This document shows, piece after piece, positions 1 through 44,081 of a DNA stretch of 44,081 bases. This DNA is from Magnetovibrio sp. (lineage in GTDB: Bacteria; Pseudomonadota; Alphaproteobacteria; Rhodospirillales; Magnetovibrionaceae): NCBI RefSeq assembly GCF_036568125.1, contig NZ_DATCTF010000006.1:1-44081 (forward strand), written 5' to 3'. The first letter of the stretch is position 1. Each line of letters begins with the position of its first letter. The notes beneath the pieces are model-generated. The model searched no databases. It was not told where the DNA came from and worked only from the letters and a program-made list of their open reading frames with translations. The translations under genes and the position numbers were made by a program.

Positions 1-139
1 TCTGCGACAGTTCGCGGATCTCTTCGTCGTCCATCATCTCAAACAGCGCCGTCGACTGCTCTTCACCCAACGACAGCATGAAGATCGCCGCTTTTTGCGG
101 GCCGGTGAGGGATCGGTAATCGTCTTTTACGCGGGCCAT
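1..139 (-). CDS. fliG: Flagellar motor switch protein FliG, N-terminal fragment
   Basis: Only the first 46 codons are in the window; the gene runs off the left edge. The start is the ATG whose complement is at 137-139. The visible protein begins MARVKDDYRSLTGPQKAAIF and continues with a segment rich in acidic residues (MMDDEEIRELS), typical of the FliG N-terminal domain that binds the C-terminal tail of FliF in the MS ring. FliG forms the rotor switch with FliM and FliN at the cytoplasmic face of the basal body. It lies 18 bp downstream of the fliF stop on the same strand, the standard fliF-fliG order, so the two are almost certainly co-transcribed. Identity is secure from sequence plus position; nothing can be said about its motor or middle domains. 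Confidence 0.93.
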   Translation of the reverse strand, partial: MARVKDDYRSLTGPQKAAIFMLSLGEEQSTALFEMMDDEEIRELSQ

Positions 140-157
140 GAGCTTTTAAGGGCTACC

Positions 158-1816
158 TCAACTTTCCTGATAAAGCCAGTTGCGAACGATCGACAGGGCT
201 TCATCTGGGTGTTTCTCGACGATTTCGCCAACTTTCTTCACGCTGGACGCCTTCACACGGCCTTCGACACGGTCGATGTCGATGAGTTCTTCAAACATAT
301 CCTCTTCCGCCATCGAGCCATCCGGAGCCGGCGGTGCGGCCAAGGCACCGGCGGCAAGTTGGGCTTGGTCGGCGATCATGCGACCGCTTTCGGCCATCGA
401 GTTCATGGCGCCGGGCAGGGCTTCGAACGCGCGGCTGATCAGGGGGCGCACCACCAGCAAGATCACCAAGATGGCGAGGATCAAAATCACCAGCATTTCC
501 GCGACTTGCAGGAAGTCCTGTTTCTCCATGCCGAAGAACAGGTCCAGTTTCGGCGGCGGTGGCAGTTCGGTGTCGGCGAAGCGCATGTTGATGACTTCGA
601 CCACGTCACCGCGGGCTTGATCAAAGCCGATCGCACCCTTTACCAGCGACACGAGCATCTCCATCTCTTCCGGGGTACGCGCCCGGTAGGCGCGGTCATC
701 GTTTGCGTCCAACTCGTAGGCGCCATCGACCAGCACGGCGACGGACAGGCGGTTGACGATGCCTGTATCGCGAACTTGATTGACGACACGCTTGGAAATT
801 TCGAAGTTGACGACTTCTTCGGTACGATTGTCGGATGCGTTGCGGGTCGCCTGATCGCCGCCGGCACCTGCACCGTCGGGCAGGTTGGCGTTAACGGATA
901 CAGGCAACGGTTCCTGGTCGCGTTGCGAGGTGCTTTGTTCGATCGAGTTGGTGGAGCGCACCACTTGGCCGTCGGGATCGAAGATCTCTTCGTTGGTGGT
1001 GATGCGGTCGAAATCCATGTCGGCGGTGATTTCGGCGCGAACCTTGCCGAAGCCGACCGATTTTTCGAGCAGCTTTTCGACTACGTTTTGCAGACGGGCT
1101 TCAAATGCACGGCGACGCTCATCGGCCTGCTGGGAAACCAGGGCCGGGTTGGTCGCAGGATCGCCTTCGAAACCGCGCGCCAGGAGTTCGCCCTTGTCAT
1201 CAATGATCGAGATCGAGCGCGGCAACAGACCTGGGACGGCGGCGGCCACCAGATGCTGAATGGCCATCACTTGGTTGGTATCCAAGCGCATCGCGCCGCG
1301 CATCTTCAAAAAGATCGAGGCGGTCGGTTGGGTTTGTTGGCGTTGGAACAGTTGGCGTTGGGGCAATACCAGATGGACACGGGTCGAACGCACGTTGTTG
1401 ATGGTCTGAATGGTGCGGGCGAGCTCACCTTCCAAAGCACGGACTTTATTGATGTTTTGCTGGAAATTGGTGGAGCCGAGCGAACCTTGCTTGTCGAACA
1501 GCTCATAACCGACTGAGCCCGATGACGGCAGTCCCTGATTGGCCATGGCAAGGCGCAATTGAGCGGCTTGGCCGTCGGGAACGAAAATCTGAGTGCCACC
1601 GGCGCGCATTTCGAAGGGAACGTTCTGGGCCTGCAATTGGGCGACGATGGCGGTGGAATCCTGGGTTTCCAAATTGCCGTAAAGCAATGCCATCTGCGGC
1701 GACGTGATGCGGGTGGCCAAGTAAATGAACAAGCCGATCATGCCGAAGAACACCACGCCCATGATCGCGAGCCGTGCCGTGCCGAGATTGCGCAGTGTCT
1801 GCACGAGTGTGTCCAC
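158..1816 (-). CDS. fliF: Flagellar MS-ring protein FliF
   Basis: FliF builds the MS ring in the inner membrane, the platform for the export gate and rotor. The 552-residue protein is of normal length. An N-terminal membrane helix is visible at about residues 16-36 and a second at about 440-458, with the YscJ/FliF ring-building domains between them. The periplasmic part includes the segment VRSTRVHLVLPQRQLF near 142-157. The last ~45 residues after an Ala/Pro linker form the acidic, amphipathic tail (DEALSIVRNW) that binds FliG. The start is a GTG (complement at 1814-1816) preceded by AGAGGGG about 7 nt upstream; no ATG fits better. It is followed closely by fliG. The upstream 289-bp region is shared with a divergent FlaG-like gene; I found no convincing sigma-54 site for fliF. 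Confidence 0.97.
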   Translation of the reverse strand: MDTLVQTLRNLGTARLAIMGVVFFGMIGLFIYLATRITSPQMALLYGNLETQDSTAIVAQLQAQNVPFEMRAGGTQIFVPDGQAAQLRLAMANQGLPSSGSVGYELFDKQGSLGSTNFQQNINKVRALEGELARTIQTINNVRSTRVHLVLPQRQLFQRQQTQPTASIFLKMRGAMRLDTNQVMAIQHLVAAAVPGLLPRSISIIDDKGELLARGFEGDPATNPALVSQQADERRRAFEARLQNVVEKLLEKSVGFGKVRAEITADMDFDRITTNEEIFDPDGQVVRSTNSIEQSTSQRDQEPLPVSVNANLPDGAGAGGDQATRNASDNRTEEVVNFEISKRVVNQVRDTGIVNRLSVAVLVDGAYELDANDDRAYRARTPEEMEMLVSLVKGAIGFDQARGDVVEVINMRFADTELPPPPKLDLFFGMEKQDFLQVAEMLVILILAILVILLVVRPLISRAFEALPGAMNSMAESGRMIADQAQLAAGALAAPPAPDGSMAEEDMFEELIDIDRVEGRVKASSVKKVGEIVEKHPDEALSIVRNWLYQES

Positions 1817-2105
1817 GGAGGAACCCCTCTACCAGTTGCCAAAGTCCTGTTGGTAGCCCTTCTGGGCCCCCGGGGTGCGGTATTCTTCATGCCCTTGCTG
1901 GGCAATGCGCCAACCCGTTTCTCCACCGTCTAAGCTAGTGGCTTGATGGTGAATAAGTTATTAACAGGGCGGCAAAAATTGCCTACTCGGCATGCCTCTG
2001 GGTTGGTTGGGGTTATAGTTAATTAATCATTGCTTGCAATTTTAGCTAAATTTCGGTAGGGTCATCTATTGTGAGATAGAATTCTCACGTTTAGGCAGAA
2101 AGCAA
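1817..2105. promoter_or_regulatory. Divergent intergenic region between fliF and the FlaG-like gene
   Basis: This 289-bp region must hold promoters for both divergent genes. The part near fliF is GC-rich; about 1940-2070 becomes AT-rich with runs such as GTTAATTAATCATTG, which is the likelier promoter zone for the plus-strand gene. I searched for the sigma-54 pattern (GG, ten bases, GC) in both directions and found none with correct spacing. A perfect inverted repeat at 2071-2088 is listed separately. Confidence 0.4.
2071..2088. repeat. Inverted repeat in the leader of the FlaG-like gene
   Basis: GTGAGA at 2071-2076 and TCTCAC at 2083-2088 form perfect 6-bp arms around a 6-bp AT-rich spacer. 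It ends 17 bp before the first ATG of the downstream gene, so it could be a dimeric operator or a small RNA hairpin near the ribosome binding site. Function is unknown; chance occurrence is possible. Confidence 0.4.
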
Positions 2106-2588
2106 ATGGTGAACGCTATGAGCGATTTATCAGTTAATGTGGCGCCGGAGGGCGCCATTTCCCAACCGAGACGGTTGGCTTCATCCGGTCAAAAAGCGAC
2201 ATCCGATACAGGTGCGCAGTCTGCAGTGCGCCAGGGTTCGAGCCCTGACGTCTCCAACTATGTCACCTCGCCGAAGGGCGTTGTCGATCCCGAAAGTGGC
2301 GTCTACGTGCTGCAATATCGGGATGGCGCCACGGGGGAAGTTCTCAACCAGTATCCTTCTGAAAAAGCCGTGAGCGCCTACAAACGTGGTGCATCCAACG
2401 GTGAAGCCGCACCCAGCCAAACTACGACGACGGCCGAAGTGCAAGGCGCACCAGGTACGACGACGCAAGCGGTGGGCAGTTCTGCTGCCGGCGTGGCCGT
2501 CTCCACGGTCTCCACGGGTTCGGTTGGAGCGACTTCAACGGCTGGACAAGGTCCGGTCCCAACAACGTCGACTTCAGTGGACGTATAA
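2106..2588 (+). CDS. FlaG-like small flagellar protein (putative)
   Basis: A 160-residue protein with no signal peptide or membrane helix. Residues about 57-94 contain a segment (VVDPESGVYVLQYRD, then TGEVLNQYPSEKAVSAY) that resembles the FlaG family core, in which a short beta hairpin carries a D-x-x-T-G-E-V pattern followed by a P-S/P-E motif. The C-terminal ~60 residues are low complexity, rich in Thr, Ser, Ala, Gly and Val. FlaG proteins influence filament length or export in some bacteria; here the role is inferred only from resemblance and from the position next to fliF. Two starts are possible: ATG 2106, or ATG 2118, which has GGTGA five bases upstream and would be the better-spaced ribosome site. 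It might equally be a lineage-specific hypothetical protein. Confidence 0.5.
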   Translation: MVNAMSDLSVNVAPEGAISQPRRLASSGQKATSDTGAQSAVRQGSSPDVSNYVTSPKGVVDPESGVYVLQYRDGATGEVLNQYPSEKAVSAYKRGASNGEAAPSQTTTTAEVQGAPGTTTQAVGSSAAGVAVSTVSTGSVGATSTAGQGPVPTTSTSVDV

Positions 2589-2613
2589 CGTAAGTCGCCA
2601 GTCAAGGTTTTGA

Positions 2614-2638
2614 GCGCGCGCCATACAATGGTGCGTGC
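2614..2638 (+). other. GC-rich RNA hairpin downstream of the FlaG-like gene
   Basis: Arms 2614-2624 and 2628-2638 pair over all 11 positions as RNA if G-U wobble is allowed, with a 3-nt loop (ACA). It begins 26 nt after the stop codon. There is no T-tract after it on either side, so it is not a standard intrinsic terminator; it could protect a 3' mRNA end or act in rho-dependent termination. Confidence 0.4.
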
Positions 2639-2767
2639 GTAGTTGCGTCTGCATGTCTGAGACGCCTTCCATATTTAACGTAAGGGCCTGTGTCTCGGTT
2701 TTTCTATGACGGTGACGTTAATCATGTACCATGAACGGCGATTCATGCGCGTGATAAAGAGGGCCCG

Positions 2768-4546
2768 ATGAGCGTCAATATGTCTTCTTCTGAGATGCAG
2801 GCTTTGCTGTCCCAAGGACTGAAGCTCTACCAAGAGGGGCGAAACCAAGCCGCCTTGGAAGTTTATGACCGTATTTTGGCGCACAGTTCCAATCACGTCG
2901 ATGCGCTGAACATGGCTGGTGCGACGGCTTGGCGCGATGGCGATGTCAGTCGGGCACTGGCCTATCTGGACAAGGCGATGCTTGCGCATCCGTCCCATCC
3001 CCAGGCGTATCTCAATCTTGGCGTCATCTTGGAACAGCACGGCCGGCTCGAAGAGGCCGCAAATGCCTATCGGGCCGCGTTGCAGGCCGACCCCGATCAG
3101 ATCCTGGCCCACCTTAACCTCGGTAACGCTTTGGCGACGCAGGGGCAAAATACCTTGGCGTTGGAAGCTTTTGACGCAGTGCTGGCGCGCGAGCCGGAAA
3201 ACTTGGACGCCTTGAACAACAAGGCCCTGGTGCTCAAAACGATGGGTCAAACCGAAGCCGCCGAAATGCTGTTGCGTGAAGCCGTGCGCATCGCACCTTC
3301 GTCTGAACAGTCGTGGACGAATTTGGGCTTGGTGTTGCGCCTGGGCGCCAAGGTCGATGAGGCCTTTGTAGCTTATGAACAGGTGTTGCGGCTCAACCCG
3401 GCATCGGTCAAGGCGCTCAACAACTTAGCCGTTCTGCACCGTTGGCAGGGCAATCTGGAAGAGGCGGAGGATCTGTGCCGAGGCGTTCTCAAGCATCATC
3501 CGGATACGGTCGAGGTGCTCAACAATCTCGGCGATATCCTTCAGGCGCAAGGGCGCGTGGACGAAGCCCGCGCGGCGTTCGAACGGGTGTTGACGATCGA
3601 TCCCGCGCATCCCGAAGGGCATCATAACCTGGCGGTGTTGATGCTGTTGTGCGGTGAATTCAAAACCGGCTGGCAACATTATGAATGGCGTTGGCTGGCC
3701 AAGGAATTTCCGTCCGAGCGCCGCAACTTTCCCCAACCGTTGTGGATGGGCGAAGCTTTAGATGGCAAGACCATTTTGTTGTACGTCGAACAAGGCTTGG
3801 GCGATGCTTTGCAATTTGTACGCTACGCGCCCTTGGTCCACGCACGCGGCGGCCGGGTGATCGTGGAATGCCCCAAAAGCCTCAAACGCCTGTTCGAAAC
3901 CGTTGCCGGGATCGAGCGCGTCATCGCGCGTGGTGAAGATCTGCCACCGTTCGAGGTGCAATGTCCGTTTCTGTCGCTGCCGGGATTATTGTCGCCGGAG
4001 GCCGACCTCATCCCCGCCGAGGTTCCTTATTTGGGCGTGGCTGATGACGAGGCGGCGGCGTGGCGTACGCGCCTGCATGATTCCACGGGCCTCAAGGTCG
4101 GGCTGGTGTGGGCCGGAAGTCCGCATCACACCAACGACCGTGAACGCTCGATCGCGTTGCAGACCTTGTCGCCTTTGTCTGACGTAAAGGGCTGCACTTT
4201 CGTTAATTTACAGATCGGGCCGAGCGCCGAGCAATTGCAACAGGCAAGCTGGCCGATCATCGATTTGACCTACGACATCAAAGATTACGCCGACACGGCG
4301 GCATTGGTGTCGCAGTTGGATTTGGTGATCACCGTCGATACCTCGGTCGCGCACGTCGCAGGCGCCTTGGCGAAACCTGTGTGGGTGCTGTTACCCCACG
4401 CGCCGGATTGGCGTTGGCAGATCGAACGCACGGACAGCCCGTGGTATCCGACGATGACGCTTTACCGCCAGCCGAAACGGCGCGATTGGATCAGCGTACT
4501 GGAACGGGTCGAGCGCGATCTGCGTCAATGGGCAGAGCGAACTTGA
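2768..4546 (+). CDS. TPR protein with C-terminal glycosyltransferase-like domain
   Basis: The 592-residue protein has about eight tandem tetratricopeptide repeats (residues ~10-300, for example AYLNLGVILEQHGRLEEAAN) followed by a GT-B-like domain (~335-575). The C-terminal part has the motifs EQGLGDALQFVRY (341-353), GLVWAGSPHHTND (445-457) and DLVITVDTSVAHVAGAL (518-534), which match the nucleotide-sugar half of heptosyltransferase/GT9-like domains seen in many bacterial TPR glycosyltransferases. The TPR array probably presents a protein substrate. No membrane segment, so it should act in the cytoplasm. The ATG at 2768 has GAGGG four bases upstream. It sits inside the flagellar region, which suggests that a flagellar protein is the acceptor, but no donor or acceptor can be read from sequence. 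It converges with sciP. Confidence 0.8.
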   Translation: MSVNMSSSEMQALLSQGLKLYQEGRNQAALEVYDRILAHSSNHVDALNMAGATAWRDGDVSRALAYLDKAMLAHPSHPQAYLNLGVILEQHGRLEEAANAYRAALQADPDQILAHLNLGNALATQGQNTLALEAFDAVLAREPENLDALNNKALVLKTMGQTEAAEMLLREAVRIAPSSEQSWTNLGLVLRLGAKVDEAFVAYEQVLRLNPASVKALNNLAVLHRWQGNLEEAEDLCRGVLKHHPDTVEVLNNLGDILQAQGRVDEARAAFERVLTIDPAHPEGHHNLAVLMLLCGEFKTGWQHYEWRWLAKEFPSERRNFPQPLWMGEALDGKTILLYVEQGLGDALQFVRYAPLVHARGGRVIVECPKSLKRLFETVAGIERVIARGEDLPPFEVQCPFLSLPGLLSPEADLIPAEVPYLGVADDEAAAWRTRLHDSTGLKVGLVWAGSPHHTNDRERSIALQTLSPLSDVKGCTFVNLQIGPSAEQLQQASWPIIDLTYDIKDYADTAALVSQLDLVITVDTSVAHVAGALAKPVWVLLPHAPDWRWQIERTDSPWYPTMTLYRQPKRRDWISVLERVERDLRQWAERT

Positions 4547-4570
4547 TGCATTATCGAGGGAAGCGCGTGG

Positions 4571-4846
4571 TTAACGCGATTTGCGAAACTGGTTGGCGCG
4601 GGTGACGCGCAGCGCGGCGATACCGTGTTGATCCAGTAAGCTTTGCCAGGTGACGAACTCTTCCACCGAAAGGGCATAGCGCCGACAAGCGTCTTCCAAG
4701 GAAATTAAGCCCGATCGCACGGCATTGACCACGGTTGCCTTGCGCGCGGTAACCCATCTCTTGGTGTCCGCCGGGGGCAGATCGTCCAAGGTCAGATCGC
4801 TGGTATCGTTGGGGGCGCCTGGGGCGAAGTGTGTGTTGTCGGTCAT
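4571..4846 (-). CDS. sciP: SciP/DUF1153 cell-cycle and flagellar gene regulator
   Basis: A 91-residue protein matching the DUF1153 family in length and sequence: residues ~30-80 carry the conserved RWVTARKATVVNAVRSGLI, then EDACRRYALSVEEFVTWQ, a helix-turn-helix of the trp-repressor/transposase-like type. In Caulobacter crescentus SciP represses CtrA-activated genes, including many flagellar ones; that role is established for the family in alphaproteobacteria but is inferred for this copy. It has a weak ribosome site. Its 3' end faces the TPR glycosyltransferase-like gene with a 24-bp gap. Position beside the hook operon fits a regulator of late flagellar assembly. Confidence 0.88.
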   Translation of the reverse strand: MTDNTHFAPGAPNDTSDLTLDDLPPADTKRWVTARKATVVNAVRSGLISLEDACRRYALSVEEFVTWQSLLDQHGIAALRVTRANQFRKSR

Positions 4847-4914
4847 TACTCTTGCAGTCTTTGTCTCTTGCCCCTTAGTGATAGCAAGGCGATCTTAAAG
4901 AATGCCTAATTGGG

Positions 4915-4957
4915 GCGGCAAAAGGACAAAACAAAAGAGGCCCCAAAGGGCCTCTTT
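4915..4957 (-). terminator. Intrinsic terminator of the fliK-flgD-flgE operon
   Basis: Reading the minus strand, 4957-4948 and 4943-4934 form a perfect 10-bp stem (AAAGAGGCCC / GGGCCTCTTT) with a 4-nt loop, followed by a T-rich run (TTTTGTTTTGTCCTTTT). It lies about 55 bp after the flgE stop and ahead of sciP on the same strand, so it separates the two transcripts. Confidence 0.85.
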
Positions 4958-5012
4958 CGCTGTGCGTGCTTGAAAACGGGGCTTTCTGCCCCGCCAGAGA
5001 GCAAACTGAAAA

Positions 5013-7091
5013 TTACTTGGTGCGCATCAGCTCTTCGAGCATCTGGTCGGCGGTGGTGATGATCTTGGTCGAGGCCGAATAAGCGCGCTGCACGACGATC
5101 ATGTTGGTGAATTCGGCGCCGATATCGACGGTCGAGGCTTCCAGCGCCGACTGCACCACCTGTCCGGCAGGGCCGCTGTCGGCGACGCGAAGCGTATAAT
5201 CGCCAGATGCCTGAGTGGCAGACCACACGTTACCGGATTTGTTTTCCAACTGGTTGGGGTTGACGAAGGTGGCCATGGGGATCTGGAAAATTTTGCGCGT
5301 TTCACCGTTGTCGAACAGCGCGGTGACCAAGCCGTCCTGGCCGATGGTCACACCCGCGAAGGTACCGAATTTGGAGCCGTTCTGGGTGATGAAGTCGGGC
5401 ACGAACTGTGCGCCGAACTGGACCATGCCGTTGGACTCACCCACGGTGCCGAAGTCAAGCGTCACGCGGCTGCCTTCACCGGCAGCATTGCTCATGTTCT
5501 GCGCGCCGTTGGCATAACCGAGGATTTCCAAGGAAACGGCGTTGAATGCGGACGGCACGCCACCGGCATCGAAAATCATGCCCTTGGTGGTGGAAACGGA
5601 CGTTGTCGTGCCGTGTGCGGTGCCGTCGCCATCGGTCAATGTGATGCCCAGCGCCGTGGTGTCCACGGTGTTGGTGACGTTGTTCACGGTTTCGAGATAG
5701 AGGGTATCGACCGTAGCACCGCCCACGGCCAAGGTCCGTACGCGATTGCCGGTAACGGCAAGGGTCGTGTCCTGCCCTTCGATCGCGGCTTCCAAGTCAG
5801 CGAGCATGCTCGCCACGGTGCCACCAGCCGTTGAAACGATGGTATTGGCGCCGGTTGCGTCCGCAGCTTCACCCGATTGGAACGTGTAGGTCGTGCCGCG
5901 AATAACGATGGAGGTGCCGTTCGCGGGGACGGAGGGGAACTTGAACAAGGTGAAGTCGCTATAGGTGTTGTCTTGCTGCTGGACCGTGAAGCTGCTGGTC
6001 TGCTTGGTCACCGCGGCGCCGGTGGAACTGAGCAGGGAGGCCGGGTTCACAGTGATGTTGCCCACGCCGTTTTCGCGGAACTCAACCGCAGTGGTAACGC
6101 CGTCTTTAACCTTGATGCGGCTGCTCAGTGCGGCGGTCGGCACGGCGAAGGTCGGGTCGTTGGCTTCGACGCGAGCGACCAAATCGGCCACCACTTGGGT
6201 CAAGGTGCGACCGGCAGCGGTGGAGATGTTGACGCCGGCCGTGGCGCCGGTGGTGAAGGTGTAGGTCGTGCTGTTGATGGTCAGCGTGCTGGTCGCCGAC
6301 GGAATGGCGGTGAATTCCAACAAACCGTTGCTCTCGTAAACCAAAGGTGTGCTTGCGCCGTCGTACAGCGTTGCGACGCTGGTGCCCGGCGGCGGGGCGA
6401 TGGATACGTCCCACTGGTTGGGTACGGTGCTTTTGGTATAGACAACCGACATGTTGTTGGCGGTACCGAGCGAGTCGAAGAATTCAACGTCGGTTTTATG
6501 TGTGTCACCCGCTTCGCTGTCGGTGCCCGACGCCGGCAAGTTCGCGCCGATGGCAACGTTTGAGGTCGCCGCTGCCGTGCCGCCAACGCGGTTGAGGTTG
6601 ATGCTTTCCACGTAGTCGGTGGAGATGATGTTTTGGTTGGTGATGGTCAGCGAGCTGTTGGCAGGCTTGACCACGCCTGCGGCATCGGTCGGCCAACCTT
6701 GCAGGTAGTAACCCTGGACGTTCTTCAAATAGCCTTCGTCGTCCTGAATGAACGAACCCGCGCGGGTGAACAGATAGGGGTCGGAAACGCCCGGATTGCT
6801 GGCTTGGTTGACGACGAAGAAACCGCCGCCGGAAACCGCGATATCGGTCTGCGAAGTCGAAGCCTGCAGCAAACCCTGCACATCGGTCTGTTGGCGCGGT
6901 TTGGATTGCACACCACCTGCGGAATAAAACGTCGAAGAGGTTTGCTTGGTCACCAAGGTCTGAAAGTTGACCGTGGTTCCCTTATAGCCAATCGTACTGA
7001 CGTTGGTGATGTTGTCAGAGATGGCGCCCATGGCGCTCGACTGAGCGGTAAGTCCGGAAACACCGGAAAACAATGCACCATACAAGCTCAT
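5013..7091 (-). CDS. flgE: Flagellar hook protein FlgE, enlarged
   Basis: FlgE polymerises into the flagellar hook. The N-terminus (MSLYGALFSGVSGLTAQSSA, then DNITNVSTIGYKGTTVNFQT) and C-terminus (EASTVDIGAEFTNMIVVQRAY, ending TTADQMLEELMR) are the conserved D0/D1 halves that form the coiled core. At 692 residues it is much longer than the ~400 residues of enteric FlgE; the extra length is in the surface-exposed middle. There, residues ~268-350 and ~392-485 look like two copies of one module, each beginning with a TTYTF strand and continuing through a V-x-x-x-x-A-D-L-x-A helix and a D-x-T-x-A-V stretch. The ATG at 7091 has AGGAG 7-8 bases upstream. It is the last gene of the operon after flgD. 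Export is through the flagellar type III apparatus, consistent with the absence of a signal peptide. Confidence 0.96.
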   Translation of the reverse strand: MSLYGALFSGVSGLTAQSSAMGAISDNITNVSTIGYKGTTVNFQTLVTKQTSSTFYSAGGVQSKPRQQTDVQGLLQASTSQTDIAVSGGGFFVVNQASNPGVSDPYLFTRAGSFIQDDEGYLKNVQGYYLQGWPTDAAGVVKPANSSLTITNQNIISTDYVESINLNRVGGTAAATSNVAIGANLPASGTDSEAGDTHKTDVEFFDSLGTANNMSVVYTKSTVPNQWDVSIAPPPGTSVATLYDGASTPLVYESNGLLEFTAIPSATSTLTINSTTYTFTTGATAGVNISTAAGRTLTQVVADLVARVEANDPTFAVPTAALSSRIKVKDGVTTAVEFRENGVGNITVNPASLLSSTGAAVTKQTSSFTVQQQDNTYSDFTLFKFPSVPANGTSIVIRGTTYTFQSGEAADATGANTIVSTAGGTVASMLADLEAAIEGQDTTLAVTGNRVRTLAVGGATVDTLYLETVNNVTNTVDTTALGITLTDGDGTAHGTTTSVSTTKGMIFDAGGVPSAFNAVSLEILGYANGAQNMSNAAGEGSRVTLDFGTVGESNGMVQFGAQFVPDFITQNGSKFGTFAGVTIGQDGLVTALFDNGETRKIFQIPMATFVNPNQLENKSGNVWSATQASGDYTLRVADSGPAGQVVQSALEASTVDIGAEFTNMIVVQRAYSASTKIITTADQMLEELMRTK
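5637..5918 (-). repeat. FlgE internal module, second copy
   Basis: Encodes FlgE residues ~392-485, which parallels the module encoded at about 6042-6290 (residues ~268-350). Shared features in order are a TTYTF strand, a Thr/Ala/Gly-rich loop, a helix with A-D-L-x-A, and D-x-T-x-A-V. Boundaries are approximate and were set by eye at protein level; the DNA copies have diverged. Confidence 0.6.
6042..6290 (-). repeat. FlgE internal module, first copy
   Basis: Encodes FlgE residues ~268-350: TLTINSTTYTFTTGATAGV, then TLTQVVADLVARVEANDPTF. It is the partner of the module at about 5637-5918. Such inserted domains usually sit on the outside of the hook and vary among species. Confidence 0.6.
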
Positions 7092-7164
7092 TTTACTCTC
7101 CTATCTTTCATCCGACGATGGTCGGTATCTGTCGTATCTGCCGTGCGCCGTTGCGTAGCGTTCC

Positions 7165-7854
7165 TTAGGGAGCCGCCGGCGCAGAAGCGATGATGGGCTG
7201 TTCCACGGAAATGATGTTGGTCATGTCGGTTTCGACGTCACCCATGGTGACGGTGACGTTGCCGTCCTTGACGCCGGTCGAGGTGACGTATCCGAATACG
7301 GTCTGTTGAACCGGGAGCAAGTTGCCGTCGGCATCCTTGGCGCTGACCACCAAGGTGTAGGCGCCGTCCGGTGCGGTGGTGCCGTCGTTCTTGCTGCCGT
7401 CCCAGCCGATGCGGTGCAAGCCGGGGTCGGTTTCGCCTTTGACGGTGAACATGGTCTTGCCCGATGCATCTTGAACGGTGAGGATATTTGTTTCGACGCC
7501 GGCGGGCAGGGTGTAGGTCGCCACGGCCTGGCTGTTGAGCATGTAGAATTCGTCGCCCTTGGCTTCGACCACCTTATCGAGATAGTTGACCATCGACGCA
7601 GCCTGGGTGTTTTGCTGCGCGGTGATCATTTTTTCCAGGTTGGCGTTCGCCTGAATCTGTTGCTCGACGGATGAGAATTGCACCAACTGATTGGTGAACT
7701 CACTGGCATCCATCGGGTCGAGCGGATCTTGGTTTTGCAATTGAGACACCAACAGCTTGAGGAACTGATTGAGGTCGTCTTTAAGCTTTTTCTGATCCTG
7801 ACCCGCCTTGGTCGATGTATCGATGGCGGTGGTATCGCTGATACTGTCAAACAT
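7165..7854 (-). CDS. flgD: Flagellar hook assembly cap protein FlgD
   Basis: FlgD is the scaffold that caps the growing hook and lets FlgE subunits polymerise. The 229-residue protein has the family signature near the N-terminus: FLKLLVSQLQNQDPLDPMD at about residues 32-50, followed by EFTNQLVQFSSVEQQ. The C-terminal half has the tudor-like and Ig-like folds (GLHRIGWDGSKNDGTTAPDG, about 145-164). The ATG at 7854 has AAGGA about 8 bases upstream. It starts 11 bp after the fliK stop and is followed 73 bp later by flgE, so the three hook genes form one transcript. Length and sequence are ordinary for the family. Confidence 0.96.
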   Translation of the reverse strand: MFDSISDTTAIDTSTKAGQDQKKLKDDLNQFLKLLVSQLQNQDPLDPMDASEFTNQLVQFSSVEQQIQANANLEKMITAQQNTQAASMVNYLDKVVEAKGDEFYMLNSQAVATYTLPAGVETNILTVQDASGKTMFTVKGETDPGLHRIGWDGSKNDGTTAPDGAYTLVVSAKDADGNLLPVQQTVFGYVTSTGVKDGNVTVTMGDVETDMTNIISVEQPIIASAPAAP

Positions 7855-7865
7855 CGCTCTGTCCT

Positions 7866-9626
7866 TTACGCCGTGATGTCGACACGGTCTTCACTGATGA
7901 TGTTGGGACGGCTCGTGTTGGCCTCCAACAATTCGTCGAGGGTCGGTTCGTTGGTCAACGGACCCGAACCCAGACCGCGACCGGCCGTTTCCTGGCCGTC
8001 CTGAGCTTGCCCGCCGTTTTCACGCAGGTTGTAGCTAACGTCGCCCGATCCCATGTTCAGGCCGGCTTCGCGCATGGCGCGTTCCAGTTCGCGGGAATCT
8101 TGTTTGAGCAAGTCCAGGGTGTCCTTGTTGTCGGCGGTGACCACCGCAGTGACGCGGCCGTCGGACGCCATTTCAAGCTGCACGTCGATGCGGCCCAAGT
8201 GGGCGGGGCGCAACTGAATGCTGATTTTGTCCAGGCCGTCGGCGATGGCCTTGGTGATTTGCACATTGACCTGCTCGGTCACGGCAGCACGATGCTGGGC
8301 ATGTGGATTGGCTGCGGCTTTTTGCGGCATGGCGGCTTGGTGGTTGAGCTGCGTAGGTGCCGTTTGCGTCAAGCCGGGGGCGTTGCTCATGCCTTCGGTG
8401 CCGCCAATTTTGACGGTGGCGTTGGCGGCGTGTGTGCTCGCGTTTTGTGCGGCCTGGGCCTTGTTGTCGGTTGCGGAAACCGTTTTGGTAGCTTCGACCT
8501 GGGCCATTTGCAACTGCTGTTGCGCCTGCTGCTGGGCGTCGCCGCCCGGCTGCTGCCCCGTTTGATTGCCGAGGTTGTGGCTCGGCGCGGTTTGCGGACC
8601 CGGCGCTGCTGCGCGCGTTGCGGCCTGGGGTGTGGTTTGCGACGTGGTGTTGGCATCATCGGCTATGGCGGCTTGCGCACTCAGATTGGCCGTCGGCTGG
8701 CTGACCAGCTGCTCGGATTGCTTGGTCACCGTGACGTTGACGTTCAATTTCTGGTCCGGGCCGACCTTGGCGGCGATATCGGCGGCCTGCTGCTGTTTCA
8801 GCGCGGCGTCGGAATTCAAGGTGTGGGTACCGTCGGACTTTTGCCCCGTATTGGCTTGGGACTGTTGCTGCCCGGTGTTGGCGGTGGCTTTTTTCTGTGC
8901 GTTTTGTGCCGCAAGGTCGACATCGCCAACCTCGTCCCCAGGTTTGGTCGGGCCAGTTGCGAGCTGTTGGGTGTTTGCGGATTGTTGAGTTTTTGCCCCG
9001 CCATCTTGTTGCGAGGTAGCGACAGCGGTCGTGTCGGTCTTGCCGATCATATCGACGACGGCAGCGACAACTTGTTCGCCGTGGCCGGGTGCAGTTTGTT
9101 CGGTTGCGGTTTGTGCGACAGCCTCGCCGGTGTCGACGGCTTCTTCGTTATCGCCGGATTGGGCTTGTTGCTCCGGAACTTTGTCGGTTTGCGTCTGATC
9201 GCTGTCGGACGAAGCCTTTTGCTGGCTGGCGCCATCGTCGTTGCGATCGTTTTGCGCTGTTTCGTTACGCGGTGCATCTTGTTGTTGGGTGTCGCGCGGC
9301 GCGTCGTTCTTCACTTCGACTGGGCGGGCCGTGTCATCGCGGTTGGGTTCAGGGGCCTCGGCGCGTTCGCGCGGCTTGCGGTCATCGCGCGGCGCCACTT
9401 CGGCGGGCTGCGCGTCGGCCTTGGGCTCAGGCTTTGCGGCCTGGTTGGCGCTCATGGTTTCGGCCAGGTTCGCCTTGCGGTGTTCGGCGACACCTTGTCC
9501 GGACATTTTCATCCGCTCGGCGACAGCGGCGGAAAAATCGCCCATCAGCTGTTCAGCGGTGCTTTTCGGCTTCGAGCCAGCAGCGGCGTCAACGATGGCT
9601 TTGGTTTTTGCTGCAGAAACGTCCAT
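7866..9626 (-). CDS. fliK: Flagellar hook-length control protein FliK
   Basis: FliK is the secreted molecular ruler that stops hook growth and switches export to filament proteins. The C-terminal Flg_hook domain is clear (KISIQLRPAHLGRIDVQLEM, then VTADNKDTLDLLKQDSRELE). The rest is long, Gln/Ala/Thr/Asp-rich and low in hydrophobic residues, as expected for the disordered ruler part. The frame is open from an ATG at 9653, but the sigma-54 promoter at 9667-9683 predicts a transcript starting near 9657, leaving almost no leader. The ATG at 9626, giving MDVSAAKTKAIVDA and 586 residues, has AGG upstream and is preferred. In 595-residue numbering the Flg_hook domain spans ~458-545. It heads the fliK-flgD-flgE operon. 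Confidence 0.9.
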   Translation of the reverse strand: MDVSAAKTKAIVDAAAGSKPKSTAEQLMGDFSAAVAERMKMSGQGVAEHRKANLAETMSANQAAKPEPKADAQPAEVAPRDDRKPRERAEAPEPNRDDTARPVEVKNDAPRDTQQQDAPRNETAQNDRNDDGASQQKASSDSDQTQTDKVPEQQAQSGDNEEAVDTGEAVAQTATEQTAPGHGEQVVAAVVDMIGKTDTTAVATSQQDGGAKTQQSANTQQLATGPTKPGDEVGDVDLAAQNAQKKATANTGQQQSQANTGQKSDGTHTLNSDAALKQQQAADIAAKVGPDQKLNVNVTVTKQSEQLVSQPTANLSAQAAIADDANTTSQTTPQAATRAAAPGPQTAPSHNLGNQTGQQPGGDAQQQAQQQLQMAQVEATKTVSATDNKAQAAQNASTHAANATVKIGGTEGMSNAPGLTQTAPTQLNHQAAMPQKAAANPHAQHRAAVTEQVNVQITKAIADGLDKISIQLRPAHLGRIDVQLEMASDGRVTAVVTADNKDTLDLLKQDSRELERAMREAGLNMGSGDVSYNLRENGGQAQDGQETAGRGLGSGPLTNEPTLDELLEANTSRPNIISEDRVDITA

Positions 9627-9666
9627 TGGACCTAACCCTTGTGTTGCTTTCATCCGCTGATATCAA

Positions 9667-9683
9667 AGCAAGGGCTGTGCCAG
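9667..9683 (-). promoter_or_regulatory. Sigma-54 promoter of the hook operon
   Basis: On the minus strand the sequence reads CTGGCACAGCCCTTGCT. This matches the RpoN consensus (YTGGCACGrNNNTTGCW) at all but one conserved position, with exact spacing between the -24 GG and the -12 GC. Transcription should begin near 9657. Class-III-type flagellar genes in alphaproteobacteria often use sigma-54 with FlbD or a similar activator; the activator is not visible here. Confidence 0.85.
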
Positions 9684-9808
9684 GGTGGGTTGTTCATGTA
9701 ATGCAATGAAAATAAAGTAAAAATTATTAGCAGAGATCTCTCTCTCTCGGTCGTTGGCGGCACTTGCGGCTTTTTTTGCCTGCGTAGGGGGGAAGATAAT
9801 GCCTAGCC

Positions 9809-9824
9809 GGGCACGCTTGTCGCT
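9809..9824 (+). promoter_or_regulatory. Putative sigma-54 promoter for the TPR/SPINDLY gene
   Basis: GGGCACGCTTGTCGCT on the plus strand fits the RpoN pattern with correct GG-N10-GC spacing and two mismatches (G for T at the first position, C for the second T of TTGC). It would start transcription near 9835, about 105 nt ahead of the ATG at 9940. It lies back-to-back with the hook-operon promoter. The match is weaker than that one and could be chance. Confidence 0.5.
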
Positions 9825-9939
9825 ATGCCGTAATGACCACCGGGGAGGCGTAAAAAATTTCATTGAGATTTAAGGCTTCGACGTTACTCTTTGTCGTGCG
9901 CGCACATGGCGTTCTTCTTTTTCTCTCACTGTGGTGACG

Positions 9940-11871
9940 ATGTCTCAAATCCAAACGCAATCGCATCAAGAAGACTTGGTGGCCTTATTGAAGGTTCTGT
10001 CTGGCGAAGTATCGGATGATCCGATTGCAGTCACACAAGATTTCATAAGCAAGCACCCTGAGCAGAGCGAAGGATACTTTATCCTTGGGGTTCTGACGTA
10101 CCTATCGGGCTATGTTGGCGATGCGATCAGTATGATCGAAAAGGCCCATGAACTGGACCCCGATGTGCGTGAATACGCTCAGGCGTTGTCTAGCCTCTAT
10201 ACCAAATCCGATAGACTGAACGATGCGCTCTATTTCGCCAAACTCGGTGTGGTGCTGGCCTCTCATCCGCAAATGGCGGGTATCTTGCCGCCGGATTTGA
10301 AGAATTTTGTCGAAACAGCCGAGCATGAACTGATCCATAGTCACTATGTGACGGCATTGGTCGCTTTCGATCAGCGTGAGTTCGAAAAGGTTATTTCTGA
10401 ATGCGAACTCGAGCTGAAAATGGATTCTTCCTATGTTCCTGCGTTGGATCTTTATGCCCGAACGTTGATCGAAATGGGCGATTATGGGTATGCCGTTCCT
10501 GTTCTCCAACGCGTCTTGCAGCTCAAGCCCAATAATGTCGACTATTGTTTGAGTTTGGCTGATGCGTTGAGCCACTTGGGGTTTTTCGAACAAGCGCGGG
10601 ATTACATTGAAAAAGCTCTACAGGGGGCGCCAGGTGATCTTAAAGTCGGCGTTAGAGCTTTTTACCTGTTGTCGTTGATGCCCAAAGCCGAACAGGTGCG
10701 TGGGGCCGTATGGGAGACCCTCACACAGGCTGGATTGACGAACGAAGAACCGTATTTCCCTTATACGCCATCATCCGATGGCAAAATCCGCATCGGCTTC
10801 CTTTCCGACAAATGTTACGACTGCTTTGAAGGCTCGGTGTTGAGCCACCTCTTGGAACGGTTCGACAAGAACTTGCTCGAGGGGCACGTCTATATCCAAA
10901 ACATCAATCACGATGGCGTCACGCAGGCCATCAAGAATTGGGCCGACAGCTCTCGCCCCGTTTACGATGTCAACGACAAGACGTTGGCGCTCATCATGCA
11001 ACGTGACCAAATCGACATCCTGATTGATATGTGCGGTGCTGGGCAAAATCAAAGGCTTGCCTTCGTCGCCCATCAACCATGCGGATTGCGCCTCAGTTGG
11101 TTGGCGCCTTTACACGGCGGCGGTCTGCCGGGCATCAATTTCGTCGTCACGGACGGCAGCACTGATTCCGCTCAGGCGCGGTTTTTAAGAGCACAGCAGG
11201 CAAATTTACGCCTCAATGGTCCCGTGTTTGCGCGAAAGCCAGTGCGTGGATACGGTGATCCATCGCCGCCGCCCGTACAGAGCAAGGGGTATGTCACGTT
11301 TGGCGCTTACCTTGATTTTCGCGCTTTGTCCGATCGGGACGGGGCCTTATGGGTTCGGTTGTTGACCGAGGTCGACAACGCCAAGCTTCGTCTTCACATC
11401 GGGGCGCGAATATCTGAAATCGGCTTGGCGCGGCTCAATGAAATTTTTGAGCCGGTGGGCTTGCTCGAGCGCATTGAGCTCTATACGCCAGATGAAGACG
11501 AGCGCCTGGGTGGTTTTTTCGATCACGTGGATATTTTTCTCGCGGCCAAAACCGAAAAGATCGATTCGATTATCAAGGCGCTGTGGATGGGTGTTCCTTG
11601 CCTCACCAGGCCGGATGACGAAATTTCATATGTGACGTATAGCGGCGCCGTTTTACGCGCCGCCGGAATACCGTCTTGGGCCTGTGAAGACGACGATGCC
11701 TTTTTGACCGTCGCCAAGTCGCTGGCCTCAAATCATGGTGAACTGGCCGGTCTCCGCAATGCACTGCGCCCACAATGCGCGCAATCCGCGCTGATGAACG
11801 TGGATAGTTTCGCCCTAGATTTTCAAGGCAAATTGGCCGAGATGTTTTTCACGAAAATTCAAAAAAGGTGA
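9940..11871 (+). CDS. TPR protein with SPINDLY/OGT-like glycosyltransferase domain
   Basis: The protein has an N-terminal helical TPR region (to about residue 240) and a C-terminal half resembling GT41 O-GlcNAc transferases: KIRIGFLSDKCYDCFEGSV (~282-300), QIDILIDMCGAGQNQRL (~357-373), RLSWLAPLHGGGLPGINFVV (~384-403), TFGAYLDFRALSDRDGALW (~453-471) and ALWMGVPCLTRPDDE (~547-561). The order and spacing of these blocks follow the family. The usual GHT triplet after IDILVDL is GAG here, so the acceptor or donor site differs. Numbering is from ATG 9940 and approximate. An in-frame GTG at 9931 is also possible; neither start has a strong ribosome site. The stop is 6 bp before the maf-like gene, so the pair is coupled. 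A flagellin glycosyltransferase is the likeliest role. Confidence 0.75.
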   Translation: MSQIQTQSHQEDLVALLKVLSGEVSDDPIAVTQDFISKHPEQSEGYFILGVLTYLSGYVGDAISMIEKAHELDPDVREYAQALSSLYTKSDRLNDALYFAKLGVVLASHPQMAGILPPDLKNFVETAEHELIHSHYVTALVAFDQREFEKVISECELELKMDSSYVPALDLYARTLIEMGDYGYAVPVLQRVLQLKPNNVDYCLSLADALSHLGFFEQARDYIEKALQGAPGDLKVGVRAFYLLSLMPKAEQVRGAVWETLTQAGLTNEEPYFPYTPSSDGKIRIGFLSDKCYDCFEGSVLSHLLERFDKNLLEGHVYIQNINHDGVTQAIKNWADSSRPVYDVNDKTLALIMQRDQIDILIDMCGAGQNQRLAFVAHQPCGLRLSWLAPLHGGGLPGINFVVTDGSTDSAQARFLRAQQANLRLNGPVFARKPVRGYGDPSPPPVQSKGYVTFGAYLDFRALSDRDGALWVRLLTEVDNAKLRLHIGARISEIGLARLNEIFEPVGLLERIELYTPDEDERLGGFFDHVDIFLAAKTEKIDSIIKALWMGVPCLTRPDDEISYVTYSGAVLRAAGIPSWACEDDDAFLTVAKSLASNHGELAGLRNALRPQCAQSALMNVDSFALDFQGKLAEMFFTKIQKR

Positions 11872-11877
11872 TCAATC

Positions 11878-13824
11878 ATGGCGGCCGCCGACGAACTTTT
11901 CGAAAGAAATCTTGATTTTTTCAAGATCATCAATCCAGCCCTCGCTGAACGGTTGTCCAATCATGAAGCCCTGTCGAAGTTGGTTTTTGACGAGGACGGT
12001 GAACCGGATGTGCTTTTTCAGGGTATGAAGCTTTACGGCAAGGGGGCCCAGAAGCATGTAGAGCAGCAGATCGAGCAGTATTGGAATAGCCCCGGCGTGA
12101 TCACGCTGACGTATGATTCAGTGGCGAATATGGATTCTGAGGGCACGCGACTGCTCAACGACTTAAAGCAATTTGCCGAAGACAATGCAGTCACCTTCAA
12201 CGAACAAAGAACCACCCGCAATGCATTTCACCTTGTGGTGCAGGGAGTTGGGTTGGGCCAGCATATTGAGCCGCTGCTTGCAGATGTTAAGCCGCGGAAC
12301 TTGGTGCTCATCGAGCCGAACATGGAATTCCTGTATCAGTCACTGTTCTGTCTCGATTGGAAGAGGGTGATTGGTAAAGTTCTCGAAGATGGTGGCAACG
12401 TCCACATCCTTACGGACGGTAAATCCAGCGGACTGATTTATGATATTCGGCGCATATACACCCAGTATGGCCGCGCCAGTTTCGACGGCCTGACCGTTTA
12501 CACGCACTATGAAAACCCGGCTTTTTATGCCGTTGAAAAATTCTTGGCTACCCAAGGCGAGATGTTGTTTTCCGGCCTAGGTTTCTTCGAAGATGAACTG
12601 AACATGGTCGCCAACACTTATAACAACCTTAAAAGCGGCGAAGAGAAGGTGTTTCTCGCTCATTTGGATCAGCTGGAATTTCCGGTGTTCATCGTCGGTT
12701 CGGGGCCTTCCCTCGATGGTTCGATTGAGGTGATCAAGGCCAATCAGAACCGGGCTGTTATTATTTCGTGTGGTACGGCGCTGCTGCCGCTGATGCGGGC
12801 TGGCATTAAGCCGGATTTTCATGCCGAGTTGGAACGCGGCAAGGTGCAAATTGAAATTCCAGAGTTCGTTGCTCAGGAGTTTGATATATCCGATGTTTGC
12901 CTGGTCGGCTCAACGACGCTTGTTCCTGGGGTGAAAGAGGTTTTTGCCAAGCGTGTGTACTATTTTCGCCACATGCTCAGTTCATTCCCGGTTTTTTCAG
13001 GTAATTTGTTGAACTGCCTTAGGTTTCCCGGTCCAAGTGTTGGCAACACCGGAACCAGTTTTGCCCAAGATAGCGGGTTTCGCCAATATTACTTTTTTGG
13101 CATGGATCTCGGCTTTGTCGATGAGACTCAACATCACTCCGCAAATACGGTGTACATGGAAAAAGGGGTAAAGCATGAATCGCCCATCAATCCATGGGAC
13201 CGAACAATGCGTGGGAACTTTGGCGGCTCCGTGAAGGCGGCGCATATTTACGAATGGTCTCGCGACACCCTTGAGGTCTCGATAACGAATTCGTCGATTG
13301 GGCACACGTATTACAACTGTAGTGATGGCGCCTATATTGAAGGAACGGTGCCGTTGTTGCCCGAGTTCGTCGATTTACCGGAACCCTCTGAGCCGAAACC
13401 AGTTTTTGTCGAGCGTATGATGAGCCGGTTTCCGGTCTATACGAAACAAGATTTCGAAAAGCACTGGCAAGACGGAAAAATCATCCAGGATGTGCGCGAG
13501 ATTTGCGATCAAATGATTGCGAGCATCTTGGATAATTCGGATCTGAGTACAAAAAGATATATCGGAGAACTGATGAAGGTTGTTCGGCCGTTGGCGTTCG
13601 ACAATTCCGCAGCATTGACCGTGCGCGGTTCGACGTATCTGCTTTTGGTGGTGGGGGAGTATTTCATCGACCGCATAGAACAATACGACAAAAAAGCCGA
13701 TCTGATCGGGTTCTTGCGAGACGCATATTGTCGCGGAATCGAATCGATGCGTGATGAGGTGGATGTTGAGATTTCTGCGCTACAAAACACCGGAAGATTG
13801 CTAAATAGAGAGTCTTGGGACTGA
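11878..13824 (+). CDS. Motility accessory factor (Maf, MptE-like) putative flagellin glycosyltransferase
   Basis: The 648-residue protein has the central Maf/DUF115 signature FPVFIVGSGPSLDGSIEVIK (about 268-287), followed by ISCGTALLPLMRAGIKPDFH (296-315) and SVGNTGTSFA with FFGMDLGF further on. An N-terminal Rossmann-like segment (VQGVGLGQHIEPLL, about 121-134) is also typical. Maf proteins transfer nonulosonic acids or similar sugars to Ser/Thr of flagellin in Campylobacter, Aeromonas, Magnetospirillum and others, acting before export in the cytoplasm. The gene follows the SPINDLY-like gene by 6 bp and lies directly upstream of flagellin. Donor sugar is not known from sequence; the 29-kb island downstream is the natural place to look for it. 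Confidence 0.88.
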   Translation: MAAADELFERNLDFFKIINPALAERLSNHEALSKLVFDEDGEPDVLFQGMKLYGKGAQKHVEQQIEQYWNSPGVITLTYDSVANMDSEGTRLLNDLKQFAEDNAVTFNEQRTTRNAFHLVVQGVGLGQHIEPLLADVKPRNLVLIEPNMEFLYQSLFCLDWKRVIGKVLEDGGNVHILTDGKSSGLIYDIRRIYTQYGRASFDGLTVYTHYENPAFYAVEKFLATQGEMLFSGLGFFEDELNMVANTYNNLKSGEEKVFLAHLDQLEFPVFIVGSGPSLDGSIEVIKANQNRAVIISCGTALLPLMRAGIKPDFHAELERGKVQIEIPEFVAQEFDISDVCLVGSTTLVPGVKEVFAKRVYYFRHMLSSFPVFSGNLLNCLRFPGPSVGNTGTSFAQDSGFRQYYFFGMDLGFVDETQHHSANTVYMEKGVKHESPINPWDRTMRGNFGGSVKAAHIYEWSRDTLEVSITNSSIGHTYYNCSDGAYIEGTVPLLPEFVDLPEPSEPKPVFVERMMSRFPVYTKQDFEKHWQDGKIIQDVREICDQMIASILDNSDLSTKRYIGELMKVVRPLAFDNSAALTVRGSTYLLLVVGEYFIDRIEQYDKKADLIGFLRDAYCRGIESMRDEVDVEISALQNTGRLLNRESWD

Positions 13825-13990
13825 TAAGTTCTTGTGTGTTCAGTGAAATTCGCAGCACTTTTTTTGCTTGTATGTGCGCGGGTGCTTGGCTAAAATGACA
13901 AGGTTCACAGTTCAGCAGAATGTTGCGGTGTGGGCAGCAGGATAGAAACCTGCTTTTGCAAAACTTACTCTAGAATAGAGGATTTTCGTT
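13825..13990 (+). promoter_or_regulatory. Flagellin leader and promoter region
   Basis: The 166-bp gap should carry the flagellin promoter. Two poor sigma-54 candidates with right spacing are present: CAGCACTTTTTTTGCTT at about 13853-13869, which has AG for the -24 GG, and AGGATAGAAACCTGCTT at about 13939-13955, which keeps GG and GC but little else. A 10-bp palindrome TTTTGCAAAA is at 13954-13963, and AGAGGA lies about 8 bases before the ATG as the ribosome site. None of the promoter assignments is secure. Confidence 0.35.
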
Positions 13991-15148
13991 ATGGCTGACG
14001 TCACACTCTCTGCTGCCGTACGTGGCAGCCTTCTCTCTCTCCAAGGCACCACCAATCTTATCGACCGCACCCAGGGCCGTCTTTCGACCGGCTTGAAAGT
14101 TGCGAGTGCTATCGATGATCCGGTTGCCTTCTTCCAAGCAAAGACGCTCACTGACCGCGCGTTTGACTTTACCGAAAAGAAAGACGGTATCGATCAGGGC
14201 GTGAGCACGGTTACCGCGGCTATCGATGGTTTGAACGCCGTTGAAAGCATCGTTCGCCAGCTCAAAGGTGTCGCGCAGAGCTTGAAATCCGCGACGGGCA
14301 CTCAGTTCACCGATCTGATCACCCAGTTCAACGATCTTCGCGCTCAAATCGATCTGCTGACGGCTGACGCCACATATCAGGGCACCAACCTGATCAATGG
14401 TACCGGCCAAACGTTGTCGACAGAATTCTCCGACATCACCACCTCCAAGTTGAGCATCTCTTCGGTTGACGTAACCTCCTCCGGTTTGAATGTTACCGAT
14501 GTGACCGCGATCAGCACTGCGGCCAACACGCTCAACTTCAGCTACGATGCCGTTTCCGCCGCCAGCACGTTGTCGAACGGCGACACTGTGTCCATCACCT
14601 ATGTCGGTAGCGACGTTACACTTACCACGGCGTCTTCGGCGCAGACCTTCACCTACGGCACCGTTTCGTTGTCGATCGGTGCATTGACTGCGGGTTCGGC
14701 CAGTATCTCGTTGGTGAACGGTACGACTTATACCTTGACCATCGCCACCAGCAACACGGTGAACACCCTTAGCGGCACAACCTTGACGGTTGATTTGGCC
14801 GATGCTTCGGCGGGTGTGGCGATTGCGGCTGTTACTGCGAAACAGTATGTTGCCGCAAGCAACAGCACCAGTGTCGATACGCAGATCACCAAGTTGAACG
14901 ACGCTCTGACGACGCTGCGTTCCAAGACTTCCAGCCTTGGTTCCAACGTTGCTTTGCTGCAGACCCGCCTCGACTTCACGCAGTCCTATGTGAACACGCT
15001 TGAAGAAGGTGGTTCCAAGCTGACCTTGGCCGATATCAACGAAGAAGGTGCGAACCTTCTGGCTCTCCAGACTCGCCAGCAATTGGGTATCCAATCTCTG
15101 TCGTTCGCTGGTCAGGCCGAACAGTCCGTCTTGGGTCTGTTCCGTTAA
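13991..15148 (+). CDS. Flagellin
   Basis: A 385-residue flagellin. The N-terminal D0/D1 helices (MADVTLSAAVRGSLLSLQGT, then RLSTGLKVASAIDDPVAFFQ) and the C-terminal half (LQTRLDFTQSYVNTLEEGGS, ending QSVLGLFR) are conserved and form the filament core. Residues ~130-290 are a variable surface domain made almost wholly of Ser, Thr, Ala, Val and Gly, the expected place for O-glycosylation. No cysteine is present. There is no signal peptide, as expected for type III export. Upstream lie two putative flagellin glycosyltransferases; the strong terminator at 15195-15226 ends the unit. It is the only flagellin in the window; others may exist elsewhere. Confidence 0.96.
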   Translation: MADVTLSAAVRGSLLSLQGTTNLIDRTQGRLSTGLKVASAIDDPVAFFQAKTLTDRAFDFTEKKDGIDQGVSTVTAAIDGLNAVESIVRQLKGVAQSLKSATGTQFTDLITQFNDLRAQIDLLTADATYQGTNLINGTGQTLSTEFSDITTSKLSISSVDVTSSGLNVTDVTAISTAANTLNFSYDAVSAASTLSNGDTVSITYVGSDVTLTTASSAQTFTYGTVSLSIGALTAGSASISLVNGTTYTLTIATSNTVNTLSGTTLTVDLADASAGVAIAAVTAKQYVAASNSTSVDTQITKLNDALTTLRSKTSSLGSNVALLQTRLDFTQSYVNTLEEGGSKLTLADINEEGANLLALQTRQQLGIQSLSFAGQAEQSVLGLFR

Positions 15149-15194
15149 TCGGACAGTTTTGAATAGACTTAGGTCTGAATTCAACTTCACAATG

Positions 15195-15226
15195 AAACCC
15201 CGCTGGTTTTTCAGCGGGGTTTTTTT
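15195..15226 (+). terminator. Intrinsic terminator of flagellin
   Basis: An 11-bp perfect stem (15195-15205 with 15212-15222, AAACCCCGCTG / CAGCGGGGTTT), a 6-nt loop, and a T-tract running to 15226. It lies about 47 bp after the flagellin stop. Confidence 0.95.
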
Positions 15227-15331
15227 GTAACCAGACTTCAAGGCATTCGATAAAGTCCATAAAGTGGATGTGCGAGTTGTTCCAAGATAATAGCGGGTGA
15301 ATGTTTAAAGCTGCGCTGTGGCTGGAAAAGT

Positions 15332-17332
15332 ATGAATAAGAACATCAAAACGTATTCTATTTTTCATCTCAACATGTCGTTTTCCTCGATCGAGGAAAAC
15401 GATCGCCCGGTTGTCCTGGAACGTTGTTACTGGCCTTTGCTGCAACTGATCAAGGACGGCTATCCCTTAGCCGTCGAGGCCACCGGCTTGACGTTGGAAC
15501 ATATCAGCGAGATCGATCCCCTGTGGATTGAGGAATTGAAGCGGTTGGTACAGAAAGGAAAGTGCGAATTCGTCGGCAGCGGTTACGCGCAATTAATCGG
15601 CCCATTGGTGCCGCACGAAGTGAACGTTCAGAATTTACGTGCGGGTAACGCGGTCTATAAAGAATTGCTCGGCGTCGAACCTGCTTTGGGGCTGATCAAC
15701 GAACAGGCATTTTCCCCCAGTCTCGTGCAGACGTATCTTGATGCGGGCTATAAGGCCATCATCATGGACTGGGCAAATCCACACAGCCAACACAGTAAGG
15801 AATGGTCGTCAAGCTGGCGATACTATCCGCAACGTGCGTTGGGTGTGAACGGGCAGAGCATCCCGTTGATTTGGGTGGACTCGATCCCGTTTCAGCGCTT
15901 TCAGCGCTATGTCCACGGCGAAATCGATATCGAAGATATGTTCGAATACCTGATGGTCGATCGCGACGATGCCGTGATCGCATTTCCTCTTTACGGAAAC
16001 GATGCCGAAATTTTCGATTACCGTCCGGGACGCTTCGCCACCGAGCCGGCCATCGAAACCGAAAACGAATGGCATCGCATGCGCGACTTGCTCGACCAAA
16101 TGTCGGCCACCGGTCATTTTGAATTCGTCCATCCCAGCGTAGTTCTGTCCCTTAAAAACCAGGGCCTTGAAGGGAACCTTCTGTCTCTGGAAAGTCCTGA
16201 CGACCCGATTCCAGTCAAAAAGCAACCGAAATACAATATCTTACGATGGGCCGCGACGGGTCGAGACGACGTGTGGGCCAACACCGCGTGTTGGCGAGCC
16301 TTTAATCGATTGAGCAGCGATGAAAACACCACGGACCAGCAGTGGCGGAATTTGTGTCGGCTGTGGAGCAGCGATTATCGTACCCACATCACCGAAACAC
16401 GTTGGCGTGACTACATTTCCGAGTTGGCGGATTTTGGCGCCTTCGGTGAACGCAGCGCCGTATTCAAACGCACTGAAGATGTCTTGCGTGTGCGTAAAAA
16501 TGACCAGTCGGTTTTCCGCCTAGAGCAAGACAGGCGCTATTTGACCGTCTGCGCGCCAAGCGGAACGCTACGGCTGCGTTTGATGCGCGGTCTTGCCATC
16601 GAAGGATTTTGGGTGGCAGGCAACGAGCAAAGTTTTTTGCGCACGCTGCCACATGGATATTTCTTCGACATCAATTGGGGTGCGGATTTCTACTCAGGCC
16701 ACCTGATTGCACAAATTATCGGCCGCCCGCAGGTGACCGATTTGGAAAAGGTCGAGCCGACGATTTTCCTAGATCCCGACAATCGTTTCATTGATGTCGA
16801 GGCGCATGTATCGACCTTGGCCGGCCCCTTGTTTAAGCGTGTCAGGTTCTTTGCCCATGAGCCCAGGGTGGAGGTGCGATACCGCGTCGATTGGATCGAA
16901 GGCGTTCAAGGTTCGGTGCGGTTCGCCAACATAACCCTCAACCCGGCTTGTTTTGACCGCTCCAGTCTGTTTTATGCGGTTCACAACGGCGGCCCGGACA
17001 TGGAACGCTATTCGCTTGCAGAACAAGATATCGACCACATGCGCGCGCCATCGTTTTTGGTGTCGGCGCGCGCAGCGACGGGGATGACGCAAGGGCGTCT
17101 GATTATCGGCGATGCCACGAACCAAGTCCTTCTGGAATGCCCCAGGGATGTCGCGGCGATGCCTGCGTTGGTCACGTGTAAGGCGGTCGACGATTTGTTC
17201 TTTTGTCGGGTTGCGCTATCCGCTCGTGAAATCGATGATACCGCCAAATTGGGGCCTTATTTGCCGATGCCGGGACGCAACGAATACATGTTTGCGATGA
17301 CGGCGTTGTCGGGCACGTCAAACGTGGCGTAA
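15332..17332 (+). CDS. Glycoside hydrolase family 57-like protein
   Basis: A 666-residue cytoplasmic protein whose N-terminal ~300 residues look like the GH57 catalytic barrel: YSIFHLNMSFSSIEE (8-22), CYWPLLQLI (32-40), AVEATGLTLE (47-56), GLINEQAFSPSLVQ (120-133) and FPLYGNDAEIFDYRPGRF (218-235). By family analogy E124 is the candidate nucleophile and D224 the acid/base, but I cannot confirm these. GH57 members cleave or transfer alpha-linked glycans; polysaccharide-cluster members mostly have unknown substrates. The remainder after ~370 is probably a beta-sandwich domain. The ATG has a GGA-containing site upstream and the gene lies 180 bp after flagellin, beyond its terminator. It may trim or remodel the glycan; it converges with the DUF4910 gene. 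Confidence 0.72.
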   Translation: MNKNIKTYSIFHLNMSFSSIEENDRPVVLERCYWPLLQLIKDGYPLAVEATGLTLEHISEIDPLWIEELKRLVQKGKCEFVGSGYAQLIGPLVPHEVNVQNLRAGNAVYKELLGVEPALGLINEQAFSPSLVQTYLDAGYKAIIMDWANPHSQHSKEWSSSWRYYPQRALGVNGQSIPLIWVDSIPFQRFQRYVHGEIDIEDMFEYLMVDRDDAVIAFPLYGNDAEIFDYRPGRFATEPAIETENEWHRMRDLLDQMSATGHFEFVHPSVVLSLKNQGLEGNLLSLESPDDPIPVKKQPKYNILRWAATGRDDVWANTACWRAFNRLSSDENTTDQQWRNLCRLWSSDYRTHITETRWRDYISELADFGAFGERSAVFKRTEDVLRVRKNDQSVFRLEQDRRYLTVCAPSGTLRLRLMRGLAIEGFWVAGNEQSFLRTLPHGYFFDINWGADFYSGHLIAQIIGRPQVTDLEKVEPTIFLDPDNRFIDVEAHVSTLAGPLFKRVRFFAHEPRVEVRYRVDWIEGVQGSVRFANITLNPACFDRSSLFYAVHNGGPDMERYSLAEQDIDHMRAPSFLVSARAATGMTQGRLIIGDATNQVLLECPRDVAAMPALVTCKAVDDLFFCRVALSAREIDDTAKLGPYLPMPGRNEYMFAMTALSGTSNVA

Positions 17333-17343
17333 GTCCAAAACTC

Positions 17344-18630
17344 TCATCCAACACAAGGCTTGATCAGGCCAACGTTCAACAGACTGTTGAGCACCGCAAA
17401 ATAGTCGCTGATCGGCCGGCCCATGCGCTCGGCAATGTCCAAAACATCATGATCGCCGTCGGAATAGGCATAGAGATCGCGCAGCGGGCGAATGTCGATG
17501 CCGGAACCAACGGTATCTACGTTCGGATACAGTCCATGTTTGCCAAAGCGCGGTTCGCACGGAATCGTAGCCTGATAACGGGCGTTGACCTCGATGGCTT
17601 CGATGCATTGTTTCAAGACGTCGAATGCTCCTTGAAGGCCCTCGGCGGACACCACGCTTAAATCGTCGAGTGAGGTGTGGTATTCGGGATAGGTCCCAAA
17701 CTTAGATCGGCAAAATGTCGCCACCGGCAGGTCCACGCCGGGGCTGCAATACTGGCGTTCGTCGCTGCCGCGATTGGTGAAATCATAACTGTCGTACGCG
17801 CCGGCATGGTGATGGAGGACGTGGCGCAAAATACGGTCCGCATAGGTGTTGCCAAGGCGCGATTCCAAGTAGGAATAGGCGCGGTCGTCGCCGACGCATG
17901 TGACTTGAAATCCTGCCACGGTGTTGGTTTTCATGATTTCCAGGTTGCGGCTCAAATAGGTGATGGAGCCGATGGTCTCAGGAACGAACACCAGTCGATA
18001 GGTGAATTTTCGATCCGCCTCTTGCAGCCAACGTCCCAGCGCCGTCACCACCGCCGGGCCGGACAATTCATTGTTGGCCATGGACGGGTGACACATATAG
18101 GTCGATAGCAGAACTTCACGATTGCTTTCGCCGGCAATCACCACGTCGCCGTAGGTGAGATGGCCCGGTTTGAGGGTCGCGTCAATGTAGGCACGATACC
18201 GGCCCGGCTTCATCTTTTGTCGCTCAGCATGGGACAGGCAAAATCCCCAGCCGCGCTGATAGTAGCTGGTGACATAGGGAATCGCGTCGGGCTTGTCCGC
18301 CAAGGAATAGAGATGCGGTTGCAACTCTTCCAACGTCAGCCATTGATCGACCGGTTCCGAATATCCCACCAGGTGAAGATTGTGGCGGGAAAAGTCGGCA
18401 AAGCGGTGCCCGGTTTCGTCTTCGAGATAAGCCTCGCGCACGTTCCATTCATCGGGCACGACCCAATCGAACGCGGGCGTTCCGGACGGGACTTCGTAAA
18501 TCTCGAGATCTGGTAGGCGGTCTTGAAGATATCTCAAGGTTTGACGCACGCCATCTCCGGTGATGGATCGGTTGAGCGGCATGAGGTCGCGGATCCATGC
18601 GTACATGTCGTCGCCACGAGATGAGGTCAT
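17344..18630 (-). CDS. DUF4910/DUF2172 aminopeptidase-like protein (COG4310)
   Basis: A 428-residue protein of the family with an M28-like peptidase fold. The N-terminus (MYAWIRDLMPLNRSITGDGV) and PEWNVREA-like segment (VVPDEWNVREAYLEDETG) are hallmarks. Putative zinc-site segments are YMCHPSMANNELSGP (177-191 approx.), FVPETIGSI and GTYPEYHTSLDD. The last ~40 residues (DVLDIAERMGRPISDYFAVL) look like a winged helix. Members are common in surface-sugar clusters and their substrate is unknown; an amidohydrolase or deacylase acting on a sugar amide is conceivable, but that is inference. The ATG at 18630 has GGAGGA about 7 bases upstream, inside the end of the preceding methyltransferase gene (3-bp gap), so translation is coupled. 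It is the last gene of a seven-gene minus-strand unit. Confidence 0.78.
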   Translation of the reverse strand: MTSSRGDDMYAWIRDLMPLNRSITGDGVRQTLRYLQDRLPDLEIYEVPSGTPAFDWVVPDEWNVREAYLEDETGHRFADFSRHNLHLVGYSEPVDQWLTLEELQPHLYSLADKPDAIPYVTSYYQRGWGFCLSHAERQKMKPGRYRAYIDATLKPGHLTYGDVVIAGESNREVLLSTYMCHPSMANNELSGPAVVTALGRWLQEADRKFTYRLVFVPETIGSITYLSRNLEIMKTNTVAGFQVTCVGDDRAYSYLESRLGNTYADRILRHVLHHHAGAYDSYDFTNRGSDERQYCSPGVDLPVATFCRSKFGTYPEYHTSLDDLSVVSAEGLQGAFDVLKQCIEAIEVNARYQATIPCEPRFGKHGLYPNVDTVGSGIDIRPLRDLYAYSDGDHDVLDIAERMGRPISDYFAVLNSLLNVGLIKPCVG

Positions 18631-18633
18631 GGC

Positions 18634-19314
18634 TCAGTCCTCCACCGGCTTGCGGCATGTCACGGCCCACGACGCCGAGGTGCGCTGTTCGATCATATGC
18701 TCGCACGTCATGTGGTTTTTGGTCGTGATGGTGAAGCGGCTGGCGAACAAGTCGTCGATGTCTCGGAGGCTGGCGAAGAAGGTCGTACCGATGGGCTTGA
18801 AGGTGCCTTCGCTAAAGACTTCGCAAGACCCATCGCCAAGGGGGGTGCCGTAGTTTTTTTCGAAATGCGCGTCGCTCCACAGCTCGGAGTACAGCTCGCC
18901 ACAAGGCTTCAAGGTGCGCTTGATTTCATCAAGGGTCGCTTCGATGGTGGCGCGGCGATTGTGGCTCAGTGCGCAGCGGTCGATGACCAGATCGAAAAAG
19001 TTATCGGGCCACGGTAAGTTGGCGAAGTCACCAACCCGGGCGTCGGCGCTCAAATGTTCGCGTTCGAGGCGTCGTTTGGCGAATGCCACCGCACTGGCCG
19101 AACCGTCGATGCCAAACGCCTGGAACCCCGCGCTGGCGATGAACACCAAGTTGTTGCCGGCGCCGCATCCGATGTCGAGCACCTTGATCAGGGACTTGTC
19201 CGGGCTTCCTGCGCCAAAGCGCATGACATGGGAAACCACGGTGTGGTGAGGATAGTGATTGAGCTGCAAGCCCTCGGCATAGATATCCTTTTCCCATCGT
19301 TCGTTGAAGCTCAT
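18634..19314 (-). CDS. Class I SAM-dependent methyltransferase
   Basis: A 226-residue Rossmann-fold methyltransferase. The SAM motif I is KVLDIGCGAGNNLVFIASAG (about 44-63), the acidic residue after strand 2 is in FGIDGSASAVAFAKRR, and motif II/post-I features (DARVGDFANLPWPDNFFDLV) follow, as in the Methyltransf_11/25 families. The acceptor is unknown: O-, N- or C-methylation of a sugar is plausible because the neighbours are sugar-modification genes. It lies 24 bp after the FemAB-like gene and 3 bp before the DUF4910 gene on the same strand, within one operon. Confidence 0.82.
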   Translation of the reverse strand: MSFNERWEKDIYAEGLQLNHYPHHTVVSHVMRFGAGSPDKSLIKVLDIGCGAGNNLVFIASAGFQAFGIDGSASAVAFAKRRLEREHLSADARVGDFANLPWPDNFFDLVIDRCALSHNRRATIEATLDEIKRTLKPCGELYSELWSDAHFEKNYGTPLGDGSCEVFSEGTFKPIGTTFFASLRDIDDLFASRFTITTKNHMTCEHMIEQRTSASWAVTCRKPVED

Positions 19315-19338
19315 GTCGCGCGGTTCCGTGCAGTCAGG

Positions 19339-20352
19339 TCAAGAGGTTGCGGGGTAGGTGAGATTGTAGTACGGGCACAATGCGCCACCGAAACTTAATT
19401 TGAAATAACCGCGTTTGGGACTGTTGACGCCCTCCAGATCAACCTCGTTCACGCCAGCTTCATTGAGCATCTGAAAAGCGCGCCACAGCACATAGGTTCC
19501 GCCGTGATTGTCGCGTCCTTCGGCGGCGTTGGCGCCGTAGAGATAATACGCGCGCGCACCGTCGATTCCGAACACCGCGATGTTGCCCACCGTGCCGTCG
19601 GCTAATCGGGCGACGAACATGCGCGCCATGTCGGCGTTCGCGAGCGATTGGATAAGTGCCGACAGGCGCGCCAGGTCAGGTTCGTCGACGACTTGGTTTT
19701 GGCGCTCAAAAGTTTTGCGGTAGAGGTTTTCAAAGCGGTCGATATCCAAGCTGTCATCGACCTCTACACCGTGTTTGATGGCGTAACGAATTTCTTGGCG
19801 GCGCGATTTGTTGGCGCGCTCGTAAACCGGGTTGGCGCCCAATGGCGCGTTCGCATCGTGAATGTCGAGGAGGCTGGTGTATCGTACCTGGGTGCTGAAA
19901 TGTAGACCGTCGCCGGCGTAGTTATGCCACAAGAACGGCCGTATATCGGTGAAGCCCGGCGCGCAAAATAGATCGAGACGCTTATAGGTTTTGGTTAGGT
20001 CGCGGACCATGGCGGATATGATGCGGAACTGTTCCGACAGCACTTGGGCAGGGCCTTGTTGTGCGCGGGGTTCGGCGAACATGATGCCATTGTAGATCAC
20101 GCCGGGCGGGCGCAGGCCATGGCGGCCATCGGCGCTTTCGTGCAGCACTACGGCGCCAACCGTCTCTTCGTTCTTAAGGCAATACCAGAGCGCCAGGTGT
20201 TCATCGAGTGCTGAGAGAAAAGCGGTGCGGGAAAAAATAGATCCTTGCGGTGAGGTCGCGGCAAATCGATCCCAGCGCTCATCCAGTTCACCGCGTACCA
20301 AGCGGTACGGGGTGAGGTCCATCAGGCCCTCGACGTAAAACTCCTTATCCAT
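19339..20352 (-). CDS. FemAB/BioF2-like GNAT acyltransferase
   Basis: A 337-residue protein with the double-GNAT layout of FemAB-like enzymes. The second half has ERANKSRRQEIRYAIKHGVE (about 179-198), then NIAVFGIDGARAYYLYGANA and GTYVLWRAFQMLNEAGVNEV, ending with GVNSPKRGYFKLSFGG, which recurs in polysaccharide-cluster GNATs of this type. Such enzymes transfer an acyl or aminoacyl group to an amino sugar or peptide. Here an N-acylation of the island's amino sugar is the likely role by context. The first ATG is 20352; an internal ATG at 20322 has GAGGG four bases upstream and may be the real start. It lies between fdxA and a methyltransferase. Confidence 0.7.
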   Translation of the reverse strand: MDKEFYVEGLMDLTPYRLVRGELDERWDRFAATSPQGSIFSRTAFLSALDEHLALWYCLKNEETVGAVVLHESADGRHGLRPPGVIYNGIMFAEPRAQQGPAQVLSEQFRIISAMVRDLTKTYKRLDLFCAPGFTDIRPFLWHNYAGDGLHFSTQVRYTSLLDIHDANAPLGANPVYERANKSRRQEIRYAIKHGVEVDDSLDIDRFENLYRKTFERQNQVVDEPDLARLSALIQSLANADMARMFVARLADGTVGNIAVFGIDGARAYYLYGANAAEGRDNHGGTYVLWRAFQMLNEAGVNEVDLEGVNSPKRGYFKLSFGGALCPYYNLTYPATS

Positions 20353-20397
20353 ACGTGCTGCGTATTGCCTTCTTTCCGACGACTGTGAAAATTGCGC

Positions 20398-20715
20398 TTA
20401 TTGCGGAGCCTTTGCCGCGGTTTCCGCATCCCAATTTTCGCCTTTTACGACATCGTCTTTTGACGTCACCGGGGATTTCCCATCATATGCGAAATCGGCG
20501 TTGATCTGAATATAGGCGGCCCACTGCTCGGGCACTTCGTCATCGATAAAGATCGCTTCGGCTGGACAGGCGCGCACGCAGGCGTCGCAGTCGATGCATT
20601 CGTCAGGGTTGATATACAGCATATCGTCGCCTTCGTAGATGCAGTCCACGGGGCAGACTTCGACACAATCGCCGTACTTGCACTTGACGCAAGGCTCACA
20701 AATTACATACGTCAT
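20398..20715 (-). CDS. fdxA: FdxA-type 7Fe ferredoxin ([3Fe-4S][4Fe-4S])
   Basis: A 105-residue ferredoxin close to the Azotobacter FdI family in length and pattern. Cysteines at 9, 17, 21 and 50 should bind the [3Fe-4S] cluster and 25, 40, 43 and 46 the [4Fe-4S] cluster ([17 protein letters not shown], then [12 protein letters not shown]); C12 matches the free cysteine of FdI. It carries low-potential electrons in the cytoplasm. It sits 26 bp behind a radical SAM gene in the same operon, so it probably feeds electrons to radical SAM clusters, and perhaps to the RfbH-like dehydrase. FdxA genes are usually found in housekeeping contexts, so a copy inside a sugar island is notable. No strong ribosome site. 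Confidence 0.92.
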
Positions 20716-20741
20716 GATCAGTCGTCTTTATCGGTTGAGGT

Positions 20742-22238
20742 CTATGGATTGGCGCCTTTATAGACGAAATGGTCGGTCGGCAGTTCGTTGTCGTTTTTGA
20801 ACTCGACCCCAATCTCGCCTTCCTTAAATTGGGCCAGCAGATCGTGATATTCTTCTTCGTTCATGCTTTCTTGGCCCTTGGCGATTTTGTTGGGCACCGT
20901 CTTTTCCAGGAATTCCTTAATCGGGGCGGTGGCGCGCCACTCTTCGTACAACTCCCACATGCCATGCTTTTTGCACAGTTCACGGACCCGTTCGTCGCTC
21001 AAGATCAAAATCGGCACGCGACAGCGCAAGAACGCTTCGAGCTGGGCGAGGCTCTTTTCCTCGCGAGAGAACTCGGCGGAATCGAACATGCCGTCGTCGG
21101 GTAGTTTTTCATAGCGGCCTTGGAAGTTTGGAATATACCCGTCTTCGATTTCGCCCCGTTCGACGAAGTAGTCGTATGCGGGCGTACCGCGAAACGGCGT
21201 GAAGATCAGCCACTGCACGATCCGCGGCTGATCGAACTGCAACACCCATTCGATGGAGCGACGGTGCGCTTCGATGGTGTCGCCGGGCAGGCCGATGACC
21301 ATGTTCATCCACGGCGTGATGCCGGCCTTTTGGATCATGCGGATGGCGGTGGCGATGGTGTCGAGCTTTTCACCCTTGCGTAATTTTCGGAACACTTCCG
21401 GGTCGCCCGATTCAATGCCCACCGCCAGAGTTTCGACGCCGGTTTGTTTGAGTAGGTCGAGAAATTCTTCATCGATGTAATCGGCGCGTACATTGAAGAC
21501 GCTGACCTGATAGGGATAGCCGCGACGCAGATATTCCTTGAGGAAGTCCTTGGCGTGTTCCAGGTCTTGGGTGAAGGCATCGTCGATGATCGAGATCATC
21601 TTGCATTTGGGATGGTTCACCGCGATGCGGTCCAGTTCGTCCCAAAATGCCGTGTCCAGCGAGCGGCCGCGCCAGCGGCTGCCAAAAACCTTGGTGGCGG
21701 CGCAGAACGTGCAGTTATAATGACAGCCGCGCGACACGAACAACGGATAATCGACCAGGTTTTCACTGTTGATCATGGCGGAAAAAGTTGGTTCGTTGAA
21801 CACTTCGCTGCGGCCGAGACGCAAGACCTTTTCTTCGCTGTCGAGGATGTCTTGGAAGCGTCCGTCGGCTTCGCCAATCACGACCTTGGTGATGCGCTCG
21901 TCTTGTTCGAGAATATCCCAAAAGGCGATCGCATGTGGTCCGCCGACCCAAATCGGAATGCCCATCTCATGTGCGGTGTTGATGGCGGCCTGAACGCGCG
22001 GCATGGCCCATTCGTGGGACACAGCGGAAATGCCCAGCAGGTCGGGTTTGGTTTCTTTGAGCAGATCAATGAACGCAGTTTCTTCCTCGCCAACGGCAGG
22101 CGGGTTGAAATGGTGGTCCGCGATGGTGACGTGGTGACCGGCGTCGATGATGGTGGTCGCCAAAATGGCGAGGCCGATGGTTGGCAATTCTCCCCTGGTG
22201 CTGTCGTAGACACCGGGTTTCCACAGCAAAACATTCAT
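20742..22238 (-). CDS. B12-binding-type radical SAM enzyme
   Basis: A 498-residue protein with an N-terminal cobalamin-binding-type Rossmann domain (~1-140; LPTIGLAILATTIIDAGHHV, PDLLGISAVSHEW, IPIWVGGPHAI) and a radical SAM barrel carrying SRGCHYNCTFCAA, with C172, C176 and C179 binding the [4Fe-4S]-SAM cluster. Further blocks, VFNVRADYIDEEFLDLLKQT and GVETLAVGIESGDPEVFRKL, are typical of the barrel. The classical DxHxxG cobalamin motif is not evident (DHHFNPPAVG stands near the place), so B12 binding is uncertain. Relatives methylate unactivated carbons or rearrange substrates; the substrate here is unknown but a sugar or its lipid/nucleotide form is likely from context. The next gene downstream is fdxA. 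Confidence 0.85.
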   Translation of the reverse strand: MNVLLWKPGVYDSTRGELPTIGLAILATTIIDAGHHVTIADHHFNPPAVGEEETAFIDLLKETKPDLLGISAVSHEWAMPRVQAAINTAHEMGIPIWVGGPHAIAFWDILEQDERITKVVIGEADGRFQDILDSEEKVLRLGRSEVFNEPTFSAMINSENLVDYPLFVSRGCHYNCTFCAATKVFGSRWRGRSLDTAFWDELDRIAVNHPKCKMISIIDDAFTQDLEHAKDFLKEYLRRGYPYQVSVFNVRADYIDEEFLDLLKQTGVETLAVGIESGDPEVFRKLRKGEKLDTIATAIRMIQKAGITPWMNMVIGLPGDTIEAHRRSIEWVLQFDQPRIVQWLIFTPFRGTPAYDYFVERGEIEDGYIPNFQGRYEKLPDDGMFDSAEFSREEKSLAQLEAFLRCRVPILILSDERVRELCKKHGMWELYEEWRATAPIKEFLEKTVPNKIAKGQESMNEEEYHDLLAQFKEGEIGVEFKNDNELPTDHFVYKGANP

Positions 22239-22427
22239 ATCGTGTGCCTTTTACCTAATATTCTTCAGGCGTTTCGATCTGCATTCTACAGAACTGACAT
22301 ACTCCCCCGACTATATCAGATCAGTGACTTCGGTAATATTTATTTTTCTTGTGTAGTTTTTGGTGGTGGCGCCTTCTCAACGTCTTGAATGTGCCTTGCA
22401 GTCATATACAAACGATCGGAACTCCGA

Positions 22428-22937
22428 TTAAGCAGGAAACAGAGGGCCATATATGCCTCTTTGTTCGGATATGAAATTATCAGGGAGGGTTGTATGCCAA
22501 GCCCACTGCCCGTTGGTGGGGGATTGAGGGTCATATTTCAGTGTATCTTTGAGAGGTGACGTTAGTCTGCATGCAAACAAGTGGGAAATAAAATGACCAC
22601 GCGTCTGTCGTGTCGGATTGATACATTGCGTCACGAGGCACGGCATCTCGTCGTGCTCGACGGTAGCGTGCAGTTCAGCATGTGACACGGCATGTATTCT
22701 GTCGTGAAACGTTTCTTTGAAACGAACGATGCCACCTGGAATGTGCCAGCCGGGGCCGTAGAATTCATCGGATCTCCAGGTCAGCAAAATCTCACCGCGT
22801 TCATTTTTGACAAGCAAATCGACGTTAACCATAGGGGTCAAACGACTGACCAATTGAAATACATCTTCGCCCAATCCCTGATGGGGATCGGTAATATGTG
22901 CGTCTATGACATGGATTGCGTTTTGGAGATCGGGCAT
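22428..22937 (-). CDS. NUDIX hydrolase, GDP-mannose mannosyl hydrolase-like
   Basis: From the ATG at 22937 the product is 169 residues (MPDLQNAIHVIDA...). That start has GGGAG about ten bases upstream; an upstream in-frame ATG at 23027 would overlap the previous gene. The sequence MVNVDLLVKNERGEILLTWR followed by GPGWHIPGGIVRFKETFHDR matches GDP-mannose mannosyl hydrolase (Gmm), including a Nudix box in which the canonical R-E-x-x-E-E is replaced by A-V-S-H-A-E-L, as Gmm also departs from it (R-L-T-M-A-E-L). Gmm hydrolyses GDP-mannose or GDP-glucose to the free sugar and GDP. Here it may control the pool of a GDP-sugar or clear a by-product. It lies between two radical SAM genes on the same strand. 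Confidence 0.75.
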   Translation of the reverse strand: MPDLQNAIHVIDAHITDPHQGLGEDVFQLVSRLTPMVNVDLLVKNERGEILLTWRSDEFYGPGWHIPGGIVRFKETFHDRIHAVSHAELHATVEHDEMPCLVTQCINPTRQTRGHFISHLFACRLTSPLKDTLKYDPQSPTNGQWAWHTTLPDNFISEQRGIYGPLFPA

Positions 22938-22993
22938 ATGATCTCGCTCCCAAGTATTTATGTGTGAAATGACGATGCGCCCACGCTCTACGG

Positions 22994-24703
22994 CTATGCG
23001 ACAGAGGCTTTTTCTGGTTCCAGCCAAACCTGGAGGTGGGTGTTTAGGTCATGGTTGTATGGGGAAATGTTGAACTTATCGAAGGCATTTTTCCACACCG
23101 GGTCGTTTTCGTACGCATGAATGGCAACTTGCTGATATTTTTTGGCTTTCTCAAGATCGCCAAGCTGCTCATAGCACATGCTGGCGTAATGATATGCTAG
23201 GCCGTGATCGTCTTTAGCACGGATCGCGGTTTCAAAACCTTTGAGGGCCAGTTCATACTCACCGAGTTTGAAATCAATGTTGTGGATGAAGTTCACATCC
23301 AAGTTAATGTCGTAGGAAATTTCTTGGATGTACTGCGCAGTGAAGTCTTCGGTTTCGACCACGGCCTTTCGGAAATCGCAACCGATGTCGGCAGCGTTGA
23401 TGTAATTTTTTTCAACGCAAATGTCGTGCATTTCCGCACCCACCAGCGGCGTGGCCACAACGATGATTTTCCAGTTGGCGTTGAGTTTTCTGAGAAACTG
23501 GCGGGAATCTTCGATGTCTTTTTTTGTTTCGCCAGGCATGCCGATGAGAATATTGACGTTGGTATAGATGCCAAGTTCACGGCAATCGTCAGCAACCCGT
23601 TCGGCGATGGAAAGCTTCAATGGTTTGCGCATGATTTCTTTCAAAACTCGTGCGCTTCCCGATTCCACGGGCAGAACCAGTTGGTCTGCACCGGCGCTTT
23701 TGAGAACCTTAAGCATGTCTTTGTCCAGGGCGTACAGGGTCAGGCCGTTCTGGAACACAGCCTTGACGCCGAGGTCGGCGACATAACGGGCAATTTCTTT
23801 GGCGCGTTCCGTGTCGGCCATGAAGTGATCGTCCTGAAAGACGAAGATTTTGGCGCCATACTGATCCCTCAGGCGTAGAAGATCATCTTTGACCCGGGGC
23901 ATGCTGTAATAGCGCATGGACCGGCCGTGTACCTTATGTGAAGCGCAGAACGTGCAGCGGAATGGGCAACCGCGCGACGTCATAATATGGAAGTTGTCGA
24001 CTTTATCCTTGATCGAGCCATAGGCCATGATCGCAGGGTTGGCGCCGTATTTTTCCATTTTACAAATGTCATAGTCGTAAAACGGAATTTCATCCAAATC
24101 TTCGATGAACTCATGTCCAAAAATGGCATTCTCGTCGATTTTTTTACGCGTAATCCAACTGGAATGCTTGTCCAACAAAGCGTAACGGTCTTCGGCATCG
24201 ATCAGTTTGGCAAAAGGCAATTCACCTTCGCCGTAGCACACGGCATCAAAGTCATCGGTGGCGTTAAACAGATACGCATACATGCTTGTGGGAACGCTGC
24301 CGCCGGCGAGCATGAGTGCATCGGGGAAGACTTTGCGACAGCATGCCGCGATGTCGAGGATGTTGAAATACGATGACGAAAAGAGCGCGGAAAGGGCAAT
24401 GATATCGGGTTCGACCGCCAGCTGATTGCGCAGATATTCTTCATAATACTCCATGGGCGAAGCATGCGAGAACGTATCGATGTCGTTGAGTTCGATGTTG
24501 AAATCGAGCAGTTCGGTTTCAACATCGGTTTTGCAATACTGCTTGATGTAAGCGCTTAAGGATAAAGCCCCCAACGGCATGTCGGTCACCAAACTGCCGT
24601 ATAATTTGCCGTCTTTTTTTCTGACCTGTTTAGAGGTGCTGCGGGGCGCGAGAAAATCGTCAAAAGGAATATGAGGGGGGATGATGAAAAGTATTTTTGT
24701 CAT
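22994..24703 (-). CDS. B12-binding-type radical SAM enzyme with TPR-like C-terminus
   Basis: The 569-residue protein starts MTKILFIIPPHIPFDDFLAP, with a B12-binding-type region (~1-170; DMPLGALSLSAYIKQY, PDIIALSALFSSSYF, ALMLAGGSVPTSMYA). The radical SAM motif is TSRGCPFRCTFCASHKVHGR, with C246, C250 and C253. The barrel continues through DQLVLPVESGSARVLKEIMR and NVNILIGMPGETKKDIED. The last ~90 residues (DFKLGEYELALKGFETAIRA, then YHYASMCYEQLGDLEKAKKY) are TPR-like helices, unusual for the family and a possible docking site. It heads the minus-strand operon that includes NUDIX, the second radical SAM gene, fdxA, the acyltransferase, the methyltransferase and DUF4910. AAGGG lies about nine bases before the ATG. 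Reaction unknown. Confidence 0.84.
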   Translation of the reverse strand: MTKILFIIPPHIPFDDFLAPRSTSKQVRKKDGKLYGSLVTDMPLGALSLSAYIKQYCKTDVETELLDFNIELNDIDTFSHASPMEYYEEYLRNQLAVEPDIIALSALFSSSYFNILDIAACCRKVFPDALMLAGGSVPTSMYAYLFNATDDFDAVCYGEGELPFAKLIDAEDRYALLDKHSSWITRKKIDENAIFGHEFIEDLDEIPFYDYDICKMEKYGANPAIMAYGSIKDKVDNFHIMTSRGCPFRCTFCASHKVHGRSMRYYSMPRVKDDLLRLRDQYGAKIFVFQDDHFMADTERAKEIARYVADLGVKAVFQNGLTLYALDKDMLKVLKSAGADQLVLPVESGSARVLKEIMRKPLKLSIAERVADDCRELGIYTNVNILIGMPGETKKDIEDSRQFLRKLNANWKIIVVATPLVGAEMHDICVEKNYINAADIGCDFRKAVVETEDFTAQYIQEISYDINLDVNFIHNIDFKLGEYELALKGFETAIRAKDDHGLAYHYASMCYEQLGDLEKAKKYQQVAIHAYENDPVWKNAFDKFNISPYNHDLNTHLQVWLEPEKASVA

Positions 24704-25082
24704 GTCTAAGACCCTTAAGACTCGGATTGCAAAATTCTGATGCAGGTTCGTTTATCTTTCTGATAATCACCTTCACAAGGGTGAGTAGCACTTTTCAGAC
24801 AGTCAAGTGTAACAGCAGAGAACGGCGAGGCAAGGGCGCTTCTATTCCTTGAATGACCTCATGAATTATGGGGTTTTGCTGCTGGTTTTTCCTTCATTAA
24901 TTGGGAACTTTGGTGAAGCTTATCAAGGTGGATTTGTCGTTCGATAAGGTCGTCGTTTCAGTCGTCCTGAAAACACTGTGCAATTGATTGCGCCAAGCAG
25001 GTGACGAGCCGGGTGGATATGGGATAGATTCTCTGTGACGCGTCGAAGCCTTAAAGCTCGGAACCGAAAATAGGATGAATTT
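24704..25082. promoter_or_regulatory. Divergent intergenic region between two radical SAM genes
   Basis: This 379-bp region separates the minus-strand operon from the plus-strand operon starting at 25083 and should carry both promoters. No protein gene is convincing in it. AGGA about eight bases before 25083 serves as the ribosome site. I see no sigma-54 motif, no strong -35/-10 pair and no long inverted repeat. Confidence 0.4.
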
Positions 25083-26183
25083 ATGAGTGATACAGACATG
25101 GCGGCGGTTGTTCAGCCTAGAATCTACTCCGCCCCCAAAGTGCGGCTTGAGGATCAGGTTCCCTTGAAAACGCCGTTTTCGGCTCATATCGATGTGTCCA
25201 GCCTGTGTAACTTCAAATGCAGCTTTTGTTTTCAAGCCGACAATGCGGCGATGAAACAGGCGAACCTCAAAAGAGGTATGATGCCGGTGGATTTGTTCAA
25301 AAAGATCGTCGACGATCTTGGCGAATTCGATGACAAATTGAAGAAAATCAAAATTGGTAATCACGGAGAGCCAACAATGCATCCGGATCTTCCGGAGATG
25401 ATCGCATACGCCCGTAACAAAGGCGTCGCCGAAACGATTGAGCTGTTCACCAACGCTTCCAAGCTTACACCTGAATTAAACAAAGCCATCGCCGACGCAG
25501 GTCTGCAGCGGATCAACATATCCTTGGAAGGCCTGACATCCGAACGCTACATGCAGGTCGCTGGCGTGCGTCAGGACATGGATGAGTTGATCAATAACAT
25601 CGCTCATTTGTACAGCGTGCGGGGCGATTGCAAGATGTACATAAAAATAGCCGACCGAACCAGCTCGCTGGATAAGGACGATCATCGCATTCATGTTCTC
25701 AGTGAACAGGAACGTGAATATTTTTACGCGACGTTCGGAAATATTTGCGACGAAATCTACATCGAAAAAATTGTCCCGCAGTGGGCCGAGACCCAGGCAG
25801 ACAAGCAAAATGAAGTCGACGAAACGGGGATGTACGATCAAAAAATAAAAAAATACAAAGAAATATGTCCCTTCGTCTTTATGTATCTGCATTTTAACTG
25901 CGATGGCACGACTAGCCCCTGTACCTTGGATTGGCCGCGCAAAGTCGTGATCGGCAACGTCAACACGCAAAGTGCTAAGGAAATCTGGGAAGGTGATGCC
26001 CTTCGTCAATTGCGCGTGGCGATGCTGAAAGACGCGCGTCACAAGATCAATTTCTGCAACAATTGTTCGGCCCCGATGGTCTGTGTCGACGAAGACCTCG
26101 ACCCGTACAAGGCGGACGTATTGAAAAAGATGGGCGTGCCCGATGACGAAACGCTGGAAAACAACCCTTGGGTAACTGAATAA
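25083..26183 (+). CDS. Radical SAM/SPASM-like enzyme
   Basis: A 366-residue protein. The SAM-cluster motif is SSLCNFKCSFC with C42, C46 and C49; IGNHGEPTMHPDLPEMI (about 91-107) supplies the G-E-P contact to SAM methionine. The C-terminus has six cysteines, C262, C273, C280, C325, C328 and C334, in a SPASM-like arrangement that would bind auxiliary Fe-S clusters. SPASM enzymes modify peptides, tRNA or sugars (for example dehydrogenation of aminoglycoside hydroxyls). Substrate unknown; the sugar-gene setting favours a hydroxyl or carbon of a nucleotide sugar. It is the first gene of a five-gene plus-strand operon; the following epimerase gene starts 1 bp after its stop. Confidence 0.85.
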   Translation: MSDTDMAAVVQPRIYSAPKVRLEDQVPLKTPFSAHIDVSSLCNFKCSFCFQADNAAMKQANLKRGMMPVDLFKKIVDDLGEFDDKLKKIKIGNHGEPTMHPDLPEMIAYARNKGVAETIELFTNASKLTPELNKAIADAGLQRINISLEGLTSERYMQVAGVRQDMDELINNIAHLYSVRGDCKMYIKIADRTSSLDKDDHRIHVLSEQEREYFYATFGNICDEIYIEKIVPQWAETQADKQNEVDETGMYDQKIKKYKEICPFVFMYLHFNCDGTTSPCTLDWPRKVVIGNVNTQSAKEIWEGDALRQLRVAMLKDARHKINFCNNCSAPMVCVDEDLDPYKADVLKKMGVPDDETLENNPWVTE

Positions 26184-26184
26184 G

Positions 26185-27054
26185 ATGGCGAATATGAAAA
26201 TTTTGGTTTTAGGCTCAAACGGTTTTATCGGACGTAACATCGTCGAGTATCTGGAGCCGAAAGACTATGTCGTCCTATCGCCAAAACGACAAGAGCTCAA
26301 CCTGTTGGACACCGAAGGCGTCGAGGCATATATCAAGGAACATTGCCCGGATGTTGTCGTTTTCAGCGCTGTAAACATTCAATCTCTGTCCGATAATTTG
26401 CAGATGTATTTCAATGTCGAGCGCTGCTCGGATCACTTCGGAAAGATGATCACCATCGGATCGGGCGCGGAATACGATATGCGCCATTATTATCCGATGA
26501 TGACCGAAGACTATTTTGGCCACCACGTGCCGTGCGATACCTACGGTCTGTCGAAGTATGTCATGTCCAATGACATCGAGAAGAAGCCCCGTAACATCGT
26601 GAACTTGAGGGTTCTGGGCATCTTTGGAAAGTACGAAGATTACACACGACGGTTTATCTCGAACAACATCTGTAAATCACTCGCCGGCTTGGGCGTGACG
26701 ATCAATCAAGACATGAAATTCGATTTCATCTACGTGCAGGATTTCATCAAGATCCTCGAGATGTTTTTCACCAAAGAGACCAAGTATAGAAATTACAATA
26801 TTTGCACCGCCCAGCCTTTGGGGTTGCTGGAGATCGCCAATGTAATTTGCGAGGTTCTTCCCCACGATGAAACCGTGACCGTCAAAGAAGAGGGGCAAAA
26901 GCCAGAATACTCCGCAGACAACGCCCGATTCAGGGCAGAATTCGGTGATTTTTCTTTTACCGATATCAAGGATTCCGTGCGGGAACTTTACCAGTGGTAC
27001 GCAAACCATCCCGATCTCGAGGAATACTGCGCCAAGCTCAGAGAGGCCGAGTAA
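26185..27054 (+). CDS. NAD-dependent epimerase/dehydratase, copy A
   Basis: A 289-residue extended SDR enzyme. The Rossmann motif is MKILVLGSNGFIGRNIVEYL near the N-terminus; the S/T-containing strand is MITIGSGAEYD, and the catalytic Y-x-x-x-K is TYGLSKYVMS. Nucleotide-sugar epimerases, 4,6-dehydratases and reductases of this family act on UDP-, dTDP-, CDP- or GDP-sugars. The protein is clearly related along its length to the product of the gene at 34270 (for example NLRVLGIFGKYEDYTRRFIS against TLRIFGIFGKHEDYRYKFIS). The first ATG is 26185, but ATG 26194 gives the conventional MKIL start and matches the paralog. It stands between two radical SAM genes in a tight operon. Confidence 0.82.
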   Translation: MANMKILVLGSNGFIGRNIVEYLEPKDYVVLSPKRQELNLLDTEGVEAYIKEHCPDVVVFSAVNIQSLSDNLQMYFNVERCSDHFGKMITIGSGAEYDMRHYYPMMTEDYFGHHVPCDTYGLSKYVMSNDIEKKPRNIVNLRVLGIFGKYEDYTRRFISNNICKSLAGLGVTINQDMKFDFIYVQDFIKILEMFFTKETKYRNYNICTAQPLGLLEIANVICEVLPHDETVTVKEEGQKPEYSADNARFRAEFGDFSFTDIKDSVRELYQWYANHPDLEEYCAKLREAE

Positions 27055-27060
27055 TCCGAC

Positions 27061-28338
27061 ATGGCGAAGTCAAAAAACAGCCTGCTCGACGCGCTAAATG
27101 CTCGCCCCATCGCCATTTGGGGAGCGCGGATGACGGGGATGGGCTTTCTGCGCTTCTCAAAATCACATGACTTGAATGTCGTCAGCTTCGTCGACTCAGA
27201 TCCGGCGTTTGATGGCAAAACGATCAATGGCATACCTGTTCGGCATCCAGACGCGCTGAAGGATCTGCAGCGTGGACATCCCGGCTTGGCAATTGTGATC
27301 GCGGTTTCGATCAAAGAAGACGAGATCATCAAGGCGTTGCAGGGCATGAATTTTTCAGGTGAAGATTTCGTCCTGTATTCCGACTATTGCGATTCATTTT
27401 ATACCATCGACATTGTCGGGACCTGCAATCTGGTGTGCCCGTCTTGCGCACATAGCATAGACGGAGAAAAGTATCCCCGGGGGATGATGTCGTTTGATAA
27501 TTTCAAACTGGTCTTGGACAAAATCAAGAGCGAGGTTGAAGTCGTCACCCATGTCAGCTTGTACAGTTGGGGCGAGCCGTTTTTGCATCCCGACTTGCCT
27601 AAGATCATCAAGCATCTGCACAAGAACGGCATCGCTGCCGCCGTATCGAGCAACCTATCCATTAAATCGGCGGATCAAATTCGGGATGTCATTCAGGCCC
27701 GGCCGGAGTACTTGAAAGTCTCCATCTCCGGATACTATCCCGACGTTTACGATCTGACCCATACGGGCGGCGATATCAATTTGGTGAAATCGAATTTGTA
27801 TCGTGTGAAGCATTACATCGACAAATACAATGCAGGCACATTCGTCGACGTAAACTACCACCTCTACACAAATAACAATCACAAAAACCTGAACAAGATG
27901 AAGGAGCTTTGTGATGAACTGGGCTTTACGTTGTCCGCCACTTACGCGCTTGTCATGCCGCTGGAACGGTGCCTGGATCACTGTGACGGTATAGAAGATC
28001 CCCAAACCAAAGCGCTCGAAGATATTCTCTTGGTCAATATCGATGAAGGACTGGAAGTTACAAAAGACTTTCGTGCAAACACCTGCCCCTTCAAAGACAA
28101 CCAAATGAACATCAATTGGGATTTGAAGGTTCCGGTGTGCTGTGTCGTTTTCAACAGAGAGGGCACAATCGTCGCAGACAATTTTCTCGATAGTTCGTTG
28201 GTTGAAATCAACAAAAGCAAAGATGAGGCGGAAATCTGTGCGAAGTGCATGGGCTATGGGTTGCCCGCCTATAACATGGGGTTCAATCAAGGCGGCTGGA
28301 AAGCTGTTGCCTCTACAAAAACTTCTTCCGACCAATAA
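27061..28338 (+). CDS. Radical SAM enzyme with N-terminal Rossmann domain
   Basis: A 425-residue fusion. The first ~105 residues form a Rossmann-like domain (RPIAIWGARMTGMGFLRFSK, then VVSFVDSDPAFDGKTINGIP) resembling the domain at the C-terminus of NovU/TylC3-type C-methyltransferases. The radical SAM part has GTCNLVCPSCAHSIDG with C122, C126 and C129, and SLYSWGEPFLHPDLPKI contacting SAM. C-terminal cysteines C342, C360, C361, C393 and C396 suggest a SPASM/twitch auxiliary cluster. The N-terminal domain may hold a nucleotide sugar or act as a partner-binding module; this is inference. It is six bases after the epimerase gene and 18 bp ahead of a C-methyltransferase with a similar domain. 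Confidence 0.83.
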   Translation: MAKSKNSLLDALNARPIAIWGARMTGMGFLRFSKSHDLNVVSFVDSDPAFDGKTINGIPVRHPDALKDLQRGHPGLAIVIAVSIKEDEIIKALQGMNFSGEDFVLYSDYCDSFYTIDIVGTCNLVCPSCAHSIDGEKYPRGMMSFDNFKLVLDKIKSEVEVVTHVSLYSWGEPFLHPDLPKIIKHLHKNGIAAAVSSNLSIKSADQIRDVIQARPEYLKVSISGYYPDVYDLTHTGGDINLVKSNLYRVKHYIDKYNAGTFVDVNYHLYTNNNHKNLNKMKELCDELGFTLSATYALVMPLERCLDHCDGIEDPQTKALEDILLVNIDEGLEVTKDFRANTCPFKDNQMNINWDLKVPVCCVVFNREGTIVADNFLDSSLVEINKSKDEAEICAKCMGYGLPAYNMGFNQGGWKAVASTKTSSDQ

Positions 28339-28355
28339 GTGGACGTGATGAGACG

Positions 28356-29504
28356 ATGACGAATCAACAAGATTCCCGACCGTGTCGCCTGTGTTCGTCG
28401 CCGCTGAACGCGCCGCCGATCATCAACATGCAACCCTTTCCCAAGGCGGCTCAATTTTATCCGCGAGAGGATGAGTTCGCCGAAGATACCGGCATCGTGT
28501 TGGACGTTTTTCAATGTCCATCGTGCGGACTTGTGCAATTGAAAATCGACCCGGTGGACTATTTCAAAGAAGTCATTACTGCGGCGGTGTTGTCCCCGCA
28601 TGCCAAGCAAACGCGATTGAAAGAAATGAACGCTTTTGTCGACCGGTTTGATTTGAAGGGCAAAAAAGCACTGGAAATAGGTAGTGCAAAAGGTGAGATG
28701 CTCGATGTGATGGTTGAGGCAGGACTCGACCCCACGGGACTGGAGTATGCGCCCCAATCCGTTGAACATGCGCTCAAACACGGCCGCAACATGCATCGTG
28801 GCTACATCGATGATTTCGTTCCCGTCAGCAAGGCGGATGTCTTTTTCTCGTATAACTATCTTGAGCATCAACCGGACACCAAAGCGTTCATTCAGTCGAT
28901 TTATCGCGTCACGACGCCCGACGCCATTGGTTACGTCACGGTTCCCAACTTGGAATACTTATTGGCGTCGAAGTGTCTGTACGAATTCGTCGCCGATCAT
29001 CTGGTGTATTTCACCAAAAGCACCTTGTCGTTGGCTTTCGAGATGAACGGGTTTGAGGTGCTGAGCTGCCAAACCATCAACAACGACAACGACATTGAAA
29101 TCATCGTGCGCAAACGCCGCAATTTAGACTTGTCGCCCTATGTGGCGGAGGTGGATAAGCTTGCCACCGAGTTATTCGAACTGGTCGATCGCTATAAGCG
29201 TGACGGCAAAAAAATCGCGGTTTGGGGGGCAGGGCATCGCACCTTGGCGTTGCTCGCGATCAGCCGCCTCACCGAAATTGCGTTCATTGTCGATTCCGCA
29301 GATTTCAAGCAAGGCAAGTACAGCCCGGTGACGTTCAACAAGATCGTTTCACCTGGGGAATTGGAGGCATCGGATGTCGATGCCGTCATCATCATGGTTC
29401 CGGGACTTTATCCGCAAGAGGTGCTCAAGACTGTGCGAGGATTTGATCGCAAGTTGGAAGCTTATATCCTCAAAGGAAACGAATTGGTCGCGGTTGATAA
29501 CTAG
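28356..29504 (+). CDS. NovU/TylC3-like sugar C-methyltransferase
   Basis: A 382-residue three-domain protein. An N-terminal zinc-finger-like domain has CRLC and CPSC (C10, C13, C54, C57). The SAM domain has ALEIGSAKGEMLDVM (105-119). A C-terminal Rossmann domain begins KKIAVWGAGHRTLALLAI (286-303). The motif DHLVYFT (214-220) matches the DHL(S/V)YF motif found in sugar C-methyltransferases such as NovU and TcaB9, which methylate C3 or C5 of a 4-keto-deoxy sugar nucleotide. So a keto-sugar C-methylation is the best prediction. It lies between a radical SAM gene and the TPP enzyme in the same operon, which fits a route through a keto-sugar. Confidence 0.85.
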   Translation: MTNQQDSRPCRLCSSPLNAPPIINMQPFPKAAQFYPREDEFAEDTGIVLDVFQCPSCGLVQLKIDPVDYFKEVITAAVLSPHAKQTRLKEMNAFVDRFDLKGKKALEIGSAKGEMLDVMVEAGLDPTGLEYAPQSVEHALKHGRNMHRGYIDDFVPVSKADVFFSYNYLEHQPDTKAFIQSIYRVTTPDAIGYVTVPNLEYLLASKCLYEFVADHLVYFTKSTLSLAFEMNGFEVLSCQTINNDNDIEIIVRKRRNLDLSPYVAEVDKLATELFELVDRYKRDGKKIAVWGAGHRTLALLAISRLTEIAFIVDSADFKQGKYSPVTFNKIVSPGELEASDVDAVIIMVPGLYPQEVLKTVRGFDRKLEAYILKGNELVAVDN

Positions 29505-29558
29505 ACCCGATAGATTTGAGTGCAGAAGCTATCAGATCAGAAGGACGAGTAGCCTCAA

Positions 29559-31352
29559 ATGAGAATGAAACTTTCCGATTACGTTGCCCAAAAAGTGGTG
29601 GAGCTTGGCATAGAACATGTCTTCATGGTTACCGGCGGCGGTGCCATGCATCTCAATCAGTCGTTAGGCACCCATGACGAGCTCGAGTGCATATTCAATC
29701 ATCATGAGCAAGCCTGCGCCATGGCGGCGGAATCCTATTGTCGGCTGACAAATCGCCCCGCCTTGGTTAATGTGACATCCGGGCCTGGAAGCATCAATGC
29801 CCTGAACGGCGTTTACGGTGCGTGGACGGACTCGATCGGTATGCTGGTCATATCCGGACAGGTAAAATACCAAACCACCGTTCGCAGCACGGGGTTGGCG
29901 TTGCGCCAATACGGCGACCAGGAAGTCGACATCCAGCCGATCGCCACGCCGATGACCAAATACTGCGAAATGGTCACCGATCCCGGATCGATCCGTTATC
30001 ACCTCGAAAAAGCATATTTTCTGGCGGTCAGCGGGCGGCCGGGTCCCTGTTGGCTGGACATACCCATCGATGTGCAGGGTGCACTCATCGAAACAGACGG
30101 TTTGATCGCGTTTGACCCGAATGAATTGACGCAACCGTGGAAAGACACGGACCTGGATCAAGCCTGTGACGACATCTTGGCCAAATTGTCCGGGGCGAAG
30201 CGGCCAGTCATCTTTGCAGGGGGGGGCGTGCGTCTGAGCGGTCGGCATGATGCCTTCCTAGAACTTGTCGACAAGTTGGGTATCCCCGTTGTGACCGGTT
30301 GGAATGCCCATGATGTCATTTGGAACGATCATCCTTTGTATGTTGGGCGGCCGGGAACCGTCGGGGACCGGGCTGGGAATTTCGTGGTTCAGAATGCAGA
30401 CGTACTTTTGGTCTTGGGCAGTCGATTGAACATCCGACAGGTGAGCTACAACTGGTCCACGTTCGCTGCAAGGGCCTTTAAAATTTGGGTTGATGTCGAT
30501 ACGTTGGAGATGCAAAAGCCGACGGTTAAGGGCGACTTGGTCATCCATGCTGATTTGACCGACCTCCTGCCGGTTCTTGCCGAGCGTGCCGAGGGTGGGG
30601 ACAAATACACCCACGCCCAGTGGCTCGCATGGTGCCAGGACCGACGCCAAAAGTTTCCAGTCGTTTTGCCGGAATATTGGAAAAACGACACGATCAATCC
30701 TTATTGCTTCATGGAAAGCTTATTCGAACGTCTCAACGATGGCCAAGTCATTGTGGCGGCCAACGGTTCAGCGTGTGTCATCGGGTTTCAAGTCGCGAAC
30801 TTGAAGCAGAACCAACGCCTTTGGACAAATTCGGGTAGTGCGTCCATGGGCTATGATCTGCCCGCCGCCATAGGTGCCTATAAAGGTTCCGGCGGACGGC
30901 CGATTGTGTGCATTGCGGGTGACGGTAGCATCATGATGAACCTGCAAGAGCTGCAAACCATCGCAGGCAACAAGATGGCGATCAAAATCTTCATCATCAA
31001 CAATCAGGGCTACTCATCGATATTTCAAACCCACCGCAACTTCTTCAATGGCGTTGAGGTCGGTGCTGGACCGTCATCTGGCGTGAGCCTTCCGGACTTC
31101 GCTAAGATCAGTGTTGCGTTTGAGTTGCCTTATTTTAAATGCGCCACCCATGAAGAGATGGCGACTGCAATCGCAAAAACGATGGCGACGGAGGGGCCCG
31201 CAATTTGTGAGGTCATGGTCGATCAGAACCAACCCTTTGCTCCGAAGCTGGCTTCCAAGCAACTGCCCGACGGCACCATCGTATCCCCGTCTCTTGAAGA
31301 CATGTCGCCGTTTCTTTCAGAACAAGAAATGAAAGAAAATATGCTGGAATGA
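29559..31352 (+). CDS. TPP-dependent enzyme of the acetolactate-synthase/YerE type
   Basis: A 597-residue protein with the three-domain plan of ThDP enzymes. The activating glutamate is E50 in FNHHEQACAMAAESY; the ThDP/Mg2+ motif is GDG at 454-456 with N481-N482 at its end. The central domain (KRPVIFAGGGVRLSGR) is the usual FAD/regulatory fold, although whether FAD is bound is unknown. Acetolactate synthases make branched amino acids, but this copy is in a sugar island. The family also includes YerE, which adds a two-carbon acetyl unit from pyruvate to a CDP-3,6-dideoxy-4-ketohexose to give yersiniose-type branched sugars; with an RfbH-type dehydrase nearby this is the best analogy. The alternative start is ATG 29565. 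It is the last gene of the plus-strand operon. Confidence 0.78.
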   Translation: MRMKLSDYVAQKVVELGIEHVFMVTGGGAMHLNQSLGTHDELECIFNHHEQACAMAAESYCRLTNRPALVNVTSGPGSINALNGVYGAWTDSIGMLVISGQVKYQTTVRSTGLALRQYGDQEVDIQPIATPMTKYCEMVTDPGSIRYHLEKAYFLAVSGRPGPCWLDIPIDVQGALIETDGLIAFDPNELTQPWKDTDLDQACDDILAKLSGAKRPVIFAGGGVRLSGRHDAFLELVDKLGIPVVTGWNAHDVIWNDHPLYVGRPGTVGDRAGNFVVQNADVLLVLGSRLNIRQVSYNWSTFAARAFKIWVDVDTLEMQKPTVKGDLVIHADLTDLLPVLAERAEGGDKYTHAQWLAWCQDRRQKFPVVLPEYWKNDTINPYCFMESLFERLNDGQVIVAANGSACVIGFQVANLKQNQRLWTNSGSASMGYDLPAAIGAYKGSGGRPIVCIAGDGSIMMNLQELQTIAGNKMAIKIFIINNQGYSSIFQTHRNFFNGVEVGAGPSSGVSLPDFAKISVAFELPYFKCATHEEMATAIAKTMATEGPAICEVMVDQNQPFAPKLASKQLPDGTIVSPSLEDMSPFLSEQEMKENMLE

Positions 31353-31365
31353 CCGGCACGTGCGG

Positions 31366-32016
31366 CTAAATGAGTTGAGACTTGGTCTTCACCAGTGTGA
31401 GCAAGTCCCTCATTTCTCCAATTGAAGCCATGGCTTGATCTTCAACAACTCCATCATTGTAGCCCGAGGCAAAAAAGATGAAGGGAATGCCTGCCGATTG
31501 CGCCGCGCGTTGATCAGTAGTGCTGTCGCCAATCAGTACGGTCGATGATACATCCGCGCCCAAACTCGAAATCGCAACATGGATAGCGTCTGGGTGCGGT
31601 TTGGGTTTGATCGAAGGGCCCCCGGCGACGACGCATTCAAAGAAGCTTTCCAGGGCCGTGTCTTTCAGCACCTTTTCGCACAAACCTTGGGGTTTGTTCG
31701 TGCAGACAGCCAGCTTAAAACCACGGGCCTTCAAATCAGATAATGTTTCGACAACAGTGGGGTAGATTGAGCTGCGTGGCGTGGTGAGAGCTCTGTATTT
31801 TGCTCGAAACTCGTCGATGAGCGGTTGAAGGTCTTCATCGCGCGGGGCCAAGGCGCTTTTGATGAGGCTTCCTGCGCCATAGCTGATCGATTGGCGGAAA
31901 TGATTGTCCTCTATCGGTCCCAGCCCGCGCTCGGCACGCATGTCGTTGAGGATGGTACGGGTTTCTATGGCGCTATCGACCAAGGTGCCATCGAGGTCGA
32001 ATAAGATCGAATCCAT
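31366..32016 (-). CDS. HAD-IA family phosphatase
   Basis: A ~216-residue haloacid dehalogenase-like phosphatase. Motif I is DSILFDLDGTLVDS, with D9 and D11 (numbering from a TTG two codons earlier); motif II is in AVCTNKPQG; the lysine and motif III/IV are in KPKPHPDAI and TVLIGDSTTD. The cap lies between motifs I and II, as in phosphoglycolate phosphatase. A sugar-phosphate or phospho-aldol phosphatase is likely. The ATG at 32016 is preferred over the TTG at 32022. It is the second gene after the aldolase on the same strand, so the pair may form and then dephosphorylate an aldol product, as NeuB-type synthase and phosphatase do in nonulosonic acid pathways; this is inference only. Confidence 0.82.
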   Translation of the reverse strand: MDSILFDLDGTLVDSAIETRTILNDMRAERGLGPIEDNHFRQSISYGAGSLIKSALAPRDEDLQPLIDEFRAKYRALTTPRSSIYPTVVETLSDLKARGFKLAVCTNKPQGLCEKVLKDTALESFFECVVAGGPSIKPKPHPDAIHVAISSLGADVSSTVLIGDSTTDQRAAQSAGIPFIFFASGYNDGVVEDQAMASIGEMRDLLTLVKTKSQLI

Positions 32017-32052
32017 GAGCAATGTGGCTGGTCCGTGCGTTACCTTGGGAGG

Positions 32053-32838
32053 TTATGTCCAACGTGATTTCAGCATTTCGATGCGGGTTTCGTCTTCGGT
32101 GGAAATGTTTTTGTAGTATTCGCGCTTGTTTTCAAGCCACAAAATTTCGAAATGCACGGCAGCCAACAAGCCTTTTTCGATTTTTGCATCGGAAAGCTTG
32201 CTGGCGTCGAAAATAATTTTGCGGGTTTCAAAGCGATCCAGACGGATGGCTTTGATGCTTTGTAATCCAGGCAAGGCCTCGTTGGAAACGCCGCCGCCGA
32301 CGACAAGATCCAGGTCGTTGTCTTTGCACTTTTGGGCAACGACGCGAACATATTCCTGAACCGATTCCGTATTGATCTTGCCGCGTCCCATGTCGTTGGA
32401 AATAGAAAAATCAACGCGACCGAATACAACACCCGGCTTGATGTCCGACTGGGCTGCGACGGCAATCAGACCGTCGAGATTGTTGAAAGCGGTGATCGTC
32501 TCAATATTAAAAAGAAAATCTGTATCGGCGTAATCTTCGGGGCTATAGGTTCGCTCAACTGCCTCGAGATATTTTCTCAATGCGTAAGGCGTTTCGACCA
32601 TGGGGGCAATGATGTAATCCACGCCGAATTGCTTGGCTTCAAGCAGGTCGCGAATGGCTTCGCACCCGCCGATCTTTAAGCCCACGTTTAAGTCCGCGCG
32701 ACGCGTGATTTCCAACACGCGTAGAAATTCATCGACTCGTGTGCCTTCAGCTTCGAACTCTGATTTGACGCCAAGGTAACCATATTCTTCTTTGCCTTGG
32801 CGCAAGATCGCAAGCATATCTTTTTCGTTTTTATTCAT
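32053..32838 (-). CDS. HpcH/HpaI-type aldolase/citrate lyase family protein
   Basis: A 261-residue (beta/alpha)8-like protein. The expected Mg2+ ligands are visible: E113 in FLFNIETITAF and D143 in FGRVDFSISND; the conserved IIAPMVET segment is at about 76-83. Family members join or split C-C bonds of pyruvate, acetyl-CoA or oxaloacetate-like enolates. The sugar-cluster copy has no known substrate; it may condense a C2/C3 enolate with a sugar aldehyde, or act on a related phospho-sugar. AGGA lies about six bases before the ATG. It is followed 36 bp later by the HAD phosphatase and preceded by 187 bp of non-coding DNA. Confidence 0.8.
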   Translation of the reverse strand: MNKNEKDMLAILRQGKEEYGYLGVKSEFEAEGTRVDEFLRVLEITRRADLNVGLKIGGCEAIRDLLEAKQFGVDYIIAPMVETPYALRKYLEAVERTYSPEDYADTDFLFNIETITAFNNLDGLIAVAAQSDIKPGVVFGRVDFSISNDMGRGKINTESVQEYVRVVAQKCKDNDLDLVVGGGVSNEALPGLQSIKAIRLDRFETRKIIFDASKLSDAKIEKGLLAAVHFEILWLENKREYYKNISTEDETRIEMLKSRWT

Positions 32839-33025
32839 AGCATCCTGCTTTGAAGAGTGAGTTCTGTGGAGCGAGTCTAAGTGACGGGCGTAAGATTTTA
32901 GTTAATGCGATTTGTGCTTTCATTGATATTGAATGTGCTCACACCTGTCAACGGAACCATCTACGCCAAAAATTTATAATTACACTGAAAATACAGATGG
33001 TTATGTGTTTTTGAAAGGCTGGGCA

Positions 33026-34075
33026 TCAATGATCTTCAAAGCTTTGCACGACTTTTTTAAAGCCCGGGGCAATAGGGAACGATAGCGTCCAGCCTAGTGC
33101 ACGGATCTTGCTTATATCGACAGTTGTGCGCGAAAATTGAGTTCTGAGGTAGTCCTTGGAGGTGTCGAATTTTGATATGACTTTAAGATTGCGCTCTGGA
33201 AAAACGTCATCGACCAAGTATTGCGCTAGATCTTTGATACTGATTTCGTGGTCCGTAGCGACGTTGTAGGCTTGGCCGTTTTCACCTTTGAGCAACACCG
33301 TGAAAAAGCCGAGTGTCGCATCCGCTATGTAGCAGAAGTTGCGAATGGCGCGGCCGTCGCTATAAAGTGTGATGTCTTGCTTGCGGACGATGCATGCGAT
33401 GAAATCTTCAAATGACCGCCCGCCATCGAGATCGAGGCCAGGACCGTAAGTTATTGCCGGCCGGACAATTTTGATCGGGACACCGTATTGGTGCATCCAG
33501 GCGACGCACATATTTTCACCCATCCGCTTGCTTTCCAGATAGCAAGAAGAAAGTTCCATGGGATCCAATCCGCCAAAGCATGTTTCGGGAACGGGATAAT
33601 CCTCGTCCGCGACATGCCCATAGACCCCGGAAGTGCTGAAAAATAAAAAGCCATCGACATCGTTTTTAACGGCGAGCTCCAATAAATTTTTGGTGCCAAT
33701 AACATTGGGCAGGATGGTGCCGACGGGATTGTCCCTGAAAACTTTTGGCGTCGCGTAGCTGGCAGCGTGAATGATGTAGTCAATTTTTTCGTCAATCGAA
33801 ATTTCGTCGCATACATCTTGAGAGATGAAGAGGAGGTTTTCCGTTTGGGGCACCGAGGCGTACTTTTCGCGGGCCCGTTCGGCATCGCGCACGAGTCCAA
33901 TGATCTTGATGTTGGCGTCGTTCTTTTCATTGAGAAAAAGCAAAAGATGAACGACATAGGAAATCAAGAACCCTGCGGCACCTGAAATCAATACGGTTTT
34001 TCCAGTGAGCTCCTGCCACGGTAAGTCGGCATTGACGATATATGACAGATCATCTTCTATGATGCGGTTTCTCAT
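33026..34075 (-). CDS. NAD-dependent epimerase/dehydratase (UDP-sugar-like)
   Basis: A 349-residue extended SDR protein. The Rossmann region is KTVLISGAAGFLISYVVHLL, with I-S replacing the usual I-G after GxxGF, so NAD binding may differ slightly. The active site keeps FFSTSGVYG and Y-L-E-S-K (CYLESKRMGENMC). Downstream features (IKIVRPAITYGPGLDLDGGR, IRNFCYIADAT) resemble UDP-glucuronate decarboxylases or dTDP-glucose dehydratases. It should convert one nucleotide sugar to another. Substrate cannot be assigned. The gene stands alone on the minus strand, divergent from the paralog epimerase at 34270 with a 194-bp gap. Confidence 0.83.
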   Translation of the reverse strand: MRNRIIEDDLSYIVNADLPWQELTGKTVLISGAAGFLISYVVHLLLFLNEKNDANIKIIGLVRDAERAREKYASVPQTENLLFISQDVCDEISIDEKIDYIIHAASYATPKVFRDNPVGTILPNVIGTKNLLELAVKNDVDGFLFFSTSGVYGHVADEDYPVPETCFGGLDPMELSSCYLESKRMGENMCVAWMHQYGVPIKIVRPAITYGPGLDLDGGRSFEDFIACIVRKQDITLYSDGRAIRNFCYIADATLGFFTVLLKGENGQAYNVATDHEISIKDLAQYLVDDVFPERNLKVISKFDTSKDYLRTQFSRTTVDISKIRALGWTLSFPIAPGFKKVVQSFEDH

Positions 34076-34269
34076 GAAATTGGATACCCAACCCCTTCAA
34101 TCTTCTGGTCGAGGACGCGTTTTCTCAGCTGGTTGATCCTCCGATGTTGTGTTGGCAGCGTCAAGGCGCAAGGTTTACTGTCGGTTGGTATTCGCCCACA
34201 AAAAGGCTATGTTTGCCCCAATCTCGTCATGACACAATTTATCGCCAATTTTTTGATTTCAGGACTTCG

Positions 34270-35211
34270 ATGAAAATTCTCATTACTGGTGCAGAAGGAT
34301 TTGTCGGCAAAAATCTTGTCGAGAAGTTTCAACGCGATGGTTGCGACGTTTTACATCCGGGCTTTCAGGAGTTGGACCTCACCTGCGCGCAAAGTGTGCA
34401 GTCTTATTTTAATGATAATCCGATTGGCGTCATTGTGCATTCCGCCACTACCCTGCGAAACGGGACGGAATACCCCCACGACGTTTGCGAAAACAATCTG
34501 CGGATGTTTTTCAATCTGGTTCGCCAGATGAAACCTTCGACAAAGCTTATTAACTTCGGCAGCGGGTCAGAGTATTCACGAAAATATTGGCATAAAAAAA
34601 TGCCGGAGACCTTTTTCGACAGTCATGTTCCGGACGATCCGCACAGCTTTTCCAAGTACGTGATTTCAAAATATATCGAGAACAGCACGCATCAAAATAT
34701 GGTGACGTTAAGAATATTTGGGATTTTCGGAAAGCACGAAGACTACAGGTACAAGTTTATATCAAATGCAATCTGCAAAAACTTGCTGCACCTGGATATC
34801 GTCATCAATCAAAATGTGAATTACGATTACATATATGTCGACGATTTTTGCGAGGTGGTTAAGTATTTCGTTGAAAACGATGTCTCGTATCGCTCTTACA
34901 ACGTCACCCCGACAGCCCCGATCGATCTCATCACCGTGGCAAACCTCATCAACGAAATCAGCGATTATCAAAGTCCTGTGCACGTTTTAAACGACGGAAT
35001 CGGCATCGAATATTCCGGCGACAATGCGAGATTGTTGAATGAATGTGGTGGTCTTGAGCTTATGAGCTATAGAGATTCAATTTCTGACTTGTATCGCCAC
35101 TATAAGGCCGAGATCTCCAGCCTGGATAAAGCCGCTCTCGTTGACGACGATTATTTGAACTACGCGAAAAAACTTCGCTCGGAATACTTTTCCAAGAAGG
35201 ACGACAGCTGA
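34270..35211 (+). CDS. NAD-dependent epimerase/dehydratase, copy B, catalytic Tyr replaced
   Basis: A 313-residue extended SDR related to the gene at 26185. The Rossmann motif is MKILITGAEGFVGKNLVEKF, and the strand LINFGSGSEYS matches copy A. At the Y-x-x-x-K site copy A has TYGLSK, whereas here the codons read H-S-F-S-K (CAC at 34651-34653 approx.), so the catalytic tyrosine is a histidine while the lysine is kept. This could mean a changed mechanism, a binding-only role, or an inactive protein. The ATG at 34270 has AGGA close upstream; an upstream in-frame extension is open but has no family similarity. It is a single plus-strand gene between minus-strand neighbours. Confidence 0.8.
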   Translation: MKILITGAEGFVGKNLVEKFQRDGCDVLHPGFQELDLTCAQSVQSYFNDNPIGVIVHSATTLRNGTEYPHDVCENNLRMFFNLVRQMKPSTKLINFGSGSEYSRKYWHKKMPETFFDSHVPDDPHSFSKYVISKYIENSTHQNMVTLRIFGIFGKHEDYRYKFISNAICKNLLHLDIVINQNVNYDYIYVDDFCEVVKYFVENDVSYRSYNVTPTAPIDLITVANLINEISDYQSPVHVLNDGIGIEYSGDNARLLNECGGLELMSYRDSISDLYRHYKAEISSLDKAALVDDDYLNYAKKLRSEYFSKKDDS

Positions 35212-35240
35212 CGAATTGCCCGGATCGAGCAGGGCAGGGT

Positions 35241-36170
35241 TTATCCGCCGCGCAGGTTCTGTTCGATAATGTCGCGATGCTGGTCTTGGTGGAGAAAGAA
35301 AAAATTCGTCGGCTCCGTTTCGGCCGTCACACTCTCGATTCTTTCTAACGCCTGATCGACATAAGCAAAACAGTGATAGCCGATGTCGGCCAGTAACTTG
35401 ACGATATCGTTGGGGTGGTAGCCGAACTTGGCGGACCATTTGCGTAACATTTCCGTGAAAATATAGGGTTTGTCGCGCGCAATCGTCGCGAGGCCGCCTT
35501 GAAACACCATCAATTCGGAGCCCTCGACATCACACTTGATCATATCGATATGCGCTCCCGTTTCTTGAACATAGTCGTCGAGCGTGCGCAGTTGGCAAGT
35601 GACCAGATTGGAGTCTTCGCGCTCTTGAATGTTTTTCATCGATGAACTGCCGGTTTCTTTCATGTTCCAAAAGAATTCGATCTCACCATTTTCATTCGAT
35701 AGGGCAAAGTTATTGAGCACGGCTTTGTCGCAGGCATTGAACGCAATATGGCGGCTCAGATAGTCAAACGTGCGCGGAATGGGTTCGAACGAATGAACCC
35801 GCTCGACGGTGTCCAACTTGCAGAAATTCAGGGTGTACCAACCGATATTTGCCCCGATGTCAAATATCGTTTTGCTTTTACCCGCAAGATCGAAAATGAG
35901 GCCTCTCTCAACCGGATCGAAGGATTTGAAATTGAGAATTTCGATGGGGATGAAGCGCGAGTCATGGGGGTCTAGATACAGTTTGATCCCTGTCTCTTTC
36001 ATCGTCACGAATATCTTTGAGTTGTCGATCGTGATGGATTCAATATCTGTATCTTTAATATACTCGAAATAATCGAAAAGAATGGCATGCTTTTGATGCA
36101 TGGCGCTGATGTAGCTGTGCTTATCCAATTCTTTGGACGCATACTGTTCATAGAGTTCATGCAGCTTCAT
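35241..36170 (-). CDS. FkbM family methyltransferase
   Basis: A 309-residue SAM methyltransferase. Motif I is KTIFDIGANIGWYTLNFCKL (about 119-138), followed by VHSFEPIPRTFDYLSRHI and the FkbM-specific IDMIKCDVEGSELMVFQGG. The first ~100 residues are an additional N-terminal segment rich in charged and aromatic residues. FkbM enzymes usually O-methylate sugars or hydroxy groups. The target here is probably a hydroxyl of the island's sugar. It is a single minus-strand gene, convergent with the copy-B epimerase; its ribosome site is weak. Confidence 0.85.
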   Translation of the reverse strand: MKLHELYEQYASKELDKHSYISAMHQKHAILFDYFEYIKDTDIESITIDNSKIFVTMKETGIKLYLDPHDSRFIPIEILNFKSFDPVERGLIFDLAGKSKTIFDIGANIGWYTLNFCKLDTVERVHSFEPIPRTFDYLSRHIAFNACDKAVLNNFALSNENGEIEFFWNMKETGSSSMKNIQEREDSNLVTCQLRTLDDYVQETGAHIDMIKCDVEGSELMVFQGGLATIARDKPYIFTEMLRKWSAKFGYHPNDIVKLLADIGYHCFAYVDQALERIESVTAETEPTNFFFLHQDQHRDIIEQNLRGG

Positions 36171-36537
36171 GGAATACCAATCGGACAGTTAATAAAGACC
36201 ATCAATGATGGGGGACAGGGGTGTGTGGTGTTCATTCCATCAAAACCCAACCAACCGCTTTGATGTCCTGTACGGCAAGGATTTTGCCACTCGAGCGTCC
36301 TTGTGGATAGCTATATTTCCGTGCGACCTCCATCGTTTTCCGTCTCAGAGCCAGGGTGCGTTTACCCATCGTAAATGCACTGCTAAACTTTACCACCTAA
36401 AGGGCGTCTTTTTCTTGAAATTTCATGAAATCTAAGCACTTAAGGTAAGAAAATTTGTTCGTCTCATGTGTTACGCATATCTCGCAATTGCGGACGCATC
36501 GTTGACGATCGTTTGTTTTGGAGCCAGAACAGCCACC
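36171..36537. promoter_or_regulatory. Divergent intergenic region, FkbM to RfbH-like gene
   Basis: This 367-bp region holds no convincing protein; an open frame at 36205-36435 has no ribosome site and odd composition. It should carry promoters for both flanking genes. A short inverted repeat (GAAATTTCATGAAATC) lies at about 36416-36432. The plus-strand frame upstream of 36538 is open back to 36466, but family similarity starts only after 36538. Confidence 0.4.
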
Positions 36538-37914
36538 ATGACGCATTCATCCCCGAAAAAAGAACAAATCCGCGCTCAAATTGCGGCCTTGGTCGAAGAG
36601 TATGCCGCAGAGGAATTCAAGCAAAAGGCTTTCGAGCCCGGGGCGACCGCGGTCCCGCCTTCGGGTAAGTTGTTGGGGGCGCAAGAGCTAAAAAATCTCG
36701 TGGATGCTTCTCTTGATGCGTGGCTGACGACAGGACGTTTCAACGCAGAATTCGAAGCGAACCTCGCCAAGTTTTTGGGTGTAAAGCACGTGATGACGAC
36801 CAATTCGGGGTCGTCGGCAAATTTGTTGGCTTTGGCGGCGCTGACATCGCCCAATCTTGGCGACAAAGCATTGAAGCCGGGCGATGAGGTGATCTCGGTT
36901 GCGGCGGGCTTTCCGACCACCGTCAATCCGTTGTTACAGTATGGACTGGTCCCGGTGTTCGTCGATATCGACATTCCCACCTACAACATCGACCCAACGG
37001 CCATCGAGGCGGCGATCAGCGACAAAACCCGCGCCATCATGCTTGCGCACACCCTGGGCAATCCATTCGATCTTGAAACCGTGATGCGGCTTGCGCACAA
37101 GCATGACCTGTGGGTGATCGAGGACACCTGCGATGCCTTGGGCTCCACATACACGCCAAGTGCGCCATTGGAACGCAATCGAGACAAGATCATCGCGGCG
37201 GATAAGCCGCGCCTAGTCGGTACATTCGGCGATGTCGCGACGTTGAGCTTTTATCCCGCTCACCATATCACCATGGGCGAAGGCGGCGCCGTTTACACCA
37301 ACAGCGGAAAGCTCAAGCCGATCATCGAATCGTTTCGCGACTGGGGCCGCGATTGCTTTTGCGCACCGGGGCGCGACAACACCTGCGGCAAACGTTTTTG
37401 CTGGCAGCTGGGCAACATGCCCGAAGGCTATGATCACAAATACATATACAGCCACGCCGGATACAATATGAAGATCACCGACATGCAGGCTGCATGCGGT
37501 GTCGCGCAATTGGACCGGATCGACGATTTCGTCGCGGCGCGCAAAGCCAATTTCGCTTATCTGTACGCCGGCTTGAAATGCTGTGAAGAGTTTTTGATTT
37601 TGCCCGAAGCGACGCCGAACTCAAGCCCGTCTTGGTTTGGCTTCACGCTCACATTGCGCGATAGCGCGCCGCTCAGCCGCATCGAATTGTTGCGAAAACT
37701 CGAAGAGCGCAAGATCGGTACGCGATTGCTGTTCGCCGGCAACATTACATGTCAGCCCTATATGGCGGGGCGCAATTTCCGGGTGAGCGGATCGCTGGAG
37801 AATACCGATTTGGTGATGAACAATACGTTCTGGGTCGGGGTTCAGCCCGCCCTGACGAAAGAGATGTTGGATTACCTGATAGATACCATCAAGGGCAGCT
37901 TCAACGTCGCCTAA
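36538..37914 (+). CDS. rfbH: RfbH/DdhC-like CDP-4-keto-6-deoxyglucose-3-dehydrase
   Basis: A 458-residue protein of the PLP-dependent, [2Fe-2S]-containing 3-dehydrase family (E1 of CDP-3,6-dideoxyhexose pathways). The Schiff-base lysine of aminotransferases is a histidine here (H242 in [15 protein letters not shown]), the hallmark of these dehydrases. Cysteines C198, C273, C275 and C283 follow the C-xn-C-x-C-x7-C pattern that binds the [2Fe-2S] cluster ([12 protein letters not shown]); the first spacing is longer than in the Yersinia enzyme. It removes the C3 hydroxyl of CDP-6-deoxy-4-ketohexose and needs a reductase, DdhD. RfbF, RfbG and DdhD are not in this window. The product would be the substrate for a YerE-type TPP enzyme. 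The ATG at 36538 begins [15 protein letters not shown]. Confidence 0.9.
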
Positions 37915-37935
37915 CAAAGTCTGGATACGGCCTTT

Positions 37936-38934
37936 TCATTTCATTAAATTGGGGTTTAGCGCTTTGCGAATTTGATAATTCTTTCTGCGAAACCACTCGA
38001 TTGTCTTGATCGCTACGGCACACAGGCCTTTTGGCATGAAGGTCAAAATCCATACATACATCATTGTCAAATCAGACGTCACTTCGCGCAGTTTTTCGCC
38101 GTACTTCTTATAGGATTCCCTGTCTAAAATACCTTGTGCGCGGATACCCAGTAAGTATCGCCATCTCAAGATTCCGGTTTTCTGTTGCAGCGCTCGCCGT
38201 GCGATGGTTTTACTTGCGTCACTGTAGCTGTCTGGCAACAAAGCGATCACGTTCGGCCATGTTTCGAAGATATTGACGAAAAAATACGATCCCCAGCCCG
38301 GTTTTCGAACTGGCGATTTCAAGGATACGATGATCGCATCCGGGGCCCAATATAATCGAAACCCAGGTTTGGTGATGTAATCGAACACAACGCCGACATG
38401 GCCAAATCCGGTGTATCGGTATTTTTCAAAATGTCCATTTTGAATCGCATTTCTGTGAAAGATCGTGCAGCCAAGACATGAAATAATCCACCCAAGTTTT
38501 TCCAGCGTTTCGGTCTTGTCGGTAAATACTTTTTCCTCGACTTCTCTTTTGCGCCCGACCAGGTCGGTGACGATAAAGTCATAATGCGTACCGTCATCTG
38601 GCAGGATGTCCAAAATCATATCGAGGGTTTTTGGGGGAATCTCGAATCCGTCGCCGGTGACCCAAGTGTACTCGGCCTCAGACAAGCTCAAGGCTTTCTG
38701 GACGTTTTCATCGACGTCGACGGTTTTCTCGAACGTTGAGCACACGATGTACGGGTATTGCTGTTGCCACTTTTCAACAACCTCAAGCGTATTGTCGGAA
38801 GAGCCATTGTTAGAAATGTAGATGGCAATATCGTGCTCGCGCACCACAGGGACGTACGTTTGCAAAAAGAAATCAAGAATGTCCGCCCTGTTGTAGGTCG
38901 GCACGGCAATGGCAAGTTTTTTATTGGCCGGCAT
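37936..38934 (-). CDS. Family 2 glycosyltransferase
   Basis: A 332-residue GT-A protein. The N-terminus is KLAIAVPTYNRADILDFFLQ, followed by AIYISNNGSSDNTLEVVEKW, both typical of GT2. The DxD equivalent is VTGDGFEIP (about 93-101) and the acceptor side includes DYITKPGFRLYWAPDAIIVS. The C-terminus has a basic, amphipathic stretch but no certain membrane helix. GT2 enzymes use UDP-, GDP- or CDP-sugars. Donor and acceptor cannot be assigned, but it is the only GT2 in the window and may attach a sugar in the glycan. It converges with the RfbH-like gene and lies 94 bp downstream of the ATP-grasp gene, perhaps in its operon. No good ribosome site. Confidence 0.84.
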   Translation of the reverse strand: MPANKKLAIAVPTYNRADILDFFLQTYVPVVREHDIAIYISNNGSSDNTLEVVEKWQQQYPYIVCSTFEKTVDVDENVQKALSLSEAEYTWVTGDGFEIPPKTLDMILDILPDDGTHYDFIVTDLVGRKREVEEKVFTDKTETLEKLGWIISCLGCTIFHRNAIQNGHFEKYRYTGFGHVGVVFDYITKPGFRLYWAPDAIIVSLKSPVRKPGWGSYFFVNIFETWPNVIALLPDSYSDASKTIARRALQQKTGILRWRYLLGIRAQGILDRESYKKYGEKLREVTSDLTMMYVWILTFMPKGLCAVAIKTIEWFRRKNYQIRKALNPNLMK

Positions 38935-39028
38935 GTGAGGTTCAATATCCCCGTTGTAAAATCATCGTTTCGTTGCGCCCGGCGATGTCGTTCGATATCC
39001 GTCCGTTCAACGTGATTGGGCGCAGAAA

Positions 39029-40249
39029 TTAAGTATCCGTCACTACCTGAATATGGTTCAGCGCCTGCTGTGTCCGGCTTAAGGCCTGCGCGTGGGTGTC
39101 GCCGGTCGCGATGACAACAGCAGCCGTGCATCCGGAATGGATCGGGCGGATGATTTCATCGCCGGGCTTCACCCAACAATCGACGAATTCCACGCCCTTG
39201 ACATCGGCGGCTTGCTCAATGCCGCTGACCGATGTGACGCGCCCCGGCGGCACGAACAAATAACGCTGCACCACCGGACGTTGGAATTTGGGTTTAAGGT
39301 CTTGCACGTCGATGCGGTCACCCATGGCTAACTTGATGGCGGCTTCGACTGTGCTGACGCCGGTGTTGAGCGGGATTTCATGGGTGCAGAAAAATCCGCC
39401 GCTCAAACGCGCGGCCAGTTCGATCACGTAGGCTTTGCCATCCGAATAGACCATGTCGCCTTTGACGATGCCGTTGCGCACGCCCAGGCTGTCGGCGGCG
39501 TCTTGCACCACCCGGCAAATGGCGGCTTGGGCCTCGGCATCGAGAAAGCTCGGCAGGTCGCCGCCGTTCTCGATCATATAAGGCGCGTAGGTGTCGAGCA
39601 GTTCGTAATTGCGGTCCGAAAAACCCGGAGTGTAGGCCACGCCATCGACCACCACGCTTTCGGTGCTGACCTGTGGGCCGCTCATATAGCTTTCCGCCAT
39701 CACCCGCCCGGTGGGCGATTGTTCTTTCGATGTGGCAAAGGCCCAATCCAGATCGATGTCTTGGGTCAAACGCAACACCCCGCGCGAGCCGCGGCTGTCG
39801 ATGGGTTTGATCACCAAGGGCAGGCCGCGCTCCGCGACGATGGCGGCAAGGTGCGCCGCGTCGCTCACTTCGTCAAACCACGGAATGGCGACGCCGTCGT
39901 TTCGGAACTTCTGTTTCATCGCCAATTTGTTGATGGCGAGGTTCGCCGTGGCGCTGCCGATGGTCGGCAAACCCAAGGCCTCCGCTACGCCCGCAACGGT
40001 GTGCGGCACGTCGGTCGCCATGCACATGACGCCATCCAGCAAGCGTTGTTCACGATGAAATTTGACCGCCTCCGCCGTGGTTTGCTCGACACTGTAGGTG
40101 TCGGCGATCAGTTTGGCGTCGGCGTAGGCAAAACCCGGCGCATTCGGATTGCGGTCGCTGACGGCGACGAACAGGCCCATGTCCTTGGCCATGCGGATGC
40201 CGGGCACGGCTTGCACGCCGCCGCCAACCATGAGCAAGGCGCGGCTCAA
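39029..40249 (-). CDS. ATP-grasp ligase-like protein
   Basis: A 406-residue ATP-grasp protein. The N-terminal Rossmann-like domain is MSRALLMVGGGVQAVPGIRM; the ATP-binding core has GLPLVIKPIDSRGSRGVLRL (about 144-163), and the metal-binding end is in YVIELAARLSGGFFCTHEIP. Family members ligate a carboxylate to an amine, thiol or another carboxylate (D-Ala ligase, PurK, CarB, biotin carboxylase). Those found in sugar islands may attach an amino acid or carboxylic acid to an amino sugar. Start and stop overlap the SDR gene by 4 bp, so expression is coupled. It is in the operon with the split transketolase; the substrate is unknown. Confidence 0.83.
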   Translation of the reverse strand: MSRALLMVGGGVQAVPGIRMAKDMGLFVAVSDRNPNAPGFAYADAKLIADTYSVEQTTAEAVKFHREQRLLDGVMCMATDVPHTVAGVAEALGLPTIGSATANLAINKLAMKQKFRNDGVAIPWFDEVSDAAHLAAIVAERGLPLVIKPIDSRGSRGVLRLTQDIDLDWAFATSKEQSPTGRVMAESYMSGPQVSTESVVVDGVAYTPGFSDRNYELLDTYAPYMIENGGDLPSFLDAEAQAAICRVVQDAADSLGVRNGIVKGDMVYSDGKAYVIELAARLSGGFFCTHEIPLNTGVSTVEAAIKLAMGDRIDVQDLKPKFQRPVVQRYLFVPPGRVTSVSGIEQAADVKGVEFVDCWVKPGDEIIRPIHSGCTAAVVIATGDTHAQALSRTQQALNHIQVVTDT

Positions 40250-40992
40250 AAGTAGAGCCCCCCGTTGACATTGATGGTCTGCGCCGTGATGTATGACGAT
40301 TTGTCGGATGCGAGATACACCACCGCATCGGCGACTTCATCGGGTGTGCCGAAGCGCTTCATCACCACGTTTTTGGCAGCCTCTTGCACCGCTGCGGATT
40401 GCATTCCGGCGGCGGCCATTTCGGATTCGATCAAGCCCGCCGCGACGGTGTTGCAGCGAATGTTGTCAGGTGCGCCGAAGCGTGCGATCACCTGCCCCAA
40501 AGAGATCAGGCCCGCCTTGGACGCCGCGTAATGCGCGGTACGCGGGCCACCGTATTGGCCGCTGACGGAACCGATGTTGACGATCGATCCGCCGCCGCGT
40601 TTTTTGAGGAACGCCAAGACCTCTTGTGCGCAGATGAACGGACCCTTGAGGTTCACGCCCAAGATTTCGTCCCAGTCTTCATCGGTGATCTGATCGAAAT
40701 CGGTGGGATTGTTGATGCCCGCATTGTTGACCAAGATGTCGATGCCACCGAGATCGCGTTCCGCCTGGTCATAGGCCGCGCGCATGGCGGCGCGGTCGCG
40801 CACATCGGCTTGAACGGCGATGGCTTTGCGTCCTTGGGCGGCGATGTCTGCACACACGGCTTGGGCCATGTCGGCATTGCTTTGATAGCTCAACGCCACA
40901 TCTGCACCGGCAGCAGCCAAGCCTTTGGCGATGGCGGCACCGATCCCGCGACTGGCGCCGGTGACAAAGGCGATTTTACCCGCAAGCAGCAT
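40246..40992 (-). CDS. Short-chain dehydrogenase/reductase (FabG-like)
   Basis: A 248-residue classical SDR. The NAD(P) motif is TGASRGIGAAIAKGLAAAG (residues 11-29), the NNAG motif is DILVNNAGINNP, and catalytic residues are S (IVNIGSVSGQ) and Y-x-x-x-K (HYAASKAGL). The C-terminus ends in the usual GGLYF. FabG-like sequences catalyse ketone/alcohol interconversion; in a sugar operon a keto-group reduction is expected. It overlaps the downstream ATP-grasp gene by 4 bp and starts 9 bp after the transketolase C-subunit gene. Confidence 0.88.
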   Translation of the reverse strand: MLLAGKIAFVTGASRGIGAAIAKGLAAAGADVALSYQSNADMAQAVCADIAAQGRKAIAVQADVRDRAAMRAAYDQAERDLGGIDILVNNAGINNPTDFDQITDEDWDEILGVNLKGPFICAQEVLAFLKKRGGGSIVNIGSVSGQYGGPRTAHYAASKAGLISLGQVIARFGAPDNIRCNTVAAGLIESEMAAAGMQSAAVQEAAKNVVMKRFGTPDEVADAVVYLASDKSSYITAQTINVNGGLYF

Positions 40993-41001
40993 GACGTGTC
41001 C

Positions 41002-41961
41002 TTACTTTCGTTTGATCGCGCGACGTGCGGCATCGGCGATATGCGTGATGCCGAGATTGTAGTGTTGCACCAGTTCGTCCGGTTCGCCCGATTGGCCGAA
41101 GCGGTCGTTGACGGCGATGAATTCAACCGGGCAGGGGCTGCGTTGGACGAGCGATTCTGCCACCGCACCGCCAAGTCCGCCGAACATGTTGTGATCTTCC
41201 GCCGTCACCATGCAGCCGGTTTCGATCGCGCAGCGTTGCAGCAGGTCGTGATCCAGCGGCTTGATGGTCGCCATGTTGACGACCCGCGCCGAAATGCCTT
41301 CGCCGTTCAAGAGTGTGGCGGCATCGAGTGAGCGGGCAACCTGAACACCGCAGGCGACGATGGTCACGTCGGTGCCGTCGCGCACGATTTGCCCCTTGCC
41401 GATTTTAAAGGTGTGCTCAGAACCGAAAATGCGCGGCGTCGGGCTGCGCCCGGTGCGCATGTAGACGGGACCGACGTGTTCGATCATGGCGCGGGTCGCC
41501 AACTCCGTTTCGATTTGATCGGCGGGACTGATCACGGTCATGTTGGGAATGGCACGAAAGGCGGCCAAGTCTTCCAAGCATTGCGCCGACGCACCATCCG
41601 GTCCGACATCCAGGCCCGGATGCGAGGCGACAATCTTGACGTTGCGGTTGGCGTAAGCCACCGACAGACGCGCTTGTTCCAGGGCGCGCAAGGCGAACAC
41701 CGCGAACGTGGTAACCACCGGGATCAACCCCGTCGCGGCCATGCCGCCGGCCGCCGCGACCATGTTTTGTTCGGCGATGCCGAATTGGTAGAAGCGGTGA
41801 CCATGGGCGGTGCGAAAGTTATGCGCACCGGTGCCGCCCGCGACGTCGGCGTCGAGTACCACCAGATTGGGAAATTCGTCAGCCAAGCCAACGAGCGCTT
41901 TGCCGAAGGCTTCACGCAGGGAATCGCCGCTGCTGCCGATCAGTTGCGGTGCGTTGCTCAT
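41002..41961 (-). CDS. Transketolase-like protein, C-terminal (pyrimidine/TK-C) subunit
   Basis: A 319-residue protein with the pyrimidine-binding and C-terminal domains of transketolase/DXS. The glutamate needed for ThDP activation is in FYQFGIAEQNMVAAAGGMAA; KIVASHPGLDVGPDGASAQC and MTVISPADQIETELATRAMI follow the family order. The C-terminal domain has TVEDHN-like VTAEDHNMFGGLGGAVAESL. It should form a dimer/tetramer with the N-subunit encoded just upstream (overlap of 4 bp). Split transketolases occur in many bacteria, often in antibiotic, sugar or cofactor clusters. Together they transfer a two-carbon ketol or related unit; with keto-sugars this could install a branch. Confidence 0.88.
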   Translation of the reverse strand: MSNAPQLIGSSGDSLREAFGKALVGLADEFPNLVVLDADVAGGTGAHNFRTAHGHRFYQFGIAEQNMVAAAGGMAATGLIPVVTTFAVFALRALEQARLSVAYANRNVKIVASHPGLDVGPDGASAQCLEDLAAFRAIPNMTVISPADQIETELATRAMIEHVGPVYMRTGRSPTPRIFGSEHTFKIGKGQIVRDGTDVTIVACGVQVARSLDAATLLNGEGISARVVNMATIKPLDHDLLQRCAIETGCMVTAEDHNMFGGLGGAVAESLVQRSPCPVEFIAVNDRFGQSGEPDELVQHYNLGITHIADAARRAIKRK

Positions 41962-42842
41962 TGCGTGTGCCCCCCATGGATCGTGCCGTCGAGCCAGCCG
42001 GGCACGTCGCTTTGCGCTACGCCCAAGTCGATCAGGGATTTTTCGGTGTCGTCCAAGCTCATGGTCACGCTGCCGTGCCAGGTGGGGTAGTTCTCCATGA
42101 AGCTCACGCCTTTGCCCTTGAGCGTGTGGGCTAGGATCAACGTCGGTTTGCCGGTGGTGCGTTTGGCTTCGGCGACCGCGGCCTCGATGGCGGCGAAGTC
42201 GTGGCCGTCGATTTCAACCACATGCCAGCCAAAAGCGCGCCATTTGTCGGCCAGCGGTTCCAAGCCGATGATGTTTTCGTTCAAGTCGTCGCTTTGCATT
42301 TTGTTGTAATCGAGAATGGCGGTGAGCTTGTCGAGTTTATAATGCGCTGCGCATTGAGCCGCTTCCCAAACTTCGCCTTCTTGCATTTCACCATCACCGA
42401 GCATCACGTAGACGCGGCCGCTGCCGCCTTGGTGACGGATGCCCAACGCCATGCCGAGCGCGGCGGAAAAACCCTGGCCGAGCGATCCGGTGCTGGTTTC
42501 CACATGGGGCAATGCGCCGACGTGGGGATGGCCTTGCATGGTTGAGCCCAATTTGCGCAGTTGCAGCGGATCGGTCGGTGAAATCTGGCCTTTGACAGCC
42601 AAAGCGGCATAGAGCGCCGGGCAGGCATGGCCCTTGGACAAAATGAAGCGGTTGCGTGTCAAATCGCCGTCGCGCGGTTCTTCATCGCCGATTTCAGCGC
42701 TGTACAGATACGCCAGAAGATCGGCGGCAGAAAGCGCCCCGCCCGGATGGCCGGAGGTCGCGACATAAATGGACGCGATGGAATGGCAACGGATCAAACG
42801 CGCGGTTTCGCGGAGGTCCGGATGAGAGGGTGAGGTCGTCAT
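41958..42842 (-). CDS. Transketolase-like protein, N-terminal (PP-binding) subunit
   Basis: A ~294-residue protein with the ThDP diphosphate-binding domain. GHPGGALSAADLLAYLY and FILSKGHACPALYAAL match transketolase; the ThDP motif is MLGDGEMQEG followed by N in LDYNKMQS. The last part (VVEIDGHDFAAIEAAVAEAK, then LILAHTLKGKGVSFMENYP) is also family-typical. A longer form beginning at a TTG (42860) is possible, but ATG 42842 is favoured. It is the first gene of a tktN-tktC-SDR-ATP-grasp operon, divergent from radical SAM gene 42999 with 156 bp between starts. Confidence 0.88.
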   Translation of the reverse strand: MTTSPSHPDLRETARLIRCHSIASIYVATSGHPGGALSAADLLAYLYSAEIGDEEPRDGDLTRNRFILSKGHACPALYAALAVKGQISPTDPLQLRKLGSTMQGHPHVGALPHVETSTGSLGQGFSAALGMALGIRHQGGSGRVYVMLGDGEMQEGEVWEAAQCAAHYKLDKLTAILDYNKMQSDDLNENIIGLEPLADKWRAFGWHVVEIDGHDFAAIEAAVAEAKRTTGKPTLILAHTLKGKGVSFMENYPTWHGSVTMSLDDTEKSLIDLGVAQSDVPGWLDGTIHGGHTQ

Positions 42843-42998
42843 ATGGTGCTCATCATTCAAAAATTCTGTTCGGATGAAGTGCTGTATTTCATGCGTCGTC
42901 TGATTGGCTTTCGTGCCAGTCCCGACCTATGATAAGCTCTTCCCCGCAAGGTGGAAAGCGCCTTTGAGCAGGTAAATGCCCAGAAAGGGTAGTGTGGC

Positions 42999-44033
42999 AT
43001 GAAATCCATTAACAACATGTTTGCGGCTTACGAGCTGCGGGAACTGGCGGCTTTTACGCCGAAAAACCGCCAAGAGTACCTGGATATCAACCAAACGGCC
43101 TACAATCTCAAACTCAACACCCGTGTTCCCACCACCGTACATATCGAACCCACCAACAAATGCAACCAGACCTGCGTCATGTGCGTGCATCCCGACATGC
43201 AGCGCCCGGTGACGTTTATCGATGACGACATCGCGCTGAAGGCCATCGACCAGTGCGCCGAATTCGGCGTATATGCGGTGCACTTTTTCTTTTTCGGCGA
43301 GCCGTTCCTCAACCGCAAAACGGTCGACTATATCCGCATCGCCAAGCAAAAGGGCATCCCGCTGGTGTCCGTCACCACCAACTTCACGTCCATCAAGGAC
43401 GCCGAGATTGAGCGATTGGTGGTCGATGGGTTGGACTCGATCCACATTTCATTCGAAGGACTGAGCCGCGAAAAGTACGAAGCCATTCGCGGCACCGACA
43501 GTTACGAAAGGGTCCTGCGCAACATCGAGCGTCTGTATCACTACAAAGCCAAGCACAAATCGGAAAAGCCCTGGGTGTCGTTGACCTATGTGCGCACCGA
43601 AGAAACGGATGAGCAGATCGAAACCTTTCAAAGTACCTGGAAGGACAAGGTCAATTCCATCCACATCAGCCCACAGTTCGATTATCTCGGCCGCGCGCCC
43701 ATCCGCGAAACGCAAGGCGATCCCAACAGTGAAAGCATTCTCGATCGCAGTTCCGACGATCGCTTGGCATGCCGACAGTTGTGGTTGCGCTTGGTGGTGT
43801 TGAGCAACGGCGAACTGGTGCCGTGCAGCCAAAACATCGACGGCGAATTGTCGTTGGGCAACATTCGCGACATGACCATCGCCGAAGCCTGGCAAGGCGA
43901 CAAGATGTTGGACCTGCGCGCGCAGCACATCACCAACCGCATCCCCAGCGATTGCGTGTGCGACAAATGCATCGATTGGGATTGGAGCGGCCGGGTCGTC
44001 GACCGTCCCAAGCTCAAGGATGACGACGCATGA
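42999..44033 (+). CDS. Radical SAM/SPASM-like enzyme, copy near right edge
   Basis: A 344-residue protein. The SAM-cluster motif is EPTNKCNQTCVMCVHPDMQR with C55, C59 and C62; HFFFFGEPFLNRKTVDYI supplies the GEP contact. C-terminal cysteines C258, C276, C319, C321 and C324 form a SPASM-like set (NGELVPCSQNIDGELSLGNI is the usual motif before the last cluster). The N-terminal ~45 residues are helical. AAAGGG lies 9-10 bases before the ATG. The stop overlaps the next gene by 4 bp (ATGA), so it is co-translated with a gene that leaves the window. Substrate unknown. Confidence 0.86.
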   Translation: MKSINNMFAAYELRELAAFTPKNRQEYLDINQTAYNLKLNTRVPTTVHIEPTNKCNQTCVMCVHPDMQRPVTFIDDDIALKAIDQCAEFGVYAVHFFFFGEPFLNRKTVDYIRIAKQKGIPLVSVTTNFTSIKDAEIERLVVDGLDSIHISFEGLSREKYEAIRGTDSYERVLRNIERLYHYKAKHKSEKPWVSLTYVRTEETDEQIETFQSTWKDKVNSIHISPQFDYLGRAPIRETQGDPNSESILDRSSDDRLACRQLWLRLVVLSNGELVPCSQNIDGELSLGNIRDMTIAEAWQGDKMLDLRAQHITNRIPSDCVCDKCIDWDWSGRVVDRPKLKDDDA

Positions 44034-44081
44034 CGTTGGTCGCTGAATTCGATCCCAAAATGCTCAAGACCTTGGCGACTT
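44030..44081 (+). CDS. Start of a protein gene running off the right edge
   Basis: The ATG at 44030-44032 overlaps the TGA of the radical SAM gene (44031-44033), a coupled start. Seventeen codons are visible: MTLVAEFDPKMLKTLAT. Nothing can be assigned; its tight coupling implies a partner function. Confidence 0.6.
   Translation, partial: MTLVAEFDPKMLKTLAT

Follow-up and report, generated by a model that had tools for sequence, protein, structure and literature searches.

The DNA analysed here, termed the window, is a stretch of 44,081 nucleotides from a Magnetovibrio sp. genome, in which open reading frames were called mechanically. It carries a flagellar locus with the gene for a Maf flagellin glycosyltransferase (11878..13824, plus strand; PF20157, 173 bits) and a flagellin gene (13991..15148, plus strand; PF00669 and PF00700), whose product contains 60 Ser/Thr and no Cys among its central 160 residues. 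Between flagellin/Maf on one side and FlbT/FlaF on the other lies a cassette of 14 genes spanning positions 22428-38934. Nonulosonic-acid-type genes, flagellin and Maf are all present around this cassette, which characterizes the locus as a flagellin glycosylation island; the PseG-like half of 45290 stays under its cut-off (121 vs 154 bits). The GC content of the cassette is 49.4%, compared with 55.6% (15332-22238) and 59.5% (39029-44033) in the flanks. Since the Maf/flagellin stretch is also low in GC (0.49-0.53 at 10-16 kb), GC by itself is no marker of an insert.

A profile search for radical SAM (rSAM) enzymes yielded 26 matches in the source genome, 25 above the cut-off and five inside the window, where they are packed within 23.6 kb of the flagellar locus. 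Random scatter would place 0.18 such genes here (Poisson P ~1.4e-6, for a stretch picked after its rSAM genes had been seen). An earlier note on this DNA had recognized the five genes by their CxxxCxxC motifs. The motif is present in each translation, and all five proteins exceed the PF04055 cut-off of 29.5 bits: rSAM1 (20742..22238, minus strand; 71.4 bits), rSAM2 (22994..24703, minus strand; 77.0 bits), rSAM3 (25083..26183, plus strand; 60.5 bits), rSAM4 (27061..28338, plus strand; 36.4 bits) and rSAM5 (42999..44033, plus strand; 74.4 bits). As rSAM1 and rSAM2 are on the minus strand, positions 20742 and 22994 mark the lower-numbered ends of their genes. The two B12-type N-termini also noted before were borne out by PF02310 matches in rSAM1 (55.6 bits) and rSAM2 (41.5 bits), the latter ending in a TPR-like tail. 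As to the three SPASM-like C-termini, PF13186 is found in rSAM3 (50.5 bits) and rSAM5 (45.9 bits), while rSAM4 has no PF13186 match at E 0.001 but five C-terminal Cys that are invariant in 18 aligned sequences (alignment A5, 17 of 18 loci plus the window; L065 left out). The rSAM4 N-terminus comprises a Rossmann-like stretch, judged by eye.

Besides rSAM2, rSAM3 and rSAM4, the cassette encodes, in map order, a NUDIX hydrolase (22428..23027, minus strand; PF00293, 29.4 bits), an SDR of the NDP-sugar epimerase/dehydratase type (26185..27054, plus strand; PF01370), a sugar C-methyltransferase (28356..29504, plus strand; PF13489 and PF08484, with PF08421 under cut-off), a ThDP-dependent carboligase (29559..31352, plus strand; TPP_enzyme N, M and C domains), a HAD phosphatase (31366..32022, minus strand; PF13419), an HpcH/HpaI-type aldolase (32053..32838, minus strand), two further SDRs (33026..34075, minus strand, and 34144..35211, plus strand; both PF01370), an FkbM-type methyltransferase (35241..36170, minus strand; TIGR01444, 97 bits, cut-off 38), an RfbH-type dehydrase (36466..37914, plus strand) and a GT2 glycosyltransferase (37936..38934, minus strand; PF00535). 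The TTG start of the NUDIX gene, which overlaps the rSAM2 gene, is uncertain. The family of the three SDRs is too generic to pick out a branch ketoreductase. Domain matches confirmed the C-methyltransferase and the TPP enzymes of the earlier note, namely the carboligase and a split transketolase (41002 and 41958, both minus strand).

The cassette recurs in distant genomes. From 289 rSAM3 relatives the best 80 were kept, comprising 25 named-genome loci with an rSAM3 relative at least 50% identical (“cassette loci”) and 55 controls, which are the top portion of the more distant relatives. Marker genes were counted at no less than 28% identity and 40% coverage. Five or six of the six markers (the SDR at 26185, C-methyltransferase, RfbH, ThDP enzyme, HpcH-type protein and rSAM4) occur in 21 of the 25 cassette loci; among the 55 controls a single locus has three and none has more, with contig-end cuts depressing the counts in both groups (e.g., L066, L117, L124). 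Individually, the SDR is found in 25/25 cassette loci vs 0/55 controls, the C-methyltransferase in 24/25 vs 0/55, rSAM4 in 20/25 vs 0/55, the ThDP enzyme in 21/25 vs 3/55 (the L080 copy being only 29% identical), the HpcH-type protein in 21/25 vs 1/55 and RfbH in 22/25 vs 10/55, or 18/25 vs 9/55 at 43% identity or more. The subtype thus has its own diagnostic marker trio, rSAM3-SDR-rSAM4. Accessory genes are the NUDIX hydrolase and HAD phosphatase (each 10/25 vs 0/55), the two further SDRs (each 12/25 vs 1/55) and the FkbM-type methyltransferase (10/25 vs 1/55); the GT2 gene is present in 3/25 vs 0/55 (at least 28% identity), and the optional rSAM2 in only 10/25 vs 12/55.

All 14 cassette genes are kept in Magnetovibrio blakemorei MV-1 and in G653, a more distant alphaproteobacterium, and 11 of the 14 in G008. 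Counting the source genome, rSAM3 (E <=1e-30) was detected in 9 of the 317 genomes from the order and in 4 of a class-wide sample of 385, and rSAM4, by profile (E <=1e-25), in 7 of 398 genomes of the phylum. The distance matrices of six partners correlate with that of rSAM3 (r 0.54-0.83, values that include no species-tree control). A viral carrier of the cassette was considered and rejected, as 16 rSAM3 relatives on viral contigs gave no matches to SDR26185, rSAM4, the C-methyltransferase, HpcH or RfbH. For one of these relatives, L154, a ThDP enzyme was matched at 37%.

The RfbH-type dehydrase, already named as such in the earlier note, scores 728 bits with NF011936 (cut-off 423) and contains the motif SFYPAHH, the His of which presumably occupies the position of the aminotransferase Lys. 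RfbH acts on CDP-4-keto-6-deoxyglucose as a 3-dehydrase and requires an E3 reductase partner. Matches to RfbF and RfbG occur together in 16 of the 25 loci, and one of the two in 3 further loci. Both are absent from the window and reside on C11, elsewhere in the same genome, where RfbG scores 406 bits (cut-off 278) and RfbF is 62% identical to the RfbF of G033. In four of the 22 RfbH-positive loci (L074, L078, L080, L085) the RfbH-like match is only 30-33% identical, and by sequence the gene may be another aminotransferase-type enzyme; given also the 29% identity of the L080 ThDP enzyme, these four may direct the synthesis of another sugar. Among them are the two Pelagibacteraceae loci and one from Prochlorococcus.

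The ThDP enzyme matches 8rph with 404 bits, compared with 228 bits for the best acetolactate synthase. According to PMC12188165, 8rph is JanthE, a YerE-like ligase, and by this homology the cassette enzyme is a predicted YerE-like ligase as well. Hydroxy-2-oxo acids serve as donors for the related ErwE and MMAR_2332 (PMC12247030). The HpcH-type aldolase could supply such donors, and its predicted fold and conserved acidic residues agree with this role. Its PF03328 score of 23.4 bits falls just short of the cut-off (25), and the protein is therefore named HpcH-type and not placed in the family; a sequence search of the PDB yielded no match. The AF2 model (pLDDT 94) retrieved HpcH/HpaI aldolases as top Foldseek matches (3qz6, E 7.5e-8; HpaI, HpcH, YfaU) with TMq ~0.5-0.6 and 13-17% identity; pyruvate kinase chains were also among the matches. 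Residues E113 and D143, which we take to be metal ligands as in the family, are invariant in 19/19 aligned sequences (alignment A4, comprising the window and 18 of 19 loci; L066 left out). The four of 25 loci without the gene are L079 (where it lies beyond the fetched flank), L077 (contig end), L075 and L078. L075 carries an HMGL-like aldolase gene as a possible substitute, and in L078 neither the HpcH-type gene nor a substitute was seen.

Taken together, we consider it probable that 22428-38934 is a horizontally mobile cassette for an rSAM-tailored, C4-branched CDP-3,6-dideoxyhexose of the yersiniose/erwiniose type, which in this genome is destined for flagellin. Gene identities, linkage and flagellin context were observed; from them we infer the product, the individual reactions and the order of substrates. 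Two enzymes with genes outside the window, RfbF and RfbG, would provide CDP-4-keto-6-deoxyglucose, from which RfbH would take off the 3-OH; the first steps of YerE-type pathways proceed likewise from RfbF/RfbG/RfbH to CDP-4-keto-3,6-dideoxyglucose. The HpcH-type aldolase would join pyruvate and an aldehyde to a 4-hydroxy-2-oxo acid, with the HAD phosphatase possibly removing a phosphate. The YerE/JanthE-like enzyme would then decarboxylate this acid and add the resulting acyl carbanion to the C4 ketone, thus forming a tertiary-alcohol branch. The C-methyltransferase, the SDRs, rSAM3 and rSAM4, plus optionally the B12-type rSAM2, may methylate, oxidise/reduce, epimerise or dehydrate the branched sugar, and finally a glycosyltransferase or Maf would transfer it to flagellin or to a flagellin glycan.

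The cassette probably belongs to a known pathway type, YerE/ErwE (yersiniose A, erwiniose, caryophyllose), with which it shares RfbH plus RfbF/RfbG, a branch-adding YerE-like ThDP ligase and, as for ErwE and MMAR_2332 (PMC12247030), a possible hydroxy-2-oxo-acid donor. In contrast to these systems, it adds two conserved SPASM-type rSAM enzymes, the optional B12 rSAM, a C-methyltransferase and a location beside flagellin; the available text of PMC12247030 on YerE-like enzymes contains no mention of radical SAM. Like Maf/pseudaminic-acid islands, the locus comprises flagellin, Maf, nonulosonic-acid-type genes, FlbT and FlaF; unlike them it holds an extra CDP-branched-sugar cassette, which elsewhere sits beside flagellin without a Maf match. 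The predicted rSAM tailoring, the tie to flagellin and the marker trio set this subtype apart. In literature searches that left most subscription journals outside their scope, the combination of flagellin glycosylation and radical SAM retrieved only work on Rickettsia genomes, and neither yersiniose with radical SAM nor radical SAM with O-antigen and CDP-glucose gave a match. Among the matches listed for the broader flagellin literature, radical SAM was mentioned solely in the Rickettsia-genomes work, and judged by title no paper on radical SAM and branched sugars dealt with such a pathway. If correct, our reading would add radical chemistry to flagellin sugars and hint that highly abundant marine bacteria carry a sugar not yet described. 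The cassette can be tested in the cultivable strains M. blakemorei MV-1 and Azonexus fungiphilus DSM 23841.

The same branched-sugar cassette might instead provide a building block for LPS, capsule or another surface glycan, its proximity to flagellin reflecting insertion hot spots shared among flagellar genes. We regard this as unlikely, yet as an alternative to be taken seriously. PF00669 gave no match in 8 of the 23 cassette genomes tested (L066, L072 and L081 were left out), and cassette genes are kept in seven of these assemblies (G697, G710-G715), which represent a gamma single cell, two Pelagibacteraceae, the gamma MAG NP948 and three Prochlorococcus; the sugar thus need not be flagellin-specific. 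The eighth, G008, has a flagellin piece at a contig edge. Moreover, YerE-like enzymes mainly serve cell-structure glycans such as LPS, as stated in the review PMC12247030. On the other hand, 10 of the 15 flagellin-positive cassette genomes tested have flagellin no more than 20 kb from rSAM3, and the remaining 5 have it on another contig. The near-flagellin cassettes span several lineages (Magnetovibrio, G653, betaproteobacterial-type genomes, Hydrogenophilales and Rickettsiales), FliD and flagellin adjoin the cassette in Azonexus and in one Rickettsiales genome, and the island studied here is enclosed by flagellin/Maf and FlbT/FlaF together with nonulosonic-acid-type genes. Of the earlier proposal of a flagellin sugar made by radical chemistry, the radical-tailored pathway and its linkage to flagellin are supported, while specificity for flagellin is not, given the seven negative assemblies. 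Only 5 of the 23 genomes have Maf (PF20157), so different lineages must attach the sugar by different routes.

A bolder version of the branched-sugar reading, which we judge doubtful, is that rSAM3 and rSAM4 rebuild the carbon skeleton of the YerE-branched CDP-sugar to a new higher-carbon or carbocyclic sugar, with the mobile cassette providing this sugar, or near relatives of it, for the flagellin of motile proteobacteria as well as for the surface glycans of Pelagibacteraceae and Prochlorococcus. Ring closure between branch and hexose, or fusion of the aldol-derived chain, would be examples. Caryose and bradyrhizose are carbocyclic higher sugars, and radical ring closure of a branched, higher-carbon sugar might in principle lead to such a structure. 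A link at the gene level is missing, however: the words acetolactate, RfbH and radical are absent from the available main text of the bradyrhizose paper (PMC4743980), and we regard identity with either sugar as a weak proposition.

The C-terminal part of rSAM3 resembles BtrN (45.8 bits), and the closest solved sequence to rSAM2 is 6fd2, an oxidoreductase of apramycin biosynthesis (62.5 bits), which we take to be AprD4. The predicted model of rSAM4 (AF2, pLDDT 90) resembles SPASM/twitch rSAM enzymes at modest TM-scores: among 50 Foldseek matches listed, including anSME, BlsE, EpeE, BtrN, viperin and DesII, TMq ranges from 0.3 to 0.5 and identity from 11 to 19%, which sets rSAM4 apart from the sugar-acting enzymes it otherwise recalls. 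To our knowledge, the known sugar-acting rSAM enzymes belong to antibiotic pathways. Since anSME, SuiB, EpeE and other peptide-modifying enzymes rank among the best fold matches of rSAM4, the substrate of the SPASM-type enzymes could instead be a peptide, or flagellin itself, in a RiPP-like maturation. We deem this very improbable: BlsE, BtrN and DesII, whose substrates are sugars or nucleosides, were also matched, and the constant partners are sugar-nucleotide enzymes. A search for a precursor among 1856 ORFs (20-120 residues, outside assigned genes, E <=1e-4) revealed none that matched more than 3 other loci, and the 19 small ORFs of the window matched no other locus; lacking a conserved small ORF, RiPP maturation was dropped as main reading.

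Hardly any weight remains for the proposal of the earlier note that all five rSAM enzymes serve one sugar, even though the five genes share a single flagellar stretch. Only rSAM2, rSAM3 and rSAM4 are in the cassette; rSAM1 and rSAM5 lie outside it and form a second module with a ferredoxin (20398..20715, minus strand; PF12838) and four genes recognized by domain matches, which encode an ATP-grasp ligase, an SDR and the split transketolase (39029..42860, minus strand). In G016, rSAM1 and rSAM5 occur in a syntenic flagellar locus without the cassette, along with the 39029..42860 block (76-82% identical), and rSAM3 gave no match in this genome, which is 66% complete but has a contig spanning the place. 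The pair is found together again in G029, and in both genomes a ferredoxin 79-80% identical adjoins rSAM1. In none of the 25 cassette loci was rSAM1 or rSAM5 the best match over half its length. The five genes, expected by the earlier note to be linked in relatives, are therefore partly unlinked: three share the cassette, and the other two separate from it as in G016, which led us to reject a single five-enzyme pathway.

Finally, we give almost no probability to a housekeeping role of the ThDP enzyme as acetolactate synthase, with the cluster directing an ordinary 3,6-dideoxyhexose. The nearest named NCBIfam models are indeed acetolactate synthases, but the 25 models listed, of 52, all score under their cut-offs (top 310 vs 738 bits), JanthE is the far better match, and the ThDP gene recurs alongside RfbH and rSAM genes.

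Five radical SAM genes are found in the window, as the earlier note had proposed (rSAM1, 20742-; rSAM2, 22994-; rSAM3, 25083+; rSAM4, 27061+; rSAM5, 42999+), and all five proteins pass the PF04055 cut-off and contain CxxxCxxC in their translations. Two of the five harbour B12-binding domains, two harbour SPASM domains, and the fifth protein, rSAM4, has five C-terminal cysteines that are invariant in an alignment of 18 sequences. The genome yields 26 radical SAM matches, 25 of them over the PF04055 cut-off, and five such genes occupy 23.6 kb, where 0.18 would be expected from scatter. rSAM2 resembles the apramycin enzyme 6fd2, and the C-terminus of rSAM3 resembles BtrN; rSAM4 fold matches comprise anSME, BlsE, SuiB, EpeE, BtrN, viperin and DesII, none of which reaches a TMq of 0.5 among the matches listed. 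A second rSAM4 relative (203 bits) is encoded elsewhere in the same genome (C15, 154285-155154), and a single genome from this phylum has three tandem relatives (299-307 bits; L175/L179; G745, C12, 30603-34332).

The earlier note had assigned these enzymes to a single pathway, a reading we reject because two modules separate. In BLAST comparisons of the window proteins with relatives, 22428-38934 behaves as a single 14-gene unit, the cassette, which includes rSAM2, rSAM3 and rSAM4. All 14 genes lie on one contig in Magnetovibrio blakemorei MV-1 (G004), with the HAD (31366-) and HpcH-type (32053-) genes about 11 kb away from the others; in genome G653 all 14 fall in the interval 14272-29855 of a contig on which flagellin and Maf are encoded too; genome G008 carries 11 of the 14. 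The second module comprises a ferredoxin (20398-), rSAM1, an ATP-grasp protein, an SDR and a split transketolase (39029-42860), and rSAM5. On the contigs examined from these three genomes the ferredoxin, ATP-grasp and split transketolase have no match, and rSAM1 and rSAM5 match only other radical SAM genes; whole-genome searches of G004 and G008, in a sample without G653, gave no hit for rSAM1 or rSAM5. In G016, of the same family, the second module, including rSAM1 and rSAM5, lies in a contiguous flagellar locus running from FlaF to flagellin, and the cassette position is occupied by about 11.5 kb of other genes; the completeness of G016 is 66%, but the contig in question runs through this position. 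Genome G029 carries a fragment of the second module. The replacing stretch (L168-L169; G016, C5, 27980-39485) has matches to an SDR and to a further split transketolase pair.

The window corresponds to C6, 1-44081, in a draft genome of 3.39 Mb. The island is flanked on the left by flagellin/Maf (11878-15148) and on the right (C6, 45290-51040) by a cytidylyltransferase fused to a PseG-like part whose score falls short of its cut-off, NeuB, a polysaccharide-type dehydratase, FlbT and FlaF. The GC content of the cassette is 49.4%, versus 55.6% and 59.5% directly beside it; a low GC (0.49-0.53) is likewise seen in the Maf/flagellin stretch at 10-16 kb. The G016 replacement suggests a flagellin island with an exchangeable slot and, together with the separation of the modules in relatives and the GC contrast, leads us to regard the cassette as an insert that can be swapped within a flagellin glycosylation island. 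Also encoded in the island is a DUF4910/DUF2172 protein whose C-terminus is a winged helix (17344-18630); a relative at 79% is present in the flagellin locus of G016.

A scan of named genomes with an rSAM3 alignment gave 289 relatives, the best 80 of which were taken as loci and split sharply by rSAM3 identity into 25 cassette loci (at least 50%) and 55 controls (35-40%). Counted at a minimum of 28% identity and 40% coverage within the flanks examined, the cassette SDR (26185+) is present in 25/25 cassette loci versus 0/55 controls, the C-methyltransferase (28356+) in 24/25 versus 0/55, rSAM4 in 20/25 versus 0/55, the HpcH-type gene in 21/25 versus 1/55, the ThDP enzyme (29559+) in 21/25 versus 3/55 and RfbH (36466+) in 22/25 versus 10/55 (18/25 versus 9/55 at 43% identity or more). 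All six markers occur in 14 cassette loci, five in 7, four in 2 and three in 2; 44 controls have none, nine have one, and one each has two and three. rSAM2 is not diagnostic (10/25 versus 12/55). Pairwise identities of six partners correlate with the rSAM3 identities (r 0.54-0.83, each with the lowest P that 999 permutations allow), uncorrected for shared species history, which explains part of this correlation. According to record labels, the hosts include Rhodospirillales, Rhodocyclaceae, Azonexus fungiphilus, Magnetococcales, Hydrogenophilales, a Marinimicrobia MAG, Rickettsiales, Pelagibacteraceae and Prochlorococcus. RfbH matches at only 30-33% in L074, L078, L080 and L085, and the ThDP enzyme at only 29% in L080 (L078 and L080 are Pelagibacteraceae, L085 is Prochlorococcus), which counts against a uniform product; the sugar of some more distant loci may differ. 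The controls (L086-L140) form a broader second rSAM3 subfamily across many phyla, with rSAM2-like genes in 12/55 and RfbH-like genes in 10/55, possibly another sugar pathway. In four betaproteobacterial-type loci (L064, L065, L067, L068), spurious small ORFs near 1.6 kb, just outside the cassette, are presumably of tRNA-gene type, and this spot is a possible insertion site.

Flagellin was sought with PF00669 in 23 cassette genomes (G016 and G033 excluded) and found in 15. Ten of these have the match on the rSAM3 contig and within 20 kb of that gene (10.7-19.5 kb away). Besides the window and G653, the ten comprise five betaproteobacterial-type genomes, one Hydrogenophilales and two Rickettsiales. 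The betaproteobacterial-type five, labelled as two Rhodocyclaceae, one Betaproteobacteria, one Gammaproteobacteria and Azonexus, share a similar spacing and are not independent cases. In the other five (G004, G702, G704, G705, G707) flagellin is on a different contig. PF00669 has no match in 8/23: G008, where a flagellin C-terminal piece sits at the contig edge (97% over 64 residues), and a gamma single cell, two Pelagibacteraceae, one gamma MAG and three Prochlorococcus, assemblies of unstated completeness. The cassette adjoins flagellin, FliD and FliK in Azonexus and follows several flagellins and FliD on one Rickettsiales contig; Maf (PF20157) is present in only 5/23.

We regard the pathway class, the cassette and its proximity to flagellin as well supported, and we infer the sugar identity, the reactions and the attachment. 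The window RfbH is an equivalog-level match and contains SFYPAHH, the His of which we take to occupy the position of the aminotransferase Lys. RfbH adjoins CDP-glucose 4,6-dehydratase and glucose-1-phosphate cytidylyltransferase matches in G033 and G653, and in the window genome both are found on C11; both RfbF and RfbG matches are nearby in 16/25 cassette loci, and one of the two in 3 more. In a gamma single cell (L063, 2224-4708), RfbF is directly preceded by what are presumably a methylthioadenosine phosphorylase and an MtnA-like protein, enzyme types that can also recycle 5'-deoxyadenosine, a radical SAM by-product.

The ThDP enzyme is closest, over its full length, to 8rph (404 bits), named in PMC12188165 as JanthE, a YerE-like ligase. 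PMC12247030 describes YerE as transferring activated acetaldehyde to CDP-3,6-dideoxy-4-keto-glucose, and ErwE, with MMAR_2332 similar, as preferring longer, hydroxylated 2-oxo acids. The HpcH-type protein scores under the Pfam cut-off and has no match in a PDB sequence search; its predicted fold is closest to HpcH/HpaI aldolases, with pyruvate kinases ranking lower, and it retains the acidic residues expected at the metal site. Given this modelled fold and these residues, it could make a hydroxylated 2-oxo acid donor. Of the cassette loci without an HpcH-type match, L078 shows no evident substitute, and the Marinimicrobia cassette (L075) has an HMGL-like aldolase gene, which lies with dehydroquinate-synthase-like and FGGY-kinase-like genes between RfbH and rSAM3 (2696-5906).
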